From NCBI RefSeq assembly GCF_003555545.1, contig NZ_CP032157.1, positions 5,398,546-5,462,545 of the forward strand: 64,000 nucleotides of DNA. Direction: 5' to 3'. Position numbers and translations under genes: made by a program. The DNA comes from Paraflavitalea soli (lineage in GTDB: Bacteria; Bacteroidota; Bacteroidia; Chitinophagales; Chitinophagaceae). The notes beneath the pieces were generated by a model. The model ran no database searches. It was not told the DNA's origin and saw only the letters and a list, made by a program, of their open reading frames with translations. Of this stretch, positions 1 through 64,000 are shown in pieces (the first letter of the stretch is position 1; the number at the start of each line of letters is the position of its first letter).

Positions 1-493
1 TCATCAACAGGCGCTCCTGTGTATTGAGCTGCCTGTATATACCGGCCTGCCGCAGTGCAGTTCTCTTTTTATCGGTAAGCAATCCATTCAGCAAGGGTAT
101 TTCGATGCCGATGTAGCTGGCTACTCCTTTCGTGCGTTCGGGATTGATGTATTGCCCATTACTTTTTTCATATCCCGCTTTCAGATTGATGGGCGTGCCT
201 GTGGGAATTTTTAGTTCGGGGTTTGTATATTGGTAATAGTCAACCCCATCGAGTGTTTTAGCGCTGGTGGCGGCGTCCAATACCGGATCGAAGGCGCCCC
301 GCGCAGTGAGCAGATCTGCCTCCGCTTTTTGAGTAAGCAGGTCCCCCTGTTTTACTACAGGGTGGTATTGCTTTACCTGCTGAACAAATGTTTCTTCTGT
401 CAACAGCTGTTTATCCTGTGCAGAGGCAACGCCGCGACAGGTCCACAACACAAGGAGCGTAACCGAAATGTTTTTAAACAGCATACGTGTCAT
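1..493 (-). CDS. TolC-family outer membrane efflux protein (partial, N-terminal part)
   Basis: The gene runs off the left window edge, so only about the first 164 residues are visible. It begins with a signal peptide (MTRMLFKNISVTLLVLWTC...ASAQ) followed by sequence typical of a TolC-like outer-membrane channel. The ATG at 493 overlaps the stop of the upstream hlyD gene as ATGA; a second in-frame ATG at 484 is possible. With the HlyD and ABC genes directly upstream on the same strand it completes a tripartite export system, serving as the outer-membrane exit duct. The missing C-terminal part prevents a check of the full TolC repeat structure. Confidence 0.8.
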   Translation of the reverse strand, partial: MTRMLFKNISVTLLVLWTCRGVASAQDKQLLTEETFVQQVKQYHPVVKQGDLLTQKAEADLLTARGAFDPVLDAATSAKTLDGVDYYQYTNPELKIPTGTPINLKAGYEKSNGQYINPERTKGVASYIGIEIPLLNGLLTDKKRTALRQAGIYRQLNTQERLLM

Positions 494-1842
494 AGTTTCT
501 TCTCTTTGGGTACTGTTGTTTCTGCCTGGTAATATTCCGGTGGAAACCCGTTTATGTTCCTCCACAATTCGTAATAAACCGGTACATCTTTCAAGAGCAT
601 AATGCCTTCTGCCCCTCCGCCTATGCGCAACTGCGCCGGCCATTTCCTATCGCTACTGTCTTCTACCACCAGGATCCGGAACTTGCCATTCGCGCTGACC
701 GAATTTTCGACGGCGACAACTTTTCCTCCAAATGTACCATAACTGCCACCGGGCCAACCGCTGAATACTATGGCCGGAAACCCATCGAATACAAATCTTA
801 CCTTTTGTTCTTTGTTGACCAGGGGCAGGTCCATCGGTTTTACAAAAAGCTCAATGGCATATTGTATTTTATCGGGTACGATCTCCACGATCATATCACC
901 CTCTTTGATAAACTCTCCAATGCCTGCTTTCCTCGCCTTGGTGATCTGTCCGCTCTGGGGCGCTATAATGTAGTACAGCTTGCTGCGTGCGTCATAATTG
1001 GCCAATTGATTTTGCAGCTTCAGCAGTTCTGCTTCCGTACTGGCCGCGTCGGACAACGATGAGAACCTGTCGCCACTTACTTTGGCTATCTTATCCGCAT
1101 AATCCTGCAGCGTGGCCTGCTGCTCAATACGGAGATTGGTCATTTCCTGTTTGCTCTGCTCTAGTTTATTGCCTGCACTGTTCCATTTGGCAAACCCGTT
1201 CTGGTAGTTTATTTTTCTTTTTTCGAAATCGATCAGTGATATCGCGCCACTGTCGAGCATGATGCGTGCTGCTTCTATCTGTCTTTTGTATGCTTCAAGC
1301 TCGTTGGCAGCTGCGGCGAGGTCTGCCTCTTCCGTCTTTATCTTCAATTGCTGTTGGGCGATCTTGTTGTCCAGCGATTGTAATTTTAGTTCCCGTGCCT
1401 GTTCAAGCGCCCTGGATTGTGTTGTTGTCGCTGCCGCTTTATTGCGGTAGCTTTCCATCGTTTGTTGTTTGGCAGTGATCTGCTCCTGTGTTCTTTTGAG
1501 CAGCTGCGGATCGAAATACTCGACTTTTACTTCACCCAATTGCAATAAAGTATCACCCGCTTTTACAAGATCCCCCTCTTTGATATGCCATTTGACGATA
1601 CTGCCGGCGATCAGCGTGTTTACCTGTTGCGGGCGTTGCTCCTGCCGCAGCGTCGTGACGGTGCCTCTTGCCCTGATGTTTTGTGTCCAGGGAAGGAAGA
1701 GTACCGCCACCAATAGTATGAACATTCCCCACAACCATTTTTTCATGCGGCTGCTCCTGTAAAACAGGTAGATGTTTGAAAAGGAACGAAGCTTGCTTTG
1801 CGCAGCGATGCTATGTATATCGGACTGTAGATACGTGTTCAT
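490..1842 (-). CDS. HlyD-family membrane fusion protein
   Basis: 450-residue periplasmic adaptor that would bridge the inner-membrane ABC protein to the TolC channel. A single transmembrane segment lies near residues 35-52 (MKKWLWGMFILLVAVLFLP). It is followed by a split lipoyl/biotinyl-like domain (first half around GSIVKWHIKEGDLVKAGD, second half around APQSGQITKARKAGIGEFI), a long charged coiled coil between about residues 115 and 275, and a C-terminal beta domain. The stop overlaps the TolC start by 4 bp, and only 1 bp separates it from the upstream ABC gene, so the three are co-translated. The exported substrate cannot be read from the sequence. Confidence 0.9.
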   Translation of the reverse strand: MNTYLQSDIHSIAAQSKLRSFSNIYLFYRSSRMKKWLWGMFILLVAVLFLPWTQNIRARGTVTTLRQEQRPQQVNTLIAGSIVKWHIKEGDLVKAGDTLLQLGEVKVEYFDPQLLKRTQEQITAKQQTMESYRNKAAATTTQSRALEQARELKLQSLDNKIAQQQLKIKTEEADLAAAANELEAYKRQIEAARIMLDSGAISLIDFEKRKINYQNGFAKWNSAGNKLEQSKQEMTNLRIEQQATLQDYADKIAKVSGDRFSSLSDAASTEAELLKLQNQLANYDARSKLYYIIAPQSGQITKARKAGIGEFIKEGDMIVEIVPDKIQYAIELFVKPMDLPLVNKEQKVRFVFDGFPAIVFSGWPGGSYGTFGGKVVAVENSVSANGKFRILVVEDSSDRKWPAQLRIGGGAEGIMLLKDVPVYYELWRNINGFPPEYYQAETTVPKEKKL

Positions 1843-1843
1843 T

Positions 1844-3526
1844 TTATGCCTTGTTTTTGATACTCAACACCTCTCCTTCCGTGCTCAATTCTATAACCTG
1901 ATCACAGTACTGGCCAAGCGTTTCGTCGTGCGAGGCGATCAATATCGTTGATTCCGTATTTTTCCTGATGTAGCTGATCATATTGCTTTTGTTTTCCGGC
2001 AGCAGGTGCGCAAACGGATCTTCGAGCAACATCAGCCTATGTTCTGCCACCACCGCCCTTATGAGTAGTATGTTCCTGCGCACATTTTCAGCGAGCTTAT
2101 TACCCACCGGCAACATGTGCGTATCGTAACCCTGGGGCAGGGATTTTACAAATTGGGTAAGCCCCGTTATTTCGCAAAGTTCATTTACCTGCTGTATGCT
2201 GATTGTGCCATTGCCCATCGTAATGTTTTCCCAAAGGGATCCCTGAAAGATATCCTGGCTACCCAGCAAAATGCTCGTGTTTCTGCGGAGGTTGCTTACC
2301 TCGTAGTTGCCCACAGGTACCTTGTTGAGCAAAATATTGCCCGTATAATTTTTAAAGGCCCCTGTCAGCAGCCTGAGCACAGTAGATTTGCCCGATCCCG
2401 ATATGCCTTTGATCTGCACCATATTGCCTGCGCCGATGGAAAACGTTATGTTCTTCAACACGGGTTTATTATTGCCATAAGCAAAAGTTACCTGGTCAAA
2501 TGCTATCGATACCCCTTCATTTTTTACCGGTAGCTCAAGCTGCCCGCTTTGTTCAGTCTCTGCTTCTGTGATCTCACTCAACTTTTCTACTGAGATGATC
2601 GAATCGTATACCGTATCGAGGTTGATGATCAGTTTTTCGATAGAGCCTATTATGGCAATGATGACAATATCTGCAGCAATGAACTGGCCAACGTTGATCT
2701 GCTGATCGACGAGCAGGTAGGCGCCAATGATCAGCATGGCCGCCGTAATGATTATTTTAAAGGAGATAAGGCTCCAGAACTGAGTGAGCAGGATGCTGAA
2801 ATAGCTGGTGCGCGAAGCGAGGTAATCACTGACCAGGTTGTCTGTTTTGTTCATGTGGAGCGAAGTTCCTTTCGTATACTTAAAGGATTTGATCGAGCGG
2901 GCAATCTCCTGTAGCCACGCTGCTACCGCGTATTTAAAGTTGCTTGCCCTGTAGGCCGTTTGGAGCCCTTGCGTGGAAGTAAACCGTATGATGGTGAATA
3001 CAATGGTGATGAGCACCAATCCAAATACGATAAAGACAGGATGATAGAACGAAAGCAGCAGCAGGCCAAGCACCACCTGTATTACTGCAGCGGGCAGGTC
3101 TATCATAAGCTTGTCGATGCCTTTTTGGAGTGATACACTGTCGAAATACCTGTTGACCACTTCAGGCAGGTATTCGTGGTCGAGCTTTTCAATGTTCAGT
3201 TTAGGAAGCCGGTCACTGTATTCGAGTGAATACCTCACGAAGAGCTTCTGCTTTACTTTTTCGATGATCTGCAGCTGCCTTACCTGCAGCAGCCCATTGA
3301 TAAATACGCCGAAGACCACCATCCCGATCAGCACTATGATGGAAGTGGAAATGGTGCCCGCCAATACAAAGCTGATAATGGACTGGATGCCAAGGGGCAG
3401 GGATAGTTGAACCAGGCCCGCGAGCAGCGCGAATACACATGCCGCCGCAAAATCTTTTCGTTCGAGCATTAAGATCCTGTTGAGCTTCAACAGAGATCTT
3501 ACCAGTGAAACAGGTTTGTCTGCCAT
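1844..3526 (-). CDS. ABC transporter, fused membrane and ATPase domains, degenerate signature motif
   Basis: 560-residue half transporter with a six-helix membrane domain (about residues 20-310) and a nucleotide-binding domain (about 345-555). It has no N-terminal C39 peptidase domain. Walker A is intact (GISGSGKS, about residue 375) and the switch histidine is present (IASHDE). The ABC signature expected as LSGGQ reads LAENV (about residue 477), and the Walker B/catalytic pair reads LMLLEDP instead of LLLDEP, so Asp and Glu are swapped. It heads the HlyD-TolC operon. Reduced or unusual ATP hydrolysis is inference; degenerate signatures may be normal for this Bacteroidota subfamily. Confidence 0.88.
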   Translation of the reverse strand: MADKPVSLVRSLLKLNRILMLERKDFAAACVFALLAGLVQLSLPLGIQSIISFVLAGTISTSIIVLIGMVVFGVFINGLLQVRQLQIIEKVKQKLFVRYSLEYSDRLPKLNIEKLDHEYLPEVVNRYFDSVSLQKGIDKLMIDLPAAVIQVVLGLLLLSFYHPVFIVFGLVLITIVFTIIRFTSTQGLQTAYRASNFKYAVAAWLQEIARSIKSFKYTKGTSLHMNKTDNLVSDYLASRTSYFSILLTQFWSLISFKIIITAAMLIIGAYLLVDQQINVGQFIAADIVIIAIIGSIEKLIINLDTVYDSIISVEKLSEITEAETEQSGQLELPVKNEGVSIAFDQVTFAYGNNKPVLKNITFSIGAGNMVQIKGISGSGKSTVLRLLTGAFKNYTGNILLNKVPVGNYEVSNLRRNTSILLGSQDIFQGSLWENITMGNGTISIQQVNELCEITGLTQFVKSLPQGYDTHMLPVGNKLAENVRRNILLIRAVVAEHRLMLLEDPFAHLLPENKSNMISYIRKNTESTILIASHDETLGQYCDQVIELSTEGEVLSIKNKA

Positions 3527-3669
3527 TTTCCGTCGGTTAATACTGATCGTATTATTTTGCGCAAATATAAATACAATGCTTTTATAGATAATAGTAATAC
3601 TATCATAAAAGATTGTAAAAATATACCCCGGCCAGGATTAGATTTCAATTAGAATTCTATTTTTGCTGT
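3527..3669. promoter_or_regulatory. Divergent promoter region between ABC export operon and TetR gene
   Basis: AT-rich 143-bp gap between divergent genes. Minus strand carries TATATTTG (3569-3562) and plus strand TATTTTTG (3658-3665), both matching the Bacteroidota -7 box TAnnTTTG; no clear TTTG -33 box was found for either. A small dyad TTTTGCGCAAA lies at 3556-3566 and overlaps the minus-strand -7 box, a plausible TetR operator. The plus-strand box lies 4 bp before the first ATG of the TetR gene, which favours the second ATG (3694) as its start. Confidence 0.45.
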
Positions 3670-4347
3670 ATGGAATTCCAGTTGCAGATCAAGATGAATC
3701 CCAAGCTGTATTTACGCGACCCGGAGCAATCTCCGCTTGGCCGCAATATTATCCGGCATAGCATCAGGATGATCCATAAAGTTGGATTCGAGGATTTTAC
3801 CTTCAAAAAACTGGCAGCAGAGATCGGAACGACCGAAGCCAGCATATACCGCTATTTTGAGAATAAACACAAGCTGCTGACTTATATCATTTCCTGGTTG
3901 TGGACCTGGCTGGAATACCAGCTTGTATACCATACCAATAATGTGAGATCGCCGAAGGATAAGATCATGGTGGTGATTAAATTGCTGACCTTCCAGCTGG
4001 CTGACCAATTTACTTTTACCCATATCGACAGGAATCAGCTCTACCAGATCGCTATTACCGAGGGCAGCAAATCCTATCTCACCAGGCATGTGACCCAAGA
4101 CAACAAGGACCGTTTTTTCAAGCCTTATAAAGACCTGTGTGGCAGGATCGCCGACATCTTCAGCGAATACAATGCTTCTTATAAGTATCCAAGATCACTT
4201 TCAAGCACGCTGCTTGAAATGGCCCATTACCAGTTCTTTTTCAAAAAGAACCTGCCTTCCTTAACTGATTTTGCGCAAGACAAGGATGACACCGGCGTAG
4301 CTCAGTTCCTTCAAAACCTGGTTTTCAGTTCATTGAAGAAGGACTGA
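3670..4347 (+). CDS. TetR/AcrR-family transcriptional regulator
   Basis: 225 residues with an N-terminal TetR helix-turn-helix (about 25-75; FTFKKLAAEIGTTEASIYRY is the recognition region) and a C-terminal helical ligand domain. The divergent position and the dyad in the shared promoter suggest it controls the ABC/HlyD/TolC export operon. The start is uncertain: ATG 3670 lies only 4 bp after a good -7 box, whereas ATG 3694 (MNPKLYLRD) would leave room for a short leader. The stop lies 2 bp from the convergent crtZ-tspO stop. The ligand is unknown. Confidence 0.88.
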   Translation: MEFQLQIKMNPKLYLRDPEQSPLGRNIIRHSIRMIHKVGFEDFTFKKLAAEIGTTEASIYRYFENKHKLLTYIISWLWTWLEYQLVYHTNNVRSPKDKIMVVIKLLTFQLADQFTFTHIDRNQLYQIAITEGSKSYLTRHVTQDNKDRFFKPYKDLCGRIADIFSEYNASYKYPRSLSSTLLEMAHYQFFFKKNLPSLTDFAQDKDDTGVAQFLQNLVFSSLKKD

Positions 4348-4349
4348 TC

Positions 4350-5288
4350 TCAATTCAGGTACCATACCGATGCATTGAGCGCAGTGGCGAAGCTTACCCA
4401 GGCAAGATAGGGCCATTGCAGGTTGGCCGCCCGGCGCGAAACCTTATAAATCAGGCTTATCATCCATATTATGGAACTCCATAATAGTACAATGTCGATA
4501 AGCGCCAGCCCGATCAGGTGAAACTGAAAGAAAATAATGCTCCACCAGAAATTGAAGAACAACTGTACCCCAAAAAGGATTACTGCGTTTTTTCGTGCAG
4601 TTGTTGGCGCCTGCCTCAGTACGAGGTATAATGAAATACCCATTAGCAGGTACAGGGCCGTCCATACCGGAGCAAACAAAGCGTTGGGCGGCGTAAAGAA
4701 CGGTTTATTGAGCTGCGGGTACCATTCGCGTACGTTTTGAGCGGTAACTGCGCCCGCCACTCCTCCTACCACGAGTGGCAAAGCAAGGCTCAGCAGTACC
4801 AACGGCCATTTTTCCCTGGGTTGCGTGCGAATGAGCTGTTTTCTTTTAAAATACATTTTAAAGAATTTAAGCGGTACAAACAAAAATCCGAAACATTCTC
4901 CTTGCTCTTTGTTCACATGTTTATGGTGCTGCTTATGTGCACGCCGGATTGCCAGCAGATAGGCGTTTTTCGTATTACGCAAAAAACGTACCCGCTGGTG
5001 GATGAAGATATCATGTACAAAGAAATAGGCAAGGCCGTACAGCAATATACCGAGGCCCATGTAAAACAGGTAGTTGAAGCCCTGTTGTGAGCCTGTATAA
5101 AATAATACTATCGTGGGAATTGCGAAGATGACAAAGAACAGATCATTGCGCTCGAAATCACCTTCATGACTGTGGTCATGATGATCTTTGTGCAGCATCC
5201 ACAGAAAGCCGTGCATTATATATTTATGGATCCACCACGTGGCGCCTTCCATCAGTATAAATGTTCCTATGGTAATCAGTGCGTTCAT
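4350..5288 (-). CDS. Fusion of beta-carotene hydroxylase (CrtZ) and TspO/MBR protein
   Basis: 312 residues in one uninterrupted frame. Residues 1-145 are a CrtZ-type membrane di-iron hydroxylase with all His clusters: H21/H26, H33/H36/H37, H92/H97, H118/H121/H122. Residues about 162-312 are a complete TspO domain (NKPFFTPPNALFAPVWT at 194-210, FFNFWWS at 244-250, PYLAWVSFATALNASVWYLN at the end). A basic linker joins them. CrtZ enzymes hydroxylate beta-ionone rings to make zeaxanthin; TspO (once called CrtK in Rhodobacter) binds tetrapyrroles and lipids in membranes. It is the last gene of the crt operon and overlaps crtB by 4 bp. What the fused TspO does is unknown. Confidence 0.9.
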   Translation of the reverse strand: MNALITIGTFILMEGATWWIHKYIMHGFLWMLHKDHHDHSHEGDFERNDLFFVIFAIPTIVLFYTGSQQGFNYLFYMGLGILLYGLAYFFVHDIFIHQRVRFLRNTKNAYLLAIRRAHKQHHKHVNKEQGECFGFLFVPLKFFKMYFKRKQLIRTQPREKWPLVLLSLALPLVVGGVAGAVTAQNVREWYPQLNKPFFTPPNALFAPVWTALYLLMGISLYLVLRQAPTTARKNAVILFGVQLFFNFWWSIIFFQFHLIGLALIDIVLLWSSIIWMISLIYKVSRRAANLQWPYLAWVSFATALNASVWYLN

Positions 5289-6121
5289 AGTACTGCCATT
5301 TTATATTGCAGATAGCTGCTCATCATCAGCGATAATTTTTGGGTATTGGGTATCCGGATGCGCTCTTTCATGATGCACTGAGCCGGCGTACGTTTGATCT
5401 TTTTGAATAGCGACAGGTAGTACTTGTAAGCGAGGTACACTCCAAACTTCGAGCAAGCGGGCAGCTTCTTAATGCCAATCAGCGCTTCCCTGAATTCACT
5501 TTCTATGTCTTCTTCTATCGACGTTTTGATCTGGTTGTCGAACATCCCCATTTCGATATTGGGAAAATAGGTACGTCCGAGGATCTGGTAGTCGTCTTTA
5601 AGGTCCCTCAGAAAATTTACTTTCTGGAATGCTGATCCCAGCTTCATGGCATAGGGTTTTAACCTGCTGTATGCTTCCTCATCGCCTTCAACAAATACCT
5701 GCAGGCACATCAGCCCTACCACTTCCGCAGAACCAAGGATGTATTCTTTGTAGCGTTCCGTATTGTAGTCCATCGGCGTCAGGTCCATCTGCATGCTGCG
5801 GAGGAACTGCTCAATGAGGTTTTTGCCAATCTTGTATTGACGTACCGTTTCCTGAAATGATTGCAGCACCGGATTGAGTGAAATGCCTTCGTCGAGCGCC
5901 TGCCAGGTTTGTTCGCTGAATCTTTCGAGAAGGAGTTGTTTGTTGTAGTCGTGGAAGCTGTCAACAATCTCATCTGCCAATCTTACATATCCGTAGATAG
6001 CATAAATGGCGGGCCGGATCGATGTATCCAATGCCAGTATCCCAATAGAAAAACTGGTGCTGTACTTTTGGGTAATGGCTTTACTTACTTGCCTGGACAG
6101 TTCATCAAATAGCGCTTTCAA
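5285..6121 (-). CDS. crtB: Phytoene synthase
   Basis: 278 residues of the squalene/phytoene synthase family, which condenses two geranylgeranyl diphosphates to phytoene. Both Asp-rich metal-binding motifs are present: DEIVD at 50-54 and NFLRDLKDD at 169-177. The start is a TTG at 6121, chosen because MKALFDELSRQ matches the usual N-terminus of the family and the first downstream ATG would cut into the fold. It overlaps crtI by 17 bp and crtZ-tspO by 4 bp, so the three are translationally coupled. Confidence 0.92.
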   Translation of the reverse strand: MKALFDELSRQVSKAITQKYSTSFSIGILALDTSIRPAIYAIYGYVRLADEIVDSFHDYNKQLLLERFSEQTWQALDEGISLNPVLQSFQETVRQYKIGKNLIEQFLRSMQMDLTPMDYNTERYKEYILGSAEVVGLMCLQVFVEGDEEAYSRLKPYAMKLGSAFQKVNFLRDLKDDYQILGRTYFPNIEMGMFDNQIKTSIEEDIESEFREALIGIKKLPACSKFGVYLAYKYYLSLFKKIKRTPAQCIMKERIRIPNTQKLSLMMSSYLQYKMAVL

Positions 6122-7598
6122 AACTGAATCTTTTAAGTTTATTTACTTCTTTTGCAACAATTTTCCCCGAAATGATCGATGGGGGCACGCCCGGCCCGGG
6201 TACCGTGAGCTGACCCGTGTAAAAAAGATTGCTGAGTTTTTTGTTTCTGATGGCCGGTTTACGCACTGCAGTTTGAGACAGCGTGTTGGCCAGTCCGTAG
6301 GCATTGCCCTGATAAGCATTGTAGTCGTTTACGAAATCGCGCACGCAATAGCTCCGTTTATAGTCTATGTTATCAACCAGGTTGTGCGCGCCCGTAGCTT
6401 TCTCTATTCTCCCAATCATTTGTTTGAAGTATTGTTCACGGATCACTTCCTCGTCTTCAAGCCCTGTGGCAAGCGGCATCAGGAGGAACAGGTTCTCATG
6501 CCCGGCGGGCGCTACGCCGGCATCTGTTTTGGAAGGGCAGCAGGCATAGAACAGCGGTTGCTGCGGCCATTGCTTGTCATTGTAGATATCATCGATATGG
6601 CCGTCGAGGTCATGCTCAAAGAACAACGTATGGTGCTGCAGGTTGGGAAGGCGTTTGTTGAAGCCGAGATAATAGATGAGTGACGACGGGGCAAAGGTCC
6701 TCGTTTGCCAGTAGGTTTCCTTGTAATTCCGGTTGGGCGTATCCAACAGCGTTTCCGTATGGTGATAGTCAGACGATGCGATGATCGCATCGAAATATAG
6801 TTCTTCGCCATTCACGATGAGCGAGGTGGCTTTACCCCCTCCTGCGCAGATCTGTTCTACCGGCTGGTTGAAGTAGAAGCGGGCGCCCTGCTCTTCTCCT
6901 ATTTTTTTCATGGCCAGCACAAGTTCATAAAACCCACCCATTGGATAGGCCGTGCCGAGGGCATATCCGCCATAGTTCATGAGGCTATAAAGGGCAGGAA
7001 TTTTCTGCGGCGCAGCACCCAGGAATATCACCGGAAATTCCATCAGTGTTATCAGCTTCGGATGCGTGAAGTATTTTTTTACATAGCTGCGGAAATTGGA
7101 CAGCAGGTCTAATTTCAATGCGCTGGCGGCGATCTGTGGCGTAACGAATTCCCACCAGGAGTGGCAAGGCTTGTGTACAAATTGCTGCATGCCCACTTCG
7201 TATTTGTAGCGGGCGGCTTTCATAAAGGCGTCCAGCTTTATTCCGGCGCCGGGCTCTGTTCCTTCAAACAGTTCTTTCAGCGCGTTGTAATTGTTGGGTA
7301 CAGTGAGTTTACCATCGGCAAAGACCATTTCGAACTGCGGGTCGAGCTGTATTAATTTGTAAAAGTCTTTAGCTGCGTATCCAAAGTCTTTGAAGAAGCC
7401 TTCGATAATATCAGGCATCCAATACCAGCTTGGACCCATGTCGAAGCTGTATCCATTGTTTGTTTTGAACTGCCTGGCACGGCCACCAGGTGTACTGTTC
7501 TTTTCAAATACATGTACTTCATTGCCAGCCTTGGCCGTATAGGCTGCTGCCGATAATCCTGATATTCCTGCTCCTATGATCGCTATTTTTTTCTTCAT
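6105..7598 (-). CDS. crtI: Phytoene desaturase
   Basis: 497-residue FAD-dependent desaturase/isomerase that turns phytoene into lycopene or a related polyene. The N-terminal dinucleotide motif is GAGISGLSAAAYTAKAG (residues 9-25), followed by the Glu of the FAD fold and GGRARQF. The C-terminal signature GQLTVPGPGVPPSIISGKI is typical of CrtI. It lies 25 bp after the LytTR regulator and overlaps crtB. No lycopene cyclase (crtY) or crtE is present in the window, although the downstream hydroxylase needs a cyclised substrate, so at least one pathway gene must lie elsewhere. Confidence 0.93.
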   Translation of the reverse strand: MKKKIAIIGAGISGLSAAAYTAKAGNEVHVFEKNSTPGGRARQFKTNNGYSFDMGPSWYWMPDIIEGFFKDFGYAAKDFYKLIQLDPQFEMVFADGKLTVPNNYNALKELFEGTEPGAGIKLDAFMKAARYKYEVGMQQFVHKPCHSWWEFVTPQIAASALKLDLLSNFRSYVKKYFTHPKLITLMEFPVIFLGAAPQKIPALYSLMNYGGYALGTAYPMGGFYELVLAMKKIGEEQGARFYFNQPVEQICAGGGKATSLIVNGEELYFDAIIASSDYHHTETLLDTPNRNYKETYWQTRTFAPSSLIYYLGFNKRLPNLQHHTLFFEHDLDGHIDDIYNDKQWPQQPLFYACCPSKTDAGVAPAGHENLFLLMPLATGLEDEEVIREQYFKQMIGRIEKATGAHNLVDNIDYKRSYCVRDFVNDYNAYQGNAYGLANTLSQTAVRKPAIRNKKLSNLFYTGQLTVPGPGVPPSIISGKIVAKEVNKLKRFSFESAI

Positions 7599-7623
7599 TG
7601 GTGTATATTGCCCTTCCTGTATT

Positions 7624-8379
7624 TTATCCTTCTGCCCAGGCCCTGAATTCCGCTACTCTTTCGCGGCTGATGATGAATTCTTCTTGTAGCCCTCCTCCTC
7701 TTACCATTAATTTAAGGCGGCTGTTGAGGTGCGGTTTGATGTATTCAATGGCCGAGTATCGTACGATGTACCGCCGGTTGAGCCGGAAGAATAGTTGCGG
7801 GTCGAGCAGCTGTTCCAGCTTTTCCAGCGTGTAATCGATGAGGTATCGTACGCCCTGTTTATCAGTTAGGTATACAATCTTATTGTCCGCCTGGAAGAAA
7901 GACACGTCTTCCGCATTCACAAACTGCAGGCGTTGCCCGATGCGTCCCAGAAAGCGCGTTTTGTATCGTTCTCCGGCCACCTGCTGCACCCTTGGCAATA
8001 CCTGCTGGTAGTCTACATGCGGCGTTACGATCTGTTTGTATTTGTCAAATGCTTTGGCCAGCGCTTCTGCCGTTACCGGTTTCAGGATGTAGTCGATGCT
8101 GAATAACCGGAATGCTTCCATGGCATACTGGTCGTAGGCTGTCGTGAATACGACAGGCCCTTTGTAGGCCACACGACGGAATATTTCGAAACTGTGGCCG
8201 TCCGACAACTGGATGTCCGACAGGATAAGGTCCGGAGCCGGATTGTTTTCCAGCCAGGCAATCGTTTCCCACACACTTTCAGTGCATTGTACGTCCGTAA
8301 TGCCCGGGTCGTATTGCCCGGTCATCAGCTGCAGGCGTTTGGCGGCCAGCAATTCGTCTTCTACGATCAGTACTTTCAT
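7624..8379 (-). CDS. LytTR-family response regulator
   Basis: 251 residues: a receiver domain (1-120) with acidic residues VEDE (6-9), phospho-acceptor D55 (LILSDIQLSD) and the conserved Lys in YILKPV, then a C-terminal LytTR DNA-binding domain (about 145-248; FFRLNRRYIVRY). It lies 4 bp downstream of the kinase gene and 25 bp upstream of crtI on the same strand, so it is probably in the carotenoid transcript. Its targets are not visible; the gene order suggests a link to carotenoid synthesis, but this is inference. Confidence 0.92.
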   Translation of the reverse strand: MKVLIVEDELLAAKRLQLMTGQYDPGITDVQCTESVWETIAWLENNPAPDLILSDIQLSDGHSFEIFRRVAYKGPVVFTTAYDQYAMEAFRLFSIDYILKPVTAEALAKAFDKYKQIVTPHVDYQQVLPRVQQVAGERYKTRFLGRIGQRLQFVNAEDVSFFQADNKIVYLTDKQGVRYLIDYTLEKLEQLLDPQLFFRLNRRYIVRYSAIEYIKPHLNSRLKLMVRGGGLQEEFIISRERVAEFRAWAEG

Positions 8380-8383
8380 ATAG

Positions 8384-9412
8384 TCAGTTTAATTGAAGCA
8401 ACGGCAATTGCACTTCAAATACTTCCTGCGTCTTGTGTATCCCTATCTGCCTGCCACATACCAGCTCATATCTTTTGGCGATGTTGTTGAGCCCGATCCT
8501 GTTGGATTGTTCAACCGAGCGCCGGGGCTGCCGGTTGTTTCGCACCGTCAGTATGCCTCCGCCATTCGCCAGCACTTCTATGTGCAGCGGACTGCTGCTT
8601 GAGATGACATTGTGTTTGATCGCATTCTCTATCAGCATTTGCAGGGCTACCGGTATGATGTAACAATCATAATACTGTTCAGGAATGCCGATGTCCACTT
8701 TCAATCCATCCGGGTACCGCTGTTGCAGCAGGTAAACATAGGGCTTGATGAATGCCAGTTCTTTTTCAAGCTCCACCAGTTCTTTATCCTGACTCTTGAG
8801 TATGTAGCGGTATACTTTAGAAAACTCTTCTATAAACCGGTTGGCCCCGGGGTTGTCTTTGATCACCATGCCCGACAGCACGTTCAGGTTGTTGAACAGG
8901 AAATGCGGATTCACCTGGCTTTTGATGGCCTGTAGCTGTGCCTGTGTGCTGATGCGCTTCAGCTCTTCCGCTTCTGTGTATTTGATCCGGTATTCCCTGA
9001 AGAAGAACAGGATCATGTTGAGGAGGTGGAAGAACAGGTTGATAAGGCCTGCATAGATCAGGTTCAGCTTCAGCGGCATTTCATACTGCCGGAAGGAATA
9101 ACTGTACACCAGGGCGCCCATTCCATAGACCACCAGCGTGGCCGCTATGCAGGCAACTCCTATTCCTCCTGCAAAAAATACTGCGAGGTATGCTATCCGC
9201 TGTTCCTGTGGTGGAAAGCGTTTCATTACCCCTTTTTCAATGAGCCGGTTCCCTTCCCAGGTAATCCAGGTGATCAATACCACGGTCAGCAATGCGTGGT
9301 ACCATGCCACCTCGATATGGAAGTAGCGGTACACTTCGCACAGCACAGTATTGATGTAGGCGTAGGCCGACAACAATACTATAAAGAGATATCTGTAGGG
9401 ATGTGTAAACAT
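8384..9412 (-). CDS. LytS/YehU-type sensor histidine kinase
   Basis: 342 residues with four predicted membrane helices in the first 160 residues and no large extracellular domain, then the His_kinase phospho-acceptor region (QVNPHFLFNNLNVL) and an ATPase region with a short N-box (LIENAIKHN). This is the usual partner of LytTR regulators. The open frame starts at a TTG at 9424, but ATG 9412 (MFTHPYRYLF) is the more likely start. It is the first gene of the presumed kinase-regulator-crtI-crtB-crtZ/tspO operon. No PAS, LOV or bilin domain is seen, so light sensing by this protein is not supported. Confidence 0.9.
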   Translation of the reverse strand: MFTHPYRYLFIVLLSAYAYINTVLCEVYRYFHIEVAWYHALLTVVLITWITWEGNRLIEKGVMKRFPPQEQRIAYLAVFFAGGIGVACIAATLVVYGMGALVYSYSFRQYEMPLKLNLIYAGLINLFFHLLNMILFFFREYRIKYTEAEELKRISTQAQLQAIKSQVNPHFLFNNLNVLSGMVIKDNPGANRFIEEFSKVYRYILKSQDKELVELEKELAFIKPYVYLLQQRYPDGLKVDIGIPEQYYDCYIIPVALQMLIENAIKHNVISSSSPLHIEVLANGGGILTVRNNRQPRRSVEQSNRIGLNNIAKRYELVCGRQIGIHKTQEVFEVQLPLLQLN

Positions 9413-9428
9413 GCTATCTTCCAATTAG

Positions 9429-9440
9429 TGTTCAACAAAG
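9429..9440 (-). promoter_or_regulatory. Possible CarH-like half site before the kinase/crt operon
   Basis: The minus strand reads CTTTGTTGAACA between the hairpin at 9442-9473 and the kinase start. It shares the core GTTGAACAA/TTGTTSAAC with the two palindromes in front of the folE-carH pair (10975-11010). It could equally be the T-rich tail of the terminator. One short AT-rich match is weak evidence. Confidence 0.25.
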
Positions 9441-9441
9441 A

Positions 9442-9473
9442 GGAGACAACTACAGATAACTGTAGTTGTCTCC
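9442..9473 (-). terminator. Perfect 14-bp hairpin between fasciclin gene and kinase operon
   Basis: Arms 9442-9455 and 9460-9473 pair perfectly around a 4-nt loop (ATAA). On the minus strand the hairpin is followed by a T-rich stretch (TCTTTGTT), so it can terminate the fasciclin transcript. Only about 30 bp remain before the kinase start, so partial readthrough or attenuation into the crt operon is possible. Confidence 0.75.
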
Positions 9474-9505
9474 CAGGTTTTCAACTATAAGGATCAATTC
9501 TTGTA

Positions 9506-10494
9506 TCAAGGTAACAGCACCCTGTCGATTACATGGATCACGCCATTGGTGGTCACAATATCTGTTGCTACGATATTGGATGCAGACGGATTGCTGTTGC
9601 CTTTTACCTTAGCTCCTCCACTAAGCGTTATTGTCACTTTACCACCCCCTGCGGTGGTGGGCTGCGCACCTTCTGTCAGGTCCGATGAAAATACCCGCGC
9701 GCCTACTGCATGATACAGGAGTATTGGCTTGAGCGCATTGGGATCGGCTGCCTGGATCGATGCAATTGTCGGGAAGCCTGCATTGATGAACGCCTGGTTG
9801 GTGGGCGCAAATACCGTGAGCGGACCTGCGGCCGTTAATGCATTGACAATATCAGTACCCGCGCGCTGTACCGCTGCTACGAGGTAGGTGAAATTGGGAT
9901 TGGCCGAAGCTGTTTGCACGATGTTCCTGCCGGTGGTATCAATACCCGGTCTACAATATGTATGATGCCATTGGTGGCACTTACATCTCCTTTCTTCACT
10001 TTCACCCCGTTGATGAATACGCCAACACTGTTGCGCGTGGCGAATGCCTGTTTGCCGCCCAGGGTGGTAATGGGTGCATTGGGGCCGGCCGGTACATCTG
10101 CCGCCATCACTTTCGAACCCAATACATGGTATTGCAGTACTGTTGTAAGCAAGGCCACGCCATTGGCATCGAGCGCATTGATCTTCGCTTCCGTATCCAG
10201 GTCGGGCGTTCCATCACCATTCAGGTCTACCTGCCTGAAGGCCGCGTCATCCGGTGCAAATACCGTAAGGTTGGCTGTCGTTGCCAATGTATTGGCAAGT
10301 CCGGCCTTTACCACGGCTGCTTCCAACAGCGTAAGCTGCGGATCGTTCACGACTGTTTCCGTGATGTTCCTTTGTACCGGTTTGTCATCATCATCTTTCT
10401 TGCATCCGGTCATGGCAAGTGCACTTGCCGATACTGCTACCAATAAAACTTTGCTGACTAAACGTGCAGATTTCATAAATGATTTTTTAAGCAT
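9506..10494 (-). pseudogene. Two-domain fasciclin (FAS1) lipoprotein split by a frameshift
   Basis: Read together, the two frames give one protein: a lipoprotein signal (LAMTGC lipobox after MLKKSFMKSARLVSK), a first FAS1 domain (TETVVNDPQLTLLEAAVVKAG...GIIHIVDRVLIPP) and a second one (RNIVQTASANPNFTYLVAAV...GVIHVIDRVLLP). The frame breaks near 9920-9935: the first frame reads on into a short nonsense tail ending at 9877, and the second domain is one base out of phase, with a start candidate only at 9919. A single-base deletion, a sequencing error or programmed slippage would all explain it. FAS1 proteins are usually adhesion or ligand-binding lipoproteins; in some algae a FAS1 protein (AstaP) binds carotenoids, which makes the position next to crt genes notable. 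Confidence 0.8.
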
Positions 10495-10500
10495 ATTTAT

Positions 10501-10517
10501 TAACGGTGTTACCGTTA
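10501..10517. promoter_or_regulatory. Dyad in the fasciclin promoter region
   Basis: TAACGG and CCGTTA flank 5 bp just upstream of the fasciclin start. It may be an operator; no regulator can be assigned. Confidence 0.25.
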
Positions 10518-10657
10518 TTATATAGCTTAAATCTTGCCGATAGATTGACTGCCGGAGTGAACCATCACAAATCCGGAGCGAACCGTCGATTGTCTTCATC
10601 GTTTATTTCTCATCAGCAAATCCCTATAAAAAGAGCTGTCATTTTGTTTATCGTTGT

Positions 10658-10878
10658 CTACAGTTTGACAGGTGTTGTGTAAAGCTGCCACAATTCTTCT
10701 ATTTGTTCCCCGTAGATTGCTGCCTGCTGCAGCAGTGATGCTTTTGCTGCGGGCTGCATTTTATCCCATGTGTTGTACACCATGCCTATCCGTGGATTTT
10801 TTTCCAGCAACGACCAGTCTTATACCAGCTGTGCCGGTAGTTTAATTGATCTTCCAGTATGAGCCGTACCTTTTTCAT
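10658..10878 (-). pseudogene. Internally deleted remnant of a photolyase/cryptochrome-family gene (COG3046, FeS-BCP type)
   Basis: From ATG 10878 the minus strand reads MKKVRLILEDQLNYRHSWYK, the typical start of this family (consensus like VRLILGDQLN..HSW). After about 20 codons the match ends, and in another frame 10816-10658 reads WSLLEKNPRIGMVYNTW, then DKM and on to a stop after TTPVKL. This resembles the family's C-terminal end. Some 430 central codons, including the FAD and iron-sulfur regions, are missing. This is therefore a fossil left by a large internal deletion. The family assignment rests on recognition of the two ends, not on an alignment. Confidence 0.6.
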
Positions 10879-10974
10879 GCAGTCATTTTTTGATTGAACA
10901 GGACTGCAACCTCCTGGTAACCGAAATGAAAGACAACTGATGCGTTTGCAGGGCGTGCAGCAAAGGCTAAATTA

Positions 10975-11010
10975 TTTTGTTCAACAAATTTAATTAAAAG
11001 TTGAACAAAA
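10975..11010. promoter_or_regulatory. Double palindrome, probable operator of the CarH-like regulator
   Basis: TTTTGTTCAAC (10975-10985) and GTTGAACAAAA (11000-11010) form a perfect 11-bp inverted repeat with a 14-bp AT-rich spacer. Each arm is itself nearly palindromic (TTGTT-C-AACAA; AAGTT-G-AACAA), with centres 22 bp apart. The right arm lies about 20 bp before a weak -7 box (TAATTTG, 11023-11029), so bound protein would cover the -33 region. It lies just ahead of the truncated folE and carH, which suggests autoregulation. Confidence 0.6.
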
Positions 11011-11047
11011 TAAGCATACCTTTAATTTGTTAATAAAAATAAATTTC

Positions 11048-11389
11048 ATGCAAAATGGCAAAAAAGCGGCCGCGCTTTGTGCAGGTAAGGATTTTATGCT
11101 GAGTGAAGCGGTCATGGAAATGGGTGACAATCATTTGTCTACATCGGATGATACCCCTTTACGCCCCGGCGCATTTGATATGGATAATGTAGAGAAGGTA
11201 AAGAAGATTGAAGGGCTGTTCAGGCAGCTGATGGAAACCCTGGGGCTCGACCTCACTGATGACAGCCTGCGTGGCACGCCTTTACGGCTAGCCAGGATGT
11301 ATGTGACCTCTTTTTACGGAGGCAAGTTCGGCAATGCAGCCGTAAAAGAAGAGTTTTTGCGTTATGCAGGCATGGCCACTGTTTATTAA
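11048..11389 (+). pseudogene. folE: Truncated GTP cyclohydrolase I (N-terminal helical part only)
   Basis: 113 codons from ATG 11048 (the frame opens at a TTG at 11027, inside the promoter). Residues about 35-95 match the N-terminal helices of FolE (KIEGLFRQLMETLGLDLTDD, then SLRGTPLRLARMYV). The sequence stops after EEFLRYAGMATVY, just before the tunnel-fold domain with the zinc-binding Cys/His residues and the catalytic His, so no enzyme activity is expected. It ends 12 bp before carH and is probably transcribed with it. folE genes commonly accompany LitR/CarH regulators and photolyases in light-induced clusters. The short protein may be a leftover or a leader for carH. Confidence 0.75.
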
Positions 11390-11401
11390 CTTTGCCGTCT
11401 T

Positions 11402-12280
11402 ATGAAGCTCTACCACATATCCGAGCTGGAACAATTGTCAGGCATTAAAGCCCCTACCATCCGTGTATGGGAACGTCGGTACAATCTTATTGAACCTGGC
11501 CGTACCGACACCAATATCCGGATGTATGATGACCGGCAGGTCCGTAAGCTGTTGAACGTGGCTACATTGTTGTCGAATGGTTACAAGATATCGAAGATCG
11601 CTGAACTGGATGAGGATGACATGCATGCCATGGTGCTGGGATTACAGGGCAGTACTGATGATGCCGATTCGGTAGCCACGTCGTTTGTCAACGAACTCAT
11701 TGTGTCAATGCTGGCTTTCGACGAAGTGAATTTCGAAAAAACTTTTGCTGCCGCCGCAAGCCGCTACGGGCTATTTGAAGCTATGTTAAACGTGTTTTAC
11801 CCGCTGCTCCATAAGATCGGCATTATGTGGTCGACCGAAGATGCAATGCCTGTACAGGAGCACTTTGCATCCGCTGTGGTACGTCGTAAACTGATCGCCG
11901 CAACCGATGCCCTCGTCCTAAAGAGAAAACGCCGGAAGAAATTCTTGCTGATGCTGCCGCCGGGGGAATGGCATGAGATCGGGTTGCTTTTTGCCAACTA
12001 CATTATTCGCGCAAAGGAGGTGGAAACCATTTACCTGGGACAAAATGTTCCTTATGAGCAGGTACCTGCTGTTCTGGAAAAAACCGAATTAACTCATGTC
12101 TTGTTGTTCTTCATTGCTCGACCCGAACAAGATAATCTTACGTATATTCGTAAAGCGATGCAACTACCACGCGATCTACCACTGCTGGTAGCCGGAAGTC
12201 ATAAGGCAATAGCTGCTTTGCATTTGGGTTCAAACACACATCTTCTAGAGTCGCCGCATGATCTTTTAAACTACTTATAA
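11402..12280 (+). CDS. MerR-type regulator with B12-binding domain, CarH/LitR-like photoreceptor candidate
   Basis: 292 residues: MerR helix-turn-helix (1-75; ISELEQLSGIKAPTIRVWE), four-helix B12-binding cap (about 90-170) and Rossmann-like B12 domain (178-292). The photoreceptor residues of CarH are present with the right spacing: W143-x9-E153-H154 (WSTEDAMPVQEH) and the lower-ligand motif E189-x-H191-x-x-G194 (GEWHEIG). In Thermus CarH, adenosylcobalamin keeps the repressor tetrameric on DNA in the dark and light breaks it. The gene lies close to the crt operon and next to the double palindrome. Light control of the crt genes is inference; B12-binding capacity is well supported. Confidence 0.85.
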   Translation: MKLYHISELEQLSGIKAPTIRVWERRYNLIEPGRTDTNIRMYDDRQVRKLLNVATLLSNGYKISKIAELDEDDMHAMVLGLQGSTDDADSVATSFVNELIVSMLAFDEVNFEKTFAAAASRYGLFEAMLNVFYPLLHKIGIMWSTEDAMPVQEHFASAVVRRKLIAATDALVLKRKRRKKFLLMLPPGEWHEIGLLFANYIIRAKEVETIYLGQNVPYEQVPAVLEKTELTHVLLFFIARPEQDNLTYIRKAMQLPRDLPLLVAGSHKAIAALHLGSNTHLLESPHDLLNYL

Positions 12281-12339
12281 CACCTACCGTACAGCAAGGC
12301 TATTTCCCTTGCTGATTCATATTGTTTATGCCGGTTCAC

Positions 12340-12375
12340 GAAGCAGGCCCCGCTCTTCCGAACGGGGCCTGCTTC
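12340..12375. terminator. Bidirectional terminator between carH and the small membrane gene
   Basis: Perfect 13-bp stem (12340-12352 with 12363-12375, GC-rich, GAAGCAGGCCCCG on the left arm) between convergent genes. Confidence 0.8.
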
Positions 12376-12401
12376 ATAGGAATACCAGATGAAAGGAACG
12401 A

Positions 12402-12617
12402 CTACTTTTCCTGACTGCCATCAGTCACTGCCTGGCTTACGGCACTGGCTACTGTGCCTTCAACAGCCAGGTAACTGGCTACCTGCACCACGATCGTTGG
12501 CAAAGCCACCGGTGTGGTGAGGATCGTGCCGCTCACCGCGGCAAGGATCAGGCTCCAATTCCGCAGCTTCACAAAGAAGGGCGGCGTGGGCGACTGCATT
12601 CTTTCCTGTATACTCAT
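12402..12617 (-). CDS. Small hydrophobic protein, unassigned
   Basis: 71 residues. After a short polar start (MSIQERMQSPTPPFFVKLRNW) there are two hydrophobic segments (about 22-40 and 43-62) and a short polar tail. The size and layout resemble a holin-like or other small membrane protein, but no family is recognised. It ends next to the carH terminator. The region upstream is repeat-rich and non-coding, and the first paralog of the family at 13316-13963 is on the same strand about 0.7 kb away. Confidence 0.6.
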   Translation of the reverse strand: MSIQERMQSPTPPFFVKLRNWSLILAAVSGTILTTPVALPTIVVQVASYLAVEGTVASAVSQAVTDGSQEK

Positions 12618-12680
12618 ATGATACTTTTGAATGTTAAAAAATAACTACATCACCAGGACGCTCACAGCGAATCACTAAAA

Positions 12681-12722
12681 GCTAACAGTTAGCAGATTAT
12701 CCCTAACTCCTGACTGCTAATA
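12681..12722 (+). repeat. Heptad array, GCTAACA type (6 units)
   Basis: Six consecutive 7-bp units in register: GCTAACA, GTTAGCA, GATTATC, CCTAACT, CCTGACT, GCTAATA. The surrounding 12618-13193 shows no gene; more degenerate GCTAA/CCTAAC words continue at about 12945-13055. Confidence 0.7.
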
Positions 12723-12944
12723 TTGGGTTTTTACAATGAACTATTGGTAGCTGCATGTCTCAGCCAAAACCTGCCCTTTATTCCCCGCTGCTGGCGGACC
12801 ACTGTCCAGTGCCTGGTGGCTGGCTCACCGAAGGCCTTTATTCATCACAGCGGCAAAATAAAAACCAGTGGCAATAGCCCTCAGCCAATAGCTACCTGCA
12901 AAAGCAGATAACGACAGCTAATGCCAAAAAGTAAATCACTAAAC

Positions 12945-13055
12945 CCAACCGCTAATAGCTACCTGACTGCTAAAGTCCAAGGCTAGTAGCTGATACCAAA
13001 ACTCAGCTGATAACCGCTAAAAGCTAAATCCTGGAACCTAACTCCTAACAGCTAA
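12945..13055 (+). repeat. Degenerate GCTAA/CCTAAC word array
   Basis: Many copies of GCTAAN, CCTAAC and CTGATA words, partly in 7-bp register (about 13021-13055). It belongs to the same family as the arrays at 12681 and 13280 but is more decayed. Confidence 0.5.
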
Positions 13056-13193
13056 CTCTACATCCTCAGTTCGTGTTGCACAACACTACCATACATCAAC
13101 CGTGCTTAGGGGCCCCGTCCACACAGTCGATCAGCATTTTTATGTATACTTCGCCTGGTCCCTCAAAAGAAACCCAACGAAGCAAAAGTTCTT

Positions 13194-13229
13194 AATCCTA
13201 ATAATCCATTCAATCCAACAAATCATGGT
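13194..13229 (+). repeat. 9-bp repeat array (4 units)
   Basis: Four units in register beginning AATCC: AATCCTAAT, AATCCATTC, AATCCAACA, AATCATGGT. It directly precedes a dispersed element ending in CGTGTATTC at 13279. Confidence 0.65.
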
Positions 13230-13279
13230 CACGAAGCAAAGCGGAGTGAAAGAGCTGCTTTCGAAGCAATCGTGTATTC
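13228..13279 (+). repeat. Dispersed GAAGCGNAG...GAAGCAANCGTGTATTC element, copy 1
   Basis: Diverged copy of the element also found at 14507-14548, 14576-14650 and 15615-15695 (core GTCAYNTCGAACGRAGCG, then GTGAGARATCTGCTATCGAA). Its 3' end GAAGCAATCGTGTATTC directly abuts the heptad array at 13280. Confidence 0.6.
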
Positions 13280-13328
13280 GCTAACAGCTAAAGGCTAAAA
13301 GCTAATACCTAACCGCTAAAAGCTAACC
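13280..13328 (+). repeat. Heptad array, GCTAAVN type (7 units), overlapping a stop codon
   Basis: GCTAACA, GCTAAAG, GCTAAAA, GCTAATA, CCTAACC, GCTAAAA, GCTAACC, all in 7-bp register, starting right after CGTGTATTC. The last two units form the final codons and the TAG stop (13316-13318) of the minus-strand gene, so the array has grown into or been captured by its 3' end. Confidence 0.85.
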
Positions 13329-13963
13329 TTTACAATCGTCAACGACTTCGCCCCATCCTGTTGCCGCAAAAAATAACGGCTCCCCACAAACTGGTAAAAC
13401 TCTATCCCCATCACCACAACGATCGGCCGCCGTGTTCTTGCAGGAAAGGAAAGTTTCAACGAAGTCGTAGTAAGCTGCTGCACATCCAGGAAACCACTTT
13501 CCTCGCTAGTCGTCAGGAATTTCATACTCCTGAAGTCCAGCACAGCTGCAGCTGCCAGTATCTTTATATGCGTAACCCGTCCCTCCCATCGCAGATCACG
13601 TACCGGATCGAAAGCAGGTATATTCAACATGCACACGCCTTTGTTACGGTTAATCGATACATCATACCGTCCGTTAAAGGTCCTGTACAGTGGTTTACGC
13701 TTATTAAAGTCAAAGCCTTCCAATAGTTTAAGATTATCTGAAGTTATCTTCCCCAATGCAGCAGGATACTGCTTATCACTCCGCAGCAGATTAAATACAC
13801 GCCAAAACAAACGACAGTCCAAATGCTGCTCCTCCAGGTTGAATAAAGGTTTGTGGAAGGCGTCGCAGATCAGTGTGCTGTATTTATGTACCCTGTCAAA
13901 ATCAGCCTGGGGTATCCTATTCTTTGTTGATTGCTTATTAGTAATTGTTGTATGTATGCGCAT
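13316..13963 (-). CDS. Unassigned Bacteroidota family, paralog 1 (divergent)
   Basis: 215 residues from ATG 13963 (MRIHTTITNK; the frame also opens at 14047, but that stretch looks non-coding). It resembles the proteins at 14776 and 15894: LLEGFDFNKRKPL corresponds to LLQGFEFNIGVPF and LLGYNFNPRVDW, and the C-terminal VVVMGIEFYQFVGSRY corresponds to LLLGVEFVKLVNGKSY and VALGIHWY. No known domain, signal peptide or membrane helix is recognised. The last codons (VSF-stop) come from the heptad array. Function unknown. Confidence 0.65.
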   Translation of the reverse strand: MRIHTTITNKQSTKNRIPQADFDRVHKYSTLICDAFHKPLFNLEEQHLDCRLFWRVFNLLRSDKQYPAALGKITSDNLKLLEGFDFNKRKPLYRTFNGRYDVSINRNKGVCMLNIPAFDPVRDLRWEGRVTHIKILAAAAVLDFRSMKFLTTSEESGFLDVQQLTTTSLKLSFPARTRRPIVVVMGIEFYQFVGSRYFLRQQDGAKSLTIVKVSF

Positions 13964-14051
13964 AATAAAAAAGCTTATTGATGATAGTAAGACATTAATG
14001 TCTATCTGTTCATCACAAACATACAACACGCAGATACCCGTTTCCAATACC

Positions 14052-14141
14052 CCATTGTATATTTCGTAATTTTTGTAAAAAATCGACGCACATTACGTCG
14101 ATTTTTTACAAAAATTACAAAATTGACATTTTATACAATGG
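14052..14141. repeat. Large inverted repeat with perfect 23-bp inner stem
   Basis: Inner arms 14066-14088 and 14096-14118 are perfectly complementary with a 7-nt loop; both arms contain GTAATTTTTGTAAAAAATCG. Outer arms CCATTGTATA (14052-14061) and TATACAATGG (14132-14141) also pair, with unequal flanks between. It lies just upstream of paralog 1. It could be a promoter dyad, a MITE-like remnant or a hairpin RNA. Confidence 0.75.
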
Positions 14142-14271
14142 CACATTTGGAAATCGCCTGTCCGTCATCGTATGTTTGTTGTGCAGTGTTACTGAAAGAA
14201 GAAATTAAAGACAAGCACGAAGAAGAAAAAAGCAAAATAAACGACAAAAAGAAAAGTAGAACCAACCGTCT

Positions 14272-14315
14272 CTTCAGTATGCCTTCAGTATAGCTTCAGT
14301 ATACCTTCAGTATGG
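14272..14315 (+). repeat. 11-bp tandem repeat (4 units), CTTCAGTATNN
   Basis: CTTCAGTATGC, CTTCAGTATAG, CTTCAGTATAC and CTTCAGTATGG in exact 11-bp register. The rest of 14142-14506 has no recognised gene; a short dyad ATGCTAATAGCAT follows. Confidence 0.85.
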
Positions 14316-14506
14316 ATAGAGTATGCTAATAGCATCAAACACAAAAACAGCCCTTTTTTGCATAAAGTGGTAGGGAAGCTGGCGCCTCCCACCCAAAGCA
14401 ACAACGGATGTATATAGGTTGTACCGCGGGCAACCGCCTCAAACAGTTCTTTGGAAAAGCAGTCGATGCAGACGGATCATGATTGTCGATTAACGTCTCT
14501 TCCTAT

Positions 14507-14548
14507 TTGTCATTTCGACCGTAGGGAGAAATCTGTTATCGAAGCAAG
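14507..14548 (+). repeat. Dispersed TTTGTCATTTCGA element, copy 2
   Basis: Reads TTTGTCATTTCGACCGTAGG, then GAGAAATCTGTTATCGAAGC. Shorter form of the element at 14576-14650 and 15615-15695. Confidence 0.65.
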
Positions 14549-14575
14549 CGTATCTCATTAACGTTTCTCCCTTCT

Positions 14576-14650
14576 TTGTCATCTCGAACGAAGCGAAGCG
14601 CAGTGAGAGATCTGCTATCGAAGCAAACGTTTCGAAACAACCGTGTATTC
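14576..14650 (+). repeat. Dispersed TTGTCATCTCGA element, copy 3, ending in CGTGTATTC
   Basis: Starts TTGTCATCTCGAACGAAGCG, continues through GTGAGAGATCTGCTATCGAA and ends in CCGTGTATTC (14641-14650). A heptad array follows directly. Confidence 0.65.
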
Positions 14651-14738
14651 ATTGCCGATTGCCGGCTGCCGATTCACGAAGTCATCGAAGCAACCGTGTA
14701 TTCGCTCGCAGCTCGTAGCTCACGGCTCGCCGCTTTCT
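14651..14738 (+). repeat. Two heptad arrays (GCCGATT type and GCTCGNA type)
   Basis: The first array is ATTGCCG, ATTGCCG, GCTGCCG, ATTCACG (14651-14678), right after CGTGTATTC at 14642-14650. A second CGTGTATTC (14695-14703) is directly followed by GCTCGCA, GCTCGTA, GCTCACG, GCTCGCC, GCTTTCT (14704-14738). Unit length is constant while unit sequence changes. Confidence 0.8.
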
Positions 14739-14775
14739 TCCAAAGAACATTCATTCATTTTTAAACAACAAACAA

Positions 14776-15534
14776 ATGCCAAAGCAAATAAGCCCCATCG
14801 TCAAGCTCAAAGGAGCCATCGACGATATCAGCTTTTACAAAACCCAGGATGGGTTCATGGCCCGGCAGAAGACAGCCATCTCTGCCGATCGCATCAAGAC
14901 CGATCCCAAATTCGACCTCCTTCGCAGGGCTGGTCAGGAATTTGGCACAGGCGGCAAAGCCGGAAAATTGTTCCGCGATATATGGAACACCGAGCTCAAC
15001 AAAGCCCGTGACAACCGCGTCACCAGCAGGGTTACACAGGCCATGGTAGCCGTATTGCAATCCGATCCCACCAGCGATCTAGGCTTGCGGCGCGTGGAAA
15101 ATGGCGACCTCACCTTGCTACAGGGATTTGAGTTCAACATCGGTGTGCCTTTTGCCGCCTGTGTCAAGACCCAGTTCCCGCATACCATCGACCGCGTATC
15201 CGGTCAGGTCAGGGTCAACCTCGTGTCCCATATCCCCAGGCTGGAGATTGCACCCCCCGACAATGCGACCCATTACAGCATCTTTGCCGCCGCCGCAGCA
15301 ATAGATTTTGCAACTGGTGAGTATTCCATCACAAGGCAAAGCAGTGCCAGCCTGCCCTGGGACAATGATCCCACCGTGGCCTCCGTGCTGCAGATGGCTG
15401 TGCTGCCCGCTACAACCCTTCCCATCTTCCTCCTGTTGGGAGTCGAGTTTGTGAAGCTCGTAAACGGTAAGTCCTATCCACTCAGTAAGGGCCTCAGTTC
15501 CCTGCAGGTCTGGGCAGTCGATCAACTGCCTTAA
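14776..15534 (+). CDS. Unassigned Bacteroidota family, paralog 2 (best preserved)
   Basis: 252 residues. N-terminal segment IVKLKGAIDDISFYKTQDGF followed by ADRIKTDPKFDLLRRAGQEF, then LLQGFEFNIGVPF in the middle, and a C-terminal LLLGVEFVKLVNGKSYPLSK. The soluble, beta-rich look and the opening pattern (short glycine turn, SFYK, ARQK) resemble other multi-copy Bacteroidota proteins such as the DUF6266 group, but identity with that family is not claimed. No signal peptide. It is followed after 6 bp by a strong hairpin terminator. Function unknown. Confidence 0.75.
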   Translation: MPKQISPIVKLKGAIDDISFYKTQDGFMARQKTAISADRIKTDPKFDLLRRAGQEFGTGGKAGKLFRDIWNTELNKARDNRVTSRVTQAMVAVLQSDPTSDLGLRRVENGDLTLLQGFEFNIGVPFAACVKTQFPHTIDRVSGQVRVNLVSHIPRLEIAPPDNATHYSIFAAAAAIDFATGEYSITRQSSASLPWDNDPTVASVLQMAVLPATTLPIFLLLGVEFVKLVNGKSYPLSKGLSSLQVWAVDQLP

Positions 15535-15540
15535 CCCATC

Positions 15541-15580
15541 AAAGGGTGGGTCGCCCTTTCCGGGCGGCTCACCCTTTTTT
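15541..15580 (+). terminator. Terminator built from a REP-like hairpin (GGGTGGGTCGCCC / GGGCGGCTCACCC)
   Basis: Arms 15541-15556 and 15562-15577, loop TTTCC, then a run of seven T. The two mismatches in DNA are G-U pairs in RNA. The same hairpin family recurs at 25857-25889, 32191-32240 and 62483-62518. Confidence 0.85.
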
Positions 15581-15758
15581 TCATTTCCAACGGAGTGAAC
15601 TCTCCCTCTTTTGTTCATTCGAACGGAGTGAACACTCCCTCCTTTGTCATTTCGAACGGAGCGCAGCGGAGTGAGAAATCTGCTATCGAAGCAAAACTTG
15701 TCCCGCTCTGCGGGACGCCTCGAAGCACAACTTGTCCCGCTCCGCGGGGCGTGTATTC
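15581..15758 (+). repeat. Nest of ~34-bp tandem repeats and dispersed element copy 4
   Basis: Three related ~33-34 bp blocks with CAACGGAGTGAAC/GAACGGAGYGMA cores start at 15581, 15615 and 15648. The third is a full dispersed element (GTGAGAAATCTGCTATCGAA). Then a 34-bp block is duplicated at 15687-15720 and 15721-15754, each with a CCCGCTCYGCGGG hairpin. The nest ends in CGTGTATTC (15750-15758). Confidence 0.75.
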
Positions 15759-15879
15759 ATTCCCGATTGCCGACTGCCGACTGCCGACTGCCGACTGCCG
15801 AAGCAAACGTGTATTCTTCTGTATTCTGTATTCTGTATTCTGTATTCTGTATTCTAAATTCTAAATTCTGTATTCTCTA
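15759..15879 (+). repeat. Two heptad arrays (GCCGACT x5 and TTCTGTA x9)
   Basis: The first array runs ATTCCCG, ATTGCCG, ACTGCCG repeated (15759-15800). A further CGTGTATTC (15808-15816) is directly followed by nine units: TTCTGTA x5, TTCTAAA x2, TTCTGTA, TTCTCTA (15817-15879). The array ends 14 bp before the next gene. Confidence 0.9.
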
Positions 15880-15893
15880 CAAAAACAAAAACT

Positions 15894-16622
15894 ATGCTAT
15901 ACAAAAACAAAATATCCCGCACCGCCATTCCCGGCTACTCCCTCATCCCCAAAGACGACCACTACCAGGTAAAAAAGATCACCCTTACCGCCGAACGCGT
16001 AAAGACAGATCCGGCCTTTCACCGTACCCGTATATGTGCCGGCGACTTTGCCAAAGCGGCCCGCCTCGGCAGGCGCATTCGTAATGCCTTGTTGCTGCAC
16101 TCCAGCATCAAAACCACTGCGCCCTTGCTGGCAGGAAGATTACATATTGCCCTCCGTACCAGCCCATCGGCTGACCCCGACTTCAGCACCGCCTGTTTCG
16201 ACAACCTCCTTGGCTACAACTTCAATCCCCGCGTCGATTGGCAGCAATGCACCACCATCCAACCCGATGTGGTAGCCAATATTCATAAGAACTGGATCAC
16301 TACCAGGCTGCCCGCCTTCATACCTACAGAGCAGTTGATACCGCCCGGGGGCATTACCCATTGCCGCATCTTTACCACCGTGGTTGCCATCAATTGCAAA
16401 GAGAAAGAGGAAGCCGAGATCATAACAAAGACCACCACCCTCATCCCCATTAAACAAATGCACATAAAACCCAGGCACCTCACTGCGGAACTAACCCACA
16501 TGAAAGGCCGCCTCATCATCGTAGCTCTTGGTATCCACTGGTACGGCCCTGCGGGCTATAAAGGCGCCATGATCAGGAAGCCCCCCGGCCCCCTGACGAT
16601 CATTTATATCCGGCACCAGTAA
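15894..16622 (+). CDS. Unassigned Bacteroidota family, paralog 3
   Basis: 242 residues. ITLTAERVKTDPAFHRTR aligns with TAISADRIKTDPKFDLLR of the protein at 14776, LLGYNFNPRVDW with LLQGFEFNIGVPF, and the C-terminal IIVALGIHWYGPAGYKGAMI with its LLLGVEFVKLVNGKSYPLS. Sequence identity to paralog 2 is modest, so the duplication is old or the genes arrived separately. The start is only 14 bp after the TTCTGTA array, so the array may lie in the 5' leader. Function unknown. Confidence 0.72.
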   Translation: MLYKNKISRTAIPGYSLIPKDDHYQVKKITLTAERVKTDPAFHRTRICAGDFAKAARLGRRIRNALLLHSSIKTTAPLLAGRLHIALRTSPSADPDFSTACFDNLLGYNFNPRVDWQQCTTIQPDVVANIHKNWITTRLPAFIPTEQLIPPGGITHCRIFTTVVAINCKEKEEAEIITKTTTLIPIKQMHIKPRHLTAELTHMKGRLIIVALGIHWYGPAGYKGAMIRKPPGPLTIIYIRHQ

Positions 16623-16973
16623 ATATTTATAATTTGTTTTATGGAAAAAATTAGCCGCTACATCTCATTAGTATAGCCTTTGTGAATAGATCTCTCACCA
16701 TTAAGTACCACTGATTCTTTTTACAATGATCGCCCCCATCGATCATAGTTAGTTCTACATTACCCAACCAGGTAGTGCTACATACACCTTATCCCCGGCT
16801 ATTTTTTTGTTAACAAGGTGATAAAACTAAAGCTATGCCATCTATCTATGGCGAGGCTGGCCCATGACACACGGACCACCTTGCTCACCACACACGCCGT
16901 TAGCAACAACGCCATTGCAAGCGTACTTCGCATTTAACATTTACAATATATTAACACTAAAAATAAATCCACT

Positions 16974-17179
16974 ATGGGAAGCTCCCGAGAATTTAGGATA
17001 ATCGAAAACAAGCATGTACAGAGCTTAATGACAGTGTCCCCGCGCACAGCAACCCGCTCCTTGCAAGACACCAGGGATGAATTCGATAAACCTTCCGGGT
17101 TCCCGGTTTACCTGCCGAGTTCTGTAAACATATGAAGCTCGACATAGACAAGGTCTGTAAGTTCTTTAATTGGGATTAA
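16974..17179 (+). pseudogene. Small frameshifted gene, unassigned
   Basis: ATG 16974 opens MGSSREFRIIENKHVQSLMT, then VSPRTATRSLQDTRDEF and PVYLPSS before a stop at 17133. In another frame the same region continues AEFCKHMKLDIDKVCKFFNW up to a TAA at 17177. The smooth join at about 17115-17120 suggests one 65-70 residue protein broken by a frameshift. The MTVSPRTATRSLQD part looks like a helix-turn-helix, possibly excisionase-like, but no family is assigned. The rest of 16623-17315 shows nothing recognisable. Confidence 0.45.
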
Positions 17180-17315
17180 AAACTATCCCGAAACCATAAA
17201 AAAAATAACTTATGAACAACATTAAAATCAACTGCTGGAATTCGTTCAGCTACTTCAACGAAGATGGCTGACCAAATACCGAAAACGCAATGAGTCAAAT
17301 AATTTGATCAGTCAA

Positions 17316-17360
17316 CCTTACAAAAAACCGGCGGCCCCTCACTCCCGCCGGATTGTAAGG
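17316..17360. terminator. Two-part hairpin, terminator-like
   Basis: CCTTACA (17316-17322) and CCGGCGG (17328-17334) pair with CCGCCGG (17345-17351) and TGTAAGG (17354-17360). It lies downstream of the small frameshifted gene and upstream of the efflux operon. Confidence 0.55.
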
Positions 17361-17597
17361 CTTTGTAGGGCTGATGAAGATCCATCAGTGCCCCCAATGG
17401 CCATTTGGCAAACGGCATCCACATGCCCGACAATTTGAGGAGCAGGCCCATCTTATCTGGCAGCATACCCCATACCACATTAGGATTCCATTAGAATTGG
17501 AGGCCGTCCCTGCTGTTTCCCCTGCTTTTTTGAAAAGTAATTGTTATTACACCGCCGGCAGGCTGTCAGAGCCGGCATTTTCTGTAATTTTAGTCCC

Positions 17598-17981
17598 ATG
17601 CGAAGAACCCATTCCCCACATTCCCGGCTATTGAAAGCATTCCTGCTGGGCGTGTACCTGGTATTCTTCGCCGTTCAGCTGCATTTCCGGTATGCCTTTT
17701 TTTCTTTTTTTCCTTCCACCGCACACCAGCCCGTGCTGCACCAAACCGTGCAGGTGCAACAGCAGCAGTCACCCGGTCACCAGCAAATACAGGTGGCAGC
17801 ACCACAGGTAAAGCTCAACAAGCGCTACCAGCCCCAAAGCGTATTTGAAGGACTCCCTGCCCTGGAAGTTCCCAAAGAAACCTATACCGCTGTCGAACAG
17901 CACAGGACGGTGATAGTGGCCCCCTTGCACAGCACCATTATTCTCCACGTCTTTCAGCGTGGCCCTCCCCGCAATAGCTGA
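17598..17981 (+). CDS. Small secreted or membrane-anchored protein ahead of efflux operon
   Basis: 127 residues from ATG 17598 (MRRTHSPHSRLLKAFLLGVY); the frame opens at 17541, but that extra stretch has no signal-like character. A hydrophobic segment at about residues 11-38 is followed by a Gln-rich stretch (VQVQQQQSPGHQQIQVAAPQ) and a short polar C-terminus. It lies 119 bp before the TolC gene of the efflux operon on the same strand. The position resembles that of small metal-responsive proteins in such operons, but no metal-binding motif is seen. Function unknown. Confidence 0.6.
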   Translation: MRRTHSPHSRLLKAFLLGVYLVFFAVQLHFRYAFFSFFPSTAHQPVLHQTVQVQQQQSPGHQQIQVAAPQVKLNKRYQPQSVFEGLPALEVPKETYTAVEQHRTVIVAPLHSTIILHVFQRGPPRNS

Positions 17982-18100
17982 TCCATCTTTTATTCATTGA
18001 TGTAAACAGGCCATCGGCCGATGACCCTGCCCGGTATATACCGGTCTATTCATTCATACAATGGCAGGTTGCCTGGCAACCGCCTTAATTTCTATTACAC

Positions 18101-19489
18101 ATGTATATAGCTAAACTGATCCGTACCTGGTGCGGCGGGTTCCTGGTAGTACTATGCCTGCCCGCGATGGCCCAGCAACAACCCATTGGCCTCAAGGAAC
18201 TATTGGCCCGTGTAGCCGCCAATGCCCCCGCCCTTCTCACCGACTCCGCCTCCATCCACATCCGCGAAGCTCAGGAGGCTGCCACCAAAGCCTTCAGGCT
18301 GCCCAACCTCCGGCTCAATTACCAGGTAGATGCAGGCACCAACAACAATATGCCCGGCGGTTATTTTTCCTACGGCATTGTGCCCGGCAATTCCAGGGTA
18401 CGCACAGAAGGCAATGCCAATACCATCCTCAGCGACCTGGGTATTGCCGCCTTCGATTGGGAACTGTACAATTTCGGCGGCTTTGAAGCACAACAAAAAG
18501 CAGCCCATGCCGAAGTGGAAGTAGAACAGGCCCGCTTTGTGCAAAGCAAATACCAATGGCAGGCATATACCATTCAATTATACCTCCGCTTATTGCAGCT
18601 GCACGACCTGCAGGCTATCCAACAGCTCAACATCCGGCGCAACCAGGAGATCCGCTTGTCCATCCAATCCCTCGCCAAAAGCGGCATCATAGCAGGCGTG
18701 GATACCAGCATCGCCGAAGCAGAGTTGTCCCGCTCCCGCCTCATCTACCTCGAACTAGGCAACCAGTTCAAGCAATTGCAACTACAGCTCTCCGCCATCA
18801 GTGGCATGCCGGCCCCGCAGCTGGTGCCCGATACGGCGTTTGCCCAACAATTGTTACAAGAGGCCAACCCGGTCCGGCTGCAGGAAGCCGACACGCTCCA
18901 CCATCCCGTCATCGGTTATTACAGGTCACTGTACCGCAATAGCCTCACCAAAGAAGACCTGGTGCGCAAAAGTTATTATCCAAAGGTGTCCCTGCAGGCG
19001 GCCGTATGGGGGCGTGGCGCCAGTGTAAGCCCCGCCGATGAGTTCAGGCCCTTATCAAAAGGACTGGGTTTCGAAAGAGCCAATTACCTGGTGGGCCTCG
19101 GTGTTACCTACAATATTTTCGATGCCAAACGAAAGAACCTCCAGCTCCATACTCAAAAAGCAACCACCCGCTACGTGCAGCAGCAATTATCCGAACAGCA
19201 AAACCTTTTACACCTCAGCATCAGCCAGGCAAATGCCGACCTGGAAGTAGCGCGCGAGCGCCTGCAGGAAATTCCCCACCAGCTGGCTGCCGCACAGGCA
19301 GCCTACCGGCAGAAATTCTCGCTCTACAAGAATGGACTCACCAATATTGTAGACCTCAACGCCGCACTTAACCTCCTCTACCGCGCAGAAACCGATTATA
19401 CCAATGCCAATTACGCCTGGTGCAATGCATTGTTCCGCAAAGCCGTGCAGGAGAACCAGGTGGAGGCCCTCTTAAATACTTTAAAATAA
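18101..19489 (+). CDS. TolC-family outer membrane efflux channel
   Basis: 462 residues with a signal peptide ending PAMAQQ (about residue 25), then the duplicated helical arrangement of TolC proteins with long coiled-coil regions (for example around residues 120-225 and 345-450). It is the first gene of a tripartite RND efflux set: the RND pump follows after 9 bp, and the periplasmic adaptor after that. In Bacteroidota this order with the channel first is common. Confidence 0.9.
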   Translation: MYIAKLIRTWCGGFLVVLCLPAMAQQQPIGLKELLARVAANAPALLTDSASIHIREAQEAATKAFRLPNLRLNYQVDAGTNNNMPGGYFSYGIVPGNSRVRTEGNANTILSDLGIAAFDWELYNFGGFEAQQKAAHAEVEVEQARFVQSKYQWQAYTIQLYLRLLQLHDLQAIQQLNIRRNQEIRLSIQSLAKSGIIAGVDTSIAEAELSRSRLIYLELGNQFKQLQLQLSAISGMPAPQLVPDTAFAQQLLQEANPVRLQEADTLHHPVIGYYRSLYRNSLTKEDLVRKSYYPKVSLQAAVWGRGASVSPADEFRPLSKGLGFERANYLVGLGVTYNIFDAKRKNLQLHTQKATTRYVQQQLSEQQNLLHLSISQANADLEVARERLQEIPHQLAAAQAAYRQKFSLYKNGLTNIVDLNAALNLLYRAETDYTNANYAWCNALFRKAVQENQVEALLNTLK

Positions 19490-19498
19490 TTCAGCCCT

Positions 19499-22400
19499 AT
19501 GTCCTTAGTATCCACAGCCCTCAGGCGCCCCATCACCACCATCGTGGTCACCATGAGCCTGCTGTTATTTTCGGTCATTACAGCCAGTAAGATCCCCATT
19601 GATATATTTCCCCGGCTCAACCTGCCCACTATCTATGTCATAGAATCCTATGGCGGTATGTCCGCACAGCAAATGGAAGGTTTCTTCTCCACCCGCATGC
19701 AGGACCAGTTCCTCTATGTAAATGGCATCCGCAATATCAGCGCCAAAAACATACAGGGCCTCACCATGCTCAAACTCAGCTTTTATGAAAATACCGATAT
19801 GGCCGAAGCAGCTGCCCAGGTAGCTTTACAGGTCAACAGGGCCATGAAGTTTTTTCCGCCCGGCGCCTTGCCGCCACAGGTAGTACGCTTCGATGCTTCT
19901 TCCCTGCCCGTAGGTCAGTTGGTGATCGCCGGCAGATCGCGCAGCCTCAAAGAGATCTACGACCTGGCTGCTACCCGCGTACGCCCTGCTTTTGCCAATA
20001 TACCCGGCCTCTCGGCCCCGCCACCCTTTGGCGCCAACTCCCGCACCATTACCGTCAATGTAGATCCCAATAAATTGCGCAGCTACAATCTTACACCCGA
20101 TGAGGTTGTCACCGCACTCTCTAAGTTCAATGTGATGTCACCATCGGGCAACCTGCGGCTCAACAATACCATGTTCCTCACTACCACCAATACCCTCATT
20201 AAAGAAGTGGAAGAGTTTGGCGACATACCCGTCATTACAAAAAATGGCGTGCCCGTACTCATCAAAGATGTGGCGCGGGTAGCCGATGGGTCCGACATCA
20301 CGGTAGACTATGCCCTGATCAACGGCAAACGCTCCGTTTACATTCCCGTGGTAAAAACAGCCGATGCCTCTACCTGGGAAGTAGTGAAAAGCCTGAAAAA
20401 GAAGCTGCCCGATATGCAAAGCCTCCTGCCCGATGACGTGCAGCTCTCTTATGAGTTCGACCAATCCGTCTTTGTCGTCAATGCCGTCAAAAGCCTCATC
20501 ACCGAAGGCAGCCTGGGCGCGCTCCTCACGGGCCTCATGGTACTGCTCTTCCTGCGCGATCTGCGCAGCAGCCTCATTGTCGTCATCACCATCCCCGTAT
20601 CCATCCTCATCGGCCTGTTATTGCTGAGCTTATTTGGACAAACCATCAATATCATGACCCTGAGCGGGCTCGCCCTGGCCATCGGCATCCTGGTAGACCA
20701 GGCCACGGTGACCATCGAGAATATTCACCAGCACCTCGAAATGGGCAAGAACAAACGGCTCGCCATCTACGACGCCTGTAAGGAAGTGGCCTTCCCCTTA
20801 CTGCTCATCCTGCTTTGTATACTGGCCGTATTCGCCCCCTCTTTTTTAATGAATGGCGTGCCAAAAGCAATGTTCCTGCCCCTGTCACTATCCATCGGCC
20901 TCACCATGATCGTATCGTACATAGCCGCCCTTACACTGGTGCCCATCCTCTCCAACTGGATGATCAAAGCCGAACGGTACCAGTACCACCACGGCCAGCT
21001 GCACGCACATGCCGGCCAGGCCCTCGATGAAAAAGAAATAAAGCAGGTAGCCCAGCACCTCGAAGCAGAAATGCAGCAGCCGCAAAAGAATGATCGCTTC
21101 GAACGCATCAAACTGCGTTACAAAAAGATATTGGAGAAGAACATGCCGCGCAGGCAATGGCTGGTGCCGCTCTACCTGGTGTTGTCAATCGGTGCGGCAG
21201 CAGCAGGATTTATGGTAATTGGCAAAGACATGATGCCCAAACTCAATAACGGACAATTCCAGGTACGGATCAAAGAGCCCGATGGCACCCGCCTCGAAAG
21301 AACAGAAGACAAAGTGCGGCAGGTATTGCAGATCATCGATACCACCGTGCAGCACAAGGTGGCCATCAGTTCCGCCTATATCGGGTTAATCCCCAGCAGC
21401 TATGGCACCAGTAATTTATACATCTTCAATACCGGCACCCACGAGGCCGTGATACAGGTAAACCTCGATCATGAATACAAGGTCAATATGGACGATCTCA
21501 AAGAAACCCTGCGCAGGAACATACAAAAGCGCCTGCCGGAAATGCGCATCAGCTTTGAACCGATCGACATGACGGAGAAGATCATGAGCCAGGGCGCAGC
21601 TACCCCCATCGAAGTGCGCGTAGCCGGAAAGAATATGAAGGAAATAGAAACGTATGCCAATAAACTGGTCAATAAGTTCAAAGACATTCCTGACCTGCGC
21701 GATGTGCAGATAGCCCAGCCCCTGAAATTTCCCGTAGTATCCATCACCATCGACCGCCTCAAAGCCGCGCAGCTGGGCCTCAATGTCGCGGATATCGCTC
21801 GTTCGGTCACAGCCAGTACTTCCTCCAGCCGGTTTACAGAAAAGAACCAATGGCTCGATGAAAGCAAAGCCTATACCTACCAGGTGCAGGTACAGGTGCC
21901 CGAATACGTGATGAATACCATGGATGAATTGAAAGAGATACCCCTCGTAAAAGGACAAAGCAGTCCTGTACTGGGTGATATTGCCGCTTTCACCACCAAT
22001 TATGTACCGGGTGAATATGACAGGAGCGGCCCGCGCCGTTTCCTCACCGTAAGCGCCAATATCCACCATAAGGACCTCGGCTCGGCTACCGCTGCCGTGG
22101 AAAAAGCCATCGCACAGGCAGGCACACCACCCAAAGGCATGATCACAGAAGTACGGGGTATGAGCAACCTGCTTACCGAAACATTCAGCAGCCTGCAGCA
22201 GGGATTGCTCTTTGCCATCATCGTCATCCTCTTGTTACTGGCCGCCAACTACCAGTCGTTCAAACTGGCGCTTACGGTATTGAGCACCATACCCGCTGTG
22301 ATTGCCGGGTCACTGGGCTTGCTGTTGCTAACAGGTTCTACCCTCAACCTGCAATCCTATATGGGCATGATCATGTCTACCGGTGTATCCGTAGCCAATG

Positions 22401-22729
22401 CCATCCTCATTGTTACCAATGCCGAAAGCCTGCGCATCAGTTACCGCGATGCTACCCGCGCTGCCGTTACCAGCGCAGCCATACGGCTGCGCCCCATCCT
22501 CATGACCAGCTTTGCCATGATCGCCGGTATGATCCCCATGGCCTCTGGCATGGGAGAGGCCGGAGAACAATCCGCACCATTGGGCCGGGCGGTCATTGGC
22601 GGGTTGGCCGCTTCTACCCTGGCAGCCTTGTTCGTATTGCCGCAGGTATTTGCCTGGATGCAAAAGAAAGCAACCCTCAACTCCCCCTCCCTGATGCCAG
22701 ACACCCCGGCAGCAGGCGTTGATAAATAA
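19499..22729 (+). CDS. RND efflux pump, inner membrane permease
   Basis: 1076 residues, the usual size of AcrB/MexB-type pumps, with two sets of membrane helices and two large periplasmic loops (DIFPRLNLPTIYVIESYGG near the N-terminus). In the fourth helix the conserved Asp-Asp pair reads VDQAT (D400, Q401), and in the tenth helix the position of the relay Lys has Ala (VSVANAILIV). A His-rich linker lies in the central cytoplasmic loop (YQYHHGQLHAHAGQ). Substrate class cannot be decided. The proton-relay changes may define a subfamily. It is co-transcribed with the TolC and adaptor genes. Confidence 0.9.
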   Translation: MSLVSTALRRPITTIVVTMSLLLFSVITASKIPIDIFPRLNLPTIYVIESYGGMSAQQMEGFFSTRMQDQFLYVNGIRNISAKNIQGLTMLKLSFYENTDMAEAAAQVALQVNRAMKFFPPGALPPQVVRFDASSLPVGQLVIAGRSRSLKEIYDLAATRVRPAFANIPGLSAPPPFGANSRTITVNVDPNKLRSYNLTPDEVVTALSKFNVMSPSGNLRLNNTMFLTTTNTLIKEVEEFGDIPVITKNGVPVLIKDVARVADGSDITVDYALINGKRSVYIPVVKTADASTWEVVKSLKKKLPDMQSLLPDDVQLSYEFDQSVFVVNAVKSLITEGSLGALLTGLMVLLFLRDLRSSLIVVITIPVSILIGLLLLSLFGQTINIMTLSGLALAIGILVDQATVTIENIHQHLEMGKNKRLAIYDACKEVAFPLLLILLCILAVFAPSFLMNGVPKAMFLPLSLSIGLTMIVSYIAALTLVPILSNWMIKAERYQYHHGQLHAHAGQALDEKEIKQVAQHLEAEMQQPQKNDRFERIKLRYKKILEKNMPRRQWLVPLYLVLSIGAAAAGFMVIGKDMMPKLNNGQFQVRIKEPDGTRLERTEDKVRQVLQIIDTTVQHKVAISSAYIGLIPSSYGTSNLYIFNTGTHEAVIQVNLDHEYKVNMDDLKETLRRNIQKRLPEMRISFEPIDMTEKIMSQGAATPIEVRVAGKNMKEIETYANKLVNKFKDIPDLRDVQIAQPLKFPVVSITIDRLKAAQLGLNVADIARSVTASTSSSRFTEKNQWLDESKAYTYQVQVQVPEYVMNTMDELKEIPLVKGQSSPVLGDIAAFTTNYVPGEYDRSGPRRFLTVSANIHHKDLGSATAAVEKAIAQAGTPPKGMITEVRGMSNLLTETFSSLQQGLLFAIIVILLLLAANYQSFKLALTVLSTIPAVIAGSLGLLLLTGSTLNLQSYMGMIMSTGVSVANAILIVTNAESLRISYRDATRAAVTSAAIRLRPILMTSFAMIAGMIPMASGMGEAGEQSAPLGRAVIGGLAASTLAALFVLPQVFAWMQKKATLNSPSLMPDTPAAGVDK

Positions 22730-22759
22730 ATTCTCATCACACACAGTAAAATACAGTTC

Positions 22760-23851
22760 ATGAAATATTATAGTCTTAGTATAACCACCCTTACCATCAG
22801 CCTCCTCTGTGCCTGTGGCCAGCAGCAGCAACCGGTAGACATGACGGGCGACAGCACTACCAACACCCACAGTAAATATGAGATAGGCAGGGTAGCGGAA
22901 AAACCATTGGCCAGCTATGTAAAACTCCCCGGCCAGTTAAAACCCTTTGAAGAAGTGAATATTTATGCCAGGGTCAACGGTTTCATAAAAGAGGTGCTGG
23001 CCGACAGGGGCACCACCGTACACAAAGGACAGGTATTGATCACCCTCGAAGCTCCCGAACTGGAATCTCAATTGCAGGCAGCTACTTCCAAATATGTACA
23101 GGCCCAGGAAAATGCCGTAGCCAGTAAAGAAAAATACAGGCGGCTGAAAGAGGCCGCATCGGAAGCCGGCGCCGTGGCGCCGCTCGACCTCGACAATGCC
23201 TTATCCCGCATGCGGGCAGATGAGGCCATCGTATTGTCCGAAAGATCCAATGTAGAATCCATGAGCAATATAAAAAGCTACCTCACCATTACAGCTCCTT
23301 TCAATGGGGTCATCATACAGCGCAATGTATCCGCAGGCGCACTCGTAGGCCCCGGCAGTAAATCCAACGACCAGCCCATGCTGGTATTACAACACCTGGA
23401 AAAACTAAGACTGGAAGTATACATCCCCGAGGCCTATGTAGACAAGGTAGACCTGAAAAGTCCGGTAAGTTTTGTTTTCAATGCCATGCCTGGTCAGGAA
23501 AACAAAGCCACCATAAGCCGTTCCGCCAATGCCCTCAGCAGCCTGCGTTCCGAAGCCATTGAGATCGACATTAACAACCACCACCTCGACCTGAAACCCG
23601 GCATGTACGCAGAAGTAAAGATACCCCTGCTGTCACAGGCCAAATCCCTGTTGATACCCAACAATGCCATTGTACGTTCTACAGAAAGGCAATATGTGAT
23701 CACCGTAAAAGAAGGAAAAGCCATGCTGGTTAACATCCAGGAAGGCCTGAGAACCCATGATTCAACAGAAGTATTTGGCACACTTGCGGGCGGTGATGAA
23801 ATTCTATTACACGCTACCGACGAGATCAGGGAGGGAACGGTTATCAAATAA
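22760..23851 (+). CDS. RND periplasmic adaptor (membrane fusion protein), lipoprotein
   Basis: 363 residues. A lipoprotein signal (LTISLLCACGQ, lipobox Cys about residue 20) anchors it to the inner membrane. Lipoyl halves (NIYARVNGFIKEVLADRGT and ITAPFNGVIIQRNVSAG) flank a coiled-coil hairpin (about 95-170), followed by beta-barrel and membrane-proximal domains. It lies 30 bp after the pump gene and completes the tripartite system. It is followed by a terminator hairpin. Confidence 0.9.
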   Translation: MKYYSLSITTLTISLLCACGQQQQPVDMTGDSTTNTHSKYEIGRVAEKPLASYVKLPGQLKPFEEVNIYARVNGFIKEVLADRGTTVHKGQVLITLEAPELESQLQAATSKYVQAQENAVASKEKYRRLKEAASEAGAVAPLDLDNALSRMRADEAIVLSERSNVESMSNIKSYLTITAPFNGVIIQRNVSAGALVGPGSKSNDQPMLVLQHLEKLRLEVYIPEAYVDKVDLKSPVSFVFNAMPGQENKATISRSANALSSLRSEAIEIDINNHHLDLKPGMYAEVKIPLLSQAKSLLIPNNAIVRSTERQYVITVKEGKAMLVNIQEGLRTHDSTEVFGTLAGGDEILLHATDEIREGTVIK

Positions 23852-23870
23852 GAACAGCCTCCCAACAACA

Positions 23871-23901
23871 AAGGGCTGCCCACTACAAGAAGGCAGCCCT
23901 T
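23871..23901 (+). terminator. Terminator of the RND efflux operon
   Basis: AAGGGCTGCC (23871-23880) pairs with GGCAGCCCTT (23892-23901) 20 bp after the adaptor stop. Confidence 0.75.
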
Positions 23902-23999
23902 CCTATACCTGTTTCAGAGAAATGTATAAGTCTTCCCTTTAAATGTACAAGTGCGTGCCCGGAGTCTGGTTGAACTTTGTGTTATAAAAATCAACAATC

Positions 24000-24767
24000 A
24001 TGAACACATCAACCCAGCAACAAAAGATCGTCCTCGTCACCGGCGGTAGCAGTGGTATCGGAAAAAGTATTGCACTGCATGCTGCCAGCCGTGGCATCGG
24101 CGTCATCCTCACCTACAACAGCCACCCCGCCCAGGGACTAGCTGTAGCCGATACCATCAACAGCAATGGCGGCAAAGCAGTGGCCTTACCATTGGATGCT
24201 TCCAATACCGGTTCTTTAAATGATTTCGCCAGCCAGGTACTGGCCATACTGAAGAAAGAATGGAACAGGGACAACTTCGACTACCTCGTCAACAATGCCG
24301 GCATTGCCCAACGCTCCCTCATCAAAGACACCACCGAAGAAATATTCGATCAGCTCGTCAATGTAAATTTTAAAGGCCCGTTTTTCCTCACCCAAAAAAT
24401 GATGCCCCTCATTATCGACGGTGGCCAGATCATCAATATCTCCTCCGGCCTCGCCCGCTTTGCTTTTCCCGGCGTAGCCGTATACGGCGCCCTCAAAGCC
24501 GCTACCGAAGGATTGACCCGCTACTTTGCCAAAGAATATGCCGGTAGAAAGATCCGTGTCAACGCCGTAGCCCCAGGCGCCATCGATACAGAGTTTGGCG
24601 GAGGCAAAGGCGATGAAAGCCACCGCCAGCAAATTGCTGCCATGACAGCCCTTGGCCGCCTCGGCGAAGCCGGCGATGTAGGCGCCTTTGTAGCCTCCCT
24701 CCTCTCAGAAGACAGCCGTTTTGTAAATGCCCAGCGCATAGAAGTAAGTGGCGGCATCATGATCTGA
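24000..24767 (+). CDS. Short-chain dehydrogenase/reductase (SDR)
   Basis: 255 residues of the classical SDR family. Nucleotide motif TGGSSGIG (15-22), NNAG (about 98-101), catalytic Ser (ISSGLARF) and YxxxK (YGALK, about 162-166). The closing segment SRFVNAQRIEVSGGIMI is typical. NAD(P)-dependent oxidoreductase; the substrate cannot be deduced. The AraC regulator 81 bp downstream on the same strand may control it. Confidence 0.92.
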   Translation: MNTSTQQQKIVLVTGGSSGIGKSIALHAASRGIGVILTYNSHPAQGLAVADTINSNGGKAVALPLDASNTGSLNDFASQVLAILKKEWNRDNFDYLVNNAGIAQRSLIKDTTEEIFDQLVNVNFKGPFFLTQKMMPLIIDGGQIINISSGLARFAFPGVAVYGALKAATEGLTRYFAKEYAGRKIRVNAVAPGAIDTEFGGGKGDESHRQQIAAMTALGRLGEAGDVGAFVASLLSEDSRFVNAQRIEVSGGIMI

Positions 24768-24848
24768 ACAGCCCGGGGCATACAGCCGGCACGCAAACCC
24801 TTATCCTTTTTGTTGTAAATTTATAAGTGCATTTTTCAACTTACGATC

Positions 24849-25742
24849 ATGGAATATGTAGACATCCAGTCCATTTCGGCCCTGCACGATTTCTTCCGCT
24901 ACGAAAAACCGCAGCATCCCCTGGTAACCGTCATTGACCTGGCCAGGGTCGACCGATCGCACCGGATACCGGGCGCCTCCTACCGCCTGAACCTCTATTC
25001 CATTGCCTGCAAAAAAATAGAAGGCTCCTTTAAATATGGGCGCACAGATTACGACTTTTCCGAAGGCTCCCTCATGTTTACCGCCCCACACCAGGTCTTA
25101 ACTCCCGGCATTGAGAACAAAGTGGAGGGCTGGGCCATCTATATCCACCCCGATTTCCTGCATGCCAGCAGCAGGGGACAAAAACTCACTGCCTATTCAT
25201 TTTTTGGCTATGATACCCACGAGTGCCTGCATATTTCAGACACAGAAAAAAAAGTGCTGGAAGATTGTCTGCAGAATATCAAACGCGAGATAGCGATGAA
25301 CCTCGATACCCACTCCCACAACCTCATCCTCACCAACCTCGAACTGCTCTTATCTTATTGCGCCCGGTTTTACGACCGGCAGTTCCTTACCAGGGTCAAA
25401 GCAAGCAATGACCTGGTAGAGCAATTCGACAGGCTTCTCAACGATTACTTCGCACAGGAGGCGCCCATTGAGTCAGGTATCCCCGATGTAAAATATTTCG
25501 CCGCACGCCTCAACCTCTCGGCCAATTACCTCTCCGACCTGTTGAGCAAATACACCGGCAAGTCTACCCAGGAACACATCCATTTGAAGTTGATCGACAA
25601 AGCAAAGTCTTTATTATGGAGCACCCAAAGCCCCATCAGCTCCATCGCTTACGACCTGGGATTTGAACATCCATCCCACTTCACCAAATTATTCAAAAGT
25701 AAAACCGGTTATTCTCCCCGCGAATACAGGAGTATGAATTAA
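24849..25742 (+). CDS. AraC-family transcriptional regulator
   Basis: 297 residues: an N-terminal cupin-like sensing domain (about 1-170) and a C-terminal pair of helix-turn-helix motifs (FAARLNLSANYLSDLLSKYT; SISSIAYDLGFEHPSHFTKL is the second). It probably regulates the SDR gene just upstream or a linked pathway. The 3' side carries the tandem hairpin repeats at 25781-25889 before the convergent DUF4870 gene. Confidence 0.92.
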   Translation: MEYVDIQSISALHDFFRYEKPQHPLVTVIDLARVDRSHRIPGASYRLNLYSIACKKIEGSFKYGRTDYDFSEGSLMFTAPHQVLTPGIENKVEGWAIYIHPDFLHASSRGQKLTAYSFFGYDTHECLHISDTEKKVLEDCLQNIKREIAMNLDTHSHNLILTNLELLLSYCARFYDRQFLTRVKASNDLVEQFDRLLNDYFAQEAPIESGIPDVKYFAARLNLSANYLSDLLSKYTGKSTQEHIHLKLIDKAKSLLWSTQSPISSIAYDLGFEHPSHFTKLFKSKTGYSPREYRSMN

Positions 25743-25780
25743 GAAAGAGATGTCAGGCTGAGCTTGTCGAAGCCGTTTGT

Positions 25781-25889
25781 AGGGTGAGCCGCCCTTGTCA
25801 GGGTGAGTCGCCTTTGTCAGGGTGGGTCGCCCTTGTCAGGGTGGGTTCCCCTTGTCAGGGTGGGTCGCCCTCCAAGGGCGGCTCACCCT
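25781..25889 (+). repeat. 19-bp tandem repeat (4-5 units) ending in a hairpin
   Basis: AGGGTGRGYCGCCCTTGTC-type units start at 25781, 25800, 25819 and 25838. A fifth unit at 25857 is followed at 25875-25889 by the inverted arm AGGGCGGCTCACCCT, making the REP-like hairpin. A separate word GTCAGGCTGAGCTTGTCGAA lies just before (25752-25771). It sits between convergent genes and probably terminates both. Confidence 0.85.
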
Positions 25890-25930
25890 GACGCTGAAGT
25901 AGTTTGTCAAAGCCTGTCTTTCTTCCCGAC

Positions 25931-26305
25931 TTACCTGATCAACCGGATACAGAAAGGATAACGGTATAGCTTACCTTCACTGGCGCGTATAGTAGCAACG
26001 ATGATGAGAATAATAGCCACAATACTCAGGGCCCACAGCAGGAATATGCCAATGATCACAAAGATCAGGATACAGCAGATAATAGCATAGATGATCAGCG
26101 AGATCTGGAAGTTCAGCGATTCCTTCGCATGCTCTGCCACAAACTTCGAATCATCTTTCTTCACCAGGTAAATGACCAATGGCGCCCAGAATGCAACTAC
26201 CAGGCACAATACATGACTGAGAATAGCCATCGTACGTTCATCCGAAGTAGGCGTATACAAGGGCTGCTCTTCGCTGCCCAGAAATGAATTAGGCTGCTGG
26301 CTCAT
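25931..26305 (-). CDS. DUF4870-family small membrane protein
   Basis: 124 residues. A polar N-terminus is followed by TSDERTMAILSHVLCLVVAF, a Lys/Asp stretch with AKESLNFQIS, and two further hydrophobic segments. This is the layout of DUF4870 (Tic20-like) proteins, whose role is not established. It is a single-gene unit between the repeat block and the DUF11 gene. Confidence 0.85.
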   Translation of the reverse strand: MSQQPNSFLGSEEQPLYTPTSDERTMAILSHVLCLVVAFWAPLVIYLVKKDDSKFVAEHAKESLNFQISLIIYAIICCILIFVIIGIFLLWALSIVAIILIIVATIRASEGKLYRYPFCIRLIR

Positions 26306-26462
26306 AATGTTTATGTTTTAAGTATATAGAATAAGTAGCTGTTCCTGCTATTTTATTACACCCTGCACCGCACTATTAAGTTACTGATTATCCACACCAT
26401 TACATAAAAATAATTTACCATATTAATCAGGTGCCCTTTCCAGTCCTGCAGGCCGCCAACTA

Positions 26463-26496
26463 AAAAGGGGCGCATCGCCGTGATGCCGCCCCCTTC
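26463..26496 (-). terminator. Terminator of the DUF11 gene
   Basis: AAGGGGCGCATC pairs with GATGCCGCCCCCTT with one bulge region. On the minus strand the hairpin is followed by TTTTT. Confidence 0.7.
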
Positions 26497-26519
26497 ATGG
26501 TTTCGTGAAAACTGAAGAA

Positions 26520-28886
26520 CTATCGTTTTAATAATTTCTGCTGGTACAGGTCATCCGTGCCCGCCATCAGTTCCATCACATAAGTGCCGGCAGCCAGCCC
26601 GTCGGGCGCCTGGATGTTCAGCGTATGCGTGCCCTTGCTCAAAGATTCTATAGCACGGTACACCACCCGCCCATACATATCCAGTAAGCGCACCTGCACT
26701 TTTTCCGCACTCCGCAGGGTAAGCTGCACATGGATCTCTTTATCAAAAGGGTTGGGCATGATGCGCGCTACCTGCAGGTTTTGCTGACTGATCTTTACAA
26801 TCGGCGAATACGTATATGCCCCGTTCACCCCCACCACCTTCAACCGGTAATAGCGGGTAAGCGCAGCAGTATTGCCCGCATCGGTAAACTGGTAATTGTT
26901 GATACCCGTATTATTGCCCTTGCTGTTCACCTTGCCCAGCGCCGCAAACCCCGTTCCATCCGCCGAGTACTCCACCTCATAATAAGCTATATTATGCTCA
27001 TCCTTTACACTCCATTGCAGCAACGATCTTTCATCGAGCAGGCTGGCCTTCACCGACAGCGTATTGGCAGCCAGCACACCGTTCGCATAGAAACAGGTAG
27101 GGTGCAATCCACCGCCGCCCTGCGTAGGATCATTCGTATTGATAAAGATCGTATTGCCATTCTGATCAAACAGCATCACCTTCGATTGGTTACACACATA
27201 CGTATTCGGCTGCGTCTTCACCCTAAAGGTCATCACCACCTTAAAAGGCGCACCGGGTTTAATAATACCATTCGATTGCCCCAGCGTGCTGATCAACCGG
27301 CCCCCCGCTATGGAAAACGGCATGCTGCCGCTTACATCTGCCACCGTCACCCCATTCAGTTTGGTAGAACCGGGAATATAATTGGTAGAAGCCGGTATGC
27401 CATCATACAGTTTTACACCGGCAGCATTCAGGTTGCCCGTATTCATTACTTCGATCACATACTCCACCGTATCGCCGCCTACTACATCCGGGCGGCCATT
27501 GATATTGCGGTAGGTCTTATTGGCCACCAGCACAGGCGCCAGTACCGGGAAACCACAACTGGTATAGTCACCATTCGTCCATACATTGTTGAGCGAGTCA
27601 GTCACGATCGACACACCCGCCATCGAAGCCAGGTTTACATTAAACACATTGCGGTAAGCCCCGCCGATATACACATTACCCGCCGGGTCTACCGCCATTG
27701 AATTGGAAGTACCGGGAAAAGGATTCACTGCACCGAGAAAAGTAGAGATCTTCGTATTGGGATTAATTTTATACAGGTTACTGGAATTAGCGATCAGGTA
27801 CAGGTTACCCGATCCGTCTCCAAAAATATCACCACCACTTTCTGCCAGGATATTGTTCACCCCATTGTTCGCATCATTGACCAAAGCGCCCAGCCTCACG
27901 ATAATGGGAGTGCCCGTCACGGCATCGATCGAAAACTGGATAATATCGCGGCCATTCTGTGTAATGGCATAACCAAACCCATCCGAACAAAAGGACATCC
28001 GGTTAATGTTCCAGCCACTCGACAGGTTGGTCTCCAGTGGATAACCTACAAACTGCTTGGCACAGATCGTCGGCGCATTGAGGTCTATATAACTCAGGTC
28101 CTGGGCAGCATTGGAATAATTGTTTACAAAATAGATCCGGTTGGTCTTTTTATCATAAGCAAGGGCAGAAGCATAGGTAAGCACACTGCCATTGGGCAGC
28201 GGAGCATTGGTAAGCGCATCAAAACAAAGCCCGTTGGCGCCATCGTATATCATAGGACTGGCCATCCCATTCGTGGTATTCACCATCTTGATATACCGGT
28301 AAGGCTTATTGGAAGGCGATTGAGGAACCCCCGTGGTAGTTTCTGATGTAGATTGATACACGATCGAACAGAACGGATCGGGCGTCAGGTTGGTAAACAC
28401 CGTATTGGAACTCTGCGTTACGGTCACACCCTGGCTGGTACATTCCAGCATGGCAAAGTTGGAGATATTGCCCCCGTTGGCCGTCACCTTTACCCTGAAC
28501 TTGATCGTAGCCGGCGCATTTGGGATCAGCACACCCACACCCCCCGCCGGCGATTTGATAAGCCCCCCCGTATTGGCATAAGGCATCTTGCCCGTAGCAT
28601 CGGGCACAGCTACCCCATTCAGCGTGGTAGTGCCGGCGATATACGCACTGCCCGGAGGGATATTATCGTACAGCGTGGAACTGGTAAGATTGACCGTCGA
28701 CAGGTTTTTTACGATGATCGTGTACTCCAGCACATTACCTTCCACAGCCAGCGTACCATTGCTATTGGTGGTGATATTGGCCACCGATTTGCTCAGGTCC
28801 ACACTTTGGGCCTGTGTATCCTCTGCCATGCCCCATAGGAGCAGGACCAGGATGAGTACAATTAGGATAGTAGATCTGGTTTTCAT
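26520..28886 (-). CDS. Secreted DUF11-repeat protein with T9SS type A sorting domain
   Basis: 788 residues. A signal peptide (residues 1-26) is followed by a DUF11 domain (VEGNVLEYTIIVKNLSTVNL; NIPPGSAYIAGTTTLNGV), a beta-propeller-like middle, a second DUF11 copy (GGDTVEYVIEVMNTGNLNAA) and a C-terminal T9SS sorting domain starting ARIMPNPFDKEIHVQL and ending QQKLLKR. The protein should be exported across the outer membrane and attached to the surface or released. Structural or adhesive roles are common for such proteins; a specific function is not evident. Confidence 0.88.
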   Translation of the reverse strand: MKTRSTILIVLILVLLLWGMAEDTQAQSVDLSKSVANITTNSNGTLAVEGNVLEYTIIVKNLSTVNLTSSTLYDNIPPGSAYIAGTTTLNGVAVPDATGKMPYANTGGLIKSPAGGVGVLIPNAPATIKFRVKVTANGGNISNFAMLECTSQGVTVTQSSNTVFTNLTPDPFCSIVYQSTSETTTGVPQSPSNKPYRYIKMVNTTNGMASPMIYDGANGLCFDALTNAPLPNGSVLTYASALAYDKKTNRIYFVNNYSNAAQDLSYIDLNAPTICAKQFVGYPLETNLSSGWNINRMSFCSDGFGYAITQNGRDIIQFSIDAVTGTPIIVRLGALVNDANNGVNNILAESGGDIFGDGSGNLYLIANSSNLYKINPNTKISTFLGAVNPFPGTSNSMAVDPAGNVYIGGAYRNVFNVNLASMAGVSIVTDSLNNVWTNGDYTSCGFPVLAPVLVANKTYRNINGRPDVVGGDTVEYVIEVMNTGNLNAAGVKLYDGIPASTNYIPGSTKLNGVTVADVSGSMPFSIAGGRLISTLGQSNGIIKPGAPFKVVMTFRVKTQPNTYVCNQSKVMLFDQNGNTIFINTNDPTQGGGGLHPTCFYANGVLAANTLSVKASLLDERSLLQWSVKDEHNIAYYEVEYSADGTGFAALGKVNSKGNNTGINNYQFTDAGNTAALTRYYRLKVVGVNGAYTYSPIVKISQQNLQVARIMPNPFDKEIHVQLTLRSAEKVQVRLLDMYGRVVYRAIESLSKGTHTLNIQAPDGLAAGTYVMELMAGTDDLYQQKLLKR

Positions 28887-28954
28887 TGAAATGGATTTGC
28901 AGTTAAAATATTGAACATGGTCTGCTGCCCCTTGCAGAAGCAGCCGTTTTGGAA

Positions 28955-31657
28955 CTATTGCCTGATCATTTTAAATACCCTCTCTTCTCCTGTTTGCAGG
29001 TTACGGGTTCGCACCAGGTATACCTGTGCAGGCCATTGGCCTATGTCCACCTGCCGGTCAGTCACCCCACGCTCTACAACCACCGACTGTTGGTACCGCA
29101 TCCTGCCGGCGATATCAGTGATCGTTACCAATACCGTTGCTTTCGCAGCCAGGTTGAACCGCAGGTGCAGCATATTTTCAACCGGGTTGGGATAAAGCTG
29201 TATACCATGCGCCGTCAGTACCGTCAGCGATACCATCCGGCTGTAATCTGCCCGGCCGCGCTTGTCCACCGCCTTTACCCGGTAATAGTTCACAGCGCCG
29301 GGTTGTACATCCACAAACCGGTAGGCGGCTCCTGCCGCCACCGTGCCGATCGTCACAAAATGCGCTCCGTCATCCGACCGCTCTACCTCAAAGTGATCAT
29401 GGTTATTGTCGGTCACCGCCTCCCAGCTAATTTGCGCGCCCTGCGTGGTGCGCACCGCATTGATGCTGATAAACCGCACCGGCAGCAATTGCAGCGTCGA
29501 TTTCACGATCTCGATATTATCGATGTAAAAACCATCCGCATTATCAGAGCTGTTGGAGGTAAACCGGAAACGGAAGTTCACCGCCCCATGGCCCAGGTAG
29601 TTGCGGAGATCGATCACTTCCCGCGTCCACGCTTCACGCATACCCGTGAGCGCCGGCTGGTTGCCCAGCGTACCCACATCTTCACACACCGTGTTGATGC
29701 CGCATACCGGTTGAAAAGTACCGCCCGTTGATAATTGCACCTGCAGCTTATCGTATGCATTCTCTGCCCGGTGCCTTACCCAAAAAGATAAATAGGCAGC
29801 CGTCGCATCCGACAGGTCGATATTACTATTGTAAGTAGCTGTAGAGGTCTGGCCCGCCGTATAATTGCCCGAAGGTGATTCACTCAGCGACCGGCTGCCC
29901 TGGTAAGCCGAACCCGTGCTGGTGCCCCAGGCGCCGGACAGCGTCCAGTTGCTGTTGGAGGTCCACTCCATATTATCGCTGAATACAGCTTCCGGCTGAA
30001 ATATTTTGGTGATCGTATCATACTGGTTGATACCACCCGAATTGACCTGGTATACAAACCTTATCCTTGATCCCGCAGCCAAAGTAGCCGGCAGGGTATA
30101 GCTGATGCCGCGTTGTACCGAATCAAAATAGTTGGCAAAACTGTTAACAGTTACCGGGCTGCCAACCCCCTGTATATTTTCGATCGGTATGATCGATACC
30201 GTCACCGGGGCATTCGTAATACCGATGCGGCGCAGACTGAAATTAAAATTACCCGTCACCGTATTAACAGCCACCGTATTCATATCCTGCACCTCAAAAT
30301 AAGAACCCGCCATATAAGCCATCTGCAGGTTGGCAAAGAACATGCTTTTGGCGAGCGGGATAATATTCTCCGGATCGGGCCAGAAACCAAATCCCGCATT
30401 GCCCGGCCCTACTTCTACCGTATACCCATAGGTTTTTTGTTTGGTGCCTGCCCCAATATCACCCGTTATATGCCAGTCCCGCGAATTGCCTACCGCATAA
30501 TAACCTACCGTGGCCATGCCATCGCCGGCAAAATAGCCGTTGTAGCGGGCCATCAGCGCCGAAGCATAACTATAAAAAGAAAGATCGGGTGAGGTAAAAC
30601 TATGATTGGCCGGACGGCCATAAGGAGTTACATAATAATTGCCATAAGCATGATGATCGATGGCAATCGTGAAATGCCGCGTCTCTGCAAAAGCCCGGAT
30701 CGCCTGGGTTTCCGGCTCCGAAAAAGCAGAGGGACCTACATACGCATCATCACCCGGATCATGGGAAGTGCTGATGCCTGCACCGGTTACGCCCCAGTCC
30801 ACATTATAATTCCGGTTGAGATCTACCCCGTAATCTCCGCCGCCATTGTTACGGCGGTTCTTCCGCCACATGCCGCCACCCGAAGGCGCGCTCGTCTCAT
30901 TGTACCGGTAACCATCCGGGTTCACACAGGGCAAAAAGAAAAGCTCACGGCTGTCCACCAGTTCTTTGATGCGGTTATCCGTGGCATAATTTTCTACCAG
31001 GTATTGCATGAAGAAAAACAGGTTCATCATACTCATGCCTTCCCGGGCATGGTGCAGGCCCGTATAAAATGCTTCCGGCTCTCCTTCATCAGTCGCCACA
31101 TTGTCCGATATCTTCACCACGATCATCGGCCTCCCTTCCAGGCTGGTGCCCGGCAATACGATCTTCTGCACAAGGGAAGGATAGTTATGCACCAGCGAAT
31201 CGATGCGTTGCTGTATTTCCTGCCAGCTATAATACCCGCCATACGAGCCGGGAATAAAACCCGCCGGCACCGCTACATTCGTAAGGTGCGAACCACAGGG
31301 GCTTTCAAATTGCAGCTTGCCATTGAGCATGATGGCATCCGGTTGCTTGTAGAAGTTTTCCTTCCGGGCATATTGTTGAAAGTGCGCCGCTTCATCCGCT
31401 ATTAATACAGAATAGGCCACGCCCGTTTTTTGCAGGATGGCCAGCGCCTTATTATCAATGGTAGTAATAAAAGTATTTTCCTCCTTATTCAATTCCCCAT
31501 GATCAAATTCAACCCCCTGCGCTTGCAGCCAGGCCAGCCCTTCACGGGGTATCCTGAGGCTCACCCTGCTATAGGTGGTCTGCGCACAAATGGTGGTAGT
31601 TAAAGTGATCAATGGTACGGCAATTAAATAATGAAGCGGTTTCATAGGCTTAGACAT
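28955..31657 (-). CDS. Secreted zinc carboxypeptidase (M14) with T9SS sorting domain
   Basis: 900 residues. Signal peptide (ending CAQ, residue 25-26), M14 domain from about 140 with the zinc motif HxxE (H203, E206 in GLHHAREGM), NPDGYRYN, zinc His in IDHHAYGN and catalytic Glu in YTVEVGPG. Then come beta-sandwich domains (a jelly-roll around SDNMEWTSNSNWTLSGAWGT) and a C-terminal T9SS domain (IQLYPNPVENMLHLRF to FKMIRQ). It would digest peptides outside the cell. It lies 68 bp upstream of the DUF11 gene, which may be co-transcribed. A second start at 31645 (MKPLHYL) is possible. Confidence 0.92.
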   Translation of the reverse strand: MSKPMKPLHYLIAVPLITLTTTICAQTTYSRVSLRIPREGLAWLQAQGVEFDHGELNKEENTFITTIDNKALAILQKTGVAYSVLIADEAAHFQQYARKENFYKQPDAIMLNGKLQFESPCGSHLTNVAVPAGFIPGSYGGYYSWQEIQQRIDSLVHNYPSLVQKIVLPGTSLEGRPMIVVKISDNVATDEGEPEAFYTGLHHAREGMSMMNLFFFMQYLVENYATDNRIKELVDSRELFFLPCVNPDGYRYNETSAPSGGGMWRKNRRNNGGGDYGVDLNRNYNVDWGVTGAGISTSHDPGDDAYVGPSAFSEPETQAIRAFAETRHFTIAIDHHAYGNYYVTPYGRPANHSFTSPDLSFYSYASALMARYNGYFAGDGMATVGYYAVGNSRDWHITGDIGAGTKQKTYGYTVEVGPGNAGFGFWPDPENIIPLAKSMFFANLQMAYMAGSYFEVQDMNTVAVNTVTGNFNFSLRRIGITNAPVTVSIIPIENIQGVGSPVTVNSFANYFDSVQRGISYTLPATLAAGSRIRFVYQVNSGGINQYDTITKIFQPEAVFSDNMEWTSNSNWTLSGAWGTSTGSAYQGSRSLSESPSGNYTAGQTSTATYNSNIDLSDATAAYLSFWVRHRAENAYDKLQVQLSTGGTFQPVCGINTVCEDVGTLGNQPALTGMREAWTREVIDLRNYLGHGAVNFRFRFTSNSSDNADGFYIDNIEIVKSTLQLLPVRFISINAVRTTQGAQISWEAVTDNNHDHFEVERSDDGAHFVTIGTVAAGAAYRFVDVQPGAVNYYRVKAVDKRGRADYSRMVSLTVLTAHGIQLYPNPVENMLHLRFNLAAKATVLVTITDIAGRMRYQQSVVVERGVTDRQVDIGQWPAQVYLVRTRNLQTGEERVFKMIRQ

Positions 31658-32283
31658 TTAGGGATATGGTTAGCAGGCCCTCTACCGGGGTTAGGTAAAA
31701 GGAAACCCTTACGACCCGTCAGGTCGTTTCAACACGCCATAGACGTGCTGCACTTTTTTATAAGTGTTCAGTAAATGTTTACGATCGCCGGTAAAATGGC
31801 GGGTGACAGAAGATGACCGAATGACCGTTGCGGCACATACGCGTATGCGCGCGCTTGTTGGATAGTGAGTACAAGTGTTTCATAGTACAGAATTTTTGTA
31901 CTGGATTAAATGATTATAATGGTAGCCTGTTGGCTTCAAAGCGGGGGTTATCAGGCGGGTCGATCCGGCCTGCGCTCAGGGAAAAAAGCAAAAATGTTCG
32001 CCTCGCAACCGGGGTTTACGGTGGAGGCCTTTCTACGGGAGAGGGTTAATACAAGAGTAGATCATTTTTTTTAGCCATGCAAGGTAGAATCCCTATGGGG
32101 AAACCACGTACAACTACAATTCACCCACCCCAACCCACAAATACTCCCGTTCGCATTACTCGCCTCTTTTACAATTAGTTGAATAGCAAAGTGGGTCGCC
32201 CTGCAGGGCTGCAAGGGAGCATGGCAGGGGCGGCTCACCCTGGCTATTCCGTACCCGGCCAGACAATTAACTTTATAATATTA
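31658..32283. other. Gene-free intergenic region with hairpins and palindromes
   Basis: No convincing gene in 626 bp. Visible structures: ACGACC/GGTCGT hairpin near 31708-31724, a CACG/CGTG dyad near 31735-31750, a 12-bp perfect palindrome CATACGCGTATG at 31836-31847 and the REP-like hairpin at 32191-32240. The divergent promoters of the carboxypeptidase and TonB genes must lie here. Confidence 0.6.
32181..32249. repeat. REP-like hairpin, third copy
   Basis: GTGGGTCGCCCTGC (32191-32204) pairs with GCAGGGGCGGCTCACCC (32224-32240, one bulged G), and outer arms GAATAGC (32181) and GCTATTC (32243) also pair. Confidence 0.75.
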
Positions 32284-32315
32284 TTTGGTTTATTTTATAA
32301 ACTACTTTAGTTTTG
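32284..32315 (+). promoter_or_regulatory. Bacteroidota-type promoter of the TonB receptor gene
   Basis: TTTG (-33, 32284-32287) and TAGTTTTG (-7, 32308-32315) separated by 20 bp match the phylum's sigma-ABfr consensus TTTG/TAnnTTTG. It sits 20 bp before ATG 32336 and rules out the upstream in-frame start at 32285. Confidence 0.65.
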
Positions 32316-32335
32316 GATCACAAACAACCGCTACC

Positions 32336-34606
32336 ATGTTCAAATTGATTCCCCTCATCCTTTTACTCCTCACCTGGATCGCAGGTTCAGCCCAGACCAC
32401 CGTATCCGGCAAAGTGAAGGATGGGAAAGGCCGCCTCATTAACGGCGCCAGTATAGCCATCAAAGACTCTTACGACGGAGGCACCTCCGATTCTACCGGT
32501 CAATACCGGTTCAAAACCACCGAAAAAGGAGAACAGACCCTGCTGGTCACCTCCATCGGTTACAAATTGTACGAGCAAAAGGTCACCCTCTCCGGCACAT
32601 CCATCACCGTGGATGTGCTGCTCAAAGAGGAACCCAACGAGTTGACAGCCGTAGTGATCACCGCCGGCACCTTCGAAGCCAGCGATACCAAACGCGCCAC
32701 CGTGCTCAACCCCATCGACATTGTTACCACCGCCAGCGCCAATGGCGATATCACCAGCGCCATCAAAACCCTCCCCGGTGCACAGCAGGTAGGAGAAAGT
32801 GAAGGCCTCTTCGTGCGCGGTGGCACCGCCCAGGAAACCAAAGTATTCATCGACGGCACCCTGGTCAATAACTTTTTCTTCAGCAGTGTACCCGATATCG
32901 CCCAGCGCGGCCGCTTCACCCCTTTTATTTTTAAAGGAACAGTATTCAGCTCAGGCGGCTACTCTGCCTTATACGGACAGGCTTTGTCCGCTGCACTGAT
33001 CCTCGAATCCATCGACCTGCCCGAACAATCCTCTGCCAGCCTGGGCATATCTACGGTAGGATTGAGCGGGGGCTATCAACAATTGTCCAAAAAGAAAAAC
33101 GCCAGCTGGGGCATCAACTACAACTATACCAACCTGGCGGCTTATTTCGCCCTGGTCAAACAAAGGGTAGACAATTTCCATACACCCGAATTTCACAACG
33201 GTGAATTTAATTTTCGCGTCAAGACCTCCAAAACAGGGATGCTCAAATTCTATGGCTATTCCAATTACAGCAACCTGGGTGTGCGCAGGGGCGATATAGA
33301 TTCAACCGATCTTAAAAATGCCTTTAAGCTCACCAACTTCAACGTATACGCCAACCTTTCCTGGAAAGAAAAGCTGGGCAAAAAGTGGAAACTCTATATG
33401 GGTACTTCCTACAGTGACAACACCGACAAGATCAACAATGAATTGCAGAACCAGGCCAACGAGCCCCAGCATATAGAAGATGATCCCTATGGTAGCAAAA
33501 GCTTCCAGGCCAAATCCTATGGAAGCCTCGCCCAGATCAAGGCCGTATTGGAAAGAAGACTCTATGGCCTGAGCGCTATCCGCTTTGGCGGCGAATACAT
33601 GTACTTTAAAGACCGTACCGATTTCACCAACCGCTTTGTAGCCAAAACACAAAACAGTATCGACGACCAGTTCAAAGCTGCCTTTGCCGAGACGGATATT
33701 TACATCACCAACGACCTGGCAGCCAAAGTAGGCGGACGGCTCGAACATTCCTCCCTGCTGAACAAAGCCAATATTGTTCCCCGCATTTCACTCGCCTACA
33801 AGCTCACCGATAAAGCACAGGCATCACTGGCCTACGGCGTATTTTACCAAAAGCCCGAGAAGGATTATTTCCTGCGGGGTTATACCTTCAACGACCTGGC
33901 CTATACAAAAGCCACCCACTACATTGCCAATGTACAGAAGGTGACCAGGGATTACACCCTGCGCGTGGAAGCCTTTTACAAGAAATACAACGAGCTCACC
34001 AAAACCTTTACCTCCAGCGGCAGCAAGGTGATCGACAGTGTGGGCGGCGGCGGCTTTGGCCATGCAAAAGGTATTGAAGTGTTCTGGAGAGACCGTAAGA
34101 CCTTCAAGAATGTTGATTACTGGATCTCTTACTCCTATCTCGATACCAAAAGGGATTACCTCAATTATCCCTATGCTATTCAGCCCAACTTCGCAGCCAA
34201 ACATACAGCCAGCCTGGTGGTAAAGAAGTTTGTTTCCAAACTCAAAACACAGTTCAACGGTTCTTATACCTTTGCCTCTGGCCGGCCTTATTACAATATC
34301 CGCTACGACAATGGCAGCGCCAAATTCACCATTGCAGAGCAGGGTAAGACCATCCCCTACCACAGCATGAGCTTTAGTGTCAACTACCTGCCCAATATCG
34401 GTAAGCAGGGCGCTAAAAGATTTGCCGTATGGGTGTTCTCCGTCAACAATGTGATCGGCAACAACCAGGTATTCGGCTACAACTTCTCTGCCGATGGCAC
34501 ACGGAAAGAAGCCGTGGGCCCAACAGCCAAACGTTTCTTCTTCCTCGGTTGCTTCCTGAGTTTTGGCGTAGACCGTACAGACGATGTGATCAATAGTAAT
34601 TTATAA
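32336..34606 (+). CDS. TonB-dependent outer membrane receptor
   Basis: 756 residues from ATG 32336. Signal peptide (MFKLIPLILLLLTWIAGSAQ), then a CarboxypepD_reg-like domain (TTVSGKVKDGKGRLINGASI), a plug (TLPGAQQVGESEGLFVRGGT) and a 22-strand-type barrel to the C-terminus. It transports a large or rare nutrient with TonB energy. No SusD partner follows; the next gene is a small secreted protein, so this is not a SusCD pair. The substrate is unknown. Confidence 0.9.
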   Translation: MFKLIPLILLLLTWIAGSAQTTVSGKVKDGKGRLINGASIAIKDSYDGGTSDSTGQYRFKTTEKGEQTLLVTSIGYKLYEQKVTLSGTSITVDVLLKEEPNELTAVVITAGTFEASDTKRATVLNPIDIVTTASANGDITSAIKTLPGAQQVGESEGLFVRGGTAQETKVFIDGTLVNNFFFSSVPDIAQRGRFTPFIFKGTVFSSGGYSALYGQALSAALILESIDLPEQSSASLGISTVGLSGGYQQLSKKKNASWGINYNYTNLAAYFALVKQRVDNFHTPEFHNGEFNFRVKTSKTGMLKFYGYSNYSNLGVRRGDIDSTDLKNAFKLTNFNVYANLSWKEKLGKKWKLYMGTSYSDNTDKINNELQNQANEPQHIEDDPYGSKSFQAKSYGSLAQIKAVLERRLYGLSAIRFGGEYMYFKDRTDFTNRFVAKTQNSIDDQFKAAFAETDIYITNDLAAKVGGRLEHSSLLNKANIVPRISLAYKLTDKAQASLAYGVFYQKPEKDYFLRGYTFNDLAYTKATHYIANVQKVTRDYTLRVEAFYKKYNELTKTFTSSGSKVIDSVGGGGFGHAKGIEVFWRDRKTFKNVDYWISYSYLDTKRDYLNYPYAIQPNFAAKHTASLVVKKFVSKLKTQFNGSYTFASGRPYYNIRYDNGSAKFTIAEQGKTIPYHSMSFSVNYLPNIGKQGAKRFAVWVFSVNNVIGNNQVFGYNFSADGTRKEAVGPTAKRFFFLGCFLSFGVDRTDDVINSNL

Positions 34607-34651
34607 AAACAAAGAAATAATTTACCAAACAATTATATAAAAAACAGCAAT

Positions 34652-35311
34652 ATGAAAAAGCTCATTGTATCAGCCTCCCTTTTATTCTTAGTGATAGCCG
34701 CCACAGCACAAAGTGAAAAATACACCAAGGCCATGCAGGCCAATGTAGCCACCATCGACTCCCTGCACACCGCACAAGCCTGGACCGATATGGCCAATAA
34801 TTTTCAACGCATTGCCGATGCCGAAAAGACACAGTGGCAGCCTTACTACTATGCAGCACTGGGCTATGTAATGACAGGTTATATGGAAGGCGCTGCAACA
34901 GGCGGCACTGCCAGCGCTGACAAAGTAGATCCACTGGCCAATAAAGCAGAGGAATTGCTCAACAAAGCAGAAGCATTGAGCAAAGACAACTCCGAGATCT
35001 TTTGTGTAAAGAAGATGATCGCCACCCTGCGTATGATGGCCGATCCCATGAACCGCTACATGACCTACGGTCCGCAGGCTGCCGAAGCTTTACAAAAAGC
35101 CAAATCACTCAATCCCGAAAATCCAAGGGTGTACCTCCTGGAAGGACAGGACAAATTTTATACCCCTGAGCAGTATGGCGGCAGCAAAACAGAAGCCAGG
35201 ACTTTGTTTGAGACATCCATCAAAAAATACGAAAGCAGTAAACCGGCAACAAATATCGATCCCCAATGGGGCAAATCACAGGTGCTGTTCTTCCTGGATC
35301 AGTTAAAATAG
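34652..35311 (+). CDS. Secreted helical (TPR-like) protein, partner of TonB receptor
   Basis: 219 residues with a signal peptide (MKKLIVSASLLFLVIAATAQ) and helical pairs resembling TPR repeats (WQPYYYAALGYVMTG; AAEALQKAKSLNPENPRVYL). It follows the TonB receptor by 45 bp and is probably in its operon. The role may be in substrate handling or biogenesis of the receptor; this is inference. Confidence 0.75.
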   Translation: MKKLIVSASLLFLVIAATAQSEKYTKAMQANVATIDSLHTAQAWTDMANNFQRIADAEKTQWQPYYYAALGYVMTGYMEGAATGGTASADKVDPLANKAEELLNKAEALSKDNSEIFCVKKMIATLRMMADPMNRYMTYGPQAAEALQKAKSLNPENPRVYLLEGQDKFYTPEQYGGSKTEARTLFETSIKKYESSKPATNIDPQWGKSQVLFFLDQLK

Positions 35312-35394
35312 TGTATATCATGTGCATTGTCCACGGCCGGTCTTCACCAGATTTGCCGTGGACAACTTTATATTTGAGCCATTAAATAATTGTA

Positions 35395-35976
35395 ATGTCA
35401 ACACAAAGCCTTTCGCCTGAAGAAAGTTTACGGGTCATCCAGACGATGATCAATAAAACCCGTCAGCAGATTTCCGGGCAAAGCCATTATTTTCTGGTAT
35501 GGGGCTGGTGTACCCTGGCAGCCTGCGTGGGTCAATTTTTACTGATGACAGTATTCCATTCTCCCAGGCATTACCTGGTATGGCTCATTACCATACCCTG
35601 CGCCATCTACACCATTTGGTTTTCTTCACGCGAGGAAAAGAAAAACAAAGTAAGGACCTATGCCGCTGATAACATGAGTTACCTGTGGACCGGGGTGGGC
35701 ATTTCATTTTTTGTGGTGAGCGTGATCTTTATGAAGATCGGGTGGTTCAATTGTTATCCATTTTATATTATGTTTTATGGCCTGGGATCCTTTGTATCGG
35801 GCCGCATATTGCGTTTTACTCCCCTGGTAGTAGGGGGCATTATCAATTGGGCGTTGGCCCTGGCTGCCATCTGGGCGCCCTTTGGTTACCAGCCCTTGTT
35901 TGCTGCTGCCGCTTTGTTATTTAGTTATATTATTCCGGGTCACCTGTTGCGCAGCTCACAACGGGAATCAGCGTAG
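35395..35976 (+). CDS. Multi-pass membrane protein, paralog A
   Basis: 193 residues. A conserved start (LSPEESLRVIQTMINKTRQQ) is followed by about five hydrophobic helices and a cytoplasmic tail. It resembles the next gene product (MEEKKLSGEESLLLIRQMIQ) throughout, so the two are tandem duplicates. Together with the winged-helix gene they form a tight trio (gaps of 23 bp and -1 bp). No known domain; a membrane sensor or signal-transfer role controlled by the regulator is a guess from the layout. Confidence 0.75.
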   Translation: MSTQSLSPEESLRVIQTMINKTRQQISGQSHYFLVWGWCTLAACVGQFLLMTVFHSPRHYLVWLITIPCAIYTIWFSSREEKKNKVRTYAADNMSYLWTGVGISFFVVSVIFMKIGWFNCYPFYIMFYGLGSFVSGRILRFTPLVVGGIINWALALAAIWAPFGYQPLFAAAALLFSYIIPGHLLRSSQRESA

Positions 35977-35999
35977 TTCAAAAAGTAAATGCATCAGTT

Positions 36000-36611
36000 A
36001 TGGAAGAAAAGAAACTGTCCGGAGAAGAAAGTCTGCTGCTGATCCGGCAAATGATACAGGTGGCCAAAGATGAGCACCGGGAGAAAGGTGATGGCTGGCT
36101 CATCTGGGGATGGCTGCTGTTTGTGGCCTCCGTTGCCTCTGCTGTGATGAGTTATGTCAAACTGGGCAGGTATGTGGGTTGGGTATGGCTGGGCATGCTG
36201 GCAGTTGGGTTGATCGTGTATGCCATCGGGCACCTGCTGCACCAACGCAAGGAAAAAGTACAAACCTATGTACAGGAATTGCTCAATAAGATCGAGCGTG
36301 GGTTCTTTATTAGTTTGTTTACCATTGTAGCCTCCGTCTACATCAGCAACAGTAATTTCAATTTCGGTTATTTCTATATTCTGTATGCATTCTGGATGTT
36401 CATTCATGGCAGTGCCATCCGCTTCAGGCCATTGATCATTGGCGCCTGGGTCAACTGGGCTGCCGCCATTGCCATTTTCCTGATCAAAGATTTTCAATAT
36501 GATATGATGATCTCTGCGTTGGCTGTGCTGGTAGGGTACCTCATTCCCGGTTATATGTTGCGGGCTGAGTTCAGGAAAAAGAGCTTGTCATCAGATCGAA
36601 TCATTGCCTAA
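36000..36611 (+). CDS. Multi-pass membrane protein, paralog B
   Basis: 203 residues, related to the protein encoded at 35395 (LSGEESLLLIRQMIQVAKDE, then WLIWGWLLFVASVASAV and later FYILYAFWMFIHGSAIRFRP). It overlaps the winged-helix gene by 1 bp (the last A of TAA is the first of ATG), so their translation is coupled. Function unknown. Confidence 0.75.
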   Translation: MEEKKLSGEESLLLIRQMIQVAKDEHREKGDGWLIWGWLLFVASVASAVMSYVKLGRYVGWVWLGMLAVGLIVYAIGHLLHQRKEKVQTYVQELLNKIERGFFISLFTIVASVYISNSNFNFGYFYILYAFWMFIHGSAIRFRPLIIGAWVNWAAAIAIFLIKDFQYDMMISALAVLVGYLIPGYMLRAEFRKKSLSSDRIIA

Positions 36612-36904
36612 TGGAATTTAAAGAATTAGATCCTATACTTCATTCCCAGCTCCGGCTGGCTGTTGTTTCACTCCTGATCAGTGTGAAGGAAGCAGAATTT
36701 ACTTTTATCAAAGAGAAGACCAATGCTACCGCAGGCAACCTCAGTGTGCAGATCAATAAGCTAAAAGAAGCCGGCTATATAGAGGTCATCAAACAATTCA
36801 AGGACAACTACCCCCAAACCACCTGCAAAATAACACCCCTCGGCGTAAAGGCTTTTGAAGAATACGTACAGAATTTACAATCTTACTTAGGCGTGAAGAA
36901 GTAG
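36611..36904 (+). CDS. Small winged-helix transcriptional regulator
   Basis: 97 residues, a lone winged helix (LRLAVVSLLISVKEAEFTFI; KTNATAGNLSVQINKLKEAG is the recognition helix region) of the MarR/PadR-like HTH_34 type. It is coupled to the two membrane proteins upstream and probably controls their operon. The heptad array begins 6 bp after the stop. Confidence 0.88.
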   Translation: MEFKELDPILHSQLRLAVVSLLISVKEAEFTFIKEKTNATAGNLSVQINKLKEAGYIEVIKQFKDNYPQTTCKITPLGVKAFEEYVQNLQSYLGVKK

Positions 36905-36909
36905 CGAGT

Positions 36910-36951
36910 CGGCAGTCGGCAGTCGTAAATCGGCAGTCGTAAATCGGCAAC
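36910..36951 (+). repeat. Heptad array, CGGCAGT/CGTAAAT type (6 units)
   Basis: CGGCAGT, CGGCAGT, CGTAAAT, CGGCAGT, CGTAAAT, CGGCAAC in exact 7-bp register. CGTGTATTC follows at 36964-36972. Confidence 0.9.
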
Positions 36952-36954
36952 AAT

Positions 36955-37038
36955 CGTATGAAACGTGTATTCAAGCCCCATCGGGGCTTTCGCTTTGTAG
37001 CATACGTATGAAACGTTTTTTTGTGCGCTGTAGGCGCA
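36955..37038 (+). repeat. Hairpins flanked by direct repeats CGTATGAAACGT
   Basis: CGTATGAAACGT occurs at 36955-36966 and 37005-37016. Between them is a hairpin AAGCCCCATCGGGGCTT (36973-36989), and after the second copy a hairpin TGCGCTGTAGGCGCA (37024-37038). Probably a dispersed repeat of the genome. Confidence 0.65.
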
Positions 37039-37090
37039 CCCCTCAGGAGCGTTTATAAGAAAGACCTGATAAATTTCTCATTACTTCCTT

Positions 37091-37167
37091 TTCTATACTT
37101 CCGCCTTCTATATGCTGAATTCTGACTCCTGTATTCTTTATTCTACATTCTGTATTCTCTCCTGTAT
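37091..37167 (+). repeat. Heptad array, ATTCTNN type (about 11 units, partly degenerate)
   Basis: Units in 7-bp register from 37091; the cleanest are ATTCTGA, CTCCTGT, ATTCTTT, ATTCTAC, ATTCTGT, ATTCTCT, CCTGTAT (37119-37167). Related to the TTCTGTA array at 15817. Confidence 0.7.
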
Positions 37168-37177
37168 TCACAAAAAA

Positions 37178-37221
37178 GTCCCCCCAAATCCTTAGCGTAT
37201 TACTAGCAGGACAGGGGGGAT
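37178..37221 (-). terminator. Terminator of the T9SS protein gene
   Basis: GTCCCCCC (37178-37185) and the run GGGGGGAT (37214-37221) form a GC stem with a long loop; on the minus strand it ends in TTTTTT. Confidence 0.65.
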
Positions 37222-37251
37222 GCTTTCTTACCTCTGTTGAAACCTAACCAA

Positions 37252-38709
37252 TTATTCTTTGATCAGCTTAACGATCATACGTTCTTTGCTGTTGATAGTT
37301 ACTTCCAGTACATACATGCCAGGTTTCAGATTGCTGCTGCCATCGATCAGGTAACTGTTAGAACCAGTACCCGCTTTGGCACTCTTGCGCATTACTTCCG
37401 CACCACTTGCATTCAGCACTTTCATCACGATGTACGAATCCTCGTTCAATTGAACCGTTACGGCAATATCATTCTTGGTAGGATTAGGACTTACACTTAC
37501 CATTTTCAGGGAGCGTGTATTGTACACACGCACGATCAATATCTTGCTCAGTGCAGTCCTTGCATCCAGGTCCACTTGTTTCAGGCGGTAGTAGATGTCT
37601 TTTCTCGCTACTGTGTTACGGCCTACTTTATCGACAAAGTCATAATCTTTCTTCACCGTTGAGTTACCACCCGTCTTGATCGTACCAACAACTTCCCATT
37701 TCAAACCATCAAAGCTTCTTTCTACCTCAAAACGGTCGCTGTTGGATTCGAAGTTAGTGGTCCAGCTCAGCTCTACATTACCTTCATCTTTGTACAGACC
37801 TTTAAAGTCAACCAGGCTTACAGGCAGTGTACCGGCAGTAGCAAAAGTGAGGGTTACAGTGGCTTCCTGCGAACACTGGGGAATATAACCAAAGTCACAG
37901 ATCCTGTACTTAAAGGTGGTAGATGTACCGGCAAAACCAGGATTAGGTGTGAAAGTGAAAGTACCATCTGTATTCAAAACTACTGTACCGTGTGCAGACT
38001 GCTGCGTAAGATAAGCGTCGAAAGACTCAAACTCAGGATCACTGTCGTTCAGCGTTACATCACCCGAAGCGTTGTGGTTGGCAGCACCGTTGAAGTTATC
38101 ATTAACTGCAACGGGTGCTGAGTTACAACCAGACGGATAATAAAGCGGAGCATCTATAATAAGACTATCAATGGCCACCCTGGTGTTTCCATTAGTGCCG
38201 CCGTATTGGAGGAACACCCGGTAAGGGCCTGAACCTACGGGTCCGAATTTTTGACTAAAAGTATATTCCTGACCAGCAACCGTGCTGCTGTTCATAGTAA
38301 TGGTAGCCATAGCAGGACCGGCATTGATCAGATCAGCAGTTGCTAAATAGATCTTGATCCACCGGGTAGAACCCGCTGCCAGGGCCGTTTCTAATTTGTA
38401 ACGGAAAGAAACCTTTACTTCACCAGGAATGTCCAATACCTGGGTATAGATACCGGTAGATTGTGTAGTAGAATTAGAAGCAGTAGTGTTGGAAGAAACC
38501 ATGGCGCCATCACCTTCGATGCCGGGCGTCCAGCCATCATTCACATTGAAATCGTTAATAACCCAGCAATGTTGTTGAAGATGACCTTTTACCTGGGAAA
38601 GAGATACGCCTGAGCGTGAGTTAAACTTTTCATTTACCTGAGCATTTGCCCCGAGAGAAGAGAGGAGTACCCATGCGGATACCATAAGGAGTGTAAAATT
38701 CCGTTTCAT
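37252..38709 (-). CDS. Secreted protein with tandem-95-like domain and T9SS type A sorting domain
   Basis: 485 residues. Signal peptide (to NAQ), an N-terminal jelly-roll-like part, a cadherin/tandem-95-like segment (PVAVNDNFNGAANHNASGDV; GTFTFTPNPGFAGTSTTFKY), a fibronectin-like part (VELSWTTNFESNSDRFEVER) and a C-terminal T9SS domain (VSVSPNPTKNDIAVTV to VKLIKE). It probably acts as a surface or matrix protein. It stands alone, with its own terminator. Confidence 0.85.
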   Translation of the reverse strand: MKRNFTLLMVSAWVLLSSLGANAQVNEKFNSRSGVSLSQVKGHLQQHCWVINDFNVNDGWTPGIEGDGAMVSSNTTASNSTTQSTGIYTQVLDIPGEVKVSFRYKLETALAAGSTRWIKIYLATADLINAGPAMATITMNSSTVAGQEYTFSQKFGPVGSGPYRVFLQYGGTNGNTRVAIDSLIIDAPLYYPSGCNSAPVAVNDNFNGAANHNASGDVTLNDSDPEFESFDAYLTQQSAHGTVVLNTDGTFTFTPNPGFAGTSTTFKYRICDFGYIPQCSQEATVTLTFATAGTLPVSLVDFKGLYKDEGNVELSWTTNFESNSDRFEVERSFDGLKWEVVGTIKTGGNSTVKKDYDFVDKVGRNTVARKDIYYRLKQVDLDARTALSKILIVRVYNTRSLKMVSVSPNPTKNDIAVTVQLNEDSYIVMKVLNASGAEVMRKSAKAGTGSNSYLIDGSSNLKPGMYVLEVTINSKERMIVKLIKE

Positions 38710-39137
38710 TGATGTAAGTTTCAGAGTTTAGAAATCAATCTTGATACACGGATGAATGAAATTCATCGGGGCATTCAAAGGAAGGAGAATGAGTTGCAAA
38801 GGGACATACGAATGAGGGAATAGATTCCACTCCGAGCTTACACATAGCTATTGGAAGATACTATAGGTAATAACCATTACAGGTTAAACATCAAACAGAC
38901 TTAAACTAAAAGATGGTTGGAAATTGGTGCAAGATGGTAATTCGTGTGGTCTTGCAGGTAACGGAAATCTCAGAGGATGTGTGGGATGATGGAGCAAAAG
39001 TAAAGCGCCACGACGGATTATGCAAGTATTTGGAATATTTTTTTTCCAGAATAGGGACTTTCGCCTACCTGCCTGATCCTATTATATTTTTACTGTTTCC
39101 TAACAATTTGAGTTGTAATTTGTAACGTAATTACCAT
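38710..39137. other. Intergenic region, no gene recognised
   Basis: Divergent promoter region between the T9SS protein and the ABC exporter. An open frame at 38913-39125 (70 codons) lacks coding character. Close to the ABC gene the sequence is AT-rich (AATTTGAGTTGTAATTTGTA), the likely promoter. Confidence 0.5.
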
Positions 39138-40073
39138 ATGTCGGTCATCATACAGGTTAATCACCTCAGCAAATACTACAAAGAATTAAAAGCGGTCGAT
39201 GATATCTCATTTACCGTGAACCAGGGCGATATATATGGCTTCCTGGGCCAGAATGGCGCTGGTAAATCCACCACTATTCGCATGTTGCTCACGTTGATAG
39301 AACCTACTAACGGTCATATTGAGCTGTTTGGCATGGACCTTAAAAAGCACCGCAAGGACATATTAAGACAAATAGGCGCCGTGATCGAACGGCCCGATCT
39401 GTATAAATACCTTACCGCCTATGAATGCCTCTCCCTCTTTGCACGCATGAGCGGTATAAGGGCCAACAAGCAGCAACTGATGGCGCAGCTGGAGCAGGTA
39501 GGATTGCAGGAACGGGCACAAAGTAAAGTAAAGACCTTCTCGCAGGGCATGAAGCAGCGCCTTGGCATTTCCGTAGCCCTGGTACATGATCCGCAACTGA
39601 TCATCCTCGATGAACCTACTAATGGTCTCGACCCACAGGGCATCGCCGATATACGCAACCTGATCTTACAGCTTAGTAAGCAACAGGGAAAAACCATCCT
39701 TATTTCATCACACCTCCTGTATGAAATAGAAATGACAGCCAACCGGATGATCATTATCGACAAGGGAAAGAAGATTGCAGAGGGCAGTGTGAAAGAATTG
39801 TTCGATCCGTCCAGCATGTTGATCCAGGTGAGCTTTGCCAATACAGCGGAGGTAGCCGTACAATTGCAGCACAGCAAGTGGAAAGACCTGATCAAAACAC
39901 AAGAGCAAAACAATATAGTTTTCCAGATGGATGAGCAGCAGGTGCCCGCACTTACTGCCGACCTGGTCAATATGGGTGCAGCCATTACCGCCCTGCAGCC
40001 TCAACACTCCCTGGAAGCTTATTTCCTGGCCTTAACAACAGCCAACCGACATGTGGACACTTTTACAAATTGA
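39138..40073 (+). CDS. ABC-2 transporter, ATP-binding protein
   Basis: 311 residues with all ATPase motifs: Walker A GQNGAGKST, Q-loop, signature FSQGMKQRLG, Walker B LIILDEPTNGLDP and switch His (ISSHLLYE). Best similarity in type to NatA/BcrA-like exporters. The C-terminal 80 residues form a typical accessory domain. It overlaps the permease gene by 23 bp. Confidence 0.93.
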   Translation: MSVIIQVNHLSKYYKELKAVDDISFTVNQGDIYGFLGQNGAGKSTTIRMLLTLIEPTNGHIELFGMDLKKHRKDILRQIGAVIERPDLYKYLTAYECLSLFARMSGIRANKQQLMAQLEQVGLQERAQSKVKTFSQGMKQRLGISVALVHDPQLIILDEPTNGLDPQGIADIRNLILQLSKQQGKTILISSHLLYEIEMTANRMIIIDKGKKIAEGSVKELFDPSSMLIQVSFANTAEVAVQLQHSKWKDLIKTQEQNNIVFQMDEQQVPALTADLVNMGAAITALQPQHSLEAYFLALTTANRHVDTFTN

Positions 40074-40890
40074 ACTCTTTAAGATATTCAAGCGGCCGCG
40101 TACCTACATCTCATTTGTAGCCATTGCCGCTATCGTGTTGCTCATCCAGCTGGCGCTGTTTGTTGATGCCGATACCTACCTCGACCTGCTCTTACAATCC
40201 ATCCGGTCCGACTTTGCCATTGACGGCAAGATTGCCAATGGATACTTTGTATGTTATTTTATCCTACAAACCTTATTGATCCACGTGCCTTTACTGATCG
40301 CCCTGATCGGGGGAGATATGATCGCCGGCGAAGCCAATATGGGTACCCTCCGCCTGCTGGCCAGTAAGCCCATCAGCCGCAGCTCATTGATGTTGTCCAA
40401 GTTTATTGCCAGTGTGATCTATACCCTGATGCTGCTGGTGTGGATGGCCTTCCTTTCCCTGTTCCTGTCGATGGTGGTATTTGGCGTGGGCGACCTGATG
40501 GTCTTTAAAAGTTCGGAGATCATTCAGCTCAAACAGGCCGATGTGATGTGGCGCTACTTTGCGGCTTTTGGATTTGCCGCCATTGCCATGACTACCGTAG
40601 CGGCACTCTCCTTCTTCTTATCACTCTTTGCAGAAAATTCCATCGGACCCATCGTGGCTACCATGAGTATTGTAATAGTATTTACCATCCTCACCACCAT
40701 GGACCTGCCCTTCTTTAATTTAATGAAGCCCTACCTCTTTACCTCCCATATGCTGGGCTGGAAAGGGTTCTTCGATAATCCCATCAATTATGGCAGTGTA
40801 TTCAAATCAGCAGGCGTGCTGCTGCTCCACATAGCAGGGTTCGTAGGCATTGCCATCTACCTGTTCAAAAAGAAAGATATTTTATCGTAG
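40051..40890 (+). CDS. ABC-2 transporter, permease
   Basis: 279 residues with six hydrophobic segments and the ABC-2 motif region (DMIAGEANMGTLRLLASKPI) in the first cytoplasmic loop. Partner of the ATPase immediately upstream. Export of a peptide, lipid or antibiotic, or Na+ extrusion, are the usual roles; the substrate is not evident. Confidence 0.9.
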   Translation: MWTLLQIELFKIFKRPRTYISFVAIAAIVLLIQLALFVDADTYLDLLLQSIRSDFAIDGKIANGYFVCYFILQTLLIHVPLLIALIGGDMIAGEANMGTLRLLASKPISRSSLMLSKFIASVIYTLMLLVWMAFLSLFLSMVVFGVGDLMVFKSSEIIQLKQADVMWRYFAAFGFAAIAMTTVAALSFFLSLFAENSIGPIVATMSIVIVFTILTTMDLPFFNLMKPYLFTSHMLGWKGFFDNPINYGSVFKSAGVLLLHIAGFVGIAIYLFKKKDILS

Positions 40891-40910
40891 TAAGTAGTAA
40901 ACCGTAGATA

Positions 40911-41927
40911 TTAAGCCGTAACCAGTTTGCGCTTTCTCCGGGTTACAGTAATGCCTTTTAAGCTCACCATTTCGCTTTTGTCCTGGTCCCACACTTTCAG
41001 GCGCAGGCAGGCAATGATATCCCGGGGATGCAGCGAGGTCGTTTTGGCTACCTGCAATTCGGGGAAGTGCGCCATCACCTCAGGCAGGCGATAGAAAGGT
41101 ATTTTGGCATTGAGGTGGTGAATATGGTGGTAGCCGATATTAGCGGTGAACCAATGCATCACAGGGCTCATGGTCATATAGCTGGATGATTCGAGCGCAG
41201 CTTTATCATACGCCCATTCGGTATTGCAGCAAAAGGTAACACCGGGAAAATTATGCTGCGCATAGAATAAATAAGAACCAAGCGCAAAAGCGATCAGGAA
41301 GGGCACAAAGAACAGCAGGAGCCAGGCCTGCCAGCCGAGGAAAATAAAAATACAGGTGGCGGCGGCAACATGCAATACCAATGCGAGCAAGGCGTCGAAG
41401 TGCTTACGCGGACTGCTCACAAAAGAGCCTACACACATACCCAGCAGGAACATGGTGAAATAACCCAGCCCGATCGTGAGCGGATGGCGGATAGCGAGGT
41501 AGCCGATCCTTTCTCCGGCCGACATATTCTGGTATTTCTGCTTAGTGGCAATGGGAAAGGAACCGATGCTGGCGCTGAATAATTTGGAATTATGCTTATG
41601 GTGATGGTCGTGCGAGCGTTTCCAGATACTGGTAGGAGCCAGCATATAGATACCGAAAACGGTCATGATGGCTTCGGCCAGCTTCGATTTGTGTAAGATG
41701 GTATGGTGCTGGTGGTCGTGGTAGATCACAAACATGCGCACCAGCAGCAATCCGGCCAGCAGGCTGGAGGCTATTCTTGCACCGAGCCAGGGCAATAAAA
41801 CTGTTCCGGCCAGGGCCAGGATGGTGACCCCAAGTGTTGTAAGCGTATGGAACCAACTTTTACTCCTGATCTCTTTGGCAAAAGGCTTGGTAGCCAATAT
41901 CAGCTCTTTCCCGGACCTCATATTCAT
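40911..41927 (-). CDS. Membrane fatty-acid desaturase
   Basis: 338 residues with the three His boxes of membrane di-iron desaturases: HDHQHH (about 70-75), HDHHHKH (about 105-111) and HHIHH (about 271-275). Four to six membrane helices. It introduces double bonds into acyl chains. It lies 27 bp downstream of the acyltransferase gene on the same strand, so membrane lipid modification is a shared theme. Confidence 0.9.
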   Translation of the reverse strand: MNMRSGKELILATKPFAKEIRSKSWFHTLTTLGVTILALAGTVLLPWLGARIASSLLAGLLLVRMFVIYHDHQHHTILHKSKLAEAIMTVFGIYMLAPTSIWKRSHDHHHKHNSKLFSASIGSFPIATKQKYQNMSAGERIGYLAIRHPLTIGLGYFTMFLLGMCVGSFVSSPRKHFDALLALVLHVAAATCIFIFLGWQAWLLLFFVPFLIAFALGSYLFYAQHNFPGVTFCCNTEWAYDKAALESSSYMTMSPVMHWFTANIGYHHIHHLNAKIPFYRLPEVMAHFPELQVAKTTSLHPRDIIACLRLKVWDQDKSEMVSLKGITVTRRKRKLVTA

Positions 41928-41954
41928 ATTTGGTGTTGCTTTAAAGAATTTTAA

Positions 41955-42836
41955 CTAAATGTTTGGTCGCTTATGCTTCCACCGGCGGTGTGTCCACAGC
42001 CAGGTTTCCGGGTTATTGATGATATCTGCTTCCAGTCTTTTGGTGTGTGCTTCAGTAATTTCACCCTCGCGGATGTTATTATAAGGCGGCATCATTAAAG
42101 TGTCAGCGGTTAACGTATAATAGCCCCGTTTTATTTTTTTGATCGATACATAAACGATCGGATAATTCATTTTCTGAGAGATCTTCTCTGTACCTGGAAA
42201 AACAGGTGTATCCTGGTTCAGAAAGTTCATCCAATAAGCTCTGTCAGGTGATGGTGTTTGATCGGCGATGAAAGCAGTAGCGGATAAATGTCCCCTGTTT
42301 TGCACCATTTCCCTGAACGTATCTTTCATGGCAATGAGCTTAGTACCAAACCGCGTGCGCATTTTTATAGTCAACCTGTTAAAATGCTGATTGGCCAGTG
42401 GATGATAGATCACATACAACTGGTGCTTGCACCTGAGGCTGAACGTATTGCCCGCCCATTCCCAGTTGCCGTAATGACCCATCACGATCACAATACTTTT
42501 ATTCTCGGCGGCAAACCCATTGAACAAGGCCTCTGCCGCTGGTTCCATACTACAATGTTTTAGCATGGAATCACTACTGATTGTCAGTGTTTTGAATGTT
42601 TCCAGGAAAAGATCACAGAAGTAACGGTAGAAATGTTTGCGGATGGCTTTGATCTCGGAGTCGCTTTTTTCAGGGAAAGAGTTGCGCAGGTTGTCAAAAA
42701 CCACCTTTTTCCGGTAGCCGATCACATGGTACAAAACAAAGCAAAAGACATCTGATAACAGGTACAGTGCGCGAAAAGGCAGCACAGATAGGAAATACAA
42801 AAAGGGTAGGGCTATATAATAGCTCAATACGGCCAA
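41955..42836 (-). CDS. LpxL/HtrB-like lipid A acyltransferase
   Basis: 293 residues of the lysophospholipid/lipid A acyltransferase superfamily. One N-terminal hydrophobic segment, then the catalytic HxxxxE motif (VMGHYGNWEW, about residue 120) and DQTPSP. It would acylate lipid A or an ornithine/aminolipid precursor. It is followed by the desaturase gene. Confidence 0.88.
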   Translation of the reverse strand: MAVLSYYIALPFLYFLSVLPFRALYLLSDVFCFVLYHVIGYRKKVVFDNLRNSFPEKSDSEIKAIRKHFYRYFCDLFLETFKTLTISSDSMLKHCSMEPAAEALFNGFAAENKSIVIVMGHYGNWEWAGNTFSLRCKHQLYVIYHPLANQHFNRLTIKMRTRFGTKLIAMKDTFREMVQNRGHLSATAFIADQTPSPDRAYWMNFLNQDTPVFPGTEKISQKMNYPIVYVSIKKIKRGYYTLTADTLMMPPYNNIREGEITEAHTKRLEADIINNPETWLWTHRRWKHKRPNI

Positions 42837-42982
42837 GGTCGTAAGTTGTTTAGTTTTAAAGGTTGCGCTAAAGATAACTGAATTATATACTCCAAAGCCG
42901 GAAACGGGGATTAAAATAATGTCACTTTAACATTATATAAAATTTATGCGCCATTCAACCATCTGACTACTATCCCATTAAA

Positions 42983-43017
42983 AAAGGCAGCCCCGCTATA
43001 GAAGCAGGGCCGCCTTG
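42983..43017 (-). terminator. Terminator of the oxidoreductase operon
   Basis: AAGGCAGCCCCGCT pairs with AGCAGGGCCGCCTT; on the minus strand the hairpin is followed by TTTTTT. Confidence 0.85.
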
Positions 43018-43033
43018 TATTAAGTGAATACGA

Positions 43034-44368
43034 TTAGAAACCGTATTTGGTTACGCCGGGTGTCGCTACCGGGTAGAATCCATCTGCATCAGGCAATACG
43101 GGCGGTGTAGCCGCAAAATCATATTGCTTGGGATGGAGGTCAATGCCCGAATTAATGGCCTTGTCCCACTCTATCACCTGTCCCGTATAGGTGGCCATAC
43201 GACCGAGGATAGAGGTCATGGTGCTTTTGGCGCCATTCTCAGCATCGGCAAATTTGTATTCGCCTTTGGCAATGGCTGCGAATAGTTCATCATGCTCTGT
43301 TTGGTAAGGATTGTTCTCCAGTTTCGTGTCGTACTGGTACAATACTTTGCCCTTGCTGCTCACAATATTGGCCGCCCCTGTCTGGATAATGCCCTTGGTG
43401 CCCACCAACAGTTCATCTACCTTACTCATGGTGCCGGGAATATGACGGCACTGACTGTTGAGGATGGAACCATCGGCGTAGTGGAATTCTACATAGTGGT
43501 GGTCAAATATTTCACCATACTCTTTTCCTTTACGCACCTGGCGGCCGCCCATGCCCTGTGCTTTTACAGGATAGCCGCCTTTGAACCAGTTGATCACATC
43601 AATATTGTGGATATGTTGTTCCGCAATATGATCGCCGCAAAGCCATACGAAATAATACCAGTTACGCATCTGGTATTCCATTTCCGTTTGACCAGGCTGG
43701 CGTTTGTTTACCCACACACCGTCGTTGTTCCACCACGCTTGTGCGGAAGTGATATCGCCAATGAGGTTTTTCTTTTTAAACAGTTCACGATAGCTGTTCT
43801 GGTAATGGCGTTGTAAACCCACTACTACATTCAGCTTTTTAGCTTTGGCCTGTTCTGCCGCAGCCAGTACTTTTTGTACACCGGCAGGATCAGTAGCCAC
43901 CGGCTTTTCCATGAAAATATGTTTGTTCTGCTTTACCGCTTCTTCGAAGTGAATGGGCCTGAAACCGGGAGGCGTGGCCAGGATCACCACATCGGCCAGG
44001 GGAATGGCTTTCAGGTAGCCATCAAAACCTACAAAACGCCTTTCTGCAGGCACATCCACGCGGTCCTTCACCGTCTTATCGCCCGATTTGGAATCGGCGG
44101 TCAATGATTTATAGCATCTTTCCAGGCGGTCGCTGAAGGCATCGGCCATGGCTACCAGCTTTACATTTTGCTTGGTAAGCAGGGCCTGCATAGCAGCGCC
44201 GGTACCCCGGCCGCCACAGCCGATGAGGGCTACTTTAATAACGTCATCAGCGCCTGAAAAATAATTGGCTTTGGAAAAGAGAGGGGCGGCGATCAATCCG
44301 CCGGCAATCAGCGAGGACTGTTTCACAAAATCACGCCGGGAAGAATGGTTGGATGCATCTTTACGCAT
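43034..44368 (-). CDS. Gfo/Idh/MocA-family oxidoreductase, Tat signal
   Basis: 444 residues. A twin-arginine signal (SSRRDFVKQSSLIAGGLIAA) is followed by a nucleotide-binding domain (KVALIGCGGRGTGAAMQALL), the family motif MEKPVATD (about 149) and a C-terminal substrate domain. It is exported folded, presumably with bound NAD(P) as known for glycoside hydrolase-like members (GH109). It is 27 bp downstream of the FGE-like gene on the same strand. The substrate is probably a sugar derivative; not determined. Confidence 0.92.
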   Translation of the reverse strand: MRKDASNHSSRRDFVKQSSLIAGGLIAAPLFSKANYFSGADDVIKVALIGCGGRGTGAAMQALLTKQNVKLVAMADAFSDRLERCYKSLTADSKSGDKTVKDRVDVPAERRFVGFDGYLKAIPLADVVILATPPGFRPIHFEEAVKQNKHIFMEKPVATDPAGVQKVLAAAEQAKAKKLNVVVGLQRHYQNSYRELFKKKNLIGDITSAQAWWNNDGVWVNKRQPGQTEMEYQMRNWYYFVWLCGDHIAEQHIHNIDVINWFKGGYPVKAQGMGGRQVRKGKEYGEIFDHHYVEFHYADGSILNSQCRHIPGTMSKVDELLVGTKGIIQTGAANIVSSKGKVLYQYDTKLENNPYQTEHDELFAAIAKGEYKFADAENGAKSTMTSILGRMATYTGQVIEWDKAINSGIDLHPKQYDFAATPPVLPDADGFYPVATPGVTKYGF

Positions 44369-44395
44369 GGTTGTTAATTTATATAATGGAGCAAT

Positions 44396-45352
44396 CTAAT
44401 TACCGAGGTATTTTTTATAAAAGGCGTCTGCCTCTTCAGCTGTTGGCGCCTTCAAGGGGCGTACCAGGCGGAAACCTACCTGCATCCCATCTGTGAGCCA
44501 CCATTTGCTTTTGGGTATCTGCGGATCACGTTTGTTCCAGGAGGGATCTGATTTACCACGACTGGCGCTGCGCAAAGCCTCTGGCTTATCGAGGTATCCA
44601 CCGCCACGCACGGTCTTCGGGTACGTATCCTCTGTGCTGAAAGAAGGGTCGGTAGCGCCATCAGCAATCGTTGTAAAGTATTTCTCCTCGTAATGATCGA
44701 GGGTCCACTCCGCTACATTACCGATCATATCATAAAACCCCCAGGCATTGGGTTTCTTTTGCCCCACTTTCTGGTACTTGTTCTTACTATTGACGCTAAA
44801 CCAGCCATAATCCTTCAGCAGTTTGGCATCATTCCCGAAATAATAAACGGTATTGGTGCCAGCCCGGCAGGCATACTCCCACTCTGCTTCTGTAGGCAGG
44901 CGGTAGAATACACCTGTTTTTTTATACAGCCACCGGCAATACATAAGGGCTGTGCGCTGTGACATACTGTTTACCGGAAATCCGCCCTGCTTGCCCATGC
45001 CCCAGCTCAGGTCGATGTATTGTGGCGTAGGTCTTGTTACCACATCTACTTCCGAATTGCGGCTGGTGCTTTCATCATTGAAGAACAACAGGAATTCATC
45101 ATACGTAACTTCGTACCGGCCCATCCAGAAGGCGGAGACATTTACGTTGCGCTGTGGCGTCTCATCGGGCTTTTTGCCTGCATCCTTTTCAGCGCTGCCC
45201 ATCAGGAATTTCCCTGCGGGAACGGGCAGCATTTTAAAAGATATAGCCGAACCGGGGATCGTTGTTTCGTAGGGTTCAAAGTTCGTTGCTTGCTGTGCCT
45301 GGGCTACACTTACTGCAGCAGCCCCATAAAAGAATAACACCAGTCGTTTCAC
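44396..45352 (-). CDS. Formylglycine-generating-enzyme-like (FGE-sulfatase domain) protein without active-site cysteines
   Basis: 318 residues. Signal peptide (ending AQAQQ) and an FGE-sulfatase domain (PAGKFLMGSAEKDAGKKPDE; FWMGRYEVTYDEFLLFF; RLPTEAEWEYACRAGTNTVY; IGNVAEWTLD; VGFRLVRP at the end). Where true FGEs have the cysteine pair in the RGGSW...R region, this one reads RGGGYLDKPEALRSASRGKS without Cys, so it is not a sulfatase activator. GldJ/GldK-type gliding and T9SS proteins share the same fold, but a link is not shown. It forms a pair with the oxidoreductase gene. Confidence 0.88.
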   Translation of the reverse strand: MKRLVLFFYGAAAVSVAQAQQATNFEPYETTIPGSAISFKMLPVPAGKFLMGSAEKDAGKKPDETPQRNVNVSAFWMGRYEVTYDEFLLFFNDESTSRNSEVDVVTRPTPQYIDLSWGMGKQGGFPVNSMSQRTALMYCRWLYKKTGVFYRLPTEAEWEYACRAGTNTVYYFGNDAKLLKDYGWFSVNSKNKYQKVGQKKPNAWGFYDMIGNVAEWTLDHYEEKYFTTIADGATDPSFSTEDTYPKTVRGGGYLDKPEALRSASRGKSDPSWNKRDPQIPKSKWWLTDGMQVGFRLVRPLKAPTAEEADAFYKKYLGN

Positions 45353-45510
45353 ACTTAATAAGTTTAGGTGGTCGAAAGATAAGCAAATAATTTATAGGTC
45401 CCTCCCAAACCATATCATTCAGGTAGAGAAATCGATTGCATAAAAATAAATTTCCTCGCTACTGTCATGCTACAGCATATTGATGTTAAATTTATCCAAA
45501 CACTCAGAAC

Positions 45511-46440
45511 ATGAAACGTCGACAATTTATGCGTAATTCCCTGTTCACCGGCGCCTCCCTGGCCACCTCTGCTGTAGCACTTGGTATGTCGGATGAAAAG
45601 GGAGATACCCTAACGAATGCTGAAAAAACATTTAACCTTGATTATGCCTTTCATGATGGCATGTTTAAGAACAGCGGGGGTGCTGACTTTATTGATCAGA
45701 TAAAATTTGCCCATAGCATGGGCTTCCGGTCTATCGAAGACAATGGCATGATGGGCCGGCCTGTAGAGATGCAAAAGAAGATCGGCGATACCCTGGCATC
45801 ACTCGGCATGCGCATGGGTGTTTTTGTTATTACCTCCGATAACTGGCATTGGAAAACCTCACTCGCTTCGGGCAAGCAGGAATGGATCGATAGAATGATC
45901 AAAGATTGTAAGGAAGCCGTGGAAGTAGCCAAACGCTGTGGCGCCAAATGGATGACGGTAGTACCGGGCAATTATGAAAGAAGCCTTTCCTTCGAATACC
46001 AGACTGCCAATGTGATCAGCGCCTTGCGCAAGGCCAGCGCCATCCTCGAGCCCCATGGCCTGGTAATGGTACTGGAAGCCCTGAGCGATAACCCCGACCT
46101 GTTCCTGCGCCATTCCGATCAAACCTATATGATCTGTCAGGCCGTGGGCAGCCCCAGTTGTAAGTTCCTCTTCGATATGTACCATATGCAGCGCAATGAA
46201 GGGGATATTATTAACAACCTCAACAGGTCCTGGGATGAGATCGGGTATATACAGATCGGTGACAACCCCGGCCGTAAAGAGCCTACTACGGGAGAAATGA
46301 ACTACAAGAACATCTTCAAGCATATTCATGGCAAGGGCTACAAAGGCATCCTGGGCATGGAGCACGGCAATTCGAAGCCGGGCAAAGAGGGAGAAGTGGC
46401 CCTGATCAAGGCGTACCGGGATTCTGATAGTTTCCTGTAG
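45511..46440 (+). CDS. TIM-barrel sugar isomerase/epimerase (hydroxypyruvate isomerase-like), Tat signal
   Basis: 309 residues. N-terminal MKRRQFMRNSLFTGASLATS fits a twin-arginine signal. The TIM-barrel domain (AP endonuclease 2 family) has FDMYHMQRNEGDI and HIHGKGYKGILGMEHG, with metal-binding Glu/His/Asp residues. It lies divergent to the FGE/oxidoreductase pair, so the three may serve one periplasmic sugar pathway. The substrate is unknown. Confidence 0.9.
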   Translation: MKRRQFMRNSLFTGASLATSAVALGMSDEKGDTLTNAEKTFNLDYAFHDGMFKNSGGADFIDQIKFAHSMGFRSIEDNGMMGRPVEMQKKIGDTLASLGMRMGVFVITSDNWHWKTSLASGKQEWIDRMIKDCKEAVEVAKRCGAKWMTVVPGNYERSLSFEYQTANVISALRKASAILEPHGLVMVLEALSDNPDLFLRHSDQTYMICQAVGSPSCKFLFDMYHMQRNEGDIINNLNRSWDEIGYIQIGDNPGRKEPTTGEMNYKNIFKHIHGKGYKGILGMEHGNSKPGKEGEVALIKAYRDSDSFL

Positions 46441-46575
46441 AGGGTTGACAGTTTGATTGGTTAACAGGTTGATAAGGGGGATGATCCGCCTTTATCAACC
46501 TGTTGTCTTTTTACCTTCACCAGTTTTCAATCCTTATTAACTTTTCAACCTGTCAACTTATCAACCTATCCTTAA
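46441..46575. repeat. 8-bp word array TCAACCTG/TCAACTTA and its inverse
   Basis: After the isomerase stop, GTTGACAG, GTTTGATTGG, AACAGGTTGATAAG and then TTATCAACCTG alternate; towards 46545 the words TCAACCTG, TCAACTTA, TCAACCTA follow in 8-bp steps. The two halves are inverted copies (GGTTGATAAG against TTATCAACC, 46477-46499), so it may also fold into a hairpin. Confidence 0.65.
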
Positions 46576-46586
46576 CTTTGCAGTCT

Positions 46587-47291
46587 ATGCACACTTTTAT
46601 TAAAGCATTGTCCATCCTCAGTATTTGCCTCCTTTCCGCACTGTATTGTACAAGCCAGGAAGCGGATGCACTGATCAAAAAAGTAAAAGACAAACTGGCC
46701 ACGGTGAAAGATTACCAGGCCGACGGGATCATGAAAACCGATGTGTCTTTTATGAAGATCCCGGAATCCAAAGTGGTGATCTATTACAAGAACCCCGATA
46801 AATTCAAGATCAAAAAGCAGGATGGCATTGCCATTGTACCCAAGGGGGGCGCCAATGTAAACCTGGGTGGTCTATTTGCCAACGATAATTATACTGCTGT
46901 GCCGGCCGGCAATGGCAAAGTAGCAGGTACCGATACACGTATTGTAAAACTATTGCCGCTCGATGAAAAGAGTGATATCGTAGTGGCCACGCTGTACATC
47001 GATGAGAAGCAATCACTGGTGCGCAAAGCCATTATGACCACCAGGAGCAATGGCACCTATGAAATGGAAATGAGTTATGGGCAGTTTGCCAACTGGGGAT
47101 TGCCCGACAAAGTAGTATTCAGCTTCAATACCAAAGATTATAAACTACCCAAAGGACTGGCATTCGATTATGATACCGGCGAAAAACCAGCAGCAGCTGC
47201 TGCCCCCGGGAAAGACCAGAAGGGGAAATTAGAAATTACCTACACCAACTATACGGTTAATAAAGGCATTGCGGATAGCTTCTTTAAGTAG
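46587..47291 (+). CDS. LolA-like outer-membrane lipoprotein carrier family protein
   Basis: 234 residues from ATG 46587 (the frame opens at 46503 inside the repeats). Signal peptide (IKALSILSICLLSALYCTSQ), then a LolA-fold beta sheet with DYQADGIMKTDVSFMKIPES and AIMTTRSNGTYEMEMSYGQF. LolA proteins carry lipoproteins or other acyl molecules through the periplasm. It is a divergent member rather than the main LolA. It ends 5 bp from the convergent pdxA stop. Confidence 0.75.
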   Translation: MHTFIKALSILSICLLSALYCTSQEADALIKKVKDKLATVKDYQADGIMKTDVSFMKIPESKVVIYYKNPDKFKIKKQDGIAIVPKGGANVNLGGLFANDNYTAVPAGNGKVAGTDTRIVKLLPLDEKSDIVVATLYIDEKQSLVRKAIMTTRSNGTYEMEMSYGQFANWGLPDKVVFSFNTKDYKLPKGLAFDYDTGEKPAAAAAPGKDQKGKLEITYTNYTVNKGIADSFFK

Positions 47292-47296
47292 GAATG

Positions 47297-48397
47297 CTAT
47301 TCGTCTGTTTCCGGTATCTCTAAGGCTTCGTCTACGACATTGGCCAGAATCACGGAAGTCATTTTCTTCAAGGGGTTTCTGCGGTTTTCAGCATAGCCAC
47401 TCCGTTGATTGATAATGTCAATGCATTCGTAGATAGCCGTGAGGAAAGAGGAATGATCGGCTTTATTTTTACCGGCAATATCAAAAGCAGTACCGTGGTC
47501 GGGAGACGTGCGGACACCCGGCAGGCCGGCGGTATAATTCACGCCTTCGCCCAGGGCCAGCGATTTGAAGGGGATCAGGCCCTGATCGTGGTACATAGCC
47601 AGCACCGCATCAAACCTGGTATAATGGTGACGGGCAAAGAAAGCATCAGCGCTATAAGGTCCCATCACCAGCATGGAACGCTTGGCATCTTTAATGGCCG
47701 GCTTAATGATCTCATCTTCTTCCTTGCCTATCAATCCTTCGTCGCCGGCATGGGGATTCAATCCCAGTACTGCGATCTTAGGCTTATCGATGCCAAAATC
47801 TTTGATGAGTGACTGGTTGAGGATATTGAGCTTGGACACAATACGCTCACGGGTGATGTGCTGGGCGGCTTCCCTCAACGGTACATGTTCAGTAACCAGG
47901 GCAACCTTGAGGTTGCTGGCTACCATCAACATCACTACATCCTGTACACCATATACATGCTTGAGGTAAGGAGTATGGCCGGTGAAATTGAATTCAGCCG
48001 ACTGGGTATTCTTCTTATGGATGGGGGCTGTTACCAGGCCCTGTATCTTATTTTCTTTCAGTGCCTGCACGGCCATGGCCAGCGATTTTACGGCATATTT
48101 ACCGGCCATATCGGTGAGTACACCGGGGGTGATGCCCACTTCTTCTTCCCAGCAGTTGAAGATATTCACCTGCTTGGGTGTGATGCGGTTCAACTCCTTA
48201 ATACTTTGGTAATTGAAGTTAAGATCAGGTGAGCCTTTACGGTAAAAGTTGATGACCTTATTGGAAGCAAAGATGACAGGGGTACACAGTTCCAGTATCC
48301 GATGGTCGGAGAAGGTTTTAATGATCAACTCCGTTCCGATGCCATTCAGATCGCCAATTGTGATGCCTATTACCGGTTTTTGTTGCGGTGCACTCAT
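47297..48397 (-). CDS. pdxA: 4-hydroxythreonine-4-phosphate dehydrogenase
   Basis: 366 residues, a cytoplasmic enzyme of pyridoxal 5'-phosphate synthesis (DXP-dependent route). Family signatures: GIGTELIIK near the start, TAPIHKKNTQSAEFNFTGHT (about 155), NPHAGDEGLIGKEE (about 225) and MYHDQGLIPFK with the metal-binding His/Asp (about 275). It is transcribed divergently from rsmA with a 54-bp gap, so the two share a promoter region. The same pdxA-rsmA neighbourhood is common in bacteria. Confidence 0.96.
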   Translation of the reverse strand: MSAPQQKPVIGITIGDLNGIGTELIIKTFSDHRILELCTPVIFASNKVINFYRKGSPDLNFNYQSIKELNRITPKQVNIFNCWEEEVGITPGVLTDMAGKYAVKSLAMAVQALKENKIQGLVTAPIHKKNTQSAEFNFTGHTPYLKHVYGVQDVVMLMVASNLKVALVTEHVPLREAAQHITRERIVSKLNILNQSLIKDFGIDKPKIAVLGLNPHAGDEGLIGKEEDEIIKPAIKDAKRSMLVMGPYSADAFFARHHYTRFDAVLAMYHDQGLIPFKSLALGEGVNYTAGLPGVRTSPDHGTAFDIAGKNKADHSSFLTAIYECIDIINQRSGYAENRRNPLKKMTSVILANVVDEALEIPETDE

Positions 48398-48451
48398 ATT
48401 TCTTAATTCTGGCGACTAAAGTACGAAGAAATTACCACTTACCTTTGCTGC

Positions 48452-49222
48452 ATGTACACACTCAAAAAGTCGCTGGGACAGCATTTTTTAAAAGATGAGA
48501 ACATCAGCCGTAAGATCGTGGAGGCCCTGCGGGAGCACCCTTTTCAGCAATTGCTGGAAGTAGGTCCGGGTGGCGGAGCGCTCACGAAATACCTGATCAC
48601 CCTGGCCGGTGTTAACTTGAAGTGTGTGGAGCTGGATGACGAAAAAGTAGCCTGGCTCTTACAGGAATATCCCGTGCTGGAAGGCAGGATCATTCACCAG
48701 AGCATCCTGGACATTGCCGCTCCTTTTGAAGGCAGGTTTACGGTGGTGGGCAATTTTCCCTACAATATCTCTTCGCAGATACTATTTAAAATGCTCGACT
48801 GGAAAGAGCAGTTGGAATCGATGACCGGCATGTTTCAGAAAGAAGTAGCCCAGCGCGTAGCCGCGAAGGAAGGCTCCAAAGTATATGGTGTGACCAGCGT
48901 ATTGATACAGGCTTTCTTTAAAGTGGAATACCTGTTTGAAGTAGACGAAAAAGCATTCAACCCGCCGCCCAAGGTGAAAAGTGCAGTCATTCGTTTACAC
49001 CCCCTGGCACAGCCGGTGGCCATGAAAAGCGAGCGGGCACTCTTTGTGCTGGTAAAAGCAGCCTTCAACCAACGGCGGAAGACCCTGCGCAATGCGGTGA
49101 AAAGCCTGTTCCCTGCGGATGTGCTGCAAGACGAGCTCTTCAATAAGCGGGCAGAACAATTATCGGTACAGGATTTTGCGGCACTGACGTTCCGGATGAA
49201 TGGAGGCGGAGTGACAAGTTGA
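48452..49222 (+). CDS. rsmA: 16S rRNA dimethyladenosine transferase (KsgA)
   Basis: 256 residues. SAM-binding motif EVGPGGGALTKYL (about 35-48), acidic residue in CVELDDEK, catalytic motif GNFPYNISSQ (about 105) and the C-terminal helical domain with FNQRRKTLRNAVKS. It methylates two adenosines at the 3' end of 16S rRNA. The N-terminus is KKSLGQHFLKDENI as usual. Confidence 0.97.
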   Translation: MYTLKKSLGQHFLKDENISRKIVEALREHPFQQLLEVGPGGGALTKYLITLAGVNLKCVELDDEKVAWLLQEYPVLEGRIIHQSILDIAAPFEGRFTVVGNFPYNISSQILFKMLDWKEQLESMTGMFQKEVAQRVAAKEGSKVYGVTSVLIQAFFKVEYLFEVDEKAFNPPPKVKSAVIRLHPLAQPVAMKSERALFVLVKAAFNQRRKTLRNAVKSLFPADVLQDELFNKRAEQLSVQDFAALTFRMNGGGVTS

Positions 49223-49259
49223 GAAATTGACAGCGTGACAAGGACCAAGAGGAATTACT

Positions 49260-49308
49260 GCCGATTGCCGATTCACGACTGCCGATTGCCGATTGCCGAC
49301 TCACAACG
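49260..49308 (+). repeat. Heptad array, GCCGATT type (7 units), overlapping a stop codon
   Basis: GCCGATT, GCCGATT, CACGACT, GCCGATT, GCCGATT, GCCGACT, CACAACG in 7-bp register. The TGA stop of the minus-strand GNAT gene (49301-49303) lies within it. Confidence 0.9.
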
Positions 49309-49729
49309 TCTTCTCCATTATATAATGTGGTATGGAAACTTCTTCAAACAGGTCGCTACTGACCTGGTAGCCCAGTTTTTCGTAGAAGCCGGTGGCGGTT
49401 TGACGGGCATGCATGGTCATTTTGCGGTAGCCCATGTCGCGGGCAATATTTTCCGCAAATTGCATCAGGGCCCGGCCGATACCCTTTCCCTGTACATTGT
49501 TCAATACCGCCATCTGGCGTAACCGAACGGTAGCAGGATCGACGGTAATAAGCATACAGCAGCCCAGCATCTTTTCTTCTTCAAATGCACCGATCAGTAT
49601 TTCTTCTTTTTCCTTTTCCAGTTCTTCGGGAGAAAAACTAAGTCCAAGCGGTTTGCGGAGGATATCATTCCTCAACTGAACCATTTGGTGGTATTCTTTT
49701 GTGCCGTGATCGATGATTTTTAGAGCCAT
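49301..49729 (-). CDS. GNAT-family N-acetyltransferase
   Basis: 142 residues with the acetyl-CoA motif QGKGIGRALMQFAE (about 80-93) preceded by LRQMAVLNNV, and C-terminal GFYEKLGYQV. Small stand-alone acetyltransferase; the substrate is unknown. Its stop codon and 3' flank are part of the heptad array. Confidence 0.92.
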   Translation of the reverse strand: MALKIIDHGTKEYHQMVQLRNDILRKPLGLSFSPEELEKEKEEILIGAFEEEKMLGCCMLITVDPATVRLRQMAVLNNVQGKGIGRALMQFAENIARDMGYRKMTMHARQTATGFYEKLGYQVSSDLFEEVSIPHYIMEKTL

Positions 49730-49942
49730 GCGAGGGAATTTGTGAAATGTTTCGGTTCCTGCAATATAAGGATTTACCCTTTAACTGCGGGGGTCATATA
49801 TTAAAAATTAAACCTATAACAGCACCCGCGGCATTGGATTTGCCGGAAATGCATGGCGGATAGTACTACAATTCATTGAAACTAAAAAATATCTGCACCA
49901 TAATTAAAAACCAGTGATTTATTGTCATTATGCCAAAATCTA

Positions 49943-49950
49943 TATTTTTG
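49943..49950 (+). promoter_or_regulatory. -7 box of the acpP promoter
   Basis: TATTTTTG matches TAnnTTTG and lies 24 bp before the acpP ATG; an ATTG 18 bp further upstream may be the -33 element. Confidence 0.55.
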
Positions 49951-49974
49951 CAGCCGTAACTAAACTTTACAAAA

Positions 49975-50211
49975 ATGTCAGACATTGCAACCAGAGTTAA
50001 AAAGATCATTGTTGATAAGTTAGGTGTTGAAGAAGCAGAGGTTACCAATGAGGCTTCTTTCACCAATGATTTAGGTGCCGATTCACTGGACACCGTAGAA
50101 CTGATCATGGAATTTGAAAAAGAATTCAATATTTCCATTCCCGATGAGCAAGCTGAAACCATCACTACTGTTGGTCAGGCTATCGCTTATTTAGAAGAGC
50201 ATGCTAAGTAA
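49975..50211 (+). CDS. acpP: Acyl carrier protein
   Basis: 78 residues. Phosphopantetheine site [15 protein letters not shown] (Ser about 39) and the acidic helices of fatty-acid ACPs. The initial reading [20 protein letters not shown] is standard. It is followed by a hairpin and then fabF, the usual arrangement of the fatty-acid synthesis locus. Confidence 0.98.
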
Positions 50212-50240
50212 TCTGGACATTCGTTCAGGTGTAATAAATT

Positions 50241-50284
50241 AAATCCGCCCTTCGATAGCTGGTGTACGCCCCGAAGGCGGATTT
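50241..50284 (+). terminator. Hairpin between acpP and fabF
   Basis: AAATCCGCCCTTCG pairs with CGAAGGCGGATTT (one bulged C), loop about 17 nt. It probably reduces readthrough from the strongly expressed acpP into fabF. Confidence 0.75.
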
Positions 50285-50314
50285 GTTACTTAATAAACTT
50301 CCGGCAAGAATCCT

Positions 50315-51562
50315 ATGCATTTAAAACGCGTTGTTGTAACAGGTATTGGCGCATTAACTCCTATTGGTAACAGCTTGCAAGAATATTGGAATGGCCTGAT
50401 TGGTGGCGTATCCGGTGCAGACTTCATTACATTATTTGATGCGTCGAAATTCAAAACCCGCTTTGCCTGTGAGCTAAAGGGGTTTGATCCGTTACAATAC
50501 CTCGATAAAAAGGAAGCCCGGAAGCTTGACCGTTTCACCCAGATAGCCCTTGGTTCCAGCGATCAGGCGGTAGCCGATTCCGGCATAGGTGGTGGAGCGG
50601 TAAATCCTGATCGTGTAGGGGTCGTTTTCGCCAGTGGTATCGGTGGTCTCATCACCTTTCAGGAAGAAGTGATCAACTTCGCCAAGGGTGATGGTACTCC
50701 CCGGTTCAATCCTTTCTTCATTCCCAAGATGATCCTGGACATAGCAGCGGGTCATATCTCCATGCGACACGGTTTCAGAGGTCCCAACTTTGCCGTGGTA
50801 AGCGCCTGCGCCTCTTCTACTAATGCTATTATGGAAGCTTTTAACCTGATACGCCTCAACAAAGCCGACGTTGTACTGACTGGCGGTTCTGAAGCGGTGA
50901 TCAGCGAAGCCGGCGTTGGTGGATTCAATGCCATGAAGGCGATGAGTGAGCGCAATGACGATCCCAAAACAGCCAGCCGCCCTTACGACAAAGACCGCGA
51001 TGGTTTTATTATGGGTGAGGCATCTGGTGCTATCATTCTCGAAGACCTGGAGCATGCCCTTGCACGCGGCGCCAAGATCTACTGTGAAATTGCCGGCGCC
51101 GGTGCTACAGCCGATGCACACCACGTAACAGCTCCCCATCCGGAAGGACTGGGCGCTAAAAATGTGATGTTATCTGCCCTTGATGATGCCGGTATGAAAC
51201 CCGAAGACATTGACTACATCAATACCCACGGCACCTCTACCCCACTGGGTGATATTGCCGAGGTAAAGGCGATTACCGATGTTTTTGGGGAACACGCATT
51301 CAATATCAATATCAGTTCTACCAAATCCATGACCGGTCACTGCCTGGGTGCAGCCGGGGTGATAGAAGCCATAGCCTGTATCATGGCTGTTCAGCATGAT
51401 ATGGTTCCTCCTACGATCAACCACTTCACAGACGATCCCGAATTAGATCCACGTCTCAATTTCACCTTTGAAAAACCGCAAAAAAGAGTTGTGCGGGCTG
51501 CCCTAAGTAACACATTTGGCTTTGGCGGGCACAATGCCTGCGTAATCGTAAAGAAGTACTAA
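50315..51562 (+). CDS. fabF: Beta-ketoacyl-ACP synthase II
   Basis: 415 residues. Active-site Cys in VSACASSTNAI (about 163-173), first His in NTHGTSTPLGD (about 304), second His in KSMTGHCLGAAG (about 341), and NTFGFGGHNAC at the C-terminus. It elongates acyl-ACP in fatty-acid synthesis. It follows acpP and precedes rnc on the same strand. Confidence 0.97.
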   Translation: MHLKRVVVTGIGALTPIGNSLQEYWNGLIGGVSGADFITLFDASKFKTRFACELKGFDPLQYLDKKEARKLDRFTQIALGSSDQAVADSGIGGGAVNPDRVGVVFASGIGGLITFQEEVINFAKGDGTPRFNPFFIPKMILDIAAGHISMRHGFRGPNFAVVSACASSTNAIMEAFNLIRLNKADVVLTGGSEAVISEAGVGGFNAMKAMSERNDDPKTASRPYDKDRDGFIMGEASGAIILEDLEHALARGAKIYCEIAGAGATADAHHVTAPHPEGLGAKNVMLSALDDAGMKPEDIDYINTHGTSTPLGDIAEVKAITDVFGEHAFNINISSTKSMTGHCLGAAGVIEAIACIMAVQHDMVPPTINHFTDDPELDPRLNFTFEKPQKRVVRAALSNTFGFGGHNACVIVKKY

Positions 51563-51673
51563 AAAGCACGCTGCATAATTTTTCACTAACCTTGTTCGTT
51601 GTTTGGTATCTTAGTACCAAAGCATAAGCCCTATACCTATATTGATTTTTTGGCTTAATGAAAAAATTGTAGC

Positions 51674-52414
51674 TTGACTATCGTGGGAATCCTGGACCGA
51701 TTTATTGGCAAGGGAAGCAATCTTGCTTTCAAGAAGAATCTTCGAAATGTGCTGGGTTTTGTACCCGGCAAAACTGCTTTGTACCAGGCCGCATTGACGC
51801 ATCGCTCTGTTCGTGACAGTGCCGATGAGAACAATGAGCGGCTTGAATACCTGGGGGATGCCATCCTGAGCGGCATTGTAGCCGATTTCCTGTTCAAGAA
51901 ATATCCCTATAAAGAAGAAGGCTTTCTCACGGAGATGCGGAGTAAGATGGTAAACCGCAATAAGCTCAATGAAATTGCCATCAAGATGGGCCTGAAGAAG
52001 ATCACCTTCTACAATAAGTTTGACAATTCCCTTAAGATGAGCCAGATCTTCGGCAATACGCTGGAAGCGGTGGTAGGCGCCATCTACCTCGACAAGGGAT
52101 TTGTAAAGACCAAGAAATGGGTGCTGGAATGCATCATCATCCCCCACCTCTACATGGAGGACCTGGAAGCACTGGAGATCAACCACAAGAATAAATTATA
52201 CGGCTGGGCCAATAAGAATGGCAAGAACCTCGAATTTGAAACCCTCGATGAACGCATCGAAGGCGGCCGCCGACTCTTCACCATCGGCGCGGTAGTTGAT
52301 GGCGCCCTGCTGGCCGAAGGCAAAGCCTACAATAAAAAAGACGCCAGCCAGATCGCCGCTGCGATCGCCATCGACAAACTGGGGTTGAATAAAGTGGAAG
52401 GAGAAGAAGAATAA
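51674..52414 (+). CDS. rnc: Ribonuclease III
   Basis: About 246 residues. Signature NERLEYLGDAILSGIVADFL (metal-binding Glu/Asp), second acidic motif GNTLEAVVGAIYLDKG, and a C-terminal double-stranded RNA-binding domain (about 175-240). There is no ATG in a suitable place: TTG 51674 (MTIVGILDRF) and GTG 51683 are the candidates. It cleaves dsRNA in rRNA processing and mRNA turnover. The position behind acpP-fabF is conserved in Bacteroidota. Confidence 0.96.
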   Translation: MTIVGILDRFIGKGSNLAFKKNLRNVLGFVPGKTALYQAALTHRSVRDSADENNERLEYLGDAILSGIVADFLFKKYPYKEEGFLTEMRSKMVNRNKLNEIAIKMGLKKITFYNKFDNSLKMSQIFGNTLEAVVGAIYLDKGFVKTKKWVLECIIIPHLYMEDLEALEINHKNKLYGWANKNGKNLEFETLDERIEGGRRLFTIGAVVDGALLAEGKAYNKKDASQIAAAIAIDKLGLNKVEGEEE

Positions 52415-52417
52415 GAA

Positions 52418-52452
52418 TTAGCTTTTAGCGGTTAGCAGTTAGCCTTTAGCAC
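52418..52452 (+). repeat. Heptad array, TTAGCNN type (5 units)
   Basis: TTAGCTT, TTAGCGG, TTAGCAG, TTAGCCT, TTAGCAC in 7-bp register, starting 3 bp after the rnc stop and reaching to 18 bp before the stop of the convergent gene. It is the reverse complement type of the GCTAA arrays at 12.7-13.3 kb. Confidence 0.9.
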
Positions 52453-52469
52453 CTACTCTTCGCCTCAAC

Positions 52470-53642
52470 TCACTTTGCATACGTTACTCTGTAAATTGCT
52501 CCCTGTTTATCATCACTGATCAGTAAAGCTCCATCGGCAGCTACTTCCACATCCACCGGACGACCGATCACGTCTTTTTCATCTGTCCCCGGCAGCCAGC
52601 CTGTAGCAAAAGGCTCAAACTTCACGGCTTTGTTTCCTTCGAGGGTGACCATCATTACCCGGTAACCAGCCGGTATCTTCCTGTTCCAGCTTCCGTGCTG
52701 GGCAATGAATATCCGGTTCTTGTATTCAGCGGGAAACATGCTGCCGGTATAAAAGCGCATGCCCAGCGCCGCCACATGCGGGCCCATTTTCTGAACAGGC
52801 GGCGTATAGTCGGCGCAGTTTTTCCCTTTGCCAAACTCAGGATCCAGGATATCACCCTGGTGACAGTAAGGGAAGCCGAAATGCATATCTTTTTTGGGTG
52901 CTACATTGAGTTCATCTTCCGGCACATCCTCACCCAGGTTATCACGGCCATTCTCAGTAAACCAAAGTTCTTTGGTATCGGGATGCCAGGCAAAACCCAC
53001 GGTATTGCGAATGCCTTTGGCAAAGATCTCCATACCCGTACCATCGGGGTTCATGCGGGTAATGGAAGCAAATACAGGGTCTTTCTCTTCACATACGTTA
53101 CAGGGTGCGCCCACGGGTATATAGAGTTTGCCATCAGGCCCAAAAGCAATGAACTTCCAGCCATGGTGGGCCTTGTCGGGATATTTATCATACACTACTA
53201 CAGGAGCGGGCGGATTGGAGAGCCGGTTTTCAATGCTATCGAACCGCAGTATGCGGCTCATCTCAGCCACATACAGACTTCCATTGCGAAAGGCCACGCC
53301 ATTGGGCATGGTAAGACCGGTTGCAATGGTGTACACGCTATCGGCCTTGCCATTTTTATCGGTATCAGTAACAGCATATACATTTTTATCGTCCTTATTG
53401 CCTACAAATAATACTCCGTTGCTGCCCCGGCAAAGGCTGCGTGCATTGGGTACAACGGCATATATGGAAATGTGGAAACCTGGCGGCAATTTGATCTTAT
53501 CCAACTGGTATTTGGTAAATAAAGAATCCTGCCCGGCAGGTGTGTCCGGCACATTGGGTTTGGGGGCGGGTTCGCATGCCAGCAAGAGCAGGGCGGGCAG
53601 TGCAGCCCATGCCCAGGTTTTGATCAGTTGGGATGACAGCAT
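52470..53642 (-). CDS. PQQ-dependent glucose/sorbosone dehydrogenase-like lipoprotein
   Basis: 390 residues from ATG 53642 (the frame opens at 53717; MHYLIRLL at 53693 is another candidate). Lipoprotein signal with LLLLACEP. A six-bladed beta-propeller follows (LPPGFHISIYAVVPNARSLC; HWNPDTKE-like WHPDTKELWFTENGRDNLGE; HGSWNRKIPAGYRVMMVTL). It oxidises sugars or other polyols in the periplasm, with PQQ as cofactor in known relatives; PQQ biosynthesis is not seen here. Confidence 0.88.
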   Translation of the reverse strand: MLSSQLIKTWAWAALPALLLLACEPAPKPNVPDTPAGQDSLFTKYQLDKIKLPPGFHISIYAVVPNARSLCRGSNGVLFVGNKDDKNVYAVTDTDKNGKADSVYTIATGLTMPNGVAFRNGSLYVAEMSRILRFDSIENRLSNPPAPVVVYDKYPDKAHHGWKFIAFGPDGKLYIPVGAPCNVCEEKDPVFASITRMNPDGTGMEIFAKGIRNTVGFAWHPDTKELWFTENGRDNLGEDVPEDELNVAPKKDMHFGFPYCHQGDILDPEFGKGKNCADYTPPVQKMGPHVAALGMRFYTGSMFPAEYKNRIFIAQHGSWNRKIPAGYRVMMVTLEGNKAVKFEPFATGWLPGTDEKDVIGRPVDVEVAADGALLISDDKQGAIYRVTYAK

Positions 53643-53894
53643 AGCAAAAGGTTTTTGAGATGTTACGAATAGTAGGCGGATAAGGTAATGCATTGGTGAG
53701 GACTCCTGCAATTCCAAAGCCAGCTCTTTTTAATGCCCCTTTAATAAAAATAGTTGCTTTCCGCTAATCCCTTGATTATGTGGTTTTCGTAAGTATCTCA
53801 AAGTCTCACCGGTAATCTGCCGGCTGGGATGTGCTTGCGTTAAGGAAGCCTTAGTAAGGATTCCTCATTAGATCATCACTCAAACTGTGCAACT

Positions 53895-54485
53895 ATGGAG
53901 AGCTTAGAAACAAACGTCAAGGGGTATGATTATGGTAAAACAGCCAAACCCTCGCCCATTACTTTGAAGGAGCTGGAATTGCTGAAGGCCACGGTATTGT
54001 TTTCACCGACCGATGAAGAGAACCTGCGCAAGGCCGGAGGGGTACTGATAGAGCAGGCAGATGCTATCATGGACATCTGGTATGAACTGATCGGCAGTCA
54101 TCCGCACCTGCTAATTTATTTTAGTAAGAATAATATGGCAAATCTGGAATATCTTACAGCCGTTCGGAAACGTTTTATACAATGGGTAAAAGACGTTTGC
54201 CTGCGGCCTTTTGATCAAGCCTGGCTGAATTATCAGCACGAGATTGCCCTGCGTCATCACAGTATTAAAAAGAACAAGACTGATGAAATAGAGGCTGCCC
54301 CTATTGTCCATTATCGCTATATTATCGCATTCATATATCCTATTACCGCTACCATCAAGCCACTGCTGGCCAATAAAGGGCATGCTCCGGAAGAAGTGGA
54401 AGCTATGCACCAGGCCTGGTTCAAGGCCATCGTACTCACGGTTACATTGTTGGCGTATCCTTATGTCCGTACCGGGGAATTTTAA
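53895..54485 (+). CDS. Protoglobin-domain protein
   Basis: 196 residues. All-helical haem-binding protoglobin fold. Candidate proximal His is H115 in LNYQHEIALRHHS, with aromatic residues around (IDWYELIGS-like IMDIWYELIG and YRYIIAFIYPI). Protoglobins bind O2, CO or NO and act as gas sensors. There is no attached signalling domain. It precedes the Cys-cluster MarR by 38 bp on the same strand, suggesting a joint redox or gas-response unit (inference). Confidence 0.85.
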   Translation: MESLETNVKGYDYGKTAKPSPITLKELELLKATVLFSPTDEENLRKAGGVLIEQADAIMDIWYELIGSHPHLLIYFSKNNMANLEYLTAVRKRFIQWVKDVCLRPFDQAWLNYQHEIALRHHSIKKNKTDEIEAAPIVHYRYIIAFIYPITATIKPLLANKGHAPEEVEAMHQAWFKAIVLTVTLLAYPYVRTGEF

Positions 54486-54523
54486 CCGGTTACCCGTCAA
54501 AAACCGGCTACACCTTATCGCTT

Positions 54524-55147
54524 ATGTCGTCATTTAACCCTGAACAGCATCTGATTAACAGCAACAGTAAGATCACCGCCTCCCTGGGAAAGATCTCGGA
54601 AGCATTCCGTGTATTGACCCAGGCCCAGGCGCAAAGTCATGGACTGAGCTCCACGCAGCTGCAGTTACTGCTCTTCATCAGGTTCCACCCCGATCCTCAA
54701 CATCGTAAGGCGGCCAATATGGCCAGGGAATTCAATGTGACCAAGGCCACGATCTCCGATTCTATAAAAGCGCTTGAACAAAAGGCATTGGTACAACGAC
54801 TCACGGATGCGAAGGACTCCCGCAGTTTTATTCTTTCATTGACGCCCAAAGGAGAGGAACTGGCGCTGGCCACTGAAAATTATACAGGCCCGATGGATGA
54901 AGCCGTGAATGGTTTGTTGCCGGAGCAGAAAGGTCATCTGATCCATGCCCTGTTTGACCTGATCTATCGCCTCAACCAGGCAGGTGTGGTATCTACGCAG
55001 CGCATGTGTTTTAATTGTAGTTACTATAGCGGCAACAGGAGGGATCAACATTATTGTAACCTCGTCAATGTAGCATTATTCGCAGATGACCTGAGGTTGG
55101 AGTGTGCGGAGTTTACGAAGAAGAAAGCTGCGAGCCACGAGCTGTGA
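54524..55147 (+). CDS. MarR-family regulator with C-terminal four-cysteine cluster
   Basis: 207 residues: a MarR winged helix (about 35-150; MAREFNVTKATISDSIKALE is the recognition helix) and a C-terminal tail with C162-x2-C165-x12-C178-x15-C194 (RMCFNCSYYSGNRRDQHYCN). The four Cys could hold zinc or an iron-sulfur cluster and sense redox state or NO. It follows the protoglobin gene. The final residues AASHEL and the TGA stop are built from the heptad array at 55127. Confidence 0.88.
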   Translation: MSSFNPEQHLINSNSKITASLGKISEAFRVLTQAQAQSHGLSSTQLQLLLFIRFHPDPQHRKAANMAREFNVTKATISDSIKALEQKALVQRLTDAKDSRSFILSLTPKGEELALATENYTGPMDEAVNGLLPEQKGHLIHALFDLIYRLNQAGVVSTQRMCFNCSYYSGNRRDQHYCNLVNVALFADDLRLECAEFTKKKAASHEL

Positions 55148-55161
55148 GCTGCGAGCAAATA
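55127..55161 (+). repeat. Heptad array, GCTGCGA type (5 units), inside a coding end
   Basis: GCTGCGA, GCCACGA, GCTGTGA, GCTGCGA, GCAAATA in 7-bp register. The second half of the first unit to the third unit encode the last residues and the stop (55145-55147) of the MarR gene. Confidence 0.88.
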
Positions 55162-55272
55162 CATTTTACGCAGCAAAGATGCGAGCCTTCTTCCAATGCC
55201 AGCTATACTTTCCTGAACTTAAAAAAAGCTTCGAGGCACAAGCTGAGACCCGCAACTGCTGCCGCGAATAAA

Positions 55273-55300
55273 AGCTCGAAGCTCACCGCTCGTAGCTATT
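55273..55300 (+). repeat. Heptad array, GCTCGAA type (4 units)
   Basis: GCTCGAA, GCTCACC, GCTCGTA, GCTATTT in 7-bp register, ending 2 bp before the stop of the convergent gene. Same unit type as at 14704-14738. Confidence 0.85.
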
Positions 55301-55302
55301 TT

Positions 55303-55959
55303 CTAACTCTTTTGCCTTGCCTTCATCGCATCGAGTACGCCTTGCTGGCGGGTAAGTTCTTCTGATTGTTTTTGCTGGTCGATCTTATTTTGCTCGAGTT
55401 TCAGCTGGAGGGCTTTTATCTTTTCCTCCAATTCTCTTCCTTCATCAATAAGCGACAGGTTCTTTTTGGTAGCTTTCTTCATTACTTCTTCCTGGGCCTG
55501 TATCTGTACAGCCAGGTGGTGGGATTCTACGGAGGGGGTAAGTTGGTTGAGGAATGCTTTGGCCTCATTGATCTTGTGCCGGTCTACGCCAGAACGTACA
55601 CCCACGTTTTCACTGGGCCGTCCTACCAGGAGGTATACGACGGTAATATCTTTTTCCTTACGGCTTTTGCGCTCTACTTTAAAATGCAGGTCATTCATCT
55701 CCACTTCCTCATCACTGAGTTTCATATTGCGGTAGATATCAAATCCCTTGCTTTTATCGCTTTTGCCGCCTTTTTTGGAAAAATGCTCGGCAATGGCAGC
55801 TTCTACTTCATCTACAGGGTAAGGCAATTCAATGACGGCGGCTATCTTATCGCCCTTCGTATGCTCTACTTTGCCTTCTGTAGCGACCACCTGAGCGTTG
55901 GCTTGGGTGCTGACCATGGCTGATACCAGGAGGATCAGCAGGGGTAAAATTCTCTTCAT
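55303..55959 (-). CDS. Secreted protein with C-terminal coiled coil, unassigned
   Basis: 218 residues. Signal peptide (MKRILPLLILLVSAMVSTQANA), a small alpha/beta part (KIAAVIELPYPVDEVEAAIA; FDIYRNMKLSDEEVEMNDLH) and a long C-terminal coiled coil (ELEEKIKALQLKLEQNKIDQ). Related proteins occur widely in Bacteroidota without known role. It is monocistronic and convergent with the MarR gene. Confidence 0.75.
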   Translation of the reverse strand: MKRILPLLILLVSAMVSTQANAQVVATEGKVEHTKGDKIAAVIELPYPVDEVEAAIAEHFSKKGGKSDKSKGFDIYRNMKLSDEEVEMNDLHFKVERKSRKEKDITVVYLLVGRPSENVGVRSGVDRHKINEAKAFLNQLTPSVESHHLAVQIQAQEEVMKKATKKNLSLIDEGRELEEKIKALQLKLEQNKIDQQKQSEELTRQQGVLDAMKARQKS

Positions 55960-56117
55960 TGTTGTTTATTTGTTATTAGATATATTCCTTAAAGCATAAA
56001 CGCTAAAACCCGGCGTTATACTATTTATAGGTCGCATGTGCATCAAAAAAGTTACCGGTCCGTCAACAAAAGCGGCTCCATTATGAGGTTTAACGATCAG
56101 TTTGTGGCGCTAACCCT

Positions 56118-56125
56118 TAATTTTG
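56118..56125 (+). promoter_or_regulatory. -7 box of the flippase promoter
   Basis: TAATTTTG matches TAnnTTTG 27 bp before the TTG start at 56153. No -33 TTTG is seen at the usual spacing. Confidence 0.45.
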
Positions 56126-56152
56126 GAACACAAAATCTAAATCCATCTTTAG

Positions 56153-57685
56153 TTGAGCATTAAGAAATTAGCAGGTCAAACAGTCTGGTATGGCATTCCC
56201 CGAATCGTCAGCAGGTTCCTCAACTTTGGCGTAAGCCTGCTGGGTTTTCGCTTGTTTGACCCCAACGGATCCTATCCCTACACACAGATCTATGCGGTGA
56301 TCCCTTTTTTGACGGTTCTCTTTACATATGGACTCGAAACAAGCTTCTTTCGTTTCGCGCAAACCCATAACCGGCAAAAATTATTTAATACGCTCAACCT
56401 GTCGATCTGGTTTACCACCATCCTGCTGACCCTTTTATTGTTCATTTTCAAAGGTCCGCTCACCCATTTTATTGAAATGGACAGCCATCCGGAGTTCGTG
56501 ACCTGGATGATCTGGATCGTGTTTTTTGATACGCTGTACACCATTCCCCTGGCCAAGTTGCGGCTGGAGGAGCGTCCCCGCATGTATGCTTTTGTCAATG
56601 TTTTCTCCATCCTGCTCAATATCCTCATCATTTTATTCTTTTATTATGTAGCCAAGCCGGCGCACGATTCGGGCGCCAATTCCTTCCTGGCGCTGCTGTA
56701 CAATCCGCGCATCGGCATCGGGTACTTCATTATTGCCAACCTGATAGCCAGCGCCGTTACCCTGCTGTTGCTGTACAAGGAGTTCAGGTCGTTTAAATTT
56801 CAGTTTGATAAAGGGCTGTGGAAAGAAGTGATGCATTACTCCTATCCCCTGATCATTGTGGGCTTTGGCGGTATGATCAATGAAATGCTGAGCCGGGTGA
56901 TCTACCGGAAGGTGCTGGTGGAACAATATGCAGGGCAGGCTGAGTTTGAGCTGGGGGTATTTGGGGCCAATTACAAGCTGGCAGTACTGATCACCATTTT
57001 TATACAGATCTTCCGCATGGCGGCGGAGCCTTTTTTCTTCAACCAGTCGAGAAATGACGGGGCGCAGAAAATGTATGCCCGGATCATGAAATTGTTTGTG
57101 ATCGCCTGTTGTTTCATGTTCCTGATCATTTCCTTAAACCTGCAGTTCTGGAAAGGATTGATCGCTGCCAAACATCCGGAATACGCGCAAGCCATCCACG
57201 TGGTGCCTATTCTTTCCATGGCCAGTATTTTCCTGGGCATTTATTACAACCTGTCGATCTGGTACAAGCTCACCAACCGCAATATGACGGGCGCCTGGGT
57301 CACGATTGGCGGGGCCATCATTACCATCGTGCTGAATATTGCCCTCATTCCCCGTTTTCATTACAACGGCGCTGCCTGGGCCACCTTCCTGTGTTATGCA
57401 TTTATGATGGTGATCAGCTACCAACAGGGCCAAAAATATTATCCCATCCCCTATGCCCGCAAAAAGCTCATCACCTACCTGGTGATCGTATCACTTTTCT
57501 ATATTATTCATGAATACCTCATTGCCTCCCACCTGCCTAAAAAAGATAAGGATTGGACGGGCATATCTTACCTGGTGTATTACGGTTCCTCCCTGGTCTT
57601 TTTTGGCCTGTTTACCTGGCTGATCGTGAAAGTGGAGAAAAAGGAAATGCAGAAGCTGCCCTTTATCGGCAAATACTTTAACTGA
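56153..57685 (+). CDS. Polysaccharide (O-antigen/lipid II) flippase, MOP superfamily
   Basis: 510 residues with about 14 membrane helices. N-terminal SIKKLAGQTVWYGIPRIVSR, the conserved Glu/Arg in YGLETSFFRFAQ, and FGANYKLAVLITIFIQIFRM are typical of MOP/Wzx-type flippases. The start is TTG 56153 because the first ATG would lose helix 1. It flips lipid-linked sugars across the inner membrane. The partner genes are not visible here. Confidence 0.9.
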   Translation: MSIKKLAGQTVWYGIPRIVSRFLNFGVSLLGFRLFDPNGSYPYTQIYAVIPFLTVLFTYGLETSFFRFAQTHNRQKLFNTLNLSIWFTTILLTLLLFIFKGPLTHFIEMDSHPEFVTWMIWIVFFDTLYTIPLAKLRLEERPRMYAFVNVFSILLNILIILFFYYVAKPAHDSGANSFLALLYNPRIGIGYFIIANLIASAVTLLLLYKEFRSFKFQFDKGLWKEVMHYSYPLIIVGFGGMINEMLSRVIYRKVLVEQYAGQAEFELGVFGANYKLAVLITIFIQIFRMAAEPFFFNQSRNDGAQKMYARIMKLFVIACCFMFLIISLNLQFWKGLIAAKHPEYAQAIHVVPILSMASIFLGIYYNLSIWYKLTNRNMTGAWVTIGGAIITIVLNIALIPRFHYNGAAWATFLCYAFMMVISYQQGQKYYPIPYARKKLITYLVIVSLFYIIHEYLIASHLPKKDKDWTGISYLVYYGSSLVFFGLFTWLIVKVEKKEMQKLPFIGKYFN

Positions 57686-57790
57686 GGATATGACTTTTTG
57701 TCACCAGTCGAAATAGTAAAATGAAGGGAGTATACCCGTAGACCAGCCGCAGATCTAAGATAGATTTGCCATAGTTTAGCCGGGGTTCAC

Positions 57791-57845
57791 GTAAACTGAA
57801 CATAAACTTAAAGTAAACCGGAAGTAAACTTGAAGTAAAGTGAAA
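57791..57845 (+). repeat. 11-bp tandem repeat (5 units), GTAAACTTGAA type
   Basis: GTAAACTGAAC, ATAAACTTAAA, GTAAACCGGAA, GTAAACTTGAA, GTAAAGTGAAA in exact 11-bp register. The remaining gap 57686-58022 holds nothing else recognisable. It lies between convergent genes. Confidence 0.85.
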
Positions 57846-58022
57846 AGGCGTTTTTGTAGGTAAAAGCGTGATTAGCCCCTTTTAAGCAGGCAGAAGCACC
57901 CGCAGGGAAACACGCCGCCAATATCCACTTGTTATCATTTATCATATACAAGTAAGCTACCGAAAATATGCCAATTTGACAAATATTTATCCATGTATTT
58001 AGCTATTCAATAACTTCTCAAT

Positions 58023-58664
58023 TCACCCCCTCACAAAAGGGTTTTGCCTCTTCTCCTCGCCAATCGTGGTTTCGGGTCCGTGGCCATTGTACACGAGGGT
58101 TTCGTCGGGCAGGGTATACAGCTGCTCCCGGATGCTGCGGGCCAGGGTATCGAAATCGCCCCCGGGAAGGTCGGTGCGGCCGATGCCGCGGCGGAACAAA
58201 ACATCCCCACTCACGATAAAATGCTGTTCGGGACAATAAAAACTGATATGGCCGGGAGAATGACCCGGTGTAAACAGGATAATGAACCTATCTTCACCCA
58301 ACCGAACGGTATCACCTTCACGTAAATAGATGAGGTCGCCTTTATAATTATCGAAGGGCAACCCCCAATTTAACCCGAACGTAGGGCCAAAGTCGAGTAC
58401 TACTTTTTCTTTTTCGTGCAGGTGTAAGGTTAACCCCCAGGTATCGTGAACAAATTTGTTACCGAATATATGATCGAGGTGACAATGGGTATTTAACAAA
58501 TATTTAGGGGTAAGGCCGGTTTCCTCAATGAATTCTTTTAATTCATTGCGTTCATTGCCAAAGTAACAACCGGGATCGATTATGCAACATTCGTCCTGTT
58601 CATTATAAATTACATAGGTATTTTCCTGGAGAGGACTGAAGGGAAATTGTTTTACTGTAAGCAT
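58023..58664 (-). CDS. Metallo-beta-lactamase-fold hydrolase (glyoxalase II-like)
   Basis: 213 residues. Metal motif THCHLDH (about 58-64), LFTPGHSPGHISFYCPEQHF and VSGDVLFRRGIGRTDLPGGD, then YNGHGPETTIGEEKR. The family acts on thioesters or similar; glyoxalase II activity is possible but not shown. It is transcribed divergently from the large outer-membrane protein gene. Confidence 0.92.
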   Translation of the reverse strand: MLTVKQFPFSPLQENTYVIYNEQDECCIIDPGCYFGNERNELKEFIEETGLTPKYLLNTHCHLDHIFGNKFVHDTWGLTLHLHEKEKVVLDFGPTFGLNWGLPFDNYKGDLIYLREGDTVRLGEDRFIILFTPGHSPGHISFYCPEQHFIVSGDVLFRRGIGRTDLPGGDFDTLARSIREQLYTLPDETLVYNGHGPETTIGEEKRQNPFVRG

Positions 58665-58747
58665 ATAGGGTAACTGATTTAGGCCAATTGATTTTTTTTT
58701 ACCCGGTAACAGGGTTTGTTTTAACTTTAAAACATTAATGACAGGCT

Positions 58748-61700
58748 ATGCAATTTCAACAGATTAAGCCATTTACAAAAGTACTTTTTGGTTTCCTGCT
58801 TTCCGTACTGCTTTTGCACATGGATGTGAGTGCCCAGGTGAATACAGTAGAGTTTGGTAAAAACCGGGTTCAGTATCGAAAATTCAAATGGGAATACTAC
58901 CAATCCACCAATTTCAACACTTACTTCTACGAAAATGGCAAAACCATTGCCAACTACGTACTCCAGATTGCGGAGGAAGAATTACCGGCTATTGAGCAAT
59001 TTGTAGAATACGGGCTGCAACGCCGGGCCAATATCATTATTTACAACAACTTCAATGAGCTGGAGCAATCCAACATCGGGCTCAACCTCGATTGGCAAAC
59101 CACGGGTGGCATCACCAAGCTGGTCAACAATAAAATGATCGTTTACTTCAATGGGGACCATGCGGATCTGCGCAGGCAGGTGCGCCAGGGAATTGCCAAG
59201 ATATTGGTAGACAATATCCTGTTTGGGGATGATCTGGGTGAGATTGCTGCCAACCAGGCTTTGCTCGACCTGCCCAAGTGGCTGGTAGATGGTTATGTAG
59301 ATTATGTGGCGGAAGACTGGAATACCACGCTGGACGATCAGTTGAAATCGACGCTGATGTCGGCCGAATACAAGAATTTTTACCAGTTTGCCTTTGAAAA
59401 GCCCTTGCTGGCTGGTCATGCTTTCTGGTACTATATAGCGGAGAAGTATAAGAAAGAGAACGTCACTTATTTCCTGTACCTCGCCCGTGTGTACCGCAAC
59501 CTCAACAGTGCTTCGCAGCGCATTTGTAAAAAGAAGTTCAAGGATGTGCTGAAGGATTTCATGGAACAGATGTCGGAGAAATATTACAAAGACATAACAG
59601 GTCGCCGCAATGCCCCCAAGGGCAATGTGATCCTCACAGAAGATGTGACCCATAACCGTGATTATATCCGGTTTACGCCCAACCCGGCTCCCCGCAGCCA
59701 AACCTATGCGGTGGTGGAGTACGTAAAGGGACAAAACCAGGTGGTATTATATGAGAACTTTGTAGACAGAAGGGTATTGCTGAGAAATGGCGTGCGCTCC
59801 TTCGACAACGAGGTGAACCCCAGCTATCCCCTGTTGTTCTGGGATGGGAAGGGCACGCGCCTGGCCTGTATCTATTGGGAGAAAGGCAAGGTGCAGCTGT
59901 TTGTATATGACCTGCTGAAACATTACAAACCGGTAAAACAGGAGATCACGCACTTTGAGCAGATCACGAGTGCGAGCTTTATGCTCAACTCCAATACGAT
60001 CTTAATGAGTGCGGTACGCAAGGGCCAGCCGGATATCTTTATCTACAAAATTCAGGAAGATACGTATGAGCAGGTGACGAATGATTCTTATGCCGACCTG
60101 GACGCTTCTTTTGTAGCATTCCCTAATAAAACGGGTATCATCTTCTCTTCCAATCGCCCCAATGCCACTGCACTGGGCCGCGATACAGGGGTAGCTACCA
60201 ATAAGTACAATATCTTCCTGACAGATACTTACAATAAAAGTGAGTTCCGGCAAATTACGCAGCTCAGCCACATGAAGTACGGTAATGCCCGCTATCCTTT
60301 GCAATACAATACTTCGCACTTCACCTTCATCAGTGATGAGACGGGGATCAACAACCGTTTCGCCGGCTTCTTTACCACCAAAAGAGCAGGGCTCGACAGT
60401 GTGTACATAGTAGGTGATGAAGTACTGCGCAATCCCAGCGACCAGGAACTGGATTCCACGCTGAAAACCTGGGGCAAGCAGGCACCGGATTCTGTATTTG
60501 CCTATTCGGTTACAAACGACTCGTCTTTCGTATTCCCCATCACCAATTATCAAAGTGGGCTGGTGGAAACGAAAGCTGCCGGCGATAATGGCCAGATAAG
60601 TGAAGTAAGACAGGAAGGCGACCTGAAACTGGTGTACAGGCTGAAGGTGGACCAGAATGCTTTGCAACGACGCAATGTAAACCCCAAGCCTACGGACTAC
60701 CGTCGTAAAACGATTGCCAACGCCAAACTGGCCGGAGGCCGCGATATGCAAACGATCATTCCGGGTGATACGGCTGTCAAAAGAAAGGGGGACGCTTTCG
60801 AAACAGGATTTGAACCGGAAAAGGCAGATTCGACTAAAAAACCAGCTACAACTATTATAGACCCATTCCAGGAACCTGTGGAGGAAAAAGAGTCGGTGCT
60901 CAAAAAGGTGAAGCAGTTTCCATACCGCTTGAAATTCTCCATGGATAATTTCTCCGGCGGCTTTAACAACGATGTATTGGTAACCCGTTACCAACCCTAT
61001 ACAGGGGCACTTCCCATTCAGTTGCAAAGCGGCGGCGCCTTCAATGGTATGTTGAAAGCTTCTGTGTTTGATCTGTTTGAGGACATTCGCTTTACCGGCG
61101 CCATCCGTCTTCCGCTGATCGGTGGCGGCGGCGGCGGCGTGAGTGTAGGCAATCAAGGCACCACTATTTTCACGCCCGTCAATCAGTCATTGTTTGATGG
61201 TGGCGGCGAATGGTTTGCCCGGATTGATTACCTCAAAAAGAAGATAGATTACTCATTGGTGTATTACCGCAAAACGGAGATCGGTGGTGTACAATATCAA
61301 TCGGGCAACGTGATCAATGTGTATGAAGGCAAATCATACAGCAACCTGTACCAGGGTATCCTCAAACTGCCACTTGATAAGGTACGCAGCCTCCGCTTCT
61401 CTGCCGGTATCCGTATGGACCGTGTAACCGTGCGCGGAACGCAGTTTGATACGGTGACGCTCAAAGCGCCGGATATCAATAAACAAACCTATTTCGTATC
61501 GCGCATCGAATGGGTGCATGACAATACGCTGCAAAAGGCCATGAACATCCTGAATGGCGCCCGCTATAAGATCTATATGGATATCAATGCGCAGGTGAAT
61601 GAGCCTAAAGAAGGTCTTGTGAAACCCGGCCGCATGATGTTTAACATTGGGTTTGATGGTCGTATCTACAAACCCATCTACCGCAACTTCATTTGGGCTG

Positions 61701-62257
61701 GTCGTGTAGCCGGCGATTTCTCCTGGGGCAATGAAAAGGTGATCTATTACCTGGGTGGTGTAGATGGCTGGATGTTCCCTAAATACAACAGTGAACCCCG
61801 TCCCGATCCTTCTAATGATTATGCTTATCAGTCAACCGCTGTTAACCTGCGGGGCTTCAAACAGAACCTTACGAATGGTAACAACAATGTGATCCTCAAC
61901 AGTGAGTTCCGGTTCCCCATATTCAGTACGCTGATCAACCGGCCAATCAACAATGCCTTCCTGCGCAACTTCCAGCTGGTCCAATTCTTCGACCTGGGTA
62001 ATGCCTGGAATGGTGACCTGTTTGATGGCCTGAAGAATTTCGAGCGTCCTCAACAGCTTTACCCCGATGATCCCAATGATCCTACTGTAACCGTAAGGAT
62101 CAAAGCGGGTGGCATTGGTCCTTTTGCCGGAGGCTATGGTTTTGGTGTACGCAGTATGCTGCTGGGTTATTTCCTCCGCCTCGATACGGGCTGGGAAATG
62201 AATGGTTTCTTCAAAGGCAAACCAGTATTGCATTTTGCCATGGGAGTGGACTTCTAA
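58748..62257 (+). CDS. Large outer membrane protein: peptidase-MA-like part, PD40/TolB-like propeller and BamA-like barrel
   Basis: 1169 residues. Signal peptide (to SAQ). Residues about 40-260 resemble a peptidase-MA domain (NIIIYNNFNELEQSNIGLNL; WLVDGYVDYVAEDW) without HExxH. Then a PD40/TolB-like propeller (about 300-650; LFWDGKGTRLACIYWEKGKV; GIIFSSNRPNATALGRD), a charged linker, and a C-terminal Omp85/surface-antigen-type barrel (about 760-1169; FIWAGRVAGDFSWGNEKVIY; ending VLHFAMGVDF). The role is unknown: surface assembly, adhesion or degraded protease are options. It has its own terminator. Confidence 0.8.
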   Translation: MQFQQIKPFTKVLFGFLLSVLLLHMDVSAQVNTVEFGKNRVQYRKFKWEYYQSTNFNTYFYENGKTIANYVLQIAEEELPAIEQFVEYGLQRRANIIIYNNFNELEQSNIGLNLDWQTTGGITKLVNNKMIVYFNGDHADLRRQVRQGIAKILVDNILFGDDLGEIAANQALLDLPKWLVDGYVDYVAEDWNTTLDDQLKSTLMSAEYKNFYQFAFEKPLLAGHAFWYYIAEKYKKENVTYFLYLARVYRNLNSASQRICKKKFKDVLKDFMEQMSEKYYKDITGRRNAPKGNVILTEDVTHNRDYIRFTPNPAPRSQTYAVVEYVKGQNQVVLYENFVDRRVLLRNGVRSFDNEVNPSYPLLFWDGKGTRLACIYWEKGKVQLFVYDLLKHYKPVKQEITHFEQITSASFMLNSNTILMSAVRKGQPDIFIYKIQEDTYEQVTNDSYADLDASFVAFPNKTGIIFSSNRPNATALGRDTGVATNKYNIFLTDTYNKSEFRQITQLSHMKYGNARYPLQYNTSHFTFISDETGINNRFAGFFTTKRAGLDSVYIVGDEVLRNPSDQELDSTLKTWGKQAPDSVFAYSVTNDSSFVFPITNYQSGLVETKAAGDNGQISEVRQEGDLKLVYRLKVDQNALQRRNVNPKPTDYRRKTIANAKLAGGRDMQTIIPGDTAVKRKGDAFETGFEPEKADSTKKPATTIIDPFQEPVEEKESVLKKVKQFPYRLKFSMDNFSGGFNNDVLVTRYQPYTGALPIQLQSGGAFNGMLKASVFDLFEDIRFTGAIRLPLIGGGGGGVSVGNQGTTIFTPVNQSLFDGGGEWFARIDYLKKKIDYSLVYYRKTEIGGVQYQSGNVINVYEGKSYSNLYQGILKLPLDKVRSLRFSAGIRMDRVTVRGTQFDTVTLKAPDINKQTYFVSRIEWVHDNTLQKAMNILNGARYKIYMDINAQVNEPKEGLVKPGRMMFNIGFDGRIYKPIYRNFIWAGRVAGDFSWGNEKVIYYLGGVDGWMFPKYNSEPRPDPSNDYAYQSTAVNLRGFKQNLTNGNNNVILNSEFRFPIFSTLINRPINNAFLRNFQLVQFFDLGNAWNGDLFDGLKNFERPQQLYPDDPNDPTVTVRIKAGGIGPFAGGYGFGVRSMLLGYFLRLDTGWEMNGFFKGKPVLHFAMGVDF

Positions 62258-62261
62258 TCGC

Positions 62262-62285
62262 GGATTAGAGGATTAGAATTGATTT
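62262..62285 (+). repeat. Short 8-bp repeat GGATTAGA (2 clear units)
   Basis: GGATTAGA GGATTAGA ATTGATTT, just after the stop of the large outer-membrane protein gene. Too short to be more than a hint. Confidence 0.4.
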
Positions 62286-62310
62286 CGATGATTTAAAATA
62301 CAGCACTACA

Positions 62311-62349
62311 AATGGCAAGAGGCTACCGGATTGGTAGCCTCTTGCCATT
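62311..62349 (+). terminator. Terminator of the large outer-membrane protein gene
   Basis: Perfect 17-bp stem (62311-62327 with 62333-62349; AATGGCAAGAGGCTACC on the left), 5-nt loop, ending in ATTTAT. Confidence 0.88.
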
Positions 62350-62397
62350 TATAACATCTGCGAAATCAGCATAATCCATTAATCAGTGATTAAAAAA

Positions 62398-62419
62398 GGC
62401 GTCGTAAGAATACGACGCC
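62398..62419 (-). terminator. Second hairpin between convergent genes
   Basis: GGCGTCGTA (62398-62406) pairs with TACGACGCC (62411-62419); on the minus strand it is followed by TTTTTT. It terminates transcripts from the DUF1361/dgkA side. Confidence 0.8.
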
Positions 62420-62482
62420 GTGTCCAACTTAAACCAACCGTCATATATGGAAGGGTATAACGGGCATATTTGCTTAGGGCGG

Positions 62483-62518
62483 AAAGGTGGGTCGCCTTTC
62501 AAAGGCGGCTCACCTTTT
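62483..62518 (-). terminator. REP-like hairpin, fourth copy, at the DUF1361 gene end
   Basis: AAAGGTGGGTCGCCTTT (62483-62499) pairs with AAAGGCGGCTCACCTTTT (62501-62518). It overlaps the first two bases of the stop codon (62517-62519) of the DUF1361 gene. Confidence 0.85.
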
Positions 62519-63203
62519 ACCAGATCAGCTTACTGATCTTTTTGAGGGTGGTGTACACCAGGGTCATCAACACGGAAAAACAGATCACCATGGCCCAGGC
62601 TTCGCGGTAATGCCAGGGATGCCATACCAGCTGGGCGATGTCTGATACCAGCCCGAAAGGATTGGTGATCACATCCCAACTGTTGAACCGCAGGTAGCGG
62701 CCAATGTATACACCCAATGCATTGAGCACCATCACAGGATACAGGAAGGCCCAATCGGTTTTTCCCGGCAGGTACAAGGCTACGATCTTCTCCATTTGTC
62801 GTATGGAAAGGATGCCCAGCATCAACCCGTTCCAGGCAAAAGAAATGATGAGGGCAAGGTCGTACCACAAGGGAGCACCTGCATGACCACCCAAATGAAA
62901 CAGATCGGTAAGAATGTAAAAGGTATTGGGTACGATAAGCAGCCAAGCCAGGAACACCAGTGCAAACTTGCGTCCGTAGGCCGCCCAGGATGGTGTACGG
63001 GATAACCAGCTGGATATAAAATACGGTATATAAGCCAGGAACAAATTCCAGAGCAGGAAGAGATAACCCCGCTCACCGGTATAGAGTATCCTTACAAATA
63101 CCATGAGGGCGCCAAACAACATAGACAAGGACAGTATACGATCCACTTCACTGCGTAAGAAGATCTGGCGGTACTGCCACAGAGGCTTCATAATATTTTT
63201 CAT
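62517..63203 (-). CDS. DUF1361-family membrane protein
   Basis: 228 residues with about seven membrane helices and the family's polar motif around LLWNLFLAYIPYFISSWLSR and NTFYILTDLFHLG. The stop-start overlap with dgkA (ATGA at 63200-63203) shows co-translation. The role of DUF1361 is not known. The start may also be the ATG for MKPLWQYRQ, four codons later. Confidence 0.85.
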   Translation of the reverse strand: MKNIMKPLWQYRQIFLRSEVDRILSLSMLFGALMVFVRILYTGERGYLFLLWNLFLAYIPYFISSWLSRTPSWAAYGRKFALVFLAWLLIVPNTFYILTDLFHLGGHAGAPLWYDLALIISFAWNGLMLGILSIRQMEKIVALYLPGKTDWAFLYPVMVLNALGVYIGRYLRFNSWDVITNPFGLVSDIAQLVWHPWHYREAWAMVICFSVLMTLVYTTLKKISKLIW

Positions 63204-63574
63204 GCACTGATCAATTTAGGAATGAATACAATGCCGCCTATAATGGCGGCGGTAATAGCAGCAACCAATACGGCGCCGGCTGCCACGTCTTTGATAAGAC
63301 CAATCTCCGGCCGTTTTTCTGTTGAGATAAAATCCATGGTGCGTTCGATACAGGTATTGAACATTTCGGCCACCCACACAAAACCGACGGCAAACACCAG
63401 GGCCAGCAATTCTGTTTTGGTAAGTGGCACCACGCTGGCCAGGATGATGACCACTACGGTAGCCACGGCATGCACCCAGGCATTGTGGTCTCCCCGCAGG
63501 AAACGAACGATCCCCTGCCAGGCATATTGGAAACTTTTTAAGCGATCCCGAATGGAAAATGGTGCTGGTTTCAT
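63200..63574 (-). CDS. dgkA: Diacylglycerol kinase / undecaprenol kinase (DgkA)
   Basis: 124 residues from ATG 63574 (MKPAPFSIRDRLKSFQYAWQ); the frame extends upstream to 63913, but that part is not coding. Family motif VWVAEMFNTCIERTMDFIS with the catalytic Glu and ATP-binding Asp, between three membrane helices. It phosphorylates diacylglycerol or undecaprenol at the inner membrane. Coupled with the downstream DUF1361 gene. Confidence 0.92.
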   Translation of the reverse strand: MKPAPFSIRDRLKSFQYAWQGIVRFLRGDHNAWVHAVATVVVIILASVVPLTKTELLALVFAVGFVWVAEMFNTCIERTMDFISTEKRPEIGLIKDVAAGAVLVAAITAAIIGGIVFIPKLISA

Positions 63575-63642
63575 ATAAATAAGTTGTTGCTGTTTGTTAT
63601 AGCAGATCAAGTTAAGCGATTTTGTCAGGGTGACAGCTACAC

Positions 63643-63963
63643 TCAATGACTTTGAACATCCGTACCGGTCTTCGCTTTCCCAAATGCTTTCCGGTTCCAG
63701 TACAAGGCCAGGATCAATGCAGCAATTGTTGTTCCAGTCAGCAATCCGAGTGGGGATTGGGACAAGCCAAAATGACCTGTGGTGATCAATCCTATAGTGG
63801 CATATAATAAAGCCACCAATATGGCGAGGACACCTGCCAGCCAGGCCATCCTGCCAATTGTTGAATAAGGTAGCGCCATGATCAGTTCTGTCAGCAACCA
63901 CAGGAGTAACCAAAACGGAAGCCCTACAATAAAACCCATAACCAGTATGATTACCGAACTCAT
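63643..63963 (-). CDS. Small membrane protein, unassigned (possibly cut by the window edge)
   Basis: 107 residues from ATG 63963 (MSSVIILVMGFIVGLPFWLL). Three to four hydrophobic segments and a short polar tail. The reading frame stays open to the right window edge (upstream codons read AIELLSGNIWLA), so the true start may lie outside. No family recognised. About 70 bp before dgkA on the same strand. Confidence 0.6.
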   Translation of the reverse strand: MSSVIILVMGFIVGLPFWLLLWLLTELIMALPYSTIGRMAWLAGVLAILVALLYATIGLITTGHFGLSQSPLGLLTGTTIAALILALYWNRKAFGKAKTGTDVQSH

Positions 63964-64000
63964 AGCCAACCAGATATTTCCTGACAGCAGTTCAATAGCC

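Follow-up and report, generated by a model that had tools for sequence, protein, structure and literature searches.

Tandem heptamer arrays of Paraflavitalea soli as probable ends of small intergenic elements of the S23/IVS type

Repeats of seven-base units are known from cyanobacteria, Xanthomonas, Beggiatoaceae and Geobacter and have been accounted for in separate ways, by G-quadruplexes, translational control, regulator sites or slippage. A 64-kb window of the Paraflavitalea soli genome (the whole stretch of DNA analyzed here) poses the question anew: a preliminary description listed 12 intergenic arrays in it that keep a 7-bp period while their units appear unrelated. So what could hold the length of a repeat unit constant and leave its sequence free? 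The arrays themselves are real, since TRF (minimum score 30) reports period-7 arrays at 10 of the 12 places and adds weak ones at 5339 and 13037. Of the two places without a TRF report, that at 12681 is GCTAACAGTTAGC, largely a palindrome, and that at 55273 holds about three degenerate units, inverted with respect to the array at 55126. When lags from 2 to 30 were scanned strictly across the window (at least 20 matches per 24 bases), three places showed lag 7 and none showed lags 2-6 or 8-10; lags 11 and 19 turned up once apiece, and the others were multiples. The supposed lack of relationship between units stands insofar as many units exist in the family (22 heptamers), but the window itself holds only about four classes (GCTAACA, GCTCGCA, GCCGACT/GCCGATT and TTCTGTA), because the listed units GCTGCGA and CGGCAGT are reverse complements of the GCTCGCA and GCCGACT classes, respectively.

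Strand signs below mark the strand whose class sequence runs inward from the edge of the gene; the arrays reported by TRF are arranged as follows. A GCTAACA (= TTAGCNN) array at 13280..13326 (-; TRF with class and orientation analysis) ends immediately before the stop codon of the gene 13316-13963 (-). Upstream of the gene at 14776 lie an ATTGCCG array (14651..14674, -) and a GCTCGCA array (14704..14734, -), and these are followed by a CCGACTG array (15763..15801, -) and a TTCTGTA array (15817..15876, -), both also found by the strict lag scan, the latter a short distance before the start codon at 15894. One convergent intergenic region holds a CGGCAGT array at 36907..36949 (+; TRF 36907-36939, to 36949 as a 14-mer), directly 3' of the stop codon of an HTH_34 gene (36611-36904; Pfam), and, in the position of a right arm, a TTCTGTA array at 37106..37158 (-). 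The TGCCGAT array at 49257..49304 (-; TRF 49259-49299) lies between ksgA (+) and a GNAT gene (-) and is not present in the congeners G001, G002 and G004. A TTAGCNN array (52425..52451, +) directly follows the stop codon of the RNase III gene (Pfam), and a GCTGCGA array (55126..55156, +; TRF, ORF list, Pfam) overlaps the stop codon (55147) of a MarR-family ORF; the short degenerate inverted partner of the latter (GCTCGAA GCTCACC GCTCGTA, 55273..55297, -) was read from the sequence. TRF further reports, at 46443..46570 and with no strand assigned, a pair of repeats, GGTTAACAGGTTGATT and CTTATCAA, of period 16 (46443-46473) and period 8 (46533-46570); these occupy the gap between a gene that ends at 46440 and one that starts at 46587, appear by eye to be mutually inverted, and look like an octad version of the inverted-array arrangement. 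Within the window, Rfam at gathering thresholds gave no matches and no tRNA was found.

Is the period of 7 a property of the genome as a whole? In 2.06 Mb of the P. soli genome (the window and 100 stretches of 20 kb, overlap removed), there are 60 strict arrays of period 7, 52 of them noncoding, against three of period 8, one each of periods 3, 6 and 9, and none of the other periods from 1 to 10; the excess that the preliminary description had put forward for a genome-wide check is thus borne out. Period 11 is represented by 22 arrays in the same sample. In 80 ksgA-centered loci from Chitinophagaceae and near relatives (1.39 Mb), 27 arrays of period 7 comprise 22 different canonical heptamers, with three arrays of period 8, four of period 11 and none of the other periods from 1 to 10. 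The majority of the P. soli arrays belong to about five unit classes that keep a fixed orientation relative to the edges of the intergenic region (39/8/9/41, p=8e-11; 97 arrays, from 146 with 19 genic or edge arrays and 30 unclassified ones set aside beforehand, and with the reading direction of each class named after the array list had been inspected). A GC-skew version of the test, which involves no choice of class direction, finds the G-rich strand pointing inward in 96 of 121 stand-alone arrays of this genome (19 genic arrays and 6 ties dropped).

The genome encodes four proteins of the PF05635 family (four-helix bundle/S23/IVP) above the Pfam cut-off; three of these were rescanned and scored 116-126 bits (cut-off 33.8), and both of those scanned against TIGR02436 matched it. 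Each of the four genes is enclosed by a pair of inverted heptad arrays, and the class differs from pair to pair. These four classes account for 97 of the 146 arrays of the genome, three of the 97 bordering a PF05635 gene themselves. Hence the preliminary conclusion that no single spreading element is involved is not supported: each class recurs at many loci, and four of the classes are also the inverted ends of PF05635 genes.

The association extends well beyond this genome. PF05635 itself is common, with a match in 157 of 198 sampled Bacteroidota genomes and in none of 14 control genomes. Among 40 PF05635 loci (the four own, 20 from other Chitinophagaceae genera and 16 from plasmids, 14 of them cyanobacterial), arrays of 7 or 8 bp flank the gene on both sides in 30, on one side in seven and on neither in three, whereas only 10 of 1036 control genes of 250-700 bp (2/428, 5/440 and 3/168) are bracketed in this way (Fisher p=3e-41; the controls are all from Chitinophagaceae, the sole plasmid background being two 40-kb Nostoc stretches). 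The 20 family loci come from 44 other family genomes with PF05635 matches, one each, chosen before their flanks were seen, from the upper part of the list but not strictly its first 20 (G097, G107 and G075 were skipped, and G037 is represented by a match free of internal stops); the 16 plasmid loci were chosen from 35 records, near-duplicates and mainly short or weak matches being omitted, and several of the 16 are close homologues. All 16 fetched plasmid loci carry 7- or 8-bp arrays beside the gene, and at 23 family loci the only periods seen between 2 and 20 are 7 and 8, twice these values (14 and 16) and a single case of 17. At the PF05635 loci, the G-rich strand points inward in 74 of 81 arrays (p=3e-15), as it does in the stand-alone arrays. 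The mean duplex energy is -61 for a locus's own arms and -43 for swapped arms (39 of the 40 loci, L281 being dropped at a contig end), with own-arm pairing superior at the 5% level in only 20 of the 39. In the loci read, the ORF between the arms is that of PF05635 and not a transposase, and no transposase or recombinase was identified. None of the four own or annotated plasmid copies lies inside a 23S rRNA gene; all are located between protein genes.

Do such loci behave as insertions? Comparison with congeners, at about 80% identity, reveals filled, empty and solo states. Site 1 is filled in G003, absent in G004 and G002, and represented by one solo array in G001; site 2 is filled only in the P. 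soli genome examined; and site 3 is filled in G001 and G003 and not in G002 and G004. In one orthologous element the unit differs between species and the 7-bp period is kept, which upholds the earlier notion of constant length with free sequence. No period-7 arrays were found in the 200 kb scanned in each of G002 and G004, and G004 is apparently the same assembly as L057, such that these two are not independent of each other.

Taken together, these observations (the bracketing of all four own PF05635 genes, each by a different class; the excess of bracketed loci over controls; the common inward orientation; the states of the congener sites; and, as an independent link, the heptamers of the Coxiella IVS discussed below) make it probable that the heptad and octad arrays stem from small intergenic elements of the S23/IVS type, either as their inverted ends or as ends left behind. 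When complete, such an element consists of a G-rich-inward array, a short spacer, a PF05635 gene and an inverted, like array, and the copies examined in P. soli take up most or all of the gap between two genes; the same architecture recurs across several phyla with different units. Such elements are probably mobile, and stand-alone arrays would be remnants of elements that lost the gene, or copies made without it. The 7-bp register might be set by a factor that recognizes or copies the arms, most likely an Avd-like four-helix protein with a partner enzyme, and pairing or mutual copying of the two arms could keep them alike. Several findings count against the inverted-ends explanation: for 49 of the 146 arrays (15 TTAGC, 34 other), the genome has no PF05635 gene with arms of that class; 17 of the 97 oriented arrays break the orientation rule, which is absent in the small congener sample (10/18); a strong inverted partner within the region was found for no more than 23 of the 113 arrays scored (regions above 500 bp left out, 114 kept); own arms outpair swapped ones at the 5% level in only 20 of the 39 loci; most inner flanks are unique; no transposase, recombinase or target duplication was identified; at site 3 the arm identities are mixed, the left arm of G003 being 74.2% identical to the right arm of P. 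soli and 71.0% to G003's own right arm; and the non-carriers G002 and G004 have a short ATTCGAAACCCG-like stretch at that site. In the partner test, own partners are not better than those from other regions over all arrays (Wilcoxon p=0.18), and the comparison of inverted with direct orientation of partners gives p=0.005.

A much bolder and, in our opinion, rather doubtful extension would posit tiny cross-phylum mobile elements whose ends have a set period (7 and occasionally 8 bp) but free units and whose movement passes through RNA, driven by an Avd-like four-helix protein and a reverse transcriptase acting in trans, with STRRs, TAACTGA repeats and other heptamers as their remains. Paired heptad arms would then allow the element to be cut from host transcripts in the fashion of an IVS, so that insertion near stop codons or inside operons would be nearly silent, and copying of the arms from one another would let the units drift while the register is kept.

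Could replication slippage with a preferred step of 7 nucleotides, set by a polymerase footprint, produce heptamers anywhere, their proximity to PF05635 genes being incidental? The dominance of period 7 with many units fits this idea, which has been published (Mrazek 2007, as cited in the part of PMC4692102 consulted), and so do the ACTGCCG arrays (n=13), which are homogeneous, with adjacent units most alike. The GCTC class behaves differently: 35 of its 50 arrays have exactly four units (picked by the GCTC pattern), and adjacent units differ more than distant ones; the GCTA and ATTC patterns are intermediate in this respect. Plain slippage that fixes length is therefore a poor match for the GCTC class and fares better for ACTGCCG. 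Unit order is shared between arrays only modestly (2.9% of GCTC pairs share at least three units, against 1.2% in shuffled data, maximum 1.9%), and by the same measure the other three patterns do not exceed the shuffled maximum. Given the orientation relative to gene edges, the GCTC unit structure and the bracketing of PF05635 genes, separate slippage at every locus is rejected as the sole cause, and we regard the slippage account as a whole as unlikely. The inward-pointing G-rich strand had also brought telomere-like healing of breaks into consideration, a reading set aside after PF05635 genes were found inside array pairs.

Alternatively, the arrays could be host regulatory or structural sites (a binding array, a terminator or a 3' processing signal) that PF05635 elements target. 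Of 70 stop-side arrays, 49 indeed lie close against the stop codon, from -17 to +10, and orthologous regions tend to agree in whether they hold repeats (12/20/5/110, p=5e-6, pooling periods 7, 8, 11 and 18, with a single region counted up to four times), but old insertions held in common would also fit such a correlation. Moreover, gene-less sites in G004 and G002 have no heptad array, units at one site differ between species, and separate hairpins, noted by eye, lie beside some arrays, which weakens the case for the array as a transcription terminator; this alternative accordingly appears improbable. Ordinary MITE-like transposons with multi-site ends bound by a DDE-type transposase in trans would account for inverted ends and for many gene-less copies. 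Yet the gene between the arms is PF05635 and not a transposase, interiors are mostly unique, and no target duplication is obvious by eye, the congeners being too distant for a fair test, so that we give this possibility very little credence. A larger dispersed repeat ending in an array is rejected as well: further copies exist for the inner flanks of 21 of 121 arrays, for the outer flanks of nine of 121 and for 75 of 898 controls, most inner flanks being unique. A module, TTTGCTTCGATAGCAGATTTCTCAC, accompanies some arrays and is not the rule.

How do the inferred inverted ends relate to known systems? STRRs were originally defined in heterocystous cyanobacteria. The P. soli arrays, being intergenic tandem heptanucleotides at many loci per genome, are STRR-like repeats of a Bacteroidota genome in the sense of period and placement. 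The earlier comparison with cyanobacterial STRRs is apt, because every fetched plasmid PF05635 locus, including all 14 cyanobacterial ones, carries 7- or 8-bp arrays. The parts of PMC4692102 available to us describe STRRs and GGGNATC repeats as 7-bp tandem intergenic units, as here, and tie STRRs to no gene or element. The 23S rRNA IVS with an S23/IVP ORF shares with the P. soli elements the PF05635 family and inverted ends, and in Coxiella tandem heptamers with strain-dependent copy number are described upstream of the S23 ORF (PMC4990558, in part). An IVS sits inside 23S rRNA; the P. soli elements lie between protein genes and hence are IVS-like at most and are not filed as IVS. Unlike the 23S IVS, they have arrays on both sides of the gene, with many stand-alone arrays per genome; the S23/IVP ORF is present in the full elements and not in the stand-alone arrays of the window. 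The TAACTGA repeats of Beggiatoaceae, cyanobacteria and Bacteroidetes, likewise intergenic heptamer direct repeats, patchy over the same phyla and near starts and stops, are interpreted as translational control in the sections of PMC4679880 at hand. Resemblance of Avd of diversity-generating retroelements to PF05635 has been noted (PMC10053308, in part). Unlike that accessory protein, the P. soli proteins stay below the curated Avd cut-offs (bAvd 23.9 and 20.8 bits, cut-off 40; DivGenRetAVD 26.1, cut-off 80), and no template/variable repeat or neighboring reverse transcriptase was seen in the stretches read. Finally, 18 23S_rRNA_IVP genes, one between cmr2 and cmr3, are reported in cas loci and listed as a CRISPR-associated function in the portion of PMC3936711 consulted. 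The gene orders cas10-PF05635-cmr3 and cas6-PF05635-cas4 occur on fetched loci, all with 7- or 8-bp arrays, and these arrays suggest inserted elements instead.

PF05635 proteins are common and have no known function, and the proposed elements may account for puzzling heptamer repeats in several bacterial groups. Should the heptamers prove to be ends of such PF05635 elements, the two puzzles would become one question, namely which activity moves or maintains an element while keeping its 7-bp register but not its sequence. PF05635 genes inside cas and ribonucleotide reductase loci would then be likely insertions, and a cheap annotation rule would follow: genes annotated as 'four helix bundle protein' should be checked for inverted 7- or 8-bp arrays around them.

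A gene of the S23/IVP family (PF05635, a four-helix bundle protein) is bracketed by inverted arrays of short units in several phyla and is present at some orthologous sites and absent from others. In P. soli, such a gene lies within a 529-bp 'intergenic' stretch (locus L165) that has an array at either end, the two inverted to each other, and the same is true of its counterpart in the congener G003, both genes having been overlooked by the gene finder that we used. All four PF05635 genes of this genome lie between inverted heptad arrays. Each pair belongs to a different class, and together these classes comprise 97 of 146 arrays found in the 24% of the genome sampled. At two further loci (L271, L273), the left array starts at the stop codon of the upstream gene and the right array finishes a few bases ahead of the next start codon, and at L272 the right array adjoins the following gene at its stop codon, that gene being on the opposite strand.

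Is this arrangement a peculiarity of one genome? PF05635 is found in 45 of the 60 Chitinophagaceae genomes sampled, in up to 16 copies, and in 157 of 198 genomes sampled across the phylum (E<=0.001; 153 above the cut-off), with 0 of 14 in control genomes. When 20 loci, one from each of 20 other genera of the family, and 16 loci on plasmids (14 from cyanobacteria, one each from Azospirillum and Gemmatirosa) were scanned along with those of P. soli, 7- or 8-bp arrays flanked the gene on both sides in 30 of 40 cases (P. soli 4/4, family 12/20, plasmids 14/16) and on one side in seven; three loci (L281, L286, L293) had no such array on either side. Control genes of 250-700 bp put to the same test were bracketed in 2/428, 5/440 and 3/168 cases (PF05635 loci vs controls, Fisher p=3e-41). 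The G-rich strand points inward in 74 of 81 arrays at PF05635 loci (p=3e-15), including 7/9 in P. soli. Periods are narrowly distributed: the 23 family loci L271-L293 have 28 arrays of period 7, five of period 8, the multiples 14 and 16, one array of period 17 and none at any further period of 2-20. The plasmid loci have 34 and seven arrays of periods 7 and 8, plus multiples 14 and 16, as well as two, three, two, three and one of periods 3, 6, 9, 15 and 18, on a background of four period-7 arrays in two unrelated 40-kb Nostoc plasmid stretches. Units vary by locus (AAGTTTT, AGGTGTC, GGAGTTA, GGATGTT, AGTCAGA, AGTAGGG and ACAGGTG, among others) and some recur. TTAGCNN, a unit that is common in P. 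soli (e.g., window 52416-52452) and flanks none of the PF05635 genes there, borders such genes in two cyanobacteria, Pseudanabaena and Calothrix (L300, L301); its occurrence in both groups may reflect transfer or convergence. Some array-flanked PF05635 genes lie within cyanobacterial operons or between related genes (L299, L300, L303 and L302, between cas10/cmr3, cas6/cas4 (twice) and ribonucleotide reductase beta/alpha). Octads of the families AAGTCCGG and AACAAGGC occur in P. soli, often close to gene ends (L134, L136, L137, L149, L162, L184, L187 and others), and similar octads border PF05635 genes of other genera (L292, L276).

Comparison with the four congeners, in which solo arrays and array fragments were read by eye, reveals filled and empty sites. 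At the first site (L271), G003 has the element, G004 has TAA, 10 bp and ATG, G002 lacks the element ahead of the gene, and G001 is without the gene and has a solo array belonging to the right-hand class. At the second (L272), the gene is found in none of the four, with array-class fragments retained in G001. At the third (L273), the element is present in G001 and G003 and absent from G002 and G004; the gene is orthologous by position, and the G001 and G003 proteins are 76.3% and 71.9% identical to that of P. soli and 88.9% identical to each other. The arms there are GGATGTA/GGATTTC in P. soli, whereas both arms of G001 and of G003 read GGGTTTN/GAGTTTC, and the period is 7 throughout; left and right arms are 75.8%, 83.9% and 71.0% identical within P. 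soli, G001 and G003, respectively, and the G003 left arm is 74.2% identical to the P. soli right arm. The simplest view of these sequences, for a single case with mixed arm identities, is that both arms would have changed together.

The arrays in the window belong to a general excess of this period. The preliminary description had listed 12 intergenic arrays with a strict 7-bp period and unrelated units, of which TRF backs 10. The genome is a single contig of 8.44 Mb, with the window at 5398546-5462545, and among named relatives a scan with ksgA places Paraflavitalea sp. CAU 1676 closest (KsgA 87% identical). A lag scan of 2.06 Mb yielded 60 strict arrays of period 7 (52 noncoding), 0-3 for each other period from 1 to 10, and 22 of period 11, all noncoding; 80 ksgA loci (1.39 Mb) yielded 27 arrays of period 7 with 22 canonical units, three of period 8 and none at the remaining periods from 1 to 10. 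The excess at lag 7 with many units, suggested there as a check, is present in both samples, and constant length with free sequence proves to be a feature of the family.

Most arrays in P. soli belong to the classes GAATACA, GCTNCGA, CGGCART, TTAGCNN or GGATNTA (one-strand reading). Independent of gene strand, left intergenic edges carry the named form and right edges the reverse complement (agreeing 39 + 41, disagreeing 8 + 9; p=8e-11), with a weak bias between divergent genes (10/16). A GC-skew version, following the G-rich strand from the gene edge inward, needs no class naming and gives 96/121 arrays in P. soli (p=5e-11) and 44/64 in family loci (p=0.004); the bias is absent from a small congener sample (10/18). 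Because array-free edges are themselves biased at the start side (531 vs 234), with no skew bias at the stop side (291 vs 292), the stop-side figures are safer: 52/65 in P. soli. Among stop-side arrays, 49/70 lie at -17 to +10 relative to the called gene end.

GCTC arrays have exactly four units in 35 of 50 cases, and their adjacent units are less similar than units three apart, the opposite of what simple slippage would give; in ACTGCCG arrays the units are uniform. Of 113 arrays, 23 have a strong inverted partner within their own region, and eight have one in direct orientation. Over all arrays, own partners do no better than ones drawn from a different region (p=0.18), and strong pairing is thus confined to a minority.

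Array sites turn over. The syntenic relative L057, apparently the same assembly as G004 and hence not independent of it, has none at three of the window's array sites. At four, G003 has other repeats in the same spot. Behind ksgA and behind rnc these are 8-bp units in inverted arrangement, and behind the HTH_34 gene a sequence of the 18-bp family (all three seen by eye and not flagged by the lag scan, 21/16); the MarR gene is followed by a palindrome of 7 bp, which that scan did flag, as it did 8-bp units at the MarR site of G002; at the remaining sites and species read, the scan flagged no array. Occupancy over 147 orthologous intergenic pairs, not all independent and with periods 7, 8, 11 and 18 pooled, is correlated (12/20/5/110, p=5e-6), which implies that some insertions are old and shared. 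Period-11 arrays occupy one orthologous intergenic region in four species (window 57791-57845; L250 near 6600; L228 near 5880-5926; L237 19911-19971), with the same period and different units (AGTAAACNNGA, AGTTTAGCATA, ACAGAGAACNT, CTCTGTAGGTG); they are not ends of the scanned PF05635 loci. Repeats of period 18/19 of the AAAGGGTGGGTCGCCCTT type recur between genes (window 25777-25871; L134, L139, L170, L174), and a dispersed module, TTTGCTTCGATAGCAGATTTCTCAC...GTTCGAAATGACA, lies on the inner side of some heptad arrays (window 15574-15710 and many loci).

Parts of this picture are in print: the heptamer excess and the polymerase-footprint idea (Mrazek 2007, as cited in PMC4692102), GGGNATC repeats (PMC4692102), TAACTGA repeats (PMC4679880), heptanucleotide elements of Geobacter (PMC2700814) and the presence of PF05635 genes within cas loci (PMC3936711). 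Among the titles and abstract openings listed by literature searches, in a library with few subscription papers and no preprints, none links heptamer arrays to PF05635 genes outside 23S rRNA.

What kind of element could this be? The PF05635 elements would be mobile, solo arrays would be remnants or gene-less copies, and the arms may be kept alike through copying of one from the other or through a need to pair. The mean duplex energy is -61 for own arms vs -43 for swapped arms, an advantage that is marked at only 20 of 39 loci. Structures have been solved for relatives of the protein (2GSC and 2RLD). P. soli has two RVT_1 genes, one of which (L175 6578-7816) we take to resemble a group II intron maturase. 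Avd models match PF05635 proteins weakly, under the model cut-offs, and the family is described as resembling Avd, a protein that partners DGR reverse transcriptases (PMC10053308). The Coxiella IVS is an S23 element excised from 23S rRNA by RNase III, with tandem heptamers, in strain-dependent number, upstream of its ORF (PMC4990558); the P. soli elements likewise have short tandem heptamers next to an S23-family ORF. Given the Avd resemblance, the RVT_1 genes and the heptamers and RNase III excision of the Coxiella IVS, the mechanism that we would put to the test first, as a proposal less likely than not to hold, is an RNA-level life cycle of the PF05635 elements.
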